From assembly GCA_946699065.1 (NCBI GenBank), contig CAMPDV010000386.1, positions 62,001 through 126,000 of the forward strand: a stretch of DNA of 64,000 nucleotides. Direction: 5' to 3'. The DNA is from Loxodes magnus (lineage: Eukaryota > Ciliophora > Karyorelictea > Loxodida > Loxodidae). Below, one piece after another: positions 1 through 64,000 of the stretch (position 1 is its first letter; each line of letters starts with the position of its first letter). Made by a program: the position numbers and the translations under genes. A model generated the notes under the pieces. The model worked only from the letters and a program-made list of their open reading frames with translations. It was not told the DNA's origin and ran no database searches.

Positions 1-3000
1 ACTTAACTAGTCCATTAAAATTCTTAAATTCATGTTAGCATTTTAGACGAAGGTATGTTAGCTCTCACACCTAGAGAATTCATCCCGGGAAATTATTTTG
101 AACTGACTGCTTATTATATGTATTAAATTCTGTCTTATGCAGATAAACTTTTATCGATGCTAAAGCTTAATCCTAAACTAAATCTACTACATTTATTCTA
201 AAATTACTAAAGCCTAATTTTTAATGATAAAGGATAAATAAATTAAGATTTTTCAGTTTATAACGTTTAAAGCAAATAGCCGGTAGAGGTTTTCTAAATA
301 AGCAATGAAAGAATTATTAAAAAAGCTGATGTTATCTATCCTGGGCCAACGTCAAATCCACCTCCTAAACTAATAACAATAGAAATATCATATTCAACTA
401 ACTTAAACGAACCAGATGGGTAAGAACCGTATTTGCCAATAGCACTTCCTCCTTTACATATTCCTTGCTTAATTGATTACATAAATAAAAATCAAAAATT
501 ACTAAGTAATTACTGGTTAAAAGTAAATCCTTTTTCTTATAGAGGAATAATATAGTGAGTAAACGTAACGCTTTAAACTTTTATTGATGGATATTTTTAA
601 TTGGGAGTAGCACACTAAGGAAGCATAATTATAGCAAGTTGGCTACCTGCATATTACATTCTAGACGCAATAGGAATAAAAATTCCTTATGTGTATGTGA
701 GTCGAGGTGATTTCTTATAAGATATAAGGAAAAATCCCAATGCTTTTAATAACTACGTACAATGATAACTATTTAGAACTATGTATATTAAATTCTTAGA
801 ATGAAACAAATGAAATCACTTTGCTTTATTTTTTGAATAAATAGAACCTTCAAATGAAAACATCCATAATCAATTAAAGGCATGGGCCATTAAGAATAAT
901 AAGCACATTCTTAACTCTAATGACTCTACATTCATTATTAATAAACTTACTTATAATTGAACTTACTATGAAGAACTTGCTGTATAAGTCATGAAGAAAG
1001 AAATGAGAATAATATTAAGTAGCCCTGCAATCAATTTCATAAAGAAAATCTCTAAAAAGCTAATGCAAATAGGATGAAAACCAGGAGATACTAATTTATT
1101 AATCCTGTATACAGCTAATGTTATAGAAAATGCAGCAGAAGATGAAGAAATGTTGAAAAACATTAAAAAGCTTTTGTAAGGATCAGTTACTATAACTCCA
1201 GTAGAATATATTGGAGAGGAAGGATAAAAAATAAAGCAGATTTAGACAGAATGTCTTGATATTCCTATTACTCCTTGCTATTATATAGAGGAAATCTTGC
1301 TGATAGCTCATGGAATTTAAAATTGTATAGATAAAGGATAAGATTACTATAATCCAGAACATCTAAGTTAGACAATAAGACCAGGAAAATTTATAGGTTG
1401 CAGTGGAAAAGTAAAATTCTAGTAAAGCAAAAATTTTAGAGATAATTTAAATTTCTAATTCATCAACAATATATATAACTCTGAATGAAATTTACATTTG
1501 TAACCTTATCTTGAGTACTGCCCAACTTGTTCCATTGTATGAACTTTTTTATCATAGTCAACATTTTGGAATGATAATACCACTAATACTCCTAAAGATT
1601 AATTTGAAATCTTTGATAAACATTGTGATTTCACAGAAAGAAGAGTCGACATTTTTTAGTAAGGGTATAGAGCAATTTTCATTGAATCAGCAGTAGTTAT
1701 AGCCTTAACTATATTAATTTCTCTTTATGGCTTTAAAATATGGAAGAATAATAAATATTAAATGCTAAAAAAAAAGAATGGCTGAGTAGCGAAGATTAAG
1801 TATTTATATACACTATAATTATCCAGTTTATTTAGTACATAGCCATTGGTCCTAGCATTGATATAATATTACCTTAAAGTGCAGCTTCTATTATTTAGAT
1901 CGCGTCGTTTGATTTCGTTTTCATTAGAATGGATAATTACATATTTTGGACAATCTATTATGTGTGCATTTTTTTTCTTTCTTATTAACAACTTTAATTA
2001 TCGCTTTTTTGTTTTAGTTTGAGACAAGATGCAAAAAAGCTTGAATACTGAGAAAAATAGGAAAGTTTTCGTATACATTTTCTCCCATAATAACAGAAGT
2101 TACTATAGTACCAATTGTCTTTATTTTAACATAAACTTTTAGATGCACTTATGGAAGAGATAATAATTTGGATTTCAAAATAGATTTGACTGAAAGTTTT
2201 TTGGATTTGGATTGCTCTAGGCAATGTCTTTCCTATTTTCACATACAAACAATCATTCTTGGAATTGTTGCTTTACTAGTATATATTCCTCTAATAATTT
2301 TAGTGCGTCCTCATTGGTAAGAACTTTAAGGAGATACTTTACATATAAAGCAGTAATCTTGGTATATAGTATTTAAAAGCTCTTTCCAAATATTGATTAC
2401 TAAACTAAATTAGACATTGCGAGTCTTTTATCCATTCATCTATGGCTTAGTCTACTCGCTTATATTTTTTATTTATTCCATTATTGTGATCTTAATGAAA
2501 CCCTTTACTTATATGAAAATGAATTGAATATAATTTGTTCTACTTCTACTTACTTCATATATTACTTTGCTAGTTTCACTAACTATGAAAGCAGATAATT
2601 AATAGAAATTTACATTGCAGATACTTCTATATACTGGGATTTTATTCATTCTCATAGTAGGAATAGTTATTATGATCAGGCTACCAACATTACTAGACTA
2701 CATGAAGCCAGATTTAGTAGGTTTGTTTAGATTTGCCTATAAGATAGGAGCCAGTCTAGAAATACTAGATGAACATGTTCAAACCTAGAATGAAAGAGTT
2801 AATATTTTCAGAAGCCAACTAAAATAAAATATCATTAACTTTAGAAAAACTTAAGGTGAACTTTCTAAGAAATAGTAAAAGCTATCAAATCAACTTAAAA
2901 ACTAACTGCTCTTAATGAGCTTTTAAAATATGAAAATTGAATCCTTTATAGAAAAAAATGTATAGTTAGATTAATAAAGTGATAGTTAATCTAATATAGC

Positions 3001-3265
3001 ATTATTTAATGCTAATAATACATTTACTAGTAATCGATTGAATGAGACTTTATAAAATACTGACAGAAAAACTAATGAGAAAGACATATTTTTAGATAGC
3101 AAAAATTAAAAAAATAACAATGAGAATTTATTAGCCAAATCAATTAATTAGGAAATGAAAGACAAAGAGAATATTATTTTTAATAATTATCCAGCTTAAG
3201 AAAACGAATAGTTATTCAAATCTTCTGATGATACAACTCTAAATTAGTCTAAGCTCAACCTTTGA
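1..3265 (+). CDS. Polytopic receptor with periplasmic-binding-like ectodomain, copy A (5' partial, two frameshifts)
   Basis: Seen: with TAA/TAG=Gln and TGA=Trp this aligns residue by residue with copies B (24129-28133) and C (53188-57264), e.g. TQLVHQNSQIHVSILDEGM here against TQLVQENSKIHLSILDNGM in C. About 260 N-terminal residues lie off the left edge. Order: second half of a bilobed ligand-binding domain, a Cys-containing linker (EYCPTCSIVW, ...KHCDF), about eight hydrophobic helices from about nt 1680 to 2700, then a Gln/Asn-rich cytoplasmic tail ending ...SKLNL with TGA at 3263. The frame slips by one missing base in an A9 run (1767-1775) and again in a T8 run (1969-1976); both are placed by homology to B and C. 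Family knowledge: resembles type I periplasmic-binding (ANF-receptor) ectodomains on a multipass membrane domain. Ligand unknown. The slips are either assembly errors or signs of a decaying copy. Confidence 0.8.
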
Positions 3266-6200
3266 CTTCAAAACTTTTTAATACTCAATATATTTGACTT
3301 AATTTAAATTAGTAAATAATAAATTTAATTTTCTTATAATATAGCAAAAGTTATTAAAATGCTATATACTTTCTTCTTCTAAAATAGTAGAAATTTTAAA
3401 TAAGATTTACTTACAACTTTATAGATAAATAAATAGGGCAAATAATAATTATAATAAAAAGCTTAATTAAGTTAAATAAGTTTATTCAAAGCTAATTAAG
3501 TCATTAATTTAATTAATAATCAAGTATCTAAATATCTATATTAAAGCTTGCTATTTTTAATTATGAAGCTCTATTTATTAGCTAAAAGTCTTTACATTAA
3601 TTTATTATTTAATTAATTTTTCTTTAAAGATAAATGAAGGATAAATTAAGATAGTAAAAAGAATTAGAATAATAACTAAGAACAAATATTAAAAATAGAA
3701 AGACTAATTATAAGTATTTAAAAAAGATAGATAATAGTGTGGCTGGAACTTATTATATAATAAGAGTTTGAAAGATAGTAATTGCTCTTTTAAATTAATT
3801 ATAAGAATTAAATATTCTTATAAGTATTCTCATCATAAGTGCCTTTACAGTACCTTTAAACTAATTTAAATACATTTTCTAAGTTTGATTTATTTTTTGA
3901 TAAAAGAACTAACTAAAGCAGGATTTAATAAGAAGAAATAAGAAAAATATAATTTCCTTTACTAATAAACTAAAAAATTAATTAAATAGAAGAAAATTAA
4001 ATTATGAGAATTTCAATTTTATGACTGAGATTTCAACAATTTCAAAATGAAATTTTATATTTTATACAAATAAAATGATTCAATTTCAGAAGATTTTAAA
4101 GAAGTTTACAAAATTACATATACTTAGATAAATGAAGAAAGTAAGATATTAATTCAGAGAAAGTCTTTTACAAATAAAAAGATATAAGTAGCTTTAGTTA
4201 ATGAAAAAATAATAAGAAAGCTTTATTTTCTAAATATCTTTAAGTTTTATTTTTATTTAATATTTTTTGTTATTAAATGAGTTGTAAAAAATCATTTTTT
4301 CTTGATTCAATGAAAGAATTTTTAATTAAGAAGATTTGAAATGCTAATACTTGAACCCTTTAAAATTAGAATAAAAACTAAAAGTTTTATTAACTTAAGG
4401 AATTATTAATCTTAGATTGCTAATTTCTTAAATATCTATTTTTTAAATTTATTATATCCTATTATTTGAGCGAATAAAGTCTAATTAAGGAAAACAACTT
4501 TGACATTTCTAAATTTTTATGATCTATCTGAAGGTAGAATTATTTTACTTTTATAAATTGACTTGCTCTTTTAAAATGATAGTGTCTAGGTTAAAGATAT
4601 ATCATTTGGTATTGAAATTTATTATTCCAGTAGTTAAATAAAGTTTATTAGTTATATAAGCATTTTTTCTAAATAATTACATCCAATTAAAATTAAAACA
4701 ATTATTAAGTCTTTTTAACTCAGAACATTTAAGAAATAATTGATTAGAATCGCATTCAACTGTCTCATACTAATTTCTTCATCATTAATGTAGGAAAAAG
4801 CCAAGATACTAGGAATTTTTACACTATTCTTGGTCAATTAAAATATAAAAGCTAGCTATATATTTTAATCTGAATAAGTTATATCAAGAATAAGCAAATG
4901 ATTTAAATATTACTAAGAACTATTGATAGAAGTGATATAACTTTAGTATAGAGACATATATAATTTATAATTACTCATATAAAGTTTATAATATAATATG
5001 AAAAATTAATGGAGGGATTTTAAAAAATTATGAAAATACTTATTCTAGCTACAATATATCCCCAGAATGAGTATTAATTATACAAATGATTTTTTCTTTT
5101 TTCTATTAAAGCAATTTTATGTATATTCTTAGTAATTATTTTCTTAATTATAAGTATCCTTATTAATTTTAGAAATACTAACTCAGCTAGTTAAACTTCA
5201 AGGCTTAGAATTTTATTTTAATTATTATAATTTAAGAATATCTATATATAGAAAGATTTAGACAAGGCCCTTCTTAACTTAATCAATCAATTGTGTAGTC
5301 TTTTAGAAACAAGATGATAGAGACGATTTCTAAATCTCAATTTATGATTTTAGTAAGTTTAGGTAAATAGTAAAATTTTACAATTTAGTTTATTAAATTA
5401 TTAAATAAATCTAAAGCCTTAAGCTTTTTAGGAGTCTATTATTCTGATTTTTTTAGATTCGTAATACATTTAATTTTAACTAAGCTAATAAAAAGTTTCT
5501 TGAGATATAATATAAATAAAATGTAAAATCTAAGATTTAAAGCTAGGTAGTTGAAAATATTAAATATAATAGTTTAAAAAATAATAAGAAGCCTATAATT
5601 AAGAAATTATTAAAAGTTTGATATAAAATCTAATAATTAATATCTTATTTTAATTAAAAGAATTAATAATAAAAAGCTTTAACTTACTGAAATTTAAGAA
5701 AAATAAATCCATCTTAGTGATAATTTAATATTTTTATTAATTATATAACGAAAATTAATTTTCTAAATTTTTGTTAATTGTAAAATTTATAAAACCTAGT
5801 AAAATATAAAATCCCATTTTTCAATCTTTTATGATAAATTTTAGTTTGATGGACTAGCTCTCGAATATTATATCTCTAATTTAATATGCTAGTTATTTAT
5901 AATATCAAATATTAATTGAAATTCTTTCTTCAATTGACTAAAAACGAAAAAATTTAGATAAGCAATATAAATAAAAGATTTATCTTACTTTGACTAATAG
6001 TTCATTCTAAATACGTTTTTAAATTATTATATTTTGCATGTCTTATATATAAAATTAAATGTTGCTTGATTTATAATTTAATCTAAATCTAAGTTATATT
6101 AGCATTATTTAAAAAATTCTTCCAAATATTAAAATATAATACTTATTTAATAATTTTTTAGAAAATTATTAGATTTATCTTTTTATCTCCTAATATTCTA

Positions 6201-8114
6201 TATCATTATATTTAAAAAATGTAGAATATGATTATTAACTAAGATATTAAATAATAAACTCAAATAATTTGATGACTTTCATATTACTATTATTGCTAAA
6301 TATCTAGTTAAAATTAAATTAATATCTGATATCCTTCTTTTCATTAAAAAATATCTTGCGATCTAATATTTAAATAGTTAAATTATAATCTCGTCTCATT
6401 CACATTATAATGGAGCTTTATTATATATTTTTATTTATTAAACTATTAAACTTTTTTCTTTTTTATAATGTTCATAGTAAGCTCTTCTTCTAAACCAGGT
6501 GTATATTCTTAAATTTGAATTATGATTTATTCTTTTAAATTAATAGTTAAAATTATTTTAAGATTGAAATACAAAAATTAATTTAAATATTATCCAAATA
6601 ATAGGTTCAACTATCTTTAGTTTTATCTACTTATTATATTAGAATATTTTTATATCTTCAATTCTTGTTGCCAAATGTTGACAATCTATTGAAAAATAAC
6701 TATTATGAACTAAAACTTTGATCAGAATTGACTGAAGAAAATATTTAAACAAGTATATAAAGCTAATTTTAACTATTTAGAATATTCTTTTTCTTTATTA
6801 ACAAATTTCTATTTTATTCATTTGGCAGTCGCTTATATTTAACTTCCCAAAAGCTTAAAGAAAGTTTTAATGATACTAAGTAGACTTTGGAACTTAATTC
6901 TATTTTTATATTAAGATATTAAACTTAACTAGAGCACATTAATCATTTAAAAAACCTTTATTTCTTAAATTATGATTTCTAGTTAGTTAAATAGATAAAA
7001 AGCACCAAGCAATGAGATATATAAAAGCTTTCTAAACCTTTATTAAAAGGGAAATAAAATATTTAAAATAGAATATTAACTTAAGCTAATAAATACTAGC
7101 TTAGCTATTATTTAATCAAAATTGTCAACAAAATATAAAATTTAAGTAATGATAGAAGAATTAATTTTATAATAACGGAGATTGTAGATTCTACTATATC
7201 ATCTATTTATTTAAAATGTAAAGAAAGAAACACTTGAAAAATAATTTTCTTAACTTAACAATTTATCATAATATTAAGTATAAGTATGCTTCAACCATTT
7301 TTAAGGCTAATGGTTTGATAATTATCAATTATTAAGTGCTTTTTCTCTTTTCATTTTTTATTTTTTCTTATATAAAGAAATTAAATATTAAAAGAGCTAA
7401 ATTAAAAAGATAACTCATTACAATTAAATTCTTTTATTTTTTTAAAGGTTCACTAAAAAAATGATTTAAAAAACATAAGCAACTCGTATATTTCTAAATG
7501 AACTAAGAAAAAGCTGCATAAATAATAATTTTAAGTTTAATAAAAATTAATAAGTTAGAAAAGATAAAGCAAAAGAAATGAAAATTAGTAATTTAAATTT
7601 ATCAATCTTTGAATAAAAAACTTGAAGCAAAAATAAATTTAAAATGCGATCTTATAATTTAGAGAAAGGATATAAATAGACGTCTTATTTAATTTTAAAA
7701 ATAAAAATAACTAAATATAAAAAATGATATAAAAGTAATAAATATAATGAGATTGCTCCTTAAACATTTAATAGTCCTTGAGAAATTAAAAGAAATAAAG
7801 CTTTATTAAATATATTTATTTACAATTATTTACCTTCAAATCAAGTTTGATTAATAAAATCTAGATAAAGTTAAAAATTTAAATTTGGTTTGGCATCAGA
7901 AAATTATACTATAAATTTGTTTAACTTAATACACTGTTAGCCTCTAAATAGAAAGTTCTAATTAACTTATTAAAAAGAAAAATAGCTTTATTAAAAACGA
8001 TATAAGCTAGTTAAATAAATTATAAGTATAAGATTTAAAATTATTTCATTGTAAACTTGAAATAGTTAAATCTCAATTATGTTATAATCTCAAACCTAGC
8101 TTATTTAATAATAA
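3266..8114. other. AT-rich intergenic spacer, 4.8 kb
   Basis: I see no convincing gene here. The sequence is dominated by A/T runs with frequent TAAATAAA, AAGCTT and TTAATT words. Frames are open only because TGA is the sole stop, and their translations are Asn/Lys/Ile/Leu noise without motifs. Confidence 0.6.
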
Positions 8115-9524
8115 ATGGTAAGCAACGAAGATTTATGTCCTCTGTGCTAGAATAAGTATAATAAACTTATAAATGTTCCTAAAAGGCTATCATGCAAACA
8201 TATCTTATGCTAAAAATGTGTGAAGGATTAAATTCCTAGTTAGTAAATAAAGTGTTAGCTTTGCAATAATATCGAAACAAACAATCCTTTTAAACTTAAA
8301 ACGGAAATTTCTTTGCTTCTAGTTGAAGCGAAAGCTGATTAAAGCAATTAAAGCGATTTCTTAAACTTAAACTAAGAAGAAATGAAGAATCAATAATCTT
8401 TATAGCATCATTTATAACAAATGGACTTTATAAATTCAAACCCATAATTTTAAATTAAAATTCTAGACATGCAATACGAGAAAAACTTTAAGAACGTGCC
8501 ACTTCTTTTGTTTTATTTTACTCTATTATTTTAATAGAAAGAATTCTTATCAATCAAATAAAAATATTACGTTTTAATAAGGGGAAACAAGTGACCAAAA
8601 CCTCTAAAGTACAAGTCAGAATTCAATGAAATGGTTTTGAAATTATAAGTTGTAGTTTATTTTTCTTTTCTTGAGATAAAGGATTTTTAGCAAGCTGAAG
8701 AAATCATAAAATTATCCGAAACTTAATTTTACTAAAACCAAATTTGCAATAGAGATGATTTTAATGATTTTATTGCAAATCATGTGTAACTAGCTTCCAA
8801 ATTTACCTAACTAAGTGGCAATAACGGAGCATTGTTATAGCTTAATTCTAGCAATAGTAAATAATCCTAACTTCAAAGTATTTAAGATGCTTAAAATCCT
8901 TTTTTTGAAAATTTTAAATTTGTTTAATTTGTGATATTCGATGTTGCGAATACCGAATTATTTGAGAATAAATTTAGACACTACTTGAACATTTATCCAA
9001 AGATAATTGATGAAAAGATATATAAAGCAACAAAATAGTATTATTAGTGGGAATCTTAAGGCAGATTTATTAATTACAGAGCTACTTAAAACTAATGCAT
9101 TTTATATGGAGAATTGTGCAAGTTATAAAAATTTCTAATTCAAGTAGATCAAAATATTTATTTAATAGACTTATAAAATTCTAAGCAAAAAGATATTAAT
9201 ACTCTTTAAGAAACTAAAATAAAAAAAGAGTTAATCAACCATGAGAACTAATATGAATGATTCTGAAAAGATAATAATGGCAATATTAATTTTCTTGAAG
9301 AATTTATTTCTTAAGATATTGAGAAAAGTTTTATTGAAAATAAACCAAATTGATATTATACAGACTAAAATGGTGAAGTCAACGTTGATTTGATAAATAA
9401 AAAATGGTAGAATACAACCAAAAATGAAAGCAAATAGTTAGAAAGAAAGTTTAATTCACCAAACGGAATAGTTATGTTTGGTAGTTTCATCGATATTAAA
9501 AGTATAATGAAAACTCTAAATTGA
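8115..9524 (+). CDS. RING-finger and WWE-domain protein (putative PAR-reading E3 ubiquitin ligase)
   Basis: A 469-residue frame from ATG to TGA. Residues about 8-50 form a C3HC4 RING: CPLC, then SCKHILCQKC, then KCQLC, which fits C-x2-C ... C-x-H-x2-C-x2-C ... C-x2-C. Residues about 380-450 form a WWE domain: the EWFWKDNNG motif, then IEKSF, NWYYTDQNG, VDL, WQNTT and a basic LERKF end. Both Trp of EWFW and the Trp of NWYY are TGA codons (9258, 9264, 9351), so the domain is visible only under UGA=Trp. Known: RING plus WWE is the architecture of RNF146/Iduna, where WWE binds iso-ADP-ribose in poly(ADP-ribose) and RING ubiquitinates the modified protein. The 300-residue middle is Gln-rich and unrecognised. 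A PARP-domain protein is encoded at 57.7-61.1 kb. Function is inferred from architecture only. Confidence 0.82.
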
Positions 9525-10118
9525 GCACAGGAATTTCATCAAATTTAACTTTTACTAAATAATATCTTATTAAATATTTAGAAAAATTCATCAACCTTAT
9601 ACTTATTTAGTATTCAATTCCTTCTTTTATTTTTAAAATTAGCATTCGTTTACTTATATTTTTTAATTTAATACAATTATTACTTTTGAATTAATAACTT
9701 AAAACATTAAGTTCTAAATTAATGAAATTATAAGTCCGAAATCATTTAATAGAAATTACTAAAATAATAAATCTCATAAATGAAACAGTAAGAAATAGTT
9801 TGAAAATCAAATCAAATTTATAATAATTATCTCTAATTTTAAAATAAGATAGTGTCAAAAGGTAATGAGAGAGTTTTAAGATGCTTTTCTTAAGTTAAAT
9901 GTGCAATTCTATTTTCTCAACAACAATTCATTTTATTAGAACCTCATAAGCATTAGTTAAATTATTTAATCTAAAATACAATAATTAGATAAGCTATTTG
10001 AATTCAAATATAATTATAAAACTTAATAGACTTATATAATTTAATCATCTTTTATGGAGATTATTGCCTATACATTAAGTTTATTATATATTTAATTATT
10101 AATTAATTTAATTTAAAC
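9525..10118. other. AT-rich spacer
   Basis: Nothing recognisable lies between the RING-WWE gene and the GC-rich island. Confidence 0.5.
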
Positions 10119-10470
10119 AGGGTGGAAAGCCCTCTCCTTCGGATGCTGCTTGGAGGTTCAGAAAGGCAACAAAAAAATGAGCGTGGACGGAGGATAAATC
10201 GGAAGAAGAGAAATCAATAACAAGAGAAGGAAAATATGACAAGCTGGAGAAATCTGAATGCCAGGAGGAAACTTTCTTCATCATAGGTCGGGAAATGTAC
10301 CCGTATTCGCATATTGCATCCTATACTTTGGAAGGAAAAATTACAGGGACGTACCGCAGGAAGAGGAAACAAGGAAAGAGAGAAAAGAGAGACCTATAAA
10401 AAAATTTTCAACATTAAATAAAATTAATTTAAAGAACTGTACACCAACAAGAGTGCTACGCGCTCTATAA
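10119..10470. other. GC-rich island of unknown identity
   Basis: From the GGGTGGAAAGCCC stretch to about 10390 the sequence is visibly far richer in G/C, and purine-rich on this strand, than the flanking spacers. All frames were checked. One (+) frame gives a basic run with SECQEETFFIIGREMYPY, but there is no clear start, no recognised domain, and the island is not flanked by obvious repeats. It could be a structured noncoding RNA, an exon of an unrecognised gene, or a foreign/mobile fragment. It does not look like a tRNA, 5S rRNA or rRNA segment that I can recognise. Confidence 0.35.
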
Positions 10471-12209
10471 TCGAATTTATTTATTTATTTGCTTCCTTTA
10501 GATTTAAATTAGCACCATCAATGTATTAAATCTTTTTAAGATAAAAAGAAAAAAAAGAGAAAACATTGATTGTCTTAATAACTTTTTATTCAGCTTATAT
10601 GATAATATATAAATAACTTTGTCTTTCTAGAATTGTTTAAAAAGTTAAAGTAACGTTATGAACAAAATTTATGATTTAAGTTATCTTCTAAGTATGCTCA
10701 ATAATTTATCTATATCTTAAATATTTCTTTTATCGCAAATAAAAAGAAAGAATAATATGAAAATATAATAAATCTAATTTTTAATTAAATAGTATGCATT
10801 TAAATTTAATCATCATTTATGTTCTTTTTATTGTAAAAGGCAAAATCATTTTTTAAAGTTTCTGACTTTTTCTATTTTTAGAACTAAAGTTAATTTCATA
10901 TTTATCTATTTGAAAACTTTTATCAATTATGAATCTTTTTTCAAAAACTAAGTTAAATGTTTTATATTAATCTATAATGCAAATTAATAATTGTAAGACT
11001 TTAAAAATTATATTCAATAAAAATAGATAATTAGAGTATTCCATTTGGTAGAGTATTAAACAATCGCTTATTAGTTATTAACTAGTAATTATTTTATAAA
11101 AATATAGTCCAAATAATAATTTTAGAATTAGATCTTTATTACTTATACCGTTACTAAGCTTACTTAAAATGATTATATAAAATTAAAAACTTTAAATAGT
11201 TTTAATTTATTTTGTTTCGTTATAATTCAAAATAACCATTAGATCCCTATAAAATAATTTCTACAGAAGTATTCCTCATTTATATAAGCTAATATAAGCA
11301 TTATAAATATTATCTGATCTCTTGAATATTTAGATTTATTTACAGTTAGAAAAATGAATAATAATTTTTCTTTAATCAGTACTTTAACTTATATCATATG
11401 AAAGAAACTAGACTTTTAATCTAATTAGTTAGGATTTTCAATTAAATTATTTAAAATTATCTTATAAAAAATCTCTCTTATATTTCAAAGAAATGCAAGT
11501 TTATCTTATATTAATTAAACAAAAATTTATCTTTATTAATTTTTTGTAAGTTCACTTTTTGTAATTTTGTTGGTTAATCTTCTTTTAATATGCACTAATT
11601 AATTAGTGAAAATATACGAATAAGGCTTTATTTTTAGATTTTTTTAGTTAGCTTAACCTTTCTAAGAGCTTTTTTATTTAGTTATTAGTGATATAATTAT
11701 AAGAATAATTTTCTACATCAAGACATATATTATTTACAAATCTCTATATCAAGGTTAGTTTATAAGATATTACACTAAAATATTTTAACGAATCTTCATT
11801 TTTTTCTACTAAACTTAAAGTTTTACTTTTAGCATTATTTATATTAGTTTGCTTACAAATCAAACTTTTATAGACTTACTTTTATTTTAAATTTATTCTT
11901 ATCTACTAGATAAAAGCTTTTTAATCTAAGAAAATGTTAGCTAAGATAGAATAAAACTCTAAGAGACTTAATCATAATATTAGAATCTTCAAAAATAAGT
12001 TCTAATTTAAGTTATTTTAGCTTTGAAGAGTTACAAAGTATGAAAGTTAACCATTTGATAATTTGAAATTTGTCAATTACTTAGTTAAAAGTGCTTTAGG
12101 TTAAATAATAATCAACTGATTTTATTTTCTTGCTTGTATAAATTTTCTTAGTAGCCGTTTCTATTTTAAGAAACTTAATTTTCTTAATTAAATAAAAAGA
12201 ACTATAAAA
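10471..12209. other. AT-rich spacer upstream of IFT46
   Basis: I see no gene or structured element. It presumably contains the IFT46 promoter, but no motif can be assigned. Confidence 0.5.
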
Positions 12210-13451
12210 ATGGCTGAAAGCGGTTCTAGCTTTGAATAGGAATTTGATGGAGAAGATTAGGAAGAATAAGAATAAGAATAAGAGTAAGAATAGGAAGATG
12301 GAAGTGAATTTGAATTAGATAATGAAGGTGAGTAATCGTTTGAAGATAATCCACCTTAAAAAGCTCCACCAAAATAATACATGCCTTAATAGTAATAAGT
12401 ATAGCAAAAGCAATAAGTATAGATTAATCCTATTGGAATACAATAATAGCAAAAATAGCAATTGTAATAAATGCAAATGTAGAAATAATAATAACAAAGT
12501 TAGTAAGCTTAAAAAAAACCATAACCGCCTAAAAAAGATGCAGTCACTCCAGCAAAAGATTAATAAGTAGCCAAGGTAGAAAATTAACCTTTTGATGAAG
12601 CAGTTGAATTGTCTCATGGATCTGGCGAAGAAGTTACTTCTGAATCTGAAGAAGACAAGTAATAGGTATAGCAAGGGTAAAAAAAGAGTGGAGGATTCTA
12701 AGATGGAGAATCGAGTGAAGGTAGCGAAGAAGCTATTCCACCTGGAGGATATAATCCGGCTGATTATGCAAATTTGAATGTTGGTTCAGAAGTCTAGGAA
12801 CTATTTCAGTACATTAAACGATATAAAGTACATAATATTGATTTGGAAACAAAGATAAAATGTTTTATTCCAGAGTATATTCCTGCTGTTGGAGAAGTAG
12901 ATGCATTTTTGAAACCTGCAAGACCGGACAACTAAAAAGAGTTTCTTGGTTTAAATGTTTTAGATGAGCCAGCTTTGAATTAACATGATCCAACTATTTT
13001 AGAGCTTAAACTTTCTTAAGTTTTAAAACCAAAAAGAGCTGGAAACGAAAGTACATCTTAAATAGTTAGATCACTCGAATAAGCAGACAAAAATCCAAAA
13101 TAAATATAAAGATGGGTACAGTCAGTTAACGAAATTCATAATAATAAGCCAGCACCAACTGTTACATATTCAAGATAAATGCCTGATATAGATAATTTAA
13201 TGGAAGCCTGGCCTCCTGAGATTGAAGAAGCATTCAATAGTTTAAAGTTACCTACTCCTGATATTGACGTTGATTTACCTACTTATGCAACTATACTATG
13301 CAGTATTTTAGATATTCCTGTTTATAGACAATTACCTGGAAAATCTATCACGGAAAGTTTGCATGTTATGTTTACATTATATAGCGATTTCAAGGCTAAT
13401 CCACACTTCTAGAAAAACAAAATGGAAGAAGCTCAGAATATGTCTCCTTGA
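12210..13451 (+). CDS. IFT46: Intraflagellar transport protein 46
   Basis: A 413-residue, intron-free frame from ATG to TGA. Residues 1-175 are acidic and Gln-rich: an E/Q run, then a Gln/Lys-rich tract encoded largely by TAA and TAG, which is why the standard code shows only fragments. From about residue 178 the conserved IFT46 C-terminal domain is clear: PPGGYNPADYANLNV, ELFQYIKRYK, FIPEYIPAVGEVDAFLKPAR, LGLNVLDEP, SLEQADKNPKQIQRWV, MPDIDNLMEAWPPEIEEAF and ITESLHVMFTLYSDFKANPHF. Known: IFT46 is a core IFT-B1 subunit needed for ciliary assembly and for transport of outer dynein arms in Chlamydomonas. Length is near the family norm plus an expanded Gln-rich head. TGA directly after ...NMSP matches the expected C-terminus, supporting TGA as the stop. 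Confidence 0.96.
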
Positions 13452-16255
13452 AAATTTTGTGACTTAAAGTTTTTTTATTTTAATATTTCTAGTCTATATG
13501 CATCAAATTCAAAACTTATTAGTCTCTTCTATATTTACCATTATGCTTGATATTTTAATAGTTATTTTACTAAATTAAAGCTGATTTAGCTTTATATCCA
13601 AATTATCTATAATTAACTTTTTAGTAAGCTTAGTGATTTATCTAATAAAATATAAATAAAACTTAATTATGATCATTTGACTAATTTAATTTTACATATA
13701 CAAGCATATTTGCACTTATTATATTATACTTACTTATAATATACTCAACAATATTAAAAAATTGTTTCATCTTTTAATTTGCTAGGTTGAAATTGATTAA
13801 AGAAAGCAAGATATAATTATTAAACTTTTTATTTTATAGAAATTAGATAAGGAATACTTAGATATCTAGATATCTAGATATCTATATAACTATTTTAAAA
13901 CTGAGATATTTTATATTTATTTATGTTCTTAAAGATATTCTAAAAAAACTTTTATATATCTAGTTTATTTATATTTTTGACTGAAAGTTGTTATAATTTT
14001 ATTTAATTAAACTATATAATTTTTAGTATGCAATTTAATAATAAAAAGTTAAATCTATATAAAGAATAGTTATAAAATAAGAGCTTGGAGATTTAAAGCA
14101 CATTTTGTTTGAGTTATAGGAGTTTTAATTTACAATTAGGTTAGATTATTTATTTTTTCAAGCGAACTAGTAATATCTTTAATTCTATTTTTAGTGCTTT
14201 TATTTAAAAAGAATAAAGCTCCTTTCCTGATATTTATTCCCTTTCTTTCATTGTGTTTCTTCTTTTATATATGATTGAAATAATTATCAAAGCAAAAGCT
14301 TATCGTTAAAAAAATGATAGGATGCTTATTTTAGATTTTAATTGATTCTAAAATAATTAAAAATTGCCCTAAGCAAAAAATATTGTAGAAATCAACATGA
14401 ATTTAGAGTGATATCCTGTTTAAAATTAGCTCACTAATACCTCTATTTATATTATACTAATTATCTAAATTAGACTCAAATTTTTACTCAGTATTGCTAA
14501 TAAAATTAATTCATAGATAAGTTAAATAAATAATTAATTTCATTTCTATTCAGCTTTATCAAATATAATCTTAGCAATAATTTTATTTTTTTGCAAATGC
14601 TTGGGAAATAATTTTGAGAGATAAGTAGTATAAAATTGATAAAATTCTAAGATTAAATATTTTAAAAATATAAGAAAATATCTAAGTTTTATACATAAAA
14701 AGCTTGTATAATAAAATGTTATAATTCATAAAACTAAAGCTTTTAGAAATAAAGCTCTATTTTAATTGTTTGTCGATAAATTATAGAGATAAAAGAGAAT
14801 TAAATTTATTGTTTTAGTTAGAAAATTTAAATATAAATGATTGTGATTTAATTAATAAAAAGGTGTGAAATTACAATAGAATAATTTTAAGATTATATAG
14901 ATAATTAGGATACTAAAATTTCATTAAGTAAACTAAGCTAAGAAACTTCATGAAATTTACATTTTTTTATAGATTTTAAAAAGATTTTATCTTTCCAACT
15001 ATTTAATTTTAGCCTGAATAAATAAAAATTTAAATTTCTACAATAACTAAAATAAAGGATCACAGCCTAGAGATTCGCTCTTTATCATATTCCAAATTTT
15101 TTCTTAAACCTATCAAAGATTTAGAATAATTAAGAATATATTCTAAGGATTTATTAATAACTAGTTGTATTTAAAATTTATTGTTAGTAGGCAAACTTTG
15201 AATTGTTTCATTAAATATACTAAGCTATAAAATTAAAGTTTATTTTTTCTGTAAGCTAATTATTAAAATAAATAAACTAAAGTAACTCTATTCAACTATT
15301 CATTATAATATTACAGAGCTAGATAATTCTTAAATTTTTTATTTTAATAGTTTAAAAATAACTTCAATCTAAATTAAATTCTTTCAGTTTGCATGCAATC
15401 AAGGCAATCATAATTTAAGAGCATTTGATTCAAATAAAAGCTTTGCTAAGTTAATTTAAAACCAAATTGTTTATTATTAACAAAGAGCTCACAATATTTT
15501 TAAATTTAGATGTTTAATTATCTATATAATAGGATATAAGATTATACAAAGACTTAGAATCAAATACTAATAAATTTGAGAAGATATTGAATGTGTTTCT
15601 TAGAAGTTTATCATTTTTACGTTTTCAAAATAAATTATTTATAAATTATAAAAGTATCATTACTCACTTTTAATATATAATTGTATTTAATATGATGCTT
15701 TCTTTTAAAATACACAGCTTAGCATTAATAAATAAATGCAAGCAAAAGTTTAAATAACTTTAAGCTAGCAAAAAAGATTAATAGCTATATTAATAAAATT
15801 TGAAATAGCTCAGAGTTATAAAATGTATATCTCATATTTATTACAATTACTCTTAATTTAATTCGAGCAAATACTTTGTAACAATTACTTTTAACTTAAT
15901 TTAAAGAAATTTATTCTAAAGATCTTAAAGATGCTGCTTAAGAAATTTTAAATATCTGAATGAGTATCTACTCTACTTAAATTATACAGTCGTAATCTAA
16001 ATAATGTAGAAAGATACCTTAGATTTAATAGCATGCTGTAGTTAATTTTTATAAATGTATTTTAATAAAATTTATGATGTATAAGCTGAGATGAATATAT
16101 CAAATTATAATTATAGCTTTAAAAGCATTAAAATATTAATCTAATTCAATCTAATTACTGTTTATTTAGGAAATTCAAACGCCAATAAATTTTCAATATT
16201 ATCAGAGTTTTATACTTTAAATTATCGCACTTTTAGAAGGTTTATAAAGTAAGGA
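13452..16255. other. AT-rich spacer with a short GATATCTA repeat
   Basis: No gene seen. A few tandem GATATCTA units lie at about 13860-13885. The remainder is A/T-rich sequence without motifs. Confidence 0.5.
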
Positions 16256-16666
16256 ATGGAAAAAAAGGAATCAGCAGGAAAGCAAATTGATTAGAATCAA
16301 ATAGATTTTAAAATCGAGGATAAAGAATAAAATTAAGAAAAGAATTAGTCAAGCTCTTCAATCTAGAAGTAGAGTTCCGATAAAAAGGAAGCCTCATATT
16401 ATAGATGTTCTTTTGGTTGCATTTGGAAATGGATATTACTAGTTATTGCTTATACTATGCTCTATGGCTATTTTTTATTATTTACTTGGCTTTTATTATA
16501 TGCATGCACAGTTAATACACTTGGAAGTTTAATTACATTCTCTGTGATGATGATAATAACAATAACATTACTTGCAGGCAGCATATGGTATGGATCAACT
16601 TCATCATTACATTCACAGGTGTTGACCACATTTTAGAGTTCCATAGTAGGCGAGAAAAAGGTTTGA
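16256..16666 (+). CDS. Small membrane protein with two predicted TM helices, unknown function
   Basis: A 136-residue frame from ATG to TGA. Residues 1-45 are hydrophilic (Lys/Gln/Ser-rich). Then RCSFGCIWKW leads into a strongly hydrophobic segment around residues 55-80 (LLVIAYTMLYGYFLLFTWLL), and a second hydrophobic segment follows around 85-115. A short tail ends VGEKK-Val. C/G use is higher than in the flanks, which supports coding. The arrangement of a cytoplasmic head, a WKW boundary and a Tyr/Phe-rich helix is loosely like the N-terminus of P-type ATPase beta subunits, but there is no ectodomain, so I do not make that assignment. Confidence 0.6.
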
Positions 16667-19355
16667 GAACATAAATTGTTTAAGAAATGTTTTTAATTAC
16701 TTTAATGCTAAAATCTATATCTAAATATATTTCTATTAAGAATTTGAATAAGATAAATCAAATCCTTACTACATATTAGCATTCCTTATTTCACTTTGTA
16801 AAATACTTAATTAAATTCTTCCTTAGTTTTTAGTTATTTCAGCTTTTCATTATTTAATTAATTAAGATAAACAAGAATAGATCTATTTATCTATCTAAAT
16901 TATTTTAAATTAGGAGCCTTTTACTTATCTAAAATAGCTTTTATAAGTTGCTAGAAGTCTAGAGATTTACTTTACTCTATTAAAAACTAAATTTGGTTAT
17001 TTTAATAACAATAAGTATAAGCATTTCCAAAAAGTAAATGATATGAGTAGATGACTAAAAACTAATTAGATGAGTACAATATTATAATCTAAAATCAGCT
17101 TCTAAATAAGTGTTTATTAAGCTTAGAAATAAAATCTATCTTCTGTCATTTTCATTTCCTAATCTTATTTTTGAAGAAAATTGTATTAAGAAAGTAGATA
17201 TAAAAAAGAATGAATTAATAATATCATGTGATTACTTTCTATCTATTCATATACTCTTATGTTTTAAATATATTGCTTAAATGATAGATAAAGATAGTAA
17301 AGAATAAAGAAATTTTCATAATAGAAGCAGTTGTTTTCAGCTATTTTTATACTAAATAATAAGCTTTTCTTTAAGTATTTATAGAATAATTATACAAGCT
17401 AATTTAGGTTCATTATTATAGCAAAATATTAAAGATTTTATATCTCAAAATTTAAAGTTTCCAAAATAGAGTTATTATTTTCAATATCCTGGGAGATTAA
17501 ATAAACTTAAATAGAATAGAAAATAAATAAAATAAGTATTAAATTATATCAATTAAACCTATTTTTATTATATATATTTCTAAATCTAAGAGTGTTTTTA
17601 TATTCTTTTTAAAGATTATTTATTTCTTTATAATTAATTTAAAAATAACTTACTTTAAAGCTTATTTTTAGATATCTTTTGAATTTATTTTCTTAGTAAA
17701 TACTTTTAAATGTTTGACTTCTCACTTAAATACAAAATCTTAATTTCTTGAATAAAAAAAGAGAATTTTAGAAATTTTTTATTTTTTGTATAAACATACT
17801 CAAATATATCTTAAAGTAACACTTCATTTGTAAAAATAGATTTTTAACTCGTCTATTAGTGATACAATTTTGATTTAAAAATTACTAAATTTTAAAATAG
17901 GGCTAAGAATATTAGATAGACATATATACATCTTAGTTATTTATTTGTATATATATTTTTCTATAATAATCTAATTATATCTAATAAAAAAATTAAATAA
18001 AAACTAATAAGAAATTAAGTTCAATAAATTTGGGAGAAGTTTAGAATGAAAACCTTAAAGAATAACAATAACAAAGGAGTCTTTAAGAAACATTACTCTA
18101 ATTATTTAATTTTATTGCTTAGTGCCAAGATTAAACTCTTCTTCGGATTTCAAAATTATTAAAAATACTCGAAGGGTTATGAGCTAATAAATCATCATAT
18201 CATCTTAATTTAAAGCAAAATATTAAATTTTGAAATAAGCATCTAAAAATAATAAAAAATATCTATATTTAAATGATATATATTTAATGTCTAAATAGAT
18301 AAATACAAAATAATAAACGTTCATATATAGATTAATAATAATCTTTTAATTAGTATTTTCTTAAAATAATTATTTATTTAATTTAGAGAGTATTGTGCAT
18401 AAGATGACCTTTTATCTACTATATTGGACATGTCTTTTGCTTCTTTATTTTTATTTTCTCATTTAAATACAAATATTTTCTAATATCCAAAAATATAAAT
18501 CACTCAAGTCTTAGATAAGCAACAAACTTAAAGTACTTAAATTATCTTATTTTAATTATTTTAAACAATGCTTGTGATTATAAAAATAGCCTTAATGCTT
18601 TAGGTAATAATTATAAAAATTTCTAAATTCATAGTGTTAAATTAATTAACTAGCAATCTCTACTTTAAAGGAAAAGATAAAGTTAAGATTATATTAAAGC
18701 TATTTTAGTTTTTTTATTATTATACCTTTGAAAATTAATTATTTTTCAACTTTTAAGGAATAATTATGCTTCTTTGTATTAGAAATTTAAAAATTATAAG
18801 AACAAGTATTAACTTGAAAAAAAACTAACTGGTTAGAGAAAAGAATACATTTTAATTTATTTTACGCAAAAGTATATAAATAAGGTAAAAGAGAAAGATA
18901 AAATACAGAAGATTCAGAATATGCAATTTAATAAATCTATAAAAGTATAATATATAGATAACAATAACTATAAATAATTAAACTTTTTCGATTTTCGATT
19001 ATTAATTATATATATTATGTAAAATCAAAAGAATTCGCTAGATTTATGGACTGCATAAAGAACCTTTGTTGATCTAGAAATATAATATAATATAATCTAT
19101 TATTGGCATTGTTACTTTAATTATATTTCTATAACGTCTCATTTAAATGATTTTTCATTTCCTAAGCTGTTGAAGTTATTTTTATTTTAATAGAGCAAGC
19201 TTCAATATTCTTTTACGGTTTTTGACTCTGATTTTGATTTTTAGTTAAAAAAAGGATTGTATTTTAAGTGATTTTAATAAGATTTAAATTTATTAAAAAA
19301 TAGTTAATGAATATAAATAAATAAATAGGTTATAATATAATTTTGACCTTTAAAA
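16667..19355. other. AT-rich spacer
   Basis: I see no gene or RNA. Open frames lack motifs and codon texture. Confidence 0.5.
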
Positions 19356-20057
19356 TCAGAATTAACTCCTCTAACGCTTAGAAACTCTACTATTAAATTC
19401 TAAGGAAACTTCTTTTTAATAATTAATTATCGCTCCTTGCTTTTATTTTTTATTGAAACTTCTGAGCACAGAAATTTAGCAATTTATATTCTCGTCAAAA
19501 TCAAATCTATTTTATAATCCTAATTTTATTTGCTTTCAATACTCATCCAAAGTTTTCTATGGCATGTTTATAATTTCTGATGCTTTCTTAAGAGTATATT
19601 TTATTAAAACCTCATCGCTTTTGATTCCATTATTAAGTTTTCTGTATGCTTAAACTAAATAAATAGCTTATTTTATAGTTTATTCATTAGATCTTGGTCC
19701 TCTTTTAGGTTATTAATTAAAATAATTAAACTTGTTTAGTATAATTTGCGTTTCTAATTCAAAATTGTCTGGAATACTTTCTTGCACTTTCAAAATCTTT
19801 GAAGTTTCTTAAAATTTCTTTTTAGTATAGATATAAGTTATTTTTTCTTTCTTTATATAAAATCGAGATGGAAATATATCAATTTTGCTGTTTTTTTCGA
19901 TAATTTTTTTGAACAATTCATCGGTAAATTATTGGACACTGAAGAAATTTTAGTTGACAACCATGACAGTTATTTGTTCAGTGCCCTAGCTTATCTGATT
20001 GAAAAAATTGGTTTTTAATCTCCATGAAACTTTCAATTGCGTTTGATCGAAACTCAT
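19356..20057 (-). CDS. Conserved-looking ciliate protein of unknown function
   Basis: A 233-residue frame from ATG to TGA, with clearly higher G/C than its surroundings. The N-terminus is MSFDQTQLKVSW. The middle is Lys-rich with NFELETQIILNKFNYFN followed by a basic PKRGPR linker. The C-terminal third reads SDEVLIKYTLKKASEIIN, then PQKTLDEYWKQIKLGLQNRF (Trp=TGA), then ENINCQISVLRSF. This pattern (pre-helix, 'P.KTLDEY..QI..G', '..I.VLRSF') recalls a ciliate-restricted helical domain known to me only from uncharacterised proteins, sometimes thought to bind DNA. I do not assign a function. A 17-bp inverted repeat lies 77 nt upstream of the start. Confidence 0.65.
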
Positions 20058-20133
20058 TCTTGATGCTATTTATATTTAATTATCAATATCAAGCTTTAAA
20101 GACAAAAAATCTATTAAATTATACAATTTCCTT

Positions 20134-20178
20134 ATAAAATAAATGGTCATACAATTATTAAATGGCCATTTATTTTAT
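20134..20178. repeat. Hairpin: 17-bp inverted repeat with 11-nt loop
   Basis: The arms are 20134-20150 (ATAAAATAAATGGTCAT) and 20162-20178 (ATGGCCATTTATTTTAT). They pair over 17 bp with a single G.T wobble around an 11-nt loop. This sits upstream of the gene starting at 20057 on the minus strand. It could be a regulatory palindrome, a transcript hairpin or a small mobile-element remnant. Confidence 0.7.
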
Positions 20179-21239
20179 TAAATTTGATACTATTATGAGA
20201 AGAGAAAATAATGAATTTGACTGGTATGTAATTGTCAGAAGATTTTATTAAATTATTTTATTATATAAATTCTGAAATTTCTAGTTGAAATATAATATTT
20301 GCCATTTATTCACTTACTTTATTGCTCATTAATAAATATTAATTCAATATTTTCTTATGAGACTAAGCTACCATGACTATAACTAACTAAATTGCTAAAT
20401 ATCATTACTTATTCTTTTTTTATACATTCTTATGCTGACTTAAGTAGATAAGAACCAACTGAAATTAAGTTTAAAGACTCTCTAGTGAGGATATTAAAAA
20501 TAAATTATTTATATTCTATAATCCTTTAGGTTAGCATAGTTTATATGATAGAATGGCTTAAAATCCTTATCCATTAACACTATTTAAGGGATTGCTTCTT
20601 TATCTATTTATTAGTTTTAGCCTATAGATAGTAATTTAAATTTGAATATAATTATATAAGCTAACATTATATATAATTAAGCCTTCTAGCATTTTAAATT
20701 AATTTAACATCTTTTAAATATTAATTTTATAGCTATTATGAATTATTACAATTTTAACTCACAATTTAGTTCATACATTTTTAAGAATGAATAGTCTACA
20801 GATGAACTCTATAAATGAGCTAGACTCTAAATAATTTGAGTTAATCAAATAGCTTTAAGAAAATTATATTGCTAACTATTTTTGCATTGCTTAAGCTTAT
20901 TAACTAAAACCTATTTAAATTGCAACCTTTTATTGATTTGAAAGTAGCTTCAATCATTTCATTATAAATTAAGGAAACGTGTTAAAGTTTCTTTGATTTA
21001 ATTTAAAGATAAATCTATTTTAACTATTTATTTAAATCTAAAAACTCTAATAATTTTCATAAATTAAATGAAGGATTAAATTAAGCCATAATAATCATTG
21101 CTTATGTGTTATGATATTTGATAGATCAATTAAACTTAATCATGTCCCCCTCAATTAATATATTACAAAGCTAATGTAAAAGAAGATTTGCAACACTTAT
21201 TATAATTAAAAAAGTTCAAAAATGCTTTGCATTTAACAC
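20179..21239. other. AT-rich spacer
   Basis: No gene seen between the hairpin and the 3' end of the RRM/KH gene. Confidence 0.5.
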
Positions 21240-22696
21240 TCAACTTGCATACTTCCAAGAAGTTGCACATGGAACCCCCTTTGTATCAATCAAAATGACA
21301 CTTCTCTAATTCATCATTTCTCTTATTCTGTCAGCTTCGTTAAAATCCATAACTCTTCTAGCTTCATTTCTTATTTAAATCCAATATTCTATTTCTTAAA
21401 TGTCAAGGATATCATTCATCTAATAATTATGAGCTATGGGTAGAACATTTTGAGTTGGATTCTCATTTCTTTTTATGGATAGATGCTCTATTTTAATGTT
21501 GTTTTAGAAGCAGAATTCATAATATTCCATATAAACTCTATTAAGTAATGCTTCACATTCTTCACATGCTAGTAGATATTTATCGTAATAGCGAGATGAA
21601 ATACACAAATGTAAAGGCTCATTTGACTCTAAATTTTTAAAATCTTACCTGACTAATAAGGTCCTTCTTTAAACCCTGAACCTTTTCCTCTAAGTCTTAG
21701 CTTAACAATATCTTAAGATTGTAAAACCAAAGGCATGTCTTTCGAGCATACATCAACTATTCTCTTCATATTAGATCCTTAAGCCCCAATTACTCTTTTG
21801 GCAACTTAGAATTTTTAGTCGTTTTCAATCTAGATATCATATCTGCAAGTAAATTTAGCTGAAGGTCTTTCTTGCTTGCTTTTTAATGATTGTTCTTGGA
21901 TTTACTGTTCTTAAGGAATTGAATTATGTTAAGTGATTTCTTGAGGTGACTATATAAACTAAGTAAATTGCTTTTGAGATGCTTATTAAGTTAAACTTTC
22001 GTTATTGAAATACCACTGAACGCTAAGAATGGCTTATACAGCTTCTAGCCATTTCCCATCTAAGTACTTTTAAGCTAAATAGGCACTAATAATTTATCTG
22101 TATAATACCAAAGCTTGGCCTTGAGAAATGATTGTAACTTGTTAAACTGGTCCGAATACTTCTAGAGCAGTTTTAACATCATGCTAATCAAGATCAAATA
22201 TCTCATATTTTTAGGAAGAAGAAACTTAGACTTTTAGACACGGAGTGTGTAAAGGTAAATTTTTAGCAGACATTTCAGCTATCATCTATTCAATAACCTT
22301 TGGACTCTTTTACATTTGCATAACTCTATCTTAAAGTTCCTACACGTTTTGAATCATTTTGTAAAAAATTTCTGGAAGGGAATTTAAAGTATTGGCGGTA
22401 GGCAATTCTTTCTTATAATGAATTTATTTAAAAATTTAAATTTTTAAATCACTTTAGAATGGAATTACTAGCTTATCTAGTTAAAAGGCTTCTTTTGTTA
22501 TTTTATTACTTACCTTTTTAACTTATGTATATACTCTATCTTTACATGATGCTTAAGAAATATCATTATTTAAATTAATTAGCTATTGAAGAGTACTTAA
22601 TAGTTAAGGAAAGATTAGATAATGCTAGCTATTTTAGATATTCTTTCTTATAAATTCTGACATCTCTAGTTATTCATCCCTAGAATTACCTTGCAT
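21240..22696 (-). CDS. RRM-like/KH RNA-binding protein with CysRS-like C-terminal segment
   Basis: Two exons (22696-21649 and 21628-21240) joined across a 20-nt intron give 478 residues ending at TGA. Residues about 150-225 look RRM-like (YEIFDLDQHDVKTALEVFG, VTIISQGQALVLYR, KYLDGKWLEAV). Residues about 280-345 form a type I KH domain with a GAQGSN loop (QVAKRVIGAQGSNMKRIV) followed by KLRLRGKGSGFKEG. Next come PLHLCISSRYYDKYL and, at residues about 435-470, RNEARRVMDFNEADRIREMM and ILIDTKGV. That last segment resembles the C-terminal helix of cysteinyl-tRNA synthetases. I infer an mRNA- or tRNA-binding regulator. A coding-like open frame (KDPFKYVITKWRTF...) continues upstream to about 22990 without an ATG, so the true start may lie in another exon. 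Confidence 0.75.
21629..21648 (-). other. 20-nt intron in the RRM/KH gene
   Basis: On the minus strand it reads GTAAGATTTTAAAAATTTAG. Splicing joins ...EGPYQS to ESNEPLHLC and restores frame; unspliced, the frame shifts (20 nt is not a multiple of 3). Confidence 0.88.
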
Positions 22697-24128
22697 TTAA
22701 ATTTGAAATAATTTAGCTTGGAATTATAAAAAAAGGTTAGAGTAATAACTTTAGTTTAAAATGACAGTATTATGCTAAATAAATACTCATTCTTAAAATA
22801 AATTAAGAAAAGTACGTCACTTAGTAATAACATATTTGAAGGGATCTTTATTTAAATAGAAATTGGGAAGCAGACTAAAGATCTTTGGAGTATTAATTTT
22901 CTAAGAAATATAATTTAAAGATAGCAAAGAAATCAGCGAAAATAAAGGATAGAAATAGATTCTCAAGTTAACTAATTTATTTTAAACCTAAGAACTGAAG
23001 AAAATTGCTCTAATTAAAAAGGGTGTGATATAAAACTATTTTAGATAAATAAATATGATATATAAAGTGCATATTCAGTAGATTTGAAGAGTCTAAAATT
23101 ATTTCAATGCACTAAATTAAATAAATTCAAATATAATTGTAGTTGAGTTTTAAAAGCTTTTAATAGAATCCTAACGTTAGTAAAGGAATGCTATATAATT
23201 ATTAGAACTAGAATCTCTAAAGCTTAAAATAAAAAACTTACAAAGCATGTCTAAGAAAAGTTATTGGACTCTTTATCTTAAATAAAAGAAAAAGCTAAGC
23301 ATTTGATTATAATTTACTTACAACAAATAGAAATATAGAGAAAAAGATATAAATATATTAATCTAATAATCTAATTTATATTAGCATTCTTGAAAGTATC
23401 ATATACTTATATAAGCTATATAAATTATCTCTTTCTAAAATTAATTTAGAATAAAAGAGGAGCTTTAAGTATCTTTATATAGCTTTTATCATATTTTTTT
23501 CCACATAATTTAAATTACCTACACCACTTAAAAAATGGTATGAGTGATAACATTTAAATAATTAATATAATAGACTCTCTAATATCTTAAATAATACCCA
23601 TTCTTTATTTTTAATCAATTTAGCTGTTTATTTATTTTGAGACTTATTATACTATTTTCTTTTATGTAAATTGCTTAAATTCATTTAAGTTCATTTTCAC
23701 CTTTTTAAATTTAAATTTCTGAGCTTATAAAACAGGCTACTAAAATTTATAAAGCTATAATTAATTTTTAAGGTAAAAAAGCAATAAAGCCATATGAATT
23801 GAGTGAGATAGTAAATCTAGTTAATAAGCTAAATAGATCTAATAAATATAAATTTAATATTCTAGCAAAGGTAAATTTTCTTTATAAATAGAGGAAACTT
23901 TATATCAAACCTTTAATAGTTAGAGGAACAAATCTATTAAAAATAGAAATTTTAATATCAACCAAATGATATTTAAAAGGTGATTTTAAGGACAAAGTAT
24001 AATAAAAGTTTAATACAACTAATATCATTTTTGTTTATTTGTATTATGTGTTTTAAACATAATTCCACGAATAAGATGTTTTCCACATCAAGATACTACT
24101 AAAATTGACACTAAATAAAAGTTTAAAA
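22697..24128. other. Intergenic between the divergent RRM/KH gene and receptor copy B
   Basis: The part up to about 22990 probably contains more N-terminal coding sequence of the RRM/KH gene (see that entry). The rest is AT-rich with no gene seen. Both genes point away from this segment, so it should hold both promoters. Confidence 0.45.
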
Positions 24129-27100
24129 ATGAAAATAGTACTAGCTATCTTCCTTTTTATTTTTAGGTTTTATGCGAATTCTATGAAAATTGCAATAATA
24201 AGTTCCGCTCGTACTCCTTCATTTCTCTCAAATTTTTATCTATTTCAAATAGCTCAGATTCAATTTGAAAACTTAACCTTTTTTTAACCTATTCCATTTA
24301 AGATAGATTTTGCTAATTAGGGAATCGATTAAACCTTATGTTTAATTTAATAGCATAGAATACAAGTAATACTGGATATAAGTTTCGATATTTAGTTATC
24401 TAATATGATAAGTAAGAAGAATAGAAATGACTATATTCATTTAATTACTTATAGAACTAATGATAAGCTATTCTATGAAGATAATACTTACTAGATACTT
24501 CCTACTTATAGCTAAGAATCATAAGCTTTTATTTCCTTGTTTAAACACTTAGGCATGAGAAAAATATCTTTTGTTTATCAAACTGAAAATAGATTTTCAG
24601 CTCCTATATAAAATATTTTCAAGGATAGCTATGTTTTAGCTAGGACTACGTTAAATATTCCAGAAAATAGTAGATATGGTCTTGATTAGTCTTCTTGCAA
24701 TAATAGCTGAACTAAAGAAAAAATTATATAAGAGTTTGCTAAATCAATTAGAATTTATGGATCCCCTGTTATCTTATTATCTGCAGATATTTGCTGGCAA
24801 GCTTACATTTTGAATTTGGCTACTTATTTCTAGTTTACAAGAGAACAATACGCTTGGTTTCTGGGCTTAGAGTCTTCAAGTATTCTTTCTCAAGATATGA
24901 TATAAATTATACAGAAGAGTTCCAAACTTCCTCTAGAAATCTTATAAAATGGAATGGTGGGATTGACACCTTTACAGTATATAAGCAGAAACTACTTTGA
25001 ATTTAGCTTCTATTATATTAGATAAATTCTAGTTTTCTTGTATAAGCTTTAAATAATATCTCAGTAAGGAATAGAACATAATTATGTCTCTTTGTTTAAA
25101 CTATATAGAAGTCTAATCTTTAAAGGGAACTTACTTCTCTCTTCTTTTTCTGTTTTTAACTAGTAAAATGGGGAAAATGTTGAAATTTTCCAGATAATAA
25201 ACGGGAAAATATTTTAACTTGAAGAAATTTTGTATCCTGGACTTTCTAAAATCCCTCCTCCAGAAAAGTTAGTTATATAAATGAGCTATTCGAGTCAAAA
25301 AGAAGAATTCGATGGATCTCCAATATTTCAGCTCTTTCCTTTGTTTACTTCCTAGCTTCCTTGTGCAGTTGAATGAGTAAATGATTTAAAAATACTGTAG
25401 CATTATACTCTAGAAGCTAATGGAATATCTTACGGAAACAGAAAATGAGACGCTAATTTCACTGTAAATGCGCTTATAAAAAACTATTTTGAGTTAGGAA
25501 TAGCACATGCAGCTAGCTTTTTAATCACTAGTTTCGTTCCTTCCTATTACGTCATGTAAAAGTTAGGAATAGACATTCCTTATTTGACTGCGACTGATTA
25601 GGATATCTTAGCAGATAAGAAATAATATCCTCATGTTTTGATAAACTACTTATCATATCAGTCTATTACTGATATGTTTCTGATTTATCTTGAAAAACAA
25701 AAGTGATAAAAATTTGGGCTAATCATAGAAGCACTTTTGCCAGGAAACGTATACATGCATTAGAAAATTGTATCTTGGGCTCAAGAAACAGGTAGGTAAA
25801 TTCTGAATTCTAACGAAACAACTTTTGTAGAAGATAGATATAATCAAACTATATGGGATAATATAGCTAGTGAAATTATTCAAAAAGAGATAAGAATTAT
25901 AATCGCTTATCCTGCAATGACATCTATACCTGGTATTGCTAATAAACTTATTGAGTTGGGATTTTAGCCAGGAGATACCAATTTTTTAACTGTTTACTCT
26001 GCTAACTAAATTACAGCTTCAATAGCAGATCAGAAAACACTAGAGAATTCAAAAAAGATACTAAATGGAGCAGTTACCATTTAGTTGATAGAATATACAG
26101 GAGAAGTTGGGCAACAAATGTACGAAATGTAATATGAATGCAACCCCTTTGTTACACCTACTTGCTATTACATGGAATTTCCACTTATAATTGCAAAAGG
26201 AATAGAAAGTGCGATTTAATCTGGTGAGGATTATACAAACCCGTCCATTCTAATTAAAAACATTAGAAAGTAAAAATTTTAAGGATGTTCTGGATCAATA
26301 AAATTTAATTAGAAAGATAACTTCAGAGATAATCTTAATTTCTACTTTACAAATAATAATTACGATGCTAACTGGAATCTTACTTTGCATTATAGAACAG
26401 AATATTGCTAAACCTGCGCTATAGTATGAAGACAAAATGATGGAGTCATAGTTTGAAATGATAATACTACATAAATTCCAGATGATAGTTACTCTCTTTA
26501 TGATAATAAATGCGATTTTACTATAAGAAAAGTGAAAAGGTTTGAAAAGGGCTATTAGGTCTTGCAAATAGCAGTTATAGCCATCCTAATTTATAGCTTC
26601 ATAATTTTTATTGTAGGATTAAAGGTTTGAAAGAAATATAAATTAGAATATTTAACTCAAGAGAAATGAATAAGTAATGATGATCAAATCTACTTATTTT
26701 CTATGACAATCTAATTTTTATAGATAGTACTTATTGGACCTCATCTACAATATATAATTCCAGATTACATTTACTCTGTTATTAAAACTATCTCTTTTGA
26801 TATAGATGACTTATCACATTAGACTTTTTGAAGTTTGTATTATTTCACATGGTTAGTCATGATATTAACAATAATTTTTATTTTAGCTATTGTACTCTAA
26901 TTTGAGATTAGATTTCAAAAAAAATGCCCTATATTTAGATTTATAGGAAACCTATCTTTTAGAGCTTGCTCAACTTTGATAGATATATCCCTGCTTCCTA
27001 TAGTAATTATGCTATCTAAATCATTTTTGTGTCTCAAAGGAGTAGATTAAGATTTAAATTTTAATATTTCGTGATAAGAAAGCTTCCTAAAAAATGACTG

Positions 27101-28133
27101 CTCTATTCACTGCTTATCTTTTCTCCACGTTTAAAAGCTTTCATTATCATCAATCGGACTTGCATTTTATATTCCAGTAGTCTTATTTTTTAGACCAATC
27201 TTACAATTACTTCAAAATGACTTTTTGCATATTAAGTAGTAATTTGACTTTGTCATTACTCAAACTGAGTTGCAAATTATAACAGCTTTACTTAATCAAT
27301 CAATCGAAGAAGATCACTCTGAAATTTATTGGATAATCTATACTCTAGAAATGCTTTTAATCTCAGTCCTAATATACAGGAGAAAGCCTTTTACTTACTT
27401 AAGAATAAACTTCCTAAACTAAGTTGGATATTTTATGCTTTTTTTTGCCTCTTCCCTAATAACAGTTGCAAGCTTTTTTGATGAAAACAACAAAATAATT
27501 TTTCTTATAATCCTACTTGTTGGCTTAGCTTTAATCTTCATTATCTTTATTATAAAAATCAAAAATTACCCCATTCTCTTAAAGCAGCTTAAGCCTGACT
27601 TAATCTAATTGTTTAGATTTGCTTTTAAAATAAATGCAAAGATTGAACTTTTAAAGGATCATGTTGAGATATAAAATAAAAGAATGGAGATTATGAAAAG
27701 CATTTTGAGGTAAAATCTATCCAATGAATCCAATGTCTCACAAGTTTATAAGAACAGCCTAACAAGAAAATCCTTTTTAATAGCTATAGCAGATCAAGAG
27801 AAGGAATAAGAAAAAGCTAGTAATATAAAATAATAAACTGAAAAAAAAGAAATAGAAAATCCTCCTAATTAGATATAAAAAGATTAGCTAAGTACGATCA
27901 AAGAAAGATAGAATTATCAAGCTTAAACTGCCTTAAACAACACTAAAGTTTAGAATAAAACTTAGGAAAATCCGGAAATAAGTTTAAATAATTCCAAATT
28001 ATTAGATGAAACTTTTGAAATTCAATCACCATAAAAAATTAAACAAGTAGAAAGGCAAAATTTAGAAAAGCCATTAGATTAAAAGACAATCAGCTAAAAA
28101 AACAAACTAGGAGACAATAAAGAAATAAATTGA
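24129..28133 (+). CDS. Polytopic receptor with periplasmic-binding-like ectodomain, copy B (intact)
   Basis: An intron-free frame of 1334 residues, ATG to TGA, with no frameshift. Residues 1-18 form a signal peptide (MKIVLAIFLFIFRFYANS). Residues about 20-760 form a bilobed extracellular domain: strand-helix pattern KIAIISS at the start, VILDISF, VILLSADIC, and the late lobe IIIAYPAMTSIPGIANKLI followed by PGDTNFLTVYSAN, the texture of type I periplasmic-binding/ANF-receptor folds. A Cys linker (TEYCQTCAIVW ... NKCDF) precedes about eight hydrophobic helices (residues about 805-1150). After LLKQLKPDLIQLFRFAFKI comes a charged Gln/Lys/Asn-rich cytoplasmic tail. N-out topology is inferred. The architecture resembles class C GPCRs in outline, but the membrane domain shows no class C signature I recognise. 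TGA codes Trp repeatedly (e.g. AIVW-R, VIVW-N). Copies A and C align throughout. Confidence 0.88.
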
Positions 28134-29709
28134 TTTTAATCTCTTTTGCAAATAGAAAACTTATTTTTTAATAATTAGCATCTACTAAAATTAAAATTAG
28201 CTTCTATATTTTAAGTTATATTATATAATTATTTATGAATTTTAAACCTTTATTTTATATACTTGAAATAAGCATTAATTACTTCAAATGATTTTAGAGG
28301 AGATATGTTTATGTTAAGTTTTCAATTCTCTTAGAAAGATTCTAAAACCTAGGTTTCTAAATTTTTATAATGTAAATGAATATAAATAAATTAAAACAGT
28401 ACCCTGCTCTAAAGATTCTCTAATTAGATTTAAAAGATATATGTATAACCTTAAAATAGTTTCTTTATTATCTATCAAGCTTGGATTTATTAAACATAAC
28501 TTTAGTTGTCTTTAAAAATAATACAACACATTAATAATAAAATTTGTGGTAAGATTTATTTAATAGAAAGTTCTCTTTTAAATATAGTTGTCCCTATTTA
28601 TAAATAAGTAGAACTAATGACTACTTCTAATTTTAATGTTTATAAACAATACTAAGATTTATTGCTCTGAAATTTTAAAATTTGACTATTCACTTTATTT
28701 AAAATATTAATTATTCTTAATTAGGCTTATTCATCTTAAATAAAAGTTAAAATGAAACAACAGTTATATCAATGTTCTTTAATATTAGATTAAGATGTAA
28801 AAGCATGAAATAATAGTGAGATAGTACTAGAATATTTGAAAATAAAACTATCATTAAATCTATGCATTTTACAATTTTTCTAACCTTTGTAGAAAATAGC
28901 TTAACCAATAAATGTTAAGATTTATCTTATTAAGTATAATTGATTTCAATAGATCATATAAAATATCATAAGAGCTGATTAAATATATTAGCTTTAATAA
29001 ATCTTTATTTCTCAGAAATTGGTAAATTATTAATTTAGTTTTTAATTCTGAATTATGGTTAAATAACTAAGTTTAAGTTAAAATTAAAAACGAAAAATAA
29101 GTAGCAAGCTTGATGATTAATTTCAACTAAAGATATGCTTTTATACCTTCTATGAATTAATTATTATTAATAGCTTATTTTATTTACATAGTCTGAAATA
29201 AATATAACTAGCATTTTATTTCTTTAGTTTCAATTACATATGAGTTAGAAAGTAGGGCTTTTATAAAAGCATTTCAGCACTCCCATAGATTATTGTTATA
29301 ATAATAGTTAGGAAATAACTTAATATTTACTATTTTATTATGACTCTATTTGTAAGTCTGAGGAGAATAGAATTGTCTATAGTTATATTTCAGATAAAAT
29401 AAAATTTATTTAATTTAGATTGATGCAGCTTATTAAATACTTAGTGAATTGACCCAAAAAAATTATAATTATTAATTATTAAAATTCTATGAGGTTTATT
29501 AGGAGAAAATCATTAATAGCACTATATATCATTTTTGATAAAATAGCCTATGCTGTATATATTTATTAAATTCATAAAATAGTTAACAAGGAAATTGTAA
29601 ACCTTTTTATTTGACTTTTTATATTTATGGTATAGCTTTAGTGTAAAAATATACAAGGATTTCTAAGATGAAACAGATGTTGCTTAAATAAAAATTTAAA
29701 CATAAATCT
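28134..29709. other. AT-rich spacer between convergent genes
   Basis: This is the 3' flank of both receptor B and the FHA/RING-CH gene. No gene seen. Confidence 0.5.
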
Positions 29710-31268
29710 TCACGACTACTAAGAATTTTCTGGATCGGACTCATTGCTTTGATCTTCAAGTTTTTCAGCGTTTTTTTGTTCAATATTTCCATTACTACTT
29801 TCCGCAATGTTCTAAGTTGTACTTCCAATAACTGCATTGTTATTGGCTATTGCATTGCTGATATTTTCACTATTGACATCATTATTTAAATTTCTTTGTT
29901 CTTGTTAACTATCAATGTCAAAGATTTCTTCTATTTGAAGTTCCTCTTCTTAACCATTTTCTTCTTCACAGCTTGAGTTTTTCCCTAGTTCATGATGGTT
30001 ATGTAAAAGATTGGTAGAATTTGGTTTTTAAGGAAGTTCTGTCATACTAAGAGGAAATCCAGAGTTTACTGGATGTAATTTCTAAGGTAAAGGCTCGTTA
30101 TCGGACGTAGTAGAACGAAAGCAAGCTGGCAAAAAATTTCAAGGTTTTTTTAAGGCAAAGGTAATCACTGTCCTGCCAACTTGAATGGCAATTTAATTCT
30201 AAGTATCTAAGGCAATAGGTCTCTTGATTTGAATTAAAGTACCAAACTTACTATTGTTATCTTCTAAGTAAAAGAATCTATAAAATTAAAATCTTACCCT
30301 TTACTAAGCTTAATGTTTGCATGCTATCTAGATACACTAATATCACTAATTCTTACGTCAGCATCATGTCCTCTACCTAATTTAATTGAATTCTTTAGAT
30401 TCATGCTAATAACATGAACTCCTCTAGAACTATTTTTATCTCTACACAGGGCTTCTAGGATTATATATTAAGAATTTGGTTTCTAGATTTCGAGTAATTC
30501 TATTATTTTTCCATCTAAACCTACTGAGTTTGGAAAAGGCCTTTTACAAAGTTCGCAATCAAGTGTTTTCCAATAAAAGGATATAGAATTATCTGATTAC
30601 CTAGTTGTAAGTCTATTTTTAAGCCACAATTACAAGCATTTTAAATGAATAAACTTCATTGTTCCTGCACATTTGCAAGGAGAAATGAGAGGGTTGTTTT
30701 ATTCATAATTATGTTCCAAGCAAATTCTACAAGGTAGTGTGTGAGTGTACTCTTTTTTGTTTGAAACTTATTTACTTGAAATCTTTCTACTATCTTCTGG
30801 TGGTTCTGTCTCAGTTCCAAGAGCTGATTATATAATTGAGCTAAGAGATTTTGGTGTAACACCAAGTTTTTCACTCTCTTCAGCTTAAATTTCTCTTACT
30901 CTCAATTTTACTCTCCCTAACTTTATTACATCACCTTCAGCTAATCGGTAACCTTTATTTACTCCGTTCTATTTTAAAGATCTAACAACAAGTCACAGTT
31001 TTTCTGTATTTTTACTATTTCCTTTTGGCTCTTGTACCATACTTATACTGAATAATCCTTCATGGGCGTTCAAAGACGCCAAATACTTGGCTCCTTCAGG
31101 TAAAGTCTTCTCAGAAAAAGGGTCTACAATCTAGATTTCGTTTTGATTCCTTATTAATTTACAGGTTTCTGTTGCCTTAAGAGAAGTTTTATGAACATGT
31201 CTAGATTCATAGTCAAATAAACCATGAGAATCCCTAGACCAAGTGACTGCCTTCATAACAATCTGCAT
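29710..31268 (-). CDS. FHA / RING-CH / FHA protein (putative phospho-dependent E3 ligase)
   Basis: Two exons (31268-30298 and 30277-29710) joined across a 20-nt intron give 512 residues. Residues about 92-127 look like a degenerate FHA (KLWLVVRSLKQNGVNKGYRL, DVIKLGRVKLRV; the KLW Trp is TGA). Residues about 180-241 form a C4HC3 RING-CH finger: CRIC, then SPCKCAGTMKFIHLKCLQLWL, then CELC. Residues about 290-345 form a canonical FHA: SIKLGRGHDADVRISDISVS, then RQHA, then FFYLEDNNSKFGT. The intron splits the FHA exactly at K-G/FFYLED. The tail is acidic, Asn/Gln-rich and disordered, ending ...NSQQS at TGA. Known: RING-CH fingers recruit E2 enzymes and FHA binds phosphothreonine. The combination is a soluble, ciliate-typical architecture, unlike metazoan membrane MARCH ligases. 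The substrate is unknown. Confidence 0.85.
30278..30297 (-). other. 20-nt intron in the FHA/RING-CH gene
   Basis: On the minus strand it reads GTAAGATTTTAATTTTATAG. Removal restores the conserved FHA sequence around HANIKLSKG-FFYLED; unspliced, the frame breaks. Confidence 0.92.
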
Positions 31269-33920
31269 TTTATATTTAGTGAATATTAAAAATCTAATTT
31301 AAAATAAATGAGCCTTAAGAATTTAACTTTATAATTAATTTCTAATTTAACGATTTCATCTATTTCTACGCTCCTATTAACTCCTATTTTCAAATCTTTG
31401 AATTTATCCTTCATTCTACTATCCTCTTATTTCGCTCTTTTTCTATTAAGATTAACGAAAAAATTTATCTATACTCATATACTCTATTATAGAACGGCTA
31501 AATAGATAGAGGATATACTTTGATGTGCTTAGAAATGAATCCCAAAAGTCTTAGTTACAATAATTAAAATTTATATATGAGAGAATTTATTTTTCATATA
31601 CAATAAATTAGATCCAAGAAAATAAAATGCATAAGCTATCCCATTAATTAAGTATATTAACCACTTTTATCTTTATAAACATTAATCTCATTTTTAACTA
31701 AATTTCCTCTATATCTTGACTGGAATATTAATAAATGAGAGTTTCTCTAATGATTGCTTTAATAAGTATAAAGAAGATCATCGTTTTTCTTTATAATAAT
31801 AAATTTGCTGTCTTAAGTTATTTTTCCATCGCTTATAACAAAATTTAAATTTGATATACAAGTAAAAACGAAAAAATTTTGAAAATTTTAAATTTTAAAC
31901 TAGTGACTTTAATCATAGAATGGATATTATCCAAACAATACTTAAGCCAAAAAATTTTAAAAATATTATTTGTAGTTTGAAATAAATAATTTATCTGAAA
32001 AGGTCTAACTTCCTTTATTTTCATTCAACCTTGTGTTAAAGTAAATACTCTTATTTTTTTTATATAGCGTTTATCTAATTTTAACTAAAATAAATTAATG
32101 TAAAGACATTGAATACATTTTATCTTCAAATCTAATAAAATTTAAGTTTATATTTTTTTCTAAAAAACTAAAGGTTTGCTTCTCTATTTGTTTACTTAAT
32201 TAAATGCTTAATTTATTTTTTTAATTATATGTTGATCATTTTTGCCTAATTTTAGTTTACTAGTTTATTGAGAAAGAAAGAAATATGATTCTTTTTATAA
32301 AATTCTATTAAGTTCATTTTATAATTAATCTATCCTAGTTAGTTTATTACTAAATAACAAGCTATTCTATCTTTATTATTATTTATAATGTTAAAATTCA
32401 AATATATTACTTCATCTAAGCTTCAAATATTTTTAGATGGTACAAATATTTTTGCTGATTCAACTAAATTAAAATAGGCAAGCGGGGTTTACTTTATCTT
32501 ATTAAGTCTCCGTTCTGTTAGTGCAAATTCTATGTTTCAATCTATCTAATTAGATGCAAACATATGCTCTAAAAGTAATTTTAGTAGAGAAATAAATTAA
32601 TCCCAAAGCTTTAATAATTATTAATATACTTGCCAATCATTAAGATAAGCTATTAAATCAAAAAATAGAGATTACGCTAAACAAAGGAATTATTTTCATT
32701 CCATAATAATAAATAATCAAACAAGCAGATTCTTATTGTAGTTTCTATAGGTTTAAATTATACAAGCTTATTATAAAGATTCTTTAAATAATGACAGAGC
32801 TTATTTACAATTATTAAAAAAATGAATAAAAGCAGAAAGTGTTTGAGTAGGGAATAGAATTACCTTAGAAGTTATAAAAAAGTTATTATTATCATTATCT
32901 CTCCTTTAAAGAAATAAATTTAAACAATAAATTTTCTCTCTTGTTTCATTTGGAAAATTACTAATTTAATTCTAAAGTTTTGGTATAATTGAAATTCTAA
33001 AAGTTTATGTTTGAGTCATAACAAATAAAATTAATATAAAATCCTAAAAGAAAATTAAAATTAAACCGATAAATTTAGAAAAATAATTTTAAATAGGCAG
33101 CTGATTAAGAGTTAATCGTAATCTTAGTTTATTTATAAATGGCAATACAAAGATATAAGATAAGAACAAAATCTAAGAAAAATAAATGATTTCTATAAAG
33201 ATTTATCTTAACATAACATCGAAAAAATTAGGAATCTTAAATAAAATTTTAAAATTATAAAATTGAGTAAAATAATTTTTCAGAGCTATGATATATCACA
33301 TATTAATTTAATCTATATTATTTTCATATAACATCATAAAGAAAGATTTTAGAAATAATTTTAAATGATTTAATCTTTGCTTTATCTAAATAAGCTTAAA
33401 CATTTATCAATTATTATTTTAAAATATAATGATTTTTTTATTTTATTTGCCTTTTAATTATTTTCTAATAGAACTCTTAAATTTAATTCTTTAAATTTAA
33501 ATTGGTTATTCTCTTTTTCCTAGGATCTGCTTATTATTATAATTTCTAAAAAGTTTAAAATACTTTGTTTAAATAAATCTATTAATTTAATGTCTAGATA
33601 CTTTAATCTTTATATCTGCTTTCTCTGTTTTATATAAATTTTTTCTTTAGCTTTTAATTATTAATTATATCCTTAAATACCTTCATTCTTCTTAAGATTT
33701 TTCCTTTTATTTTTTTAATTTAAGTTTAAATTAAAAAGAAAGCAATTTTTTAGTTGATAATAATATTTAGCAAAGTTCTTAAATTTTAATATTTAAGTTT
33801 CATGATTATAAAGATAAAGCTTGTAAAAGAGCAGAGTTAAATTTTGAATAATCACTTAATTAAATGATATAACTTTTGAATTAGAATTACTTAAAAGAAG
33901 ATTCCTTAATTTAAATAAAA
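31269..33920. other. AT-rich spacer, 2.6 kb
   Basis: A slightly G-rich patch lies at about 32480-32520 (CAAGCGGGG), but there is no supported gene or RNA. Confidence 0.5.
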
Positions 33921-34691
33921 TCAAGCATTTTCCTTCTCCTATTCTTTCTTTACGTTTTAGGGGAAAAACGGAACCAAAGATTGAGGGAAAGTATTTTTAC
34001 AAGAGTAATTTCAAACCATTGTCAGCATTTCAATCATATCTTTATTATTAAATTAATTAGAGTAAATTCCAAGTTGCTTCATGCAATCTTTAAGCTTTAA
34101 ATCATCTAGCAAACTCCAATTAGGCATCTCTTCTAAATTGTTTTAGCCTTTATTAATATTTATCATGCTCAAATTTTAACGTGAGGCTTGTTTTTTAATT
34201 TTCTATTTCTATCCTTTATTATTATTCCTTTAATTTTAACTCTCTTTCTTGACCTAAGAGTTTCCGTAATTTTTTTATATATTGCGATTCAAAAATAGTT
34301 AAGAACTATAATTGATATATCTTTTTCCTGTTACTTTCTCCATATATTAATTATTAAAATCATCTTTTTATCTTCTTTAAGACTTCAAATCACTTTAAGC
34401 TATTTTCTTGCTATATATTTGTTTTTATTAGCATAACTTAGTATGATTTAACTAAGATCTAATAGTCATATTCTTTAAATTAGTACCACAATGCTCACAA
34501 ATTTCTTATTCTTATTCTTATATTTTCTACATCTTTGCTAGGATTATTTTATAACAATTATTCACTTAAAATACAATATTTTCATTAGTCTATTCAATCC
34601 TAAATTTTTAAATTAAAAATCAAATTAAAAACTTAAATTGCTATAGTTATATAACTATCTCCTCTTTTTTTTCACCGAATATATCATCCAT
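33921..34691 (-). CDS. SLX4-like structure-specific nuclease scaffold (compact)
   Basis: A 256-residue frame from ATG (MDDIFGEKKEE) to TGA. Residues about 66-85 form a UBZ4/Rad18-type zinc finger: CEHCGTNLKNMTIRSQLNHTKLC, i.e. C-x2-C ... H-x3-C spacing. A Lys/Gln/Asn-rich linker follows. Residues about 188-235 match the C-terminal SLX4 conserved region, which begins with a MP-x-W/Y motif: MPNWSLLDDLKLKDCMKQLG, then NNKDMIEMLTMVW-NY, where the family-typical Trp is encoded by TGA. Known: SLX4 is the scaffold that binds SLX1 through this C-terminal domain for Holliday-junction and flap processing. The protein lacks the BTB and long linkers of animal SLX4. The sole in-frame alternative splice (a 33-nt GT..AG near 34582-34614) would not change the assignment. 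The identification rests on motif memory, so confidence is moderate. Confidence 0.55.
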
Positions 34692-34776
34692 ATCTATTCT
34701 TCCTTACATCTATTATTTACTTATGTGAAGGATTTTAAGGCTAATGCTATTAATTATTTTTAGTATTTTTTATTTA

Positions 34777-36410
34777 TCAAATTTTGCTTTATTTTCTTTT
34801 TAATAGCTAAGTCTGTTTTATTTTAAGTGAAAGTGAAATTAACTAAGATAGAAAAATTATTTTATTTTATAATCTTTTAAATAAGAAAATAGAAGCTTCT
34901 GTAAGGGCTGACCATTTAAATTAAAATTGATTTAGACTGCTGACTAAAATCTTATTTAAGTTAAATCTCAAGATGATGCTTATTATTTAATGCAATAATA
35001 ATCTTGAAAGCAAAATGGGGAGATTTTAAGTAAGAAGCATTTAAGTTTAAGCTTAGATTTAAGATAATTTTTTTCTACGGATCTCGACTTGATCCCTCAA
35101 TTTCTTGATATAATCTTCTTTCAAATTAGGCTTAATTTTTTGCACATTTTGATTATACTACTATTATAGCCTGTTTTCAAAGTTGATTAATTCTTAGTCT
35201 AGCTCACTAATTGGAGGAATCTCTTTTTACCTTAACTTCTATTTCAACCTTTTTACTTTTTTCTTATCATTGCTTATATTTTTCTAACTTTTGCTACTTT
35301 GAATGAAGTTGACAATCTAATCAATGTCCATGTTTTAGTATAAATCTTCAACAAAATAATTTTGGCTTTAATTTCTCTAAGGAAACTATTAATTACTAGT
35401 TCCAAAGCATATTTCTTCATCCAAAAGCTCACTTTCACAAGTAATTGAGCATTAGTCTTCATCTTCACTACAAGAAAAGTTCATATGCTCGATGAAATTA
35501 TCTACTTAGGCTTAAATATTTGAACTGTTGATTTGATTTAACTCTTTTTCTATATTAAGAAACTAATTTATATCGAAATTGTAATATTTCTTTAAATTAA
35601 TTTCCAGCTTCATATCGATTATTATTTTCTAATATTATAAACTTACTTCTATCTTCGGATCTTTCAAAACTATGTCTCTGAATAAAGTTTGATGGAGCAT
35701 ATAGATTGAGTTGCATTAATTAAATAACGGTTCAAATACTTGTCCTATTAAGCTCACTGCTTGCAGTGCGCATTGGTACCCACACTTAATTGCTCGAGCC
35801 AAAGTAATATAATTTATGGTGCGCTCTTTTAACGAGTTTGCATTCCTTCTACTTCTGAAATTTTTCTTTATAACCTCCAAAGTTCAGTTTTAAATTTCCT
35901 AATATTAAAAATTACCTCCACGAATTATTGAGCAAGATCTGTAAGATCTATTAAGAATTGCTTGATAGAGTAACACTTCTAAATGAACATGATTTAAGCC
36001 AAGACATTTTCATTTACTTCGAAATCAGAAGTTAACTCTTCTCCGCTATCAATTCTCCTAAGATCATCTAAGCAATCCATGTAAATTTTTTTAATAAGAT
36101 CAAAAATCTCTGCTTTATACTAATTAGCTATTAGCATATTTTTTTCAGCTATAATAGCAGCTTAATTAACTTTATCGTTATTACACTAAAGAGATAGTTG
36201 ATTAATGCATTAGTTAACTTAAGATTAGAAGTCTTAAGTTTTCATAAAATCTTAGCCGCCAACTTCTGGAGGAGTAGATGATGTAGTTGCTGGACTTGAT
36301 TAGAATTATGTCCTTGCTTAGTCAGGCAAACTTTATTAATCATCAAAATTAATGTCTTAATTATGATTCTTTCTTCGCTTTTTGTTTGTCTTAACTTTCT
36401 TTCGCCCCAT
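34777..36410 (-). CDS. Helical protein of unknown function, three exons
   Basis: Exons 36410-35916, 35898-35647 and 35628-34777 give up to 532 residues. The start MGRKKVKTNKKRRKNHNQD is strongly basic, like a nuclear localisation signal. Residues about 80-260 are amphipathic helices (DLIKKIYMDCLDDLRRID, then, after the first intron, INYITLARAIKCGYQCALQA, FEPLFNQCNSIYMLHQTLF). Then come an acidic Cys/Ser/Asp patch (NFSCSEDEDQCSITCESELL) and a basic coiled coil (KKVKRLKQKLRQKEIPPI ... EDYIKKLRDQVEIRRKKL). I do not recognise the family. After ...RRKKLSQ the frame stays open for about 80 low-complexity codons to the first TGA at 34777. The real C-terminus may be nearer 35030, through another intron or an unusual stop. 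Confidence 0.65.
35629..35646 (-). other. 18-nt intron (second) in the helical unknown gene
   Basis: On the minus strand it reads GTAAGTTTATAATATTAG. It matches the other introns' GTAAG...TAG ends. Its length is a multiple of 3, so retention would add six residues; the call rests on consensus rather than frame. Confidence 0.75.
35899..35915 (-). other. 17-nt intron (first) in the helical unknown gene
   Basis: On the minus strand it reads GTAATTTTTAATATTAG. Removal joins ...LAQQFVE to EIQNWTLEV and restores a helical frame that is otherwise lost. Confidence 0.85.
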
Positions 36411-37131
36411 AATGATTTTTATTAAATTAAACAGAATTAATTAATAATTTGCTATAAACTTAAATAGATTCAAGCTATCATAGTCCGCCTTAAATAATAA
36501 ATACATCAGTCAATTCCAGGCTTTAATTATTATCAAACTACAATAGGTTTCTCTTATAAAAGAAAGGGAATCTATAACTAAGTATCTTTATGAACATAGC
36601 TAATTAAAATAGAAAGAATAGGAATAAGATAATGAAATATCTAAAAGGAGATAAAGGGATATTAGCTAATTATGATAACTATAATTTTTAGCATTCCTTT
36701 CATTAAAAGAGCAAAATTTAAATGTCTATACGGTTTACTTTTGGGAAATGATAATATTTTAAGTTATAGGTAATTTACCTTTAATTAGCAGTCTAATCAT
36801 GCATTTAATAGTTACTCATATTTAAAAGAATAGCAAAATGACTTAATATAATAGAAGATTAATAGTTACAGATGAAGGATAGATAAAATCAGAAAATAAG
36901 TAGAAATGTTCATTTAAAAATAAAAGTTTTATCACACTTAAATACAGATTCGTCATTAAAGCCTTCTTTTAAGGTCATTTAATTAAATATATTTGATTTT
37001 TTCCTTCGAAACCATACTTAAAAATATTATTGGTATATACTTTGCTTAGAATATCTGTAGCTTATTATTACCTTCTATACTTTACAAGTAAAAGATAAGC
37101 TTATTCATTATATCTTTATTTTAGATTTAAA
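36411..37131. other. AT-rich spacer
   Basis: Upstream flank of the helical unknown gene; no feature seen. Confidence 0.45.
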
Positions 37132-37566
37132 ATGGAAAAGTTAATTAAATGCTTCTTAAATTAAGAAAAGAGTTAGGTTAAAGTTAATCTAGCAACGAAT
37201 AGTTATAAAGACTTTAGACTAGAGGAAATAACTTAAAGATATGAAATAAAGCTGCTAAGAGTACTAAAACTAATCAATAGAAAGGATATCTATTTTTAAA
37301 CATCTTAATTCGCTAAAGGCTTAATGAATAATTATCTATACCTAAAATAATTAAATTAGTTGTTATTCAGAAATACAAAAGAGATATATTTACTAAATAA
37401 CTAAGAACCAGAATATTAAAATAATTATAGCAGAATAGCTTGTAAATTAGGTTTAATAAAGTGGAAAAAGAACTTATCTTAGAAGAGTAAAGTATTTTAG
37501 AAAGGAAAAAACTATAAGAAAGAAAAAAAATAAGTAAAAGAATAATTATTCTGCATTAGTTCTTGA
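37132..37566 (+). CDS. Possible small basic protein, unknown
   Basis: A 144-residue frame from ATG (MEKLIKCFLNQEK) to TGA with no internal TGA. It has helical Lys/Glu/Leu texture (LEEITQRYEIKLLRVLKLIN) and a basic tail (LIKWKKNLSQKSKVFQKG). No domain is recognised. Chance open frames of this length occur in this code, so support is only compositional. Confidence 0.35.
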
Positions 37567-37999
37567 ATTAATGCATTTAAAGGAATAAAAGGAAATGAAT
37601 AATAATTAAACTGCATACTAAAGAAAGAGACTATTTAGAGATATAATTAATATCTAGTAAACCTTATTATTTGAGAGTTATAAAGTATTTATTAAATTTT
37701 TAATTTGTATCTTCAAAATTAAATAACTACTATTTTATTGTTTTTATTACATTTAGTTTTTATCTTACAACTCAAACTTCTACTGAGACAAGTAAGGTAA
37801 AAAAATTTGTTCTTAAAACAAAATATAATTGTAATGAAAATCTGAGTCTTAAGTATAAATAAAAAATATTATTATGGTAACTTAATTATATACAATTAAA
37901 CTAAGTTTGTTTAACAAGAGGCAGTTAATTAAAGACTTTTTATAATTTCTCTTATTTAAAGCAGTTTAAAATTTCTTTTCCTTTTCTAAAATAAATATA
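37567..37999. other. AT-rich spacer
   Basis: Nothing recognised. Confidence 0.45.
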
Positions 38000-38773
38000 A
38001 TGATAAGTTAGTTTAACTAAGTTGTAGGAGACTATTCCCTTTAAGATAATAATCTGAATTTTAAATAAAACTTCTCAATAGAGAATACTAAAGGAAATCC
38101 AATTGATGGGGTCTAATATAATCAATTAGTGAGTGATAAAAATGAGGATATTAACTAATAAAAAGTATTTAACAAGAAATGAAGCAACAAGGATGAGAGA
38201 TCAAAAGTTAAGAGTCTATCTATCCATAAAAGATAGATAATAGGTACTTACAATGATTCTGTCTTAAAATTCATTTTTAAACTTGAGTAGCAAAGCAAAT
38301 ATAATAAAAAAAGGCTATAATTATTAATGCCACTTGCAGAGCGAAATCATTAAAAGAATAAATCTGAAGGAGTTTCATTCCTTAGATAAAATTAAGATGG
38401 AATATAGAAACAGAGAATAAGTAAATGCCCTTGTGCAGAATGTAAGATTTAAGAAAAAATGAGGAAGCTTTAAAATTCAGTTGACTATTCAGATAAATAT
38501 AATCTAAATACAGCTTTAGAAAAATCAAATATTTCTAAAACACCTATCCCAACAGGTTTCTAAGCATTACCAAACTTAAGAACTCTTACCACCAAGAACA
38601 GTTTTTTACCAGAAATACCTAAAATAAAGGCATAATACAAGACATAAAAAATAGCAACAAAATAGCTAAACTTAAATAAGGAGCTTGAAATGAGTCCTTA
38701 TAAAATAAATGGATTTTAAAAGGAATATACCAAAAAATATTATCTGATTTTTAAAAATGATAATAAGACCTGA
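38000..38773 (+). CDS. Basic protein with a CPCAEC motif, unknown function
   Basis: A 257-residue frame from ATG (MISQFNQVVGDYS) to TGA, with one internal TGA as Trp. It is Lys/Asn/Ser-rich and probably disordered. A compact SKCPCAECKIQEKMRKL motif near residue 140 could bind metal, and a Pro/Thr stretch follows (KTPIPTGFQALPNLRTLTTK). G/C content and third-position use differ clearly from the flanks, which favours real coding. Not recognised as any family. Confidence 0.55.
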
Positions 38774-40281
38774 GATTATTATTGAAGAATTTTTATTTAA
38801 GTTATTTCATTTCCAGAAATAAGAACTTTTCCTTACTTATTAATAAAGAATTCCCCTTAAACTAATAAGCTTAAATTCTTAGTAAATAGTCGTTTGCTCT
38901 GTCTAAATTTTTAATTTTCTATTTAAAAAATTGTTTATATAAATGATGGTGAGAAAGAACAGCTCTATTCTCTTTAGATAAAGCTGATTATTATTAACTG
39001 AATTTAAAAAAATTAACTAAAAAGGATTTTTAAGAAAGGCTTAATAAAGTAAATTATCTAGTTTATTTATAATTTTTATTATTTTAAGGTTAAAAGTATT
39101 TCTAAGATAAATCTAACTTTAGAACCTTTTAGTTTACTTGCTTAACTAATAATATTTATTTCTGCTTAATAAGTTAAATATTGTTTAAATAAGCTACAAT
39201 GTAAAGTAGACTAAGATCTTTTTAATTTCAAGTATCCATTTAATAGAAATAAAATAAGATGTATAATGCTTTAAAACTAAATTAAAGGATTTAATTTTAA
39301 ACAAGGAATGAAACACTTTAGCTAATTAATTTTTGTAATTATGATAGCATGACTTAGTTTAATAATTTCCTTTATTTTGTTACTAGTTAATTATTTATCA
39401 AGTAGTATAAAGGAATTACATAGAAAGCAATATAACTAAATTTCAAGTTGAGAAAAATAGTTAATAAAGTTATAGCTTCTGCTACTCTCTCGAAAGCAAA
39501 ATCTATCAAATAATTATTTTAATGTAAAAGATAAAAATGACTAATGATAGACTTACTTGATGAAGACTTAGCAAGTTTCTATAAAGCAATATATAGGAGT
39601 ATAATTTAAGGGAATAGAATAAGTTGTAATTATTTCTATTTGGTATATTGATTTAAAATTTAAAATTGCCCTATGAGCTGCATCTTATTTAACTAAATTG
39701 AAAAAGTAAAGCATCAAGTTAAATAAATAATATACTTATTTTATGTCTTAGATAAAATGGATATAAGAAACACTAAAATTGAGCATTTCTGCAGCAAGCA
39801 TGGCTAATTAAGATAAAATTAAAAAATATATTTGAGATATTTGAATTTTGATATGATTGAGCAGAATAAGTTAACTCAGTAAACTAAACTAATAATAAAA
39901 TATAAAAAATAACTAGATAAATTTAACTAAAGTCTATTATAATATAATTTATTTAAACTAAGCATTAACTAGAACCGCATTACAGCTTAAAGTCACTATT
40001 AATGGAAAAGCTTTATAGATAAAATTAATAAAAAAAGCAATAAATTATAAGGAAAAGTTATAACGAAATCAAATAATGTTTCTAATAGACATTAAGGTAA
40101 AAGAACAGAGTGATAGTTGAATTATTTTGATATAGCGACTGGAATAATAATTAGATTTAATTTTTGAATAATTTCTAATGAAATAATGTAAATAAAATTT
40201 TAGTAAACTAATAGATATTTATATCATAATTTTTTTATTAAGGAGTTTATATACAAATTCATAATTAATACATAATCAAAT
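38774..40281. other. AT-rich spacer
   Basis: No gene seen. Confidence 0.5.
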
Positions 40282-42537
40282 ATGAATATAGAGTTAATAT
40301 TATTTCCAGTTGTCTAAGAAGAAAATAAATCCTTGGATATTTTACCTTAAAGGATTGAGAAATAGGAAAAACTGAACTAAGGAAATTTTAAATTCTAAAA
40401 TGTACTCTTAAATCCATAGATTTCTATAGTGTTAAATTAATCTGACGCATATAGTAGCTGCTTATAAGTAAAAGACAAGTTTATAAATTACTGTTCTAAA
40501 TTTATAATAGGCAAGGAATCTGCCTATAAGACTCATTCAAATTTAGTAATGTCAAGGAAGACTATCCTTAAAGGAGGAAGTATACACTACCATCATAACA
40601 TGACATAAAAACAGGAAAAAGATAAAAAAGAAAGCGAAATTTAGAGCAGAAACATTAGTAATGGCTAGAAAAATATAAGCAAGAAGAAGAAAGACAAAAA
40701 ATTGAAAAGCTGCTAAGATTAGTTTCTTTCTGGATGTACCTTAATCTATAGTAGTAAATGTGAATAAAAGCTATAATAGAATATAAAAAATCAAATCTTA
40801 ACTAGCTAAAATTCTCTATAACTCTAACAAAGCCAAGAAACTACTTCAGATTAAATTACCTAACTATAGCCTTACCTCATCTAACGTATTTTTGAGTTTT
40901 TGAACTTCCAAGAAATAAATAAAATGCTACAAGTTTCTAAGAAACTGTAATAAAAAAAATTCAAAATCCACAAGTTGATTTATAGTCAATTTGAAGTAAT
41001 CGATGTTAGCCCGCATATAAATGAAGGCTAATAGGATGATACAATAAAAATTAACAGAATTTTAGACTAATCTTTCAAGCAATTTACTAAATAAATGGTA
41101 TTAAGAACACCAGAAACTTTAGAAATCTTACTACTATGACGAGATGTTTTTGAATTTTATATAGAATAAATAAATTAAAATATACTAGCAAGCTTAAAAT
41201 AATCAATACTCTACGATTAATAATAGCAAGATAAAGACTCAGTCTATCGTTAAATTAAGAAAAATTAGAAGCAATCTTTAGGAGAAAGAATAAAGGAAAT
41301 TAAGTTAAAAGAAATTTAGAATTACATCTAATTATCACCTTTATTTGATGCTTGTAAAAATTTAGAAACTTTTAAATATTATGGTAATCTAAACGACTCG
41401 CAAATCTAAATAAATAGAGCCAGAAACAAATTAAAATACTTCAAACTGATAAGTAATCTAATAAACGGCTAGTTTCTAGTTTAAAACTGCGATAAGCTTA
41501 AATTGGAAAGTTTATCTATTTAAAGTTAAAACTTAAGAATGGAATTTTTATAAGGGTATTTAAATAAAAATGGACGTAATCTTCAGACTTTAAAGCTGTA
41601 CTAATGCAAAGAAATAAGTGAAAATCTCTTTGCTTTATGTCCTTAACTATTAAAATTTACTTTCTCTGATGATTAAAGGATTTCTACTTCTTAGTTCATC
41701 TAGAATATAAGTATAGCTAAAAACATAACTTAATTAAAGCTATAGCATGTATAGCTTCCAAATATTAATTAAGCTTTTGAGAACTTATTTACCAAGTGGG
41801 GAGCTTAATTAAGGAGCTTTAAGTTAATTGACTAGGATTAAATAAACGATGATATGGTAAAAATGATTATAATAAAATGTCCAATTATTGAAACTTTAAG
41901 CCTTGACCTCTGTCCATAAATAAGCGATTAAGGAGTTTTATTTATAATACAAAACTAACAGAATATCAAGAATTTAAGCCTGCAATAAATGGCTCGAATT
42001 ACAGACAAGGGATTTGCTATAAAGGATAAAAGCAAATAAAATTACTCTTTTTATAAATAAGCTATAACACTAAATTTAACAGGAAGCCAAAATATTAGTT
42101 TATAGAAGATAAGTTCCATATAAAAATAATTTAGCAATATTAAAGTCATTCATGACAAAAAAGTTATAGCATCTTAGAAAAAAGTTATTATTCTAAACTA
42201 GAAGCAAGAAGTCGTTTAAAATGATTGATTGGAAGTTGAAGAACTGAAAAACAATCTGCTTAATTAGAATTTCTCTTTCTAAGTTAGTTAAAACAAATAA
42301 AATAGATCTCTTATCATTAATGATGATCCTGTACTCTAAATTGTTTATCTATTAAATACAATGTATAACCTACTAATATTATTTAAGAAAAAGTTTTTCT
42401 TTTTAGAGAAAGAATTTTCGTTTTTAATAGTAATTTTCAAGCAATAATCTTACTAAATAATTTTAACATAATCAAAAAAGTCATAAAATCATTAAAAAAT
42501 TGAGACTAAATAAACTTAATTTGAACTAATGATTTGA
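40282..42537 (+). CDS. F-box / leucine-rich-repeat protein (AMN1/FBXL-like)
   Basis: A 751-residue frame from ATG (MNIELILFPVVQEE). The N-terminal about 190 residues are Ser/Lys/Gln-rich and unstructured. Residues about 195-235 form an F-box: LQPYLIQRIFEFLNFQEINK followed by MLQVSKKLQQKKF. Residues about 350-620 form leucine-rich repeats of the Cys-containing type: LQTLKLYQCKEISENLFALC, ETLSLDLCPQISDQGVLFII, NIKNLSLQQMARITDKGFAI. Known: F-box/LRR proteins are substrate receptors of SCF ubiquitin ligases, with the LRR binding the target. The last 130 residues after the repeats are weakly coding. An in-frame TGA at about 42229 (QND-TGA-LEVEELK) could be the true stop; I read it as Trp because the following acidic stretch looks coding. 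Confidence 0.8.
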
Positions 42538-43099
42538 GAATAGACTCAGATCCATTTTACATTAAAGACTTTATTTATTTTAGATAGAGGCTTGTAATTC
42601 TTTGAAATAAATAATAATCATTAGTTATTTTTAATATTTTTAGAAAATTTAATTGTTTATTATTAAAAGAATGTTTATTAAACTCTTATTTAAATGCTTG
42701 TATCTTATATTAAAATAAGATAGATTTAATATGTTTTATAATAAATATACTAAACGATCTTTATTTTATTCCTAGTAATTTAACTTTAGTAATTACTATT
42801 AAGATATTAATTTTAATATCAAGTCTGTTATGTAGTATTTTTTTATACTTTTGGTTATATCACGATATCTATCTCATACTTTACTAATAAATTTAAAAGC
42901 TTTATTAATAATAAATTAGAATCTATCATTATGATGATGAAGCTTAATCAATTAAAGTATTTTATAAGTCAAATATATTGAAAATATGTATATTATTTAG
43001 ATGAGAGATCTTGACTTAGTTTTAAAGAGATTCTAAAATCTAATATAAGTTTAATAATTTATTAATATAAAAATTATTGCTTTAGGGATACTAAAGTCA
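42538..43099. other. AT-rich spacer between convergent genes
   Basis: 3' flanks of the F-box/LRR and Ap4A phosphorylase genes; nothing else seen. Confidence 0.5.
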
Positions 43100-44101
43100 T
43101 CAATCTTGGTTAGAGAAAGCTGCATTTTTTAGAACATTTAAAAATCCATGATATCTGAGCTTTTAGAGATGCTCTTCATTTTTAACAACTATTATTCCAG
43201 CGTAGCATAAAGCTCCCAAACTTATTTACTCAAAAGCTAAACTTTTACTGCGAGGCACTAACATCATTCAATCATTCATTAGCAAAAGATTGTAAGGTAT
43301 TAATGCTACTTTCTGTTTCTCAAGAAACTATTCAAAACTATTTTCTGTTACATGCTCCTTAATGATTTTTAAATGTGAGCAAAGAGATATATAACTTTTA
43401 ACCAAGTCCTTAGAATTCTTTATATCAAGCTTCATCAATGCATGCTTAAATTGAAAGAGAGGTAAAGTGAATACTTAGAATGCTTACTACAAATCAACTA
43501 TACTCTAAACATAATTTTATATTGGGATTTATTTTCTTTCTAAGTTATGAAGAGGAATTATTTAAATATGCTTATGTTGCTAACTTGCACCTGCAACTTT
43601 ACCTCCGTTATAAAAACCTATCGCCTTAAGTTCTTTAATCACCCTCCAGGTATTAAAAAGATCATTTTCATTTAGATAATTTTCTTAACTTTCAAACTAA
43701 GTAGTTGTAATTAAAAGATGCTACCTTGTTAATTAGTATTTGTTAAATAATAAGCGATGAGTTTATGAAAGGTCACAAATAAATCTTCCTGTCTCATATG
43801 GAGGAAGAAATGGATTTATCTTTCCCTAATCTTTTTTGGTTTATACAATAGAAGCAGATTTAATAGCTAAAAACTTTATATTTTAATCTTCAATTTCATG
43901 TCAACTTTCGCTAAGTTATTCTACAAATAATGAAGAATTATTTTACTCTAATTTGTCAATTAATGTTTATAAATTTGAATTGCCAAAGCTTCTCTGTAAA
44001 CTGTTTTTCTTACTAAGATAATTAAATGCTATATTTGCTGCCTAAGCCTTTTATCTTGTGCTGATTGATCTTCAATTTATTACTATATTTTTAAGTTCCA
44101 T
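43100..44101 (-). CDS. Ap4A phosphorylase / ATP adenylyltransferase
   Basis: A 333-residue, intron-free frame from ATG, ending in tandem TGA TGA. Family landmarks in order: NPFLPPYE, then RQHLLITTTQFESQ, then the catalytic histidine motif GASQQHKHIQIIPL at about residues 168-180 (H-x-H-x-Q of the HIT superfamily), then LLMNDWMMLVPRSKS, and the C-terminal domain LGALCYAGIIVVKNEEHL. The conserved Trp of NDWMMLVPRS is a TGA codon at residue 278, direct evidence that UGA is Trp. Known reaction: Ap4A + phosphate gives ADP + ATP (yeast Apa1/Apa2 type, EC 2.7.7.53), a cytosolic enzyme controlling dinucleoside polyphosphates. Length matches the family. Confidence 0.93.
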
Positions 44102-46047
44102 TTTATAAAAAATCCCTTTAACTCTTAGAATTTTATTTAAGCTTTAATATTCCATATCTATAACTATTATTTATCTAAAGTTCAAATACAAAATACCTAA
44201 AGCCAAAAACTATAAACGTAGGATAAAAGACATAACTAATAAAAACAGCTTTAGAGTCTTAAGGTTGATATATAAGCTTAATCCACAAGATTATCCATTG
44301 ATAAAAAAATTGTTTCTTATTATATAAAATATATTCTCAATAACTTGCTTATACTCAATACAAGTATAAGCTTATTTTAGATTTTATTTTAAATAAAGGG
44401 AGTGTGGACATTTCCCATAAATTCTAAGTATATTTTCTACAAATTTTAAAATTGTATAGATGTTTGGTTTTATAATTATAGTAAAGATGCATAGTGGATA
44501 TTAGATTGATATAGATTTATCTATTTACTAGGATATTAAAATATGCTTGCTCTTTAAATAAATTAGTTTAAATAAAAAATTATGAAAATAGAACCAAATT
44601 AAGTTGAGACATCTAGAAATAAGATTAAACATATGAAAAAATAGAATTGGTTTATTTTACCAAGTAGAGTAGTTATAAATATCTAATAAAAAATCTAATA
44701 TTATAAAGCTATTATATCTAACAATTTTGGAATAGTCTCTATTTAATAAATTTGGCATGATAAATTATTTCGATACCTAGGTAAAAAAATCAAAATATAA
44801 GTGAATATTTGGAGTGGAAATTGAATGATATATCTTCACTTTTTTTCTTAATTTTTAATAATAATAAGTTTATATTAGACAATATTTTTCTTTATAAATG
44901 TTTATTTAGGAAAATACAAAGGAAATTCAATTTAACTACTTATTTTATATTCCCTGCTAAATTAATTTTTTATTTTAAAAGGAAAAACTAAACTTTCTCA
45001 TTTAATGATAAATATTCTAGACCGAAAAAAATGTAGATTTTAGTATGAAAATTTTTGATTATTTAAACCTATTAAATTTAGAATTTTAAAATATATAAAA
45101 AATAAATATTATAATAAAAAGACTCTTTACTAAAAGATAACTCTAGTAGTTAAAATATTTAAGATTAAGCTAGGTTTATTTCATCTACAATTATATTTTA
45201 GCAAAACTTAAAAATAAAAAATTGAGCTCAAATGTAATTCTCAAATTTTAAATTAGAATCTTCTTCATAATATCAAATATAGAATAAAGTAAAACCCAGA
45301 TTCTTTTAAGGAAGATAGTTTATAGTGAATTAATTAACAAACTAGCTTAAAATTCTTAAACTTCACTTATTTATTCAAACAAAGGATATCAAAAAAATAG
45401 CTTATTTATTCATAAAAACCTAAATTTATTCAAAAATAGTAAATAAAAAAATGTATAAAGCTTAGTTGCTTAGTATTAGTTAAAAAATAACCTAGAGTTA
45501 TTTTTAAGGAAATGTATTCTATTTTAAATTAGATATTAGTACTTACTGTATAACTAAAATAAACTTTTAATTTCTAGTTATGTGAAATTACCTTTCAATT
45601 TAAAATAATTTCTATATTATAGATCTATTGAAGAGAAGATAATAAAATAGGTATGGCAAAAGCTTGGATTTATAAATAGATATTTTTAATTAAAAGAATT
45701 ATAAGTTTATAAATTTGGGAATAGCTTGAACAATATATTAATAAAAAGCTTATTCAGGATTTAATTTTGAATAGTCTATTTATCTTAAGATGTATATCTC
45801 CTTTAATCTAAGTGTAGATAATTAAAAAAATTAAAGTTAGAATATAATTAAAAATTATAAAGATTTAGAGAGCTTATAATTAAATATAATACTAAACAGT
45901 ATATTTGGCAATTATTTTAAATAATAGTTGATATTATTTATTAAAGAGAGCACTTATAAGGTTAATTTTGTTTGACTGAATTAAAATTAGCTTGGATTAG
46001 ATAAATTTCTATTTATAGAACAGATTTTAATTATAAATTATTAAAAT
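44102..46047. other. AT-rich spacer
   Basis: No supported gene. A (+) open frame near 44809 translates to Phe/Leu/Asn-rich noise. Confidence 0.5.
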
Positions 46048-46428
46048 ATGAAAAATCAGTTGCTAACTATATTTATATTCTTGATCACTATAGATTTTAC
46101 GCAGTCCTGAGCGCCTGTTAATAATGCCTGCAAAAAAACATGCTTTAAAATAACTCCAAGAGGAAATTCTATAGCTTTGAACCTCTGCACATATCGATGT
46201 ATGTCTAATCATTGCTTCGATTTAATTTTTGGTGATTTAGATGTTGGATCTGATTTTGAAGTAGATTAATCATTTGAAAGTGTTGTTGAAAATAGGCAGT
46301 AAGAGTTTAGACGATGTTGGAGAACACATCCTGAATGGTAAAGAAAACTAGATAACCTAGACATGAAGATAGATCTTTAACACATAAACTAATAATTTGG
46401 ATATTTAATATTAATTTTATATAATTGA
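46048..46428 (+). CDS. Small secreted cysteine-rich protein
   Basis: A 126-residue frame from ATG to TGA. Residues 1-22 form a strong signal peptide (MKNQLLTIFIFLITIDFTQS-W-A; the Trp is TGA). The mature part begins APVNNACKKTCFKI and carries C-x3-C, then LCTYRCMSNHCFDLIFGD (C-x3-C-x4-C) and a later single Cys (FRRCWRTHPEW): six cysteines in under 90 residues, with an acidic middle. This suggests a disulfide-stabilised secreted or surface protein. Ciliates secrete Cys-rich pheromones and cortical or extrusome proteins, but I see no basis for choosing among these. The last 15 residues may be downstream of the true stop. Confidence 0.7.
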
Positions 46429-48793
46429 AATCTCTAAGCTATTTCGCTTCGATGCATTTGCTGAAATAAAGAACGCCGATTCTTTTTGCATGCTAGAATT
46501 TATGAACTTTCTTCTTTATTTTTACTTATTTATTTTACATCTGATGGAAGTATAATTTTTATTAATTTACTAAATAAAATTGATGCTCGAATATAGATAT
46601 ACTTTAAAGTTGATAGTAAATCCTAAGCTTCTCTAGTTGTTCTTTAATTTATTAATTGAACTATTATACTAATTAATTTCTACTATCAATTAAAAAAATG
46701 AAAAATAGATCAGATTTCTATTTATTCCTGTTTAAAGAATTTGTCTATAATTTTCTCAGCTTTTACTAAAGAAAGAGTCTAAGCAATACTATTTTTTTTA
46801 ATGTAATACTGTATTTGGCTTATTCAAATTTAGCTTTCTAATTAACCTTTTTATTTTCCATTCAATCGCAAATTTTTATATCTGAGTCTTATGCTTCCAA
46901 AAATTTAAATTAAGAATTTATACTCTATAGGAAAAATTTTAAAGTTGCTTATCAAATCCTTCTTAATCTATTGTTCTAAATATAATAAATAAAATAACTA
47001 AATTTAACCATTAATAATCATAAGGCTTAAATTAATTTTTCATTTATTCTGCAAAAGCTTAACTTTCTTCCTAAAGATAGAAGAAATAATTCCCTAATTT
47101 AAAATTAAAATTGATTTTTTATATTAAAACACTAAAATTAAAGTTCTAATTTATTGCTATGATTAATTATTTATTTTATCTAGTAGAAAATTAATTTCTA
47201 AAATAATAGAGTATAAACTAAAGGAATATCATTAATAAACTCACTACATTTTATGAGCTTCTGCTTTAAATCATCTTAAAAATTGCTTAGAATTTACCTT
47301 TTTTTTAATTTCTGCCCCCTTAAATAAATTAGCCGATATGATCTAAGCTTTCCCTTGATTATAAAATTTAGAGTGTTTTTATTACTTTTTGTGTGATTTA
47401 GTTTTAAGATTCTATTTTTAAGTTATTTAATTATAGGAAATGAAATAAGAATTTAATTGTTTTTGTAGCTTGTTTAATGAGTTAAGAACTAGATATCATT
47501 CTAAAAGCAATGCGTAATAAAAGATTTGTAATTTTATCTTTTATTATTTAGATTAAATAACTTCAAAACCTTTGCTTAAAACATCTAAAATGCTTTATTT
47601 AAGCCAAATATTTTATATCTAGGAATATTTCATATAACTTTAAGGAAAATGCTATCTAGCAAGCCACTATTATTATTTTTCTAAAGATATCTATAAAGTA
47701 TTAAAAGCTTAGTGTAAATAAGGTTATTATATCTTTCTAACTATATTTATAAAATAATTAAAAAGAGTATTAGATCAAGATAGTTATAATAATAATAATA
47801 CAGACCAAGCTACCACCATTAGATAAATTTTATCTAAATTATCGCAATTTTTATAATGAAATCATAACTTTTTTAAAAAGAAAGGATCTAATTAACAAAT
47901 CTTTTAAAAGGAAACTAATAACAAAATTTTGTATTGTTACTCTTAATCTCTCTAGGAATTTTTCTTTGACTCATAGCTAAAGAATATTGCTAAAAATGTA
48001 AAATTAATAAATAACCATAAAGAATTAAATTTTTAGTAGACTAATATAAGTAAAAGCATTCCAATATATAAGATTAAGCTCAAATGAATTTTTCATAACT
48101 ATAAAATAGATTTAATTATGTATTAGCGATAATTTAAATTGGTTATAGCTATTATTAATATATTCTGAAATTTCTAACTCATTTTCTTAGAATCATTTTT
48201 ACGAGTTTTTAAACTTTTTTCTTTAATTATCTTAATATAAAAATTAATAGTTTAATAGATATTAAGACTTAAGTTTGGATCAACAAGCTTATGTTCCTTT
48301 GTAAGCATTAAAAGTTCTCAATTTTAGTTGATAACGAAATAATAACTGGAATATTTGGATATCTTCATTTATAGTTAAAATAAGATAGAATATAAAAGTT
48401 AATTGTCTTAAGATAAATAGATTTGAACATCTAAAGCCTAGATATTATTTTTCTGACTTAAGCAAAATCATTATATTTCTTTATTTTTAAACTACTAAAA
48501 GATATTTTTCTTCAATAGATATACCAGACAAACAGGCAAACATTAAATAATTGTTTTGATTATATATGCTTATTTCATAAAAAATAATAAGTTTAGTATC
48601 TGAAAAGATTGAGAAGAAGGTACTTTAAAACAATACATAAAAAAGGGAGCTGAAAGGCTCTATAACTCTATTTTTAAGAGATGAAATATCTAAAAATGGA
48701 TGAAAAATCATATTTACTTAAAAGCTATTAATTTTAATCTATAACAATAAACTTCTGCCTACTTCACATTAAGCAAGAGCTTTAAAAATACTC
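46429..48793. other. AT-rich spacer
   Basis: No supported gene or RNA. Confidence 0.5.
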
Positions 48794-49027
48794 ATGATGC
48801 TTCAAATTGAAATATATATTTTCATTTATAGCTTTAATTAGTTTATTGAAACTAGTTAATTGTAGAGAAGAAACTTAAGACAAAAAAATTTAATCAAGTT
48901 TGTAAATGATTCTATTTAAAATTGCAGATATAATAACAAAGTTGAAAATCAATAAACTAAAAGACAATTAGAGAGGTAAAAAGAATATGAATTGAAGACT
49001 ATAATGTCCTAAATACCTCAGAAATGA
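48794..49027 (+). CDS. Possible small basic protein
   Basis: A 77-residue frame from ATG ATG to TGA. After a hydrophobic start (MMLQIEIYIFIYSF) it reads like a Gln/Lys/Arg helix (VENQQTKRQLERQKEYELKT). It lies convergent to, and close to, the 3' end of the fatty acid hydroxylase gene. Support is compositional only. Confidence 0.25.
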
Positions 49028-49114
49028 AATGCTTAGTTGAAGATCGATCTATAAAGGAAAGTTTACATTATAAATATGAAAGCTTAAAGAAGTTTTGATT
49101 TAATAAGATCAAAA

Positions 49115-50431
49115 TCACACTTCTAAATATTAATATGGAATTTATTCATGAGATATTCTTTAGCAAATTAAGATAATAAAAAACTGAATAGAAGGGATTT
49201 AAATTAATAATTAATAAAGTCTAATAAAATGTTAAGTGGAGTTGAAGATGAAATCCCAAAAGGGGGAGGTAACACCGAATTTTATGTTTCCATCAGTATG
49301 AAAGTGGTGCTCTAAGTGCCATTTTTTAATAAAGTTTAAAAATTTTGTTGGAATTTGAAAATGATGAGCACTGTAATGCCAAACATCATAAACCGTATAT
49401 CCAAAAAAGTAACCTGCTAAAACAGCGTTCCATAAATTCCCGAAGATAAGCTTACTTAAAAAATAAAAAAAGCAAGCGAATGGAATACCTGCTGCAGGAG
49501 GAAATACTAACTTGTTTTCATCCATTGGAAACATATGATGGATACCATGAAGAGTAAAATGCAAAATATATCAGAATTTATTTTAAGGCATTCATACTTC
49601 ACAGTGGAAAAGGAATCTATGAAGTAAATATTCTAAGAGAGTTCATAAAACTATTCCAAAAATAAGGGATATGGCAGTCTCTGTTTAATTATTTTAAATC
49701 AGAGACAAATGGACAAAATAACTTGAAATAGGAATTCACATTAAAGGAATTACCCACCATTTTGTTTAGGCGAAGTATGTATCCAAAAATTTGTTATCAA
49801 AATAAATGCAATTGACATCTTAGGGCTTACTAGTCATTTCTACGTATTCTTTGATTGAAAGGTCTACTGTTAAAAGCTGTCAGAACATTCCTTTATTTAA
49901 TTCAATCTTTTATAACGTATTTTCTTACTTTCCTTTATTTTCACCGATCTTTTGATTGAGTTCTCCGATTTTATATTTCATTAATTGCTGGTCCGCATTA
50001 GACGAGTGATCAGCTTCTTTGTAGGCCTCTGTCATATCTTTAGCTCCTCCCAAAAAATCTACGAAACTTTAATCTCCTCCAGGATGTTTTTTTGCGAAAT
50101 CTGAAATGTCAATTATATCATTTCCATACAAAACCCAGCCATCTTAAAGTGTTTTGTGCTTGGCAACTTCCTCTTTAGTGAAAAATCCAGATTAATTGTC
50201 TTAAACAAGCTCTCCAATTTTCATTTTTTATATCAATTTCAAAGCATCCTCACTGTGATTGACCTCTTTAAATACCTGAGTTATATCCTTGCCATAAAAA
50301 GAATCGAATTATTAAGAACCCCCAGGATGTTTAAAGTTAGTAATATCTATAACATCTTTTTAATTTCAGAGTACCCATCCATTCTCTTTGGTGTTATGCT
50401 TGCTAAGCTATTCCTCCGTTATTTTGTCCAT
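49115..50431 (-). CDS. FA2H: Fatty acid 2-hydroxylase with two tandem cytochrome b5 domains
   Basis: Starts MDKITEEQLSKHN. Residues about 5-77 form one cytochrome b5 domain (ITNFKHPGGS, haem His 35 and His 59 of NHSED). Residues about 83-155 form a second (FAKKHPGGDQSFVDFLGGA, His 116 and His 142 of DHSSN). The membrane di-iron hydroxylase follows: LLEYLLHRFLFH, TLHGIHHMFP, DVWHYSAHHF and KKWHLEHHFH supply the histidine clusters among hydrophobic helices, ending GVTSPFWDFIFNST. Known: Scs7/FA2H 2-hydroxylates the acyl chain of ceramides in the ER; family members carry one b5 domain, so the duplication is unusual. The family-like sequence ends at residue 399, where a TAA follows (49232). The first in-frame TGA gives 438 residues with a 39-residue unlike tail. 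Confidence 0.92.
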
Positions 50432-51742
50432 TTTTATTAACAAATCTTAAAGTTTAATTTATTTTACGCTTAAACGAATATAAATGAATTTTAAATAAAT
50501 ATCTTTTATATAGCTTACATCTATATTTATTATCAACGTCAATTAAGAATTTTCATAACTCATGCCCTTTACTATTAAAAGGGTTATGTTCTTTTGGGAG
50601 ATATCAACTTAAAAGCTTATGCTAGTTTTATTAATTTTATTTAGATAGCAGAACAATAAAAACGTGTTTCCACCTACATTTAATCTTCATGCTAATAAAT
50701 AAGTTTAAATAATTAAACACCCCATTGCTACCTTCCACCCATCACCTATTTATTATTCTTTCCTAATTATTTCAAATCTTATCACTTGAGTTATCCCTTT
50801 CAACAATCATTGCTTTTTATTAATTAGCTCATTCTTTTTGCGAGCTTAAATTCTAAAGGTATGCTCAATAAAAAATGATTTAAAGCAATAACTTTTATTA
50901 AATGATAAACAATACAAATGTTTGTCTATTGCTTTTAAAAAATTAATTATAGCTTACTATTTCATCCCTTTAAAATTACACTAGCTGTATATTTATTAAG
51001 CTCTTTGTTCAATTAATAAATATGATATTTATGATTTAAATTCTTTAGTGCTTAATAACTATTACTATCTTAAGATATGACTCTTTAAATAATTTTTGTC
51101 ATCTTTTATATAATTTCGATGACTGCTAAAGAAGGTAAGCAATTTATGCAATTTAGTACTTTTATATAACTATCATTGCTTATTCATTGCATATTCTAAA
51201 TAACTAAATAGAACTTTCTTTTATTAATCTTGAGAAAGCATCTGAAATTTTTTCATTACTGTTATTAAAGTTAAGCTTGATCTTTTTTATTAATTTTCAT
51301 AAGAAAAATTAAATAAATCTTAAAATAAACCAATTTATATATATTCATTGGTATAAATACCTATTCATTAATTTATGAAGCTCATTTTTTACAACTAAAA
51401 AGCTACATGAACCACTAATTAAATTTATATATCCTAAATACGATTATTAAAGTAGAAATTTTTAATTAAGATAATGATTGACTTTTATCTACATATTTTC
51501 AAAATAGCATCAAGATGACCCAGGAGTAAGCAAGAGCGGATGATTCAAAAATAATAATCATTACTTTTAATTAATATAAAGTCAAATCTAAACTAATTAG
51601 TTCTTTATGCAGTTCATAAGCTTAAAGAACTTTCCTTTTTATTTTAAACATTAATCTTAGATAATTTCGTGAGTTACTATAGTTATATAGTTAATAAAGT
51701 GAAATCATATCCTTATTATAAATTTCTGAGCTCTATTTTACA
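50432..51742. other. AT-rich spacer
   Basis: No gene seen between the hydroxylase start and the tRNA. Confidence 0.5.
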
Positions 51743-51822
51743 GACAGCGTGGCCGAGTGGTCTAAGGCGCTAGCTTTAGGCGCTAGTCTTTCGGGGCGTG
51801 GGTTCAAATCCCACCGCTGTCA
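51743..51822 (+). tRNA. tRNA-Leu (anticodon UAG)
   Basis: Acceptor arm GACAGCG pairs with CGCTGTC and discriminator A; no CCA is encoded. The D arm is GCCGAGTGG...AAGGC. The anticodon stem CTAGC/GCTAG encloses loop TTTAGGC with anticodon TAG at 51777-51779. A variable arm precedes the T arm GTGGG-TTCAAAT-CCCAC. It contains internal A- and B-box promoter sequences typical of RNA polymerase III genes. The anticodon decodes CUA Leu; it is not a suppressor of UAG. Confidence 0.97.
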
Positions 51823-51827
51823 TTTTT
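51823..51827 (+). terminator. RNA polymerase III terminator
   Basis: A TTTTT run directly follows the tRNA discriminator base. Confidence 0.85.
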
Positions 51828-53187
51828 ATGATTTGATTTTTCTTTTAAAATAAGTATGCTAAGTCATATTGCTTAAATTGATAATTATAATTTTAATATA
51901 CAAAGAAAATTTAAAAAGTATAGCATGGTTTGAATCCACTTAGCATGAATTATGTTAATTAAAGAACATTTTAATAGTTTTAATTTTTTAATTTTAGAAC
52001 TTTATCTATTGAAATTGATTTATATCATATAATTAATTTTAGCTGCTTTCCACTTTAGTTTATTTCATTTACCTTAAAGTAATTACACACCTTATTAAAA
52101 ATAAAAAAGGTTTCTCTCGAAATTTTTTTTGTTAAATCGAAACTTTTAAAAGTTTTTATTATCTATTAATACATCTCTATTTTTCTCTACATTTCGCTCT
52201 TCCAACTTAATCTTCAATAGCATTTACTCATAATCTTATCTCTTCTCATTTTGAGAGAAATGATTGTTAATTTTAAGGTTTTGAAATAACCTACCAATAT
52301 ATAACTTATTTTAGATACTCACACCTTAATACTTGTTAATTCCCTATCTTAAGTTTTTTTTAATTAATAATTAAATTTTTAATTTAGCTTAAGATGATAA
52401 ATAGCAAAAAAAGAATTAAAAGAATTATAATTATTAAATTTATCTAGATAGCTCTATAACTAACTAATCAATTTTAATTTTCAAAGTTTTATAATTTTCA
52501 ACAGTTAGTCATTTTAAAAACTTTATAAAACCACAAAAGCTTTAGAAACTTTTAAAAGGGTAAGAAAGAAACAAATTATACTTTTATTTATCCTTAAAGC
52601 TTTTTATTCAAAGTAGTTAACTTTTTGCTTTTCCTTATGAAATTTAAAAATAATAAAAATCTTAAAATAGCTAAAATAGCTAAAATAGCGCATAATATCC
52701 AACTAATCAGCTTGTTTAAATTAAAAAATATAAACAATTCCAATTTCCTACTTAAAACAATCTTAAATACATTAATAATTTAAATTATACATCTAGACTC
52801 TAGCATCTTAGTAGAATTTTAGTAAGCTTTGTTTATTCAATAATGAGTCTCCTTTAATTTCTTAAGATATTAGTCTGCCTTTAATTGATCATAGCTATTC
52901 ATATAATTAATGATGCCATTAAATATTTTAAATCGGATTTTTAGATTTTAAGTTTAGTTTTCTGAAAGGGTGAAATTGGTGGGTTCAAACATGATAGAAG
53001 TTAGTAATTTAGATTTTTGTATATATTTTATAAGTTTTTTATTTGTAAGGTTTGAGATAAATTAATATGATTTAGATATAATTTTACCTTGAAATATATA
53101 AATAATTATATTTGTAATTTGACTATTAAAAATTTTTAAATTAAGTAATTAAGTGTAAAATGTTCTTAACTAATAGAATAAGCATTT
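51828..53187. other. AT-rich spacer with AAAATAGCT repeats
   Basis: A short tandem of AAAATAGCT units lies near 52663-52690. No gene seen. Confidence 0.5.
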
Positions 53188-56100
53188 TCAGATTACTTCG
53201 TCTTAGTTTTCTAGAAATTTATCTTTTTTATTGTTTAAGGATTGACTATCTCTTTCTTGATCCTCTTATATATTTTACTTCATAAAGTTTTATTACAACA
53301 CTTAATTCTATCTTTCTACACTTAAGTTACTTTATCGATCTCGATTTTCATTTGTTTTATTTTAATCACTTACCTTTAGATTTTTTTGAGTTGCTTTATT
53401 TTCATCGAATAGTTCTATAATTTACATACTTTAGTTTAAGTTTGAATTATTTAAAATATTAGTAATTTCCATTGATTAGCCACTTTCTGCTTTTAAATTA
53501 TCTTAATTTTTTCCTTTCATTTTTTCTTGTACGATTTCTAAATCCTTGACGCCATTTTCCCATTCTTCATTGTCTATTTCACTTTAAATATCTAAATTTT
53601 TTATTTAAATTAAGCTTTGCTATCTTACTTAAAGAAGTATCGCCTTTAGCTTTTTTTGCTAGGCAGTTTCTGATTTTTCAACATTTTAATAAAGATTTTT
53701 TCTCATTAAACTAAGTCTTCTCTGCTAAGTTTTAATATGTTCTGTCAACAAAGAAACGCTTGCCCAAGGTCTAAAAGCAAATCTGAAAAGTCTTATCAAA
53801 TCAGGCTTGAGCTATTTTAAAAGATTGGGAAAACGTTTCTAATAAATGCTTCCTATAATAATAATGATAGCTGAGCCTATTGAGTATATAATTAGCAGAA
53901 TCATTTGAGAGTTATTTAAAACTTAAATAACTGAGATGATTAATGAGGTATAAAATATCATTATTAAAGAAATAAACACCAAAAAGTTTATCTTCATAAA
54001 AGTGAAAGGCTTTACTTTGTAAATTCAAAAGGCAAATATTATTATTAAGAAGGAGTAAATGAAACTGTGGTAGTTTTCGTATTTTTCCTTTGCTAGTTTA
54101 TTTAATACAATTAACAAAATCTGGAAGTATGATTTTATTATCATAAACTTAGGTTGATACTTAATGTGTAGATATTCATGCAGATCTTATCAGTGTGGCT
54201 ATGAAAGAATGACTATTGGTAAATAGATTCATAAAACAATACAAGACAGAGTAAAGGCGATTGTATGAAATTGAGAGAAACAGCTTTTTGAACAATCTGA
54301 CATCAGTAAACTTTCACTTCATTCGAGTTAAAAGTCAAGATTTTCATCTCTTCCATAAAGGCACTAGAAAGGTTCTAATAAAACATAACAAACTGGCAAA
54401 AACATGATTTCAGTCAGTACTAGAGACAAATTAAAAGATAGATTTCCTATTTTTCTCATAAAGAAAAATTTATTTTCGAAGATAATTTCAAACCTAAAGA
54501 AAAAAGCAAAAGCAAAAATGATGGTAACAAAAGCAATTATCACACTTAAATAAAATATCGATCAAAACACCTCAATTGGAAAATTAAAGCCAATTATATC
54601 TAGTACGCAAGCTTTTATTAAAAAATCCACTTTTTAAGTAAATAAATCTGAAAGATCTGGTCCAACAGCTAAAATTTATAGCAAGTTTATGATTAATAAA
54701 AAGGTAAATAATTAATCTTCATTTGAAAGTCAAACTTCTTTAACTAAATTTAGATGTTTTCTTTTCTGTCAAATTCTATATCCAGCAATTGTAATAATAA
54801 GAGTATAAATTAGAATTATTAACATTCCGATCAAGTTTAATTGATATCCTTTTTTGAATTCTTTTACTTTTCGTTCAGAAAAATCGCAGTTTTCATTATA
54901 AATAGGAAACATATCTGAAGGAGTCTGAGTTGTATTATCATTTCAAAGTGGTGAAGTCTTTAGGAAAGTTCAAACAATAGCACATGTTGGACAGTATTCA
55001 AGATATGGTAGTAACTATAAGTTTCATTCTGAATCATATACATTGTTAATGAAATAAAAATTTAAATCTCCTCTAAAAGTGTTACTCTATTAAAACTTTA
55101 CGTTTCCACTACATCCTACAAATTTATTAAGTCTCATGCTTCTTGCTAAACTTTGAGGGTTTGAATAATCTTAGCCTTAATTGATGCAATTTGAAATTCC
55201 ATGAGCTATTATAAGAGTTTCTTCTACGTAGTAACATGATGAAATTTGAATGTCCAAGCAATTAGTTTGTATTTCTTTTATCTTTTATCCTTCCTCTCCA
55301 ATGTACTCTATTGGTGTTATAGTAATTGATCCTTGCAAAAGTCTTTTTATCTTCTATAATTGTTTAGGGTCATCAGCTGAATTTTCAACTACGTTAGCCG
55401 TATATAAAATAATAAAATTAGTATCACCTGACTCTCATCCAATTTTCATTAATTGGGTGCTAACTGATTTAATTACATTTATAGCAGGAAAAGCTAGAAT
55501 TATTTTTATTTCCCGTTGCATTATTTATCAAGCTATCTTATCGTAATAATCTTAATCGTATGTAATAGCATTAGTGGTAAAAGTAGTTTCATTGGTATTA
55601 AGGATGTTTTTATTGTTTTATTAGGCTCATTATTTGATTTAGTTATGAACTTTCAAGTTAGAAGGTTCTATTTCTTCGAAAAATAATCCAAAGCTATTTC
55701 ATTTATTTTTCTAAGTGTATTTAATGTACATATCTCCAAAGAACTTCCAAGAGATATAATTATTAAAAACATTTGAGTGCTCTTAAATGTTCTGCAGTTA
55801 GTCTTCTCTACTAATATATGTGTATGGAATTATCACATTCATTGCTTTTAACACATAATAAGCCGGCAGTCAACTTGATATCACTAAGCTTCCAAAATGG
55901 GCAACTCCTATTTAGAAGTAGTTTTCTATAAATACCTATAAAGTATAACTAATATTGTATCTCAATCCTCCATAAGAAAGAGGATTAGCTCTTATCAAAT
56001 AGTTACTGAGCAGGCTTTTATCTTTATTTATATAATCAATGAAGCAAGGAATATGATGAGGAGGAATTGTAATCACCATATAAGATACTTGGCCATATGG

Positions 56101-57264
56101 CTCTTTATCATTAGTAGAGTAAGACATTTAAATCGTAAGTTAATCAGGCGGAGGGATGGAGCTAGGGCCAGGATATATAATTGATGATTTTTGAGCAATA
56201 TTATTGTTAACTATTTAATAAACCTCTATAAGCTCTTTGTTCTATATATTATAAACTGAAAACTCTGCTATAATCTGTCTATTTTGATTAAAGAATAAGC
56301 TTTGATATATTTTGAAAAACTCAGGATAAGTTTTGTCCAAGTTGAAATCTCTAAATTAATTGATATAATCTATGAATTTTAAGGTTCTTAAAGCATAATA
56401 TGCAGTTAGTTCCAAATAGTTTCCTGGAATAAATTCTTTTGGTGTTAAAGCGATCATTCCGTTATCTAGAATGCTTAAATGAATCTTGGAATTTTCTTAA
56501 ACCAACTAAGTTATTTCAGCTTTTATTAAGTTTGATGATTCTAAGCCTATTACCCATGCATACTAACTTCCCGCCATTTAGTAAAATGTTGCTAGGTTTA
56601 AAATAAAGGCCTATCAGCAAACATCCGCTTGCATTAAGATAGTGGAAGATCCATAAATTCTGATAGCTTTAGGAACTTCATTGAACAGCCTATTTTGGAT
56701 TTAAGTATTTTGACATTGCTTTTAATTAAAGCCATAATAAGAATTTAGTGGAATATTAACTGAAGTACTTATTCTTATTCTACTAAGATCGAAATATTCG
56801 CTTGGTTTATAAAACCTCTTCTCCTACTAGCTTAAGTAAGATATTTTTGTAAGATTTAAAAAGTGAAATAGAGTTTGCAGAGCCACACCTTCTTACTGAT
56901 AGCTTGGCATTATTTAGTAAGCATTTTGGATTTAAAGTTATTTATCGCTTCTATAGGCAATAAAGCAAAGGCATAGCTTACTTAACTAACTAATTCTTTG
57001 TGTGTAAAAGTGATTGAAGCTAATATCAAGAATGATTTAAATGTCTAAAACTCTTATTTTAGTTTCAATTTCGTTAAGTTAAAAGTCTTAATTCTCTAAG
57101 TATAAAGGAATGGGTTAAAAGTTAGTTTATTCAAACTTACTCGAGTAAATTTGGTAGGTTAAAACATCTGAAATGTAAGGAATTGTATGTGGAGAACTTA
57201 CTATGAGTACATTCAGGGATTCAGTTTTAAAAAATACAGCGAGGAGTATAATCAAATGCAGCAT
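53188..57264 (-). CDS. Polytopic receptor with periplasmic-binding-like ectodomain, copy C (intact)
   Basis: A 1358-residue frame without frameshift. I choose ATG 57264 because it starts directly with a signal peptide (MLHLIILLAVFFKTES); an in-frame ATG at 57333 would add 23 residues. The ectodomain shares VLIVSSPHTIPYISD, IYGSSTILMQADVCQQAF, LALTPKEFIPGNYLELTAYY-type blocks and the GDTNFIILYTANVVEN strand with copies A and B, followed by the Cys linker and about eight membrane helices. These include IAFVTIIFAFAFFFRFEI, which fixes the correct frame of the damaged helix in copy A. The conserved juxtamembrane block LKPDLIRLFRFAF leads into a Gln/Asn/Glu-rich tail ending at TGA. It lies on the opposite strand from A and B and is divergent from the RBR/PARP gene. 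Ligand and signalling output are unknown. Confidence 0.87.
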
Positions 57265-57709
57265 TTTTATTTTGTAAGAAAATAGTTTCTTCGCTTATAA
57301 ACAACAAACATTACCGTTAATTTCTTTATTCATAAGCTAATGTAACAAAGAATTAAAAATCATATAAAATAAATAAATTATAGAATTTAGAAATAAAAGC
57401 AATGAAATGGAAAAATCTATGCTTTAAGTTCTTAACCCCTTATTGATATTAAGTAACTTTTTAACAAAATGAAAAATGTTTTTTAATTGATAAATGATCT
57501 TCTAAATAAAGAAAGTTAAAGCTCATTATAAGCCTTTTTACTTATATTTATGAATAAACTTAAATTTGTTATTTATTATTTGATTTTTAGAAGATTTCAA
57601 GTAGAATTATATTAGAATTAATGTATTTAGTTAGTTTTTTATTTATTATTTTATATAATTTGCATTACAAATTTATCAATACCTCAACATAATTAATACC
57701 CTTTTACAG
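57265..57709. other. Divergent promoter region between receptor C and the RBR/PARP gene
   Basis: About 445 bp of AT-rich sequence. It includes a TTTTACAG at 57702-57709 that could be the 3' splice site of an upstream micro-intron of the RBR/PARP gene. Confidence 0.4.
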
Positions 57710-60700
57710 AACATAATTAAAAAGAAATAGGGAAAGAATGTTAATCCATTATGAGTTGCTGTTTTGTTAAAAGAAATTAGTTAAGAGTTATGAAAGAGTG
57801 AGATATCTCAGTGTTTTGAAATTCTAAATGAAGAAACCATTTTAAATGAATGGATAATAGAAAATTATCTAAAAAATAAAACTAAAAAAGAATCAAGCTG
57901 CACTAATAATAATTTTACATCAAAAAGGATAAAAATAAAAAATATAAACTAGTCATATCAATTAAGAATCCAAGCTGAGCTAAATGAATTTGTAAATTAA
58001 AATAAAAAATTTAAGGGTTGATATATAAGTTTTGGACCAAGGCTATTGAAAATTATGCTTTATTAAAAAGCTGATCATCCTGTTTTGTAAAAGACAACCT
58101 TGTATTAGAAAAAAACGTTGATGATCTAAAAATGAGGAAACAGTGCTCAAAATTTCTTGGTATTTAAATTAATTTGAAAAGCGTTGATATCTATTGACTC
58201 TCTCAATCAATTTATTTTCATAATAGTTCCTAAAATCTCCTAATTTTATGATGATTAAAATTAGAATTAATTAGTTTAAAGCATTGACATATACAAAAAA
58301 TATTAAAAACATTAGGGAATAAAGAATTTAATAGCTAAATAAAATAATTCTTAAAAGGATACAATGCTTGGCTTATTTATGTAGATAGCATGGTATCTTG
58401 TAATATAATAGATAATACTAAAACGCTCTATTGCATTAAGTTTCATTGCTATAAATTAATATTAGCATACTCAAACTAATAACTAAATTTATTAAAAGTA
58501 TAATCTTGATAAAGAAGCAGTATTTGTAATAGAGTAGAAAGTAAGCTAAATGAAAACATAAGAAATAATAAATAGTAAGTTAGATAATTTATTAGCTGCT
58601 TAATAAAACTAACTATAAAATATAACTTCAATAGGACAACAAGCTTATAAAATACTTATTCTAATCAAAGTTAATAATCACTCTTTAATGCTTTAAACTA
58701 TTTTAAAAGACTTAAAGATATATAAGGTTAATTCTTATATTTATTATGAATTAGTTCAAGAGTATTTATAAGCTTTGCAATTAAAAACTAAATACAATAA
58801 TTTTTAATGTTTGCAGCATGATTTTAAAATAATTTCATAAGCTATTTAATTGATTATTTAGTTAAAATAACGAAAGGCTATGGAATTCTTAATTGATATA
58901 TAAAGAATAAAAAAGAAAAGTTAATAATTTCCAAAGCTTAAATAAAGAACAAATCTAAATAACTAAGTTATTTATATTATTTTCCTTAGTTATAATACAC
59001 TGCTAGCTATATTTAAGTATTTTATTATTTAACTATTATTTCATAAATTTTAAGCTTTATTATAAAATAATTTTTAGCAAGATTCAAAGAATTGCTATAA
59101 GCATAAATGAAGCTTTTAATTATATTTAATAATAATAATTAAAAATGTTGTAATTTGGATAAATTGATAAGAGTAATCAAAAGAAGGTTATTAGAAATGA
59201 AATAATAAAAGAGCTAACTAAGGAATAAATAACTAGAACATATAGAAATAAAGATACTTTAATTAATTAATAACTCCACATTAAATAAGCAGACAGTATG
59301 TTAATTAGGAAATTAATTCTATTATAAAGTCAAACCTATTTAGTAATTAAATTAGTTAAAGAGAAATTCATTTAAAATAGTTGAATATAACTATTAATCC
59401 AAATTATAAAATGTAAGAATATGAAAAATTAGAGATGTAAAAGATTAAGTAACTTGGATGATATTAGCAAGGCTTAGCAGCTATTAAGGTTGTGGAAAAT
59501 GTTGGAAGTGGAAAATTAAATTTACCTGATTAAGTTACATAATAAGTCTTGTAGTAGCTTTATGATATTTAGTAGAAGTATTAAGTTAAACTTAAAATAA
59601 GTAAGAAGGAGTCTAATCAGAAATGTTAACAATGTCAAGCTCCTTTATCTTTATAAAACTACTAGTAAATAGTAATTTCCTGTAACGAAGGGCATTTAAG
59701 CTGCCAATAATGCATTACAAATACGATAAAAAATATTCAAGGAGATGATTTTGATGATAACAAATTTGATTAGCTCAAATGTGCTTGTGGCTCTTTATTT
59801 GATTAGGGAATGATAACTGCTCTTATTTTTTAATTACCTAAACCTCTTACCAAGCAATGCTAGGGTTGTAAGTTAAAAGTTAAAGAATAAAGAATTATAG
59901 AAATTAATGATTGCTAGCACTTACTATGCTTAGATAGCTGTCTTCATAAAGCAGCTTCATAGACTATTTTAAGAAAAGAACCAGATATTAAGTGTACTAT
60001 ATGTGGAACAATTGTAGATGAGCCAAGAAAATGAGAAATTTTACAATCTACAGGATACCGTTTCGAATTTGAAATGATTATGACTCAAAAATTTATGGAG
60101 TAAGAAGGAATTAAAATGTTCACTTGCTATAATTGCAAGACTAATTGTTAAGCGCAAATATAGTAGTAATAAAATTAATTAACATGCCGAACGTGCTAAA
60201 GTTAAATCTGTGCTCAATGTTTTTAAGCACCTCATCCAAATTAGACTTGCAATAAGCCAATAGTACCAGTCTTTTAACAAAACTAAGGATATTAGATAAC
60301 CAATTAAACTTTAAAATGTTAATAATGCAATAAAGCTAAATAACCCAGTTTAAATATCAACGAGTAAATTTGCTAGTGCGCATCAATAATTTGCTAATGC
60401 AACTAAATACATGAAATTTGAAGTTGTGAAGAATTTAATTTTCCTTATTAAGAAAAAATTCCAACTTCTTGGTAAAATTTAGTTAATCAGAATAACTCTT
60501 TCAAATTAATTCAGCTGCAACAGTAAAGTCAAGCATACTAAGGCATATATAATTTAATGCGCTAGACAGTTCCGAATGTCTATATTTAAAAAATTGAACA
60601 AGTTTATAATTTAATTCAATATTAGATTTTTATAGCTAACGTTAAGAGAATAACCTCATATTATCAAAAGAATGTAGAAAGAAAGCTACTATTTCATGGA

Positions 60701-61069
60701 ACTAGAAAAACCAATCCTTTAAACATTATACAAGATGAAACTGGTTTAAGTGTAAAATTCGCTTCATAAGGACTTCATGGTAATGGAATTTACTTTGCTT
60801 AAGAATGCAGCTATTCAAATAATGGCTATTTCTATTAAGACTAGGCAAGTGGATGCAAATAATTGTTGCTTGCTGACGTCATTGTAGGAAAATAAATATT
60901 CGAAGGATCTTACGAAAGAGAATTACCTTAGCTGCCTCCAAATGAAGTTAATTAATAATTTAAAGGAATATTAAAAAGATACGACAGTTTAACTAACTCA
61001 AACAAGCACTGAATAGTATTCGAAAACAACAGATGCTATCCTATGTTTTTGATTACATATTTTGGGTGA
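57710..61069 (+). CDS. RBR-like zinc-finger / PARP-domain protein
   Basis: A single frame, about 1119 codons, ending TGA TAA. No in-frame ATG lies near the 5' limit (the first is internal), so an upstream exon is likely. The N-terminal about 630 residues are helical and unrecognised. Residues about 639-690 form a RING-like finger (CQQCQAPL, SCNEGHLSCQQC, KCAC). Residues about 718-770 form a second (CQGC, DCQHLLCLDSC, KCTIC). Residues about 804-845 form an IBR/Rcat pattern with exact C-x2-C-x4-C-x2-C-x4-H-x4-C spacing (CRTCQSQICAQC, FQAPHPNQTC), then more Cys pairs. Residues about 970-1119 form a PARP catalytic domain: LLFHGTR, GLHGNGIYFAQECSYS, LLLADVIVGK, CYPMFLITY. The triad reads His-Tyr-His: the catalytic Glu position (before W-I-V-F) is His, as expected for a mono-transferase or inactive enzyme. 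Confidence 0.85.
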
Positions 61070-63151
61070 TAAAATTTGAGAGCTATACATTTAACTTCAT
61101 TTAAAAATTATTAATAATTAAGTTTAAAATGGATTGATATATTTTATTTTCGCTTGATATATCTCTCAAAACACTACTTAAATTTTAAAATATAACCAAA
61201 AGATTGTAATTTAATAAATAATTATAAAAAGTATAAATCTTAGAAATTTAGATTATAGTAATAAAGCTTATTAACTGTATAACTTATATCTATCTTCTAA
61301 TATTATTCTACAATTATTTTCTTTGTTGTTTTAGTTATACCTTTATTACCCTTTTTAACTATTTTTAGTTTCATTTGTTTATAAAACTTATTTAAATATA
61401 GTAATAATAATTTAGCTCATATTTCTATCGAAAACATGATATAGGAAAAATAAAATAGTTTAATTAGCTTTAGTAATTTAGCTACTGTAATTATCATAAT
61501 AGTACAACTGTAGTACCTTAATGCTTTTTAATAGAATGCAATAGCTTATCATAAAATGCTAAACCTTTAATTCTGCATATTAAAACTTTATCTACTATTA
61601 AATTAATTATAAATGCAAATTATTGCTTAATCCTACTATATCTAGGAATTATACAAAGTCTTTAAGGTATTAATAACTTTACCAGCACATTAATTTAAAT
61701 TATATTTAAATTTAAACTTTAAATAAGAAAATTTAGAGTTAGCTTCATTTACATCAGCTATGAAAATCTAAATTTATGATATAATATATTTAAAAATCAA
61801 ATTAAAGAACTTTAACTTCATTGAATTCTTAAAATATAAAAAAGGATAAATAGATGCAAGCTTCAAATAATAGTAAAAGACAATAACTTTTATTTTTTTT
61901 AGTTATACAGTCTAATTGTATAATCCTACACCTTTACGGAGTTTATTAAATTTAAGGTTGAAAGATTTAAATATATATTATTTTTTTCTGCGTAAACTCG
62001 AAATTTCTAGATAATAAGCCTTAATATATTAAATTTTTAAAGCTGTAAAGATAAATTTAATCCATAAATCTAGTTATTTTATTTTTTTATTTCAAGCAAC
62101 TTCTGATAAGTGCATCATTTTAATTTAATGAATAAATGAGCATCTCCAAATAAATGTAAATTCTAAAATAAAAAAGTTCTTTTAGAAATTATTTTGAATA
62201 TTTAATTTAAATAGCTAATTTTTAAGTTAACTAGGAAGATATATCATCGAATGAAAAACATTTGACAATGATAAAAATAACTTAGGGTAATTTATCTGCA
62301 TAGCAAAGTATGGCTTATTAATATACTCATTTTATTTATTCAATTTTTTAATTTTTATATTTAAATTATTTTACTTAGAGATATTTCTTAAAAAATCTAA
62401 TTTTCCTAAAGCTTTATAATTTTTATGAAAAGCCTGTATTTATATGTGAATAAGCTTCTAAAATTAACCCTTTTAGTATTTATATTTACCTCAACAAATT
62501 CTAGCATTTTAATAACCAGAAAAATAGAATATACATTATAATCAAATATTATGCTTTATTCTACTTGTATACTTCAAAAATAACTAAACTAGCCTTAAAA
62601 TAGGAAAATAAAAAATCGATAAATTAAAAAAGAACTTCTAAGAAATTATTTCTTAGTAATCGCTTTTAATAGCTTTAAAAATAAAATTATCAACTAAATC
62701 ATAATTAAGCCAAATTTATTTAATAGGTGCGGAACTTAAAATAAAGTAAAAAGACTGGAAACATAGCTTTCTAAAAAATATCTATTTTTATAAATATGAG
62801 AATTAGATACTAGAAATTAGTAAGAAGGAAAAATTAATGAATCTCTTGCATTTTTTAAGGAAAAAGAAATTATTAGAATGAATTTAAACAATATAGCTGG
62901 TAAAGTTGTTTGATATTAAAAAAATAAGATGAAGAAGTTATAAAATAACTCCCAGGAAAACAATTTTATTATATGCTACTTATAAAAAAGTAAAGATTTT
63001 CTGGTAAAAGCACGTGCTACAGAATTTAATCGTTTTTATCACCTTTTCATCTAATATATCCATCAAAATTTAGGAGAAATCGAAATCAAGTATTATAAAT
63101 TAAAATTTATGAAAATTCCATTATATTTAAAATTAAAATTATTCTTTAATT
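61070..63151. other. AT-rich spacer
   Basis: No supported gene or RNA. Confidence 0.5.
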
Positions 63152-63981
63152 TCATAATAATAATAATAATATACTTAAAGTTATTGAGGTTTTGCATTTC
63201 CTGGAATTTCGACCAGTTCCTGCGAACATTTTTTTAAACGTGGGTGTGTTCCACGACATTTTTTGAAATTGGGAGGTTACCACTATAGACTTCCAAGTGG
63301 TCTTGCGAAGAGTTTTTATTTATAAATCCCTGTTTTGATATCCATAGTTTGTTAAGTTGTCTTCATGTTCTTTTCTGCTCTTATTCGTTTATTCTCTTTC
63401 ATTATCAGTAGTTTCTTAATAAATGATTATTTGATTTGCAATATCAGCACAGTTTATTTCCTCATTTTTATTTCGTTCTTTTTATCGATAATTTCTTTTC
63501 CTGGATTTTATTCTACTTTTGAGTATATTGGTGTCTTTTCTATTTCCATTTTCGTGTCATATTTAAAGTTTTATTGTGACTAAGTTCAGAGTTGTTCTTC
63601 CGTTATCAAATTGCTTTGAATGAGCTGTCTTCTGAGTATTAATAATTCGTTGTTTTAATCCTCTATGCTATTCATTAATTCCCTTATTTTTTCTCCCTAG
63701 TTATAAGCTATTTCTTCATACTTTGAAATTAATTTTTATATTTGATCTAATTAAATTTAAAGTTTTTGATCATCTTCGTTCTTAGGTTATTTTATCTCTA
63801 TAGGTCCTACCATCACTTTACCTTCTGATGACGAACTTGACTCCTCCCGTTGCTACTGTTTGTTCTAAATTTTTTTTGCCGCTTTTCTCTTTAGGTTTTA
63901 AAGTTAATTCTTTGAGAATCGAAGAGATTAATCCATTTTTTAAGATAATTTTTTAATTTCAATAGAACTGAAGGATAACAT
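63152..63981 (-). CDS. Coiled-coil protein near the right edge (frame break or missed intron)
   Basis: A possible start is ATG 63981 (MLSSFSSIEIKKLSQKMDQS), but the gene could begin beyond the window. The first frame gives a good coiled coil (LQIQLDQIQKLISKYEEIAY, GEKIRELMNSIEDQNNELLI). Downstream, the better coding frame is shifted by one base and reads NEEINCADIANQIIIYQETT, then WKSIVVTSQFQKMSWNTPTF, KKMFAGTGRNSRKC, and stops at TGA 63152. The switch falls near an A5 run at about 63462-63466, or at an unrecognised micro-intron. The 63181-63330 part is notably GC-richer than its flank. Family not recognised. Confidence 0.45.
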
Positions 63982-64000
63982 GATTGTAGAAGAAGAATTA

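Follow-up and report, generated by a model that had tools for sequence, protein, structure and literature searches.

The closest described systems are genetic codes in which codons that terminate translation in the standard code are used as sense codons. NCBI table 27 is the code given for karyorelicts including Loxodes magnus, with UAA and UAG encoding Gln and UGA meaning either Trp or the only stop (PMC11441545). According to that account, UGA is read as Trp when it lies far enough 5' of the poly(A) tail, and in L. magnus transcripts coding UGA (as well as coding UAA) is depleted over approximately 20 codons before the stop (PMC11441545). Parduczia sp. is reported with the same table (PMC4967479). 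In Condylostoma magnum (table 28), all 64 codons are sense codons and all three of UAA, UAG and UGA also terminate (PMC4967479). Outside the ciliates, Blastocrithidia reads UGA as Trp through a tRNA-Trp(CCA) with an anticodon stem of 4 bp, uses UAR for Glu and UAA as stop, and carries a Ser70Gly substitution in the release factor eRF1 that is linked to UGA read-through (PMC12153298). A tRNA-Trp(CCA) with a 4-bp stem has also been identified in Loxodes (PMC13092985).

We analyzed a stretch of 64,000 nucleotides from the L. magnus assembly (positions 62,001–126,000 of contig CAMPDV010000386.1, C386 in our numbering; hereafter the window), together with the genome of 705,730,643 bases in 7843 contigs. 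We are very confident that the window is nuclear DNA of the karyorelict L. magnus, with the table 27 code and the decoding scheme proposed below. The original prediction, made from the window alone, held that UAA and UAG encode Gln and that UGA is both Trp and stop, as in karyorelict ciliates. Each of the three meanings (UAA/UAG as Gln, UGA as Trp inside genes, UGA as terminator) is supported, having passed tests that did not assume it, and the prediction was borne out by masked alignments, conserved gene ends and tRNA genes. The assignments are those of table 27, and no difference was found from the code as described for L. magnus and Parduczia (PMC11441545; PMC4967479). The reading of an ambiguous code is correct here, but the code is already known for this species, so that the present result adds confirmation. 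Our evidence comprises DNA sequence and alignments. Unsupervised hidden Markov models of codon usage, run with the stops masked, found coding stretches as well as their antisense shadows and served for orientation only, not for counts. In the second run one random stretch (L028, C124:32108-42107) was called wholly coding. This 10-kb stretch has a GC content of 44%, against 20–30% in the other 19 sampled stretches.

In 14 hand-picked coding blocks of the window (6043 codons), we counted 339 TAA, 137 TAG and 49 TGA codons in frame, compared to 119 CAA, 31 CAG and 28 TGG. The in-frame stop codons of the window genes are more than a chance occurrence, with shares of 5.61% (TAA), 2.27% (TAG) and 0.81% (TGA) of the codons in these blocks. 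The last value compares with a UGA share of 0.120% given for Parduczia (PMC4967479).

To read the meaning of these codons, TGA, TAA and TAG were masked as X and the translations aligned to solved homologues of eRF1, the Scs7-like protein, dynein, IFT46, Apa2 and PARP15; the pooled counts leave out the final alignment blocks of IFT46 and Apa2. Of the 8 cells opposite TGA, 5 held W and the remaining three M, A and F; opposite TGG, W stood in 12 of 18. This agrees with the prediction that TGA occupies Trp columns. The Ap4A phosphorylase (reverse strand) provides the example that had been singled out: the masked codon at 43268..43270, in NDwMMLVPRS, does face the W of yeast Apa2 (KKWICVVPRS). In the Scs7-like protein (49550..50428, reverse strand), which has two cytochrome b5 domains and a fatty-acid hydroxylase domain, the TGA codons at 49738, 49645 and 49594 face Trp, those at 49882 and 49573 face M and A, respectively, and that at 50368 is unaligned. 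A tRNA-Leu gene with anticodon UAG is located nearby (51743-51822, forward strand). In the dynein heavy chain, the TGA in wLSAFTYPT faces a W of the homologue. Among eight kinase loci, the site DIwSCG has TGA in one locus and TGG in 7/7 others. In another kinase locus, the residue opposite a TGA is W in 1/7, the other six cells being E (3), R, Q and TAA.

Two further Trp assignments were only partly upheld. Both TGA codons in YEwFw (9258 and 9264, within 9258..9266, forward strand) are present as predicted, in a RING-like protein (8115-9533), but the WWE domain in which they were placed scores 17 bits, below the Pfam cut-off of 21.1 (E 0.008 with a shorter piece and 0.058 with a longer one), and the RING matches of this protein are also below the curated cut-offs. 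Likewise, the TGA in the C-terminal motif called SLX4-like (34011..34013, reverse strand; codon at 34013) is where it was said to be, but the family assignment is without Pfam support, as the piece has no Pfam match to SLX4.

Three receptor-like paralogues could be aligned to each other. The first (1..3265, forward strand), which begins at the edge of the window or outside it, had no hit in Pfam at E values up to 0.01 over positions 1-1998; the second lies at 25156..28133 (forward strand) and the third, without a PDB match up to E 1, at 53188..57223 (reverse strand). Their proposed terminal TGA codons are at 3263, 28131 and 53190-53188, respectively. In 50 cells of the alignment a TGA is paired with a codon of another row: 24 times with TGA, twice with another stop codon and 24 times with a sense codon. 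The sense residues are W (10), Y (4), F (3), K (2) and five singletons, so that the Trp said to be common to the receptors is found opposite TGA in 10 of 24 sense cells. Taken with the homologue alignments, internal UGA mostly sits where Trp belongs.

The same codon is found at the ends of window genes, and the internal and terminal TGA codons that the prediction named (in the phosphorylase, the EWFW motif, the SLX4-like motif, the receptors and the gene ends) are all present, with the coordinates it gave correct. IFT46 (12210..13451, forward strand; Pfam IFT46_B_C with E 8.4e-85, PDB match with E 6e-71 when stops are masked) contains 34 TAA and 14 TAG in frame and no internal TGA, and ends at TGA 13449-13451. 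The Ap4A phosphorylase has its proposed end at a tandem TGA TGA (43097..43102, reverse strand; codons at 43102 and 43099), and its ATP_transf domain reaches profile position 94/95 approximately 4 codons 5' of it. The PARP-domain protein (59147..61069, forward strand; Pfam PARP) has its proposed terminal TGA at 61067; another TGA at 61010, 19 codons 5' of that stop and within the domain, faces F rather than W. The claim that these families end at TGA can be judged for these three proteins, and there it stands; in the fourth protein named, with RINGv and FHA domains in Pfam (29710..31265, reverse strand), the C-terminus is uninformative and the terminal TGA at 29712-29710 is a proposal.

How, then, are sense and stop UGA told apart? 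Neighbouring bases could mainly set the meaning, rather than the distance to the 3' end of the mRNA. In the window blocks A follows 24 of 49 internal TGA codons and 7 of 28 TGG codons, a small difference with too few codons to decide. However, all four bases occur after sense UGA in these blocks, and the depletion of coding UGA (and UAA) over approximately 20 codons before the stop in published transcripts fits an effect of position (PMC11441545). We therefore regard a code set by the adjacent bases as unlikely. Under the preferred reading, UGA would terminate when it is near the poly(A) tail, as proposed in the literature (PMC11441545).

We then searched the genome for the decoding components. 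With the RF00005 model, 63 of 42,786 candidates were scored, mostly with one identical score, and tRNAs were for that reason sought by patterns instead. A pattern for tRNA-Trp(CCA) gave 126 genome matches with 0 in the control; among the matches listed (100 of 126) these form arrays on contigs C67 and C148, with two more on C110. The arrays are tandem (C67:482321-491201 and C148:155462-168941) and repeat about every 187 and 241 bases. In 13 of 15 copies read, the anticodon stem is reduced to 4 bp by a broken top pair (A27-C43 in 12, T27-C43 in 1). Both copies on C110 (L036 and L037) retain a 5-bp anticodon stem but have mismatches in the T-stem; a separate pattern for tRNA-Trp with a 5-bp stem recovers, within its gap limits, one of these two known copies. 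As a 4-bp tRNA-Trp has been reported for Loxodes, this feature is in print too (PMC13092985).

The simplest reader of UGA would be a cognate tRNA-Trp(UCA), either encoded in the nucleus or produced by editing, and our search for it covered one narrow pattern. That pattern is the twin of the CCA pattern and gave 0 genome matches against 126, and with the 4-bp-stem tRNA-Trp(CCA) already identified in Loxodes (PMC13092985) we consider a UCA reader very improbable. The question of the tRNA-Trp raised with the prediction is thus partly answered: tRNA-Trp(UCA) was not found with this pattern, and the genome contains numerous copies of a tRNA-Trp(CCA) with a 4-bp stem. Internal UGA may accordingly be read by this multicopy, near-cognate tRNA-Trp(CCA), which has lost the top pair of its anticodon stem.

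The release factor may contribute as well. Two eRF1 genes (L010 and L011) are located on contig C196, approximately 35 kb apart. They encode RAQNIKS where human eRF1 has TASNIKS, and they have Ala at the position that we take to be Ser70 of the human protein. The same position is substituted in Blastocrithidia, there by Gly (PMC12153298), and by analogy an eRF1 with Ala at this position may help UGA read-through. The best-scoring match to the eRF1_1 profile (L009) is presumably pelota, as neither NIKS nor PPNG occurs in the reading frames inspected, and it was left out of the eRF1 set.

Termination was assessed at conserved gene ends. A pattern for the end of histone H4 followed by TGA gave 9 matches in the genome and 0 in a reversed-pattern control; two of the nine were read and both are H4. 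The same pattern followed by TAA or TAG gave a single match, which on reading was not H4. Both eRF1 copies have 436 codons without an internal TGA and end at TGA, and in the dynein heavy chain a terminal TGA directly follows the C-terminal domain. The prediction that UGA terminates is thereby confirmed at the nine H4-type ends, two eRF1 genes, dynein, Ap4A phosphorylase and IFT46. Neither TAA nor TAG was found at the end of any conserved protein tested (H4, eRF1, dynein, Ap4A phosphorylase, IFT46 and PARP), so that UGA alone appears to be kept as stop, although TAA may rarely be used.

In having all 64 codons as sense codons, the code resembles that of Condylostoma magnum, but there all three codons also terminate, whereas here TGA alone is found at the conserved ends tested (PMC4967479). 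The H4 pattern gave 9 ends at TGA and none at TAR, the sole TAR match being something other than H4. UGA is moreover described as the only stop (PMC11441545). Both points make a code of the Condylostoma type highly improbable. In its favor, rare use of this kind may occur: Seah and colleagues reportedly noted in 2022 that UAA may serve as the stop in a small minority of transcripts in karyorelicts.

In the pooled alignments to solved homologues, TAA and TAG faced Gln in 21 of 80 cells, near the rate for CAA and CAG (10 of 34) and in line with the prediction that they fill Gln positions. By codon, Q was found opposite TAA in 18/59, TAG in 3/21, CAA in 5/22 and CAG in 5/12. UAA and UAG thus occupy Gln positions with about the same frequency as CAA and CAG. 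The catalytic glutamine of the GGQ motif is encoded by TAA in both eRF1 copies, and the glutamine of NIQG in histone H4 is TAA in one of the two H4 genes read. For TAG the column evidence is thin (3/21), with E and T (4/21 each) both commoner than Q opposite this codon, and its assignment mainly rests on the tRNA with a CUA anticodon.

Such tRNAs, for which the prediction had suggested a search, were found in the assembly with both anticodons. A pattern for tRNAs with UUA or CUA anticodons gave 275 genome matches; since the control gave 23, some of these are chance matches. One UUA and one CUA gene were read; each scores as a tRNA, and ARAGORN labels them by anticodon as tRNA-Stop and tRNA-Pyl. 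For comparison, a pattern for tRNAs with UUG or CUG anticodons gave 215 matches and 0 in the control. Comparing the commonest strings of the 3' half, the UUA tRNA is 2 bases from the UUG tRNA and the CUA tRNA 4 bases from the CUG tRNA. From their anticodons and general background, we take the UUG and CUG tRNAs, and their UUA and CUA lookalikes, to be tRNA-Gln. By these sequence criteria the genome holds many predicted tRNA genes with UUA and CUA anticodons that resemble its own tRNA-Gln.

The use of UGA for Trp, with a tRNA-Trp(CCA) of 4-bp stem, is shared with Blastocrithidia, but UAR is Glu and UAA the stop in that organism, against Gln and UGA here (PMC12153298). A reading of UAR as Glu was not found in L. 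magnus, because TAA faces Q over E (18 versus 7, n = 59) and the UUA and CUA tRNAs resemble tRNA-Gln; for TAG the corresponding counts are 3 and 4 (n = 21). That the in-frame stops stem from pseudogenes or assembly errors, for which a large and repeat-rich genome might be invoked, is next to impossible, as they fall on specific amino-acid columns of the conserved eRF1, H4, IFT46 and dynein, and 135 of the 136 kinase matches scored contain them.

The share of UGA among Trp codons differs strongly between genes. It is 28/38 in the receptors (window 1-1776, 25158-26846 and 54514-57222) and 1/44 in dynein (L023:2228-10000; Fisher p 1.7e-12), bearing in mind that dynein, like the eight best-scoring kinase loci, is not a random draw with respect to this question. 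The numbers of TGA and TGG codons are 0 and 8 in the two eRF1 copies, 2 and 20 in the eight kinase domains and 0 and 2 in IFT46; they are 6 and 2 in PARP, 4 and 2 in the RING-like protein, 6 and 4 in the Scs7-like protein and 2 and 1 in the Ap4A phosphorylase. The share of UAR among Gln codons is similar in receptors (106/152, 70%) and dynein (114/155, 74%), and varies little over nine gene sets, from 60 to 83% (45/75 in the kinases to 20/24 in the Ap4A phosphorylase). For AAR, GAR and TTR codons, the receptors have an A-ending share of 0.761 and dynein one of 0.744.

Across the kinase matches (the best 136 of 5592 candidates), TGA is present in 91 and TAA or TAG in 135. In this set of non-independent paralogues, lower-scoring matches hold more TGA codons (Spearman 0.29, p 0.0005), a trend that UAR does not share (-0.11, p 0.2). 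Among Dynein_C matches, counted by eye, 32 of 46 contain TGA and 45 of 46 TAA or TAG.

We give even odds to the proposal that, with UAR fully reassigned and UGA still the stop, the tolerance of sense UGA differs from one gene to the next. If this holds in general, release factor and near-cognate tRNA-Trp would compete at every sense UGA, and conserved or heavily translated genes would avoid the codon. The uneven share of UGA among Trp codons is possibly a new observation; the terms "codon usage" and "highly expressed" are absent from the main text of PMC11441545, the only paper to which this statement applies.

A codon that is both a sense codon and the sole stop challenges the notion of fixed codon meanings. 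Uneven use of UGA beside the much more even use of UAR offers a cheap, genome-wide handle on what this ambiguity costs the organism.
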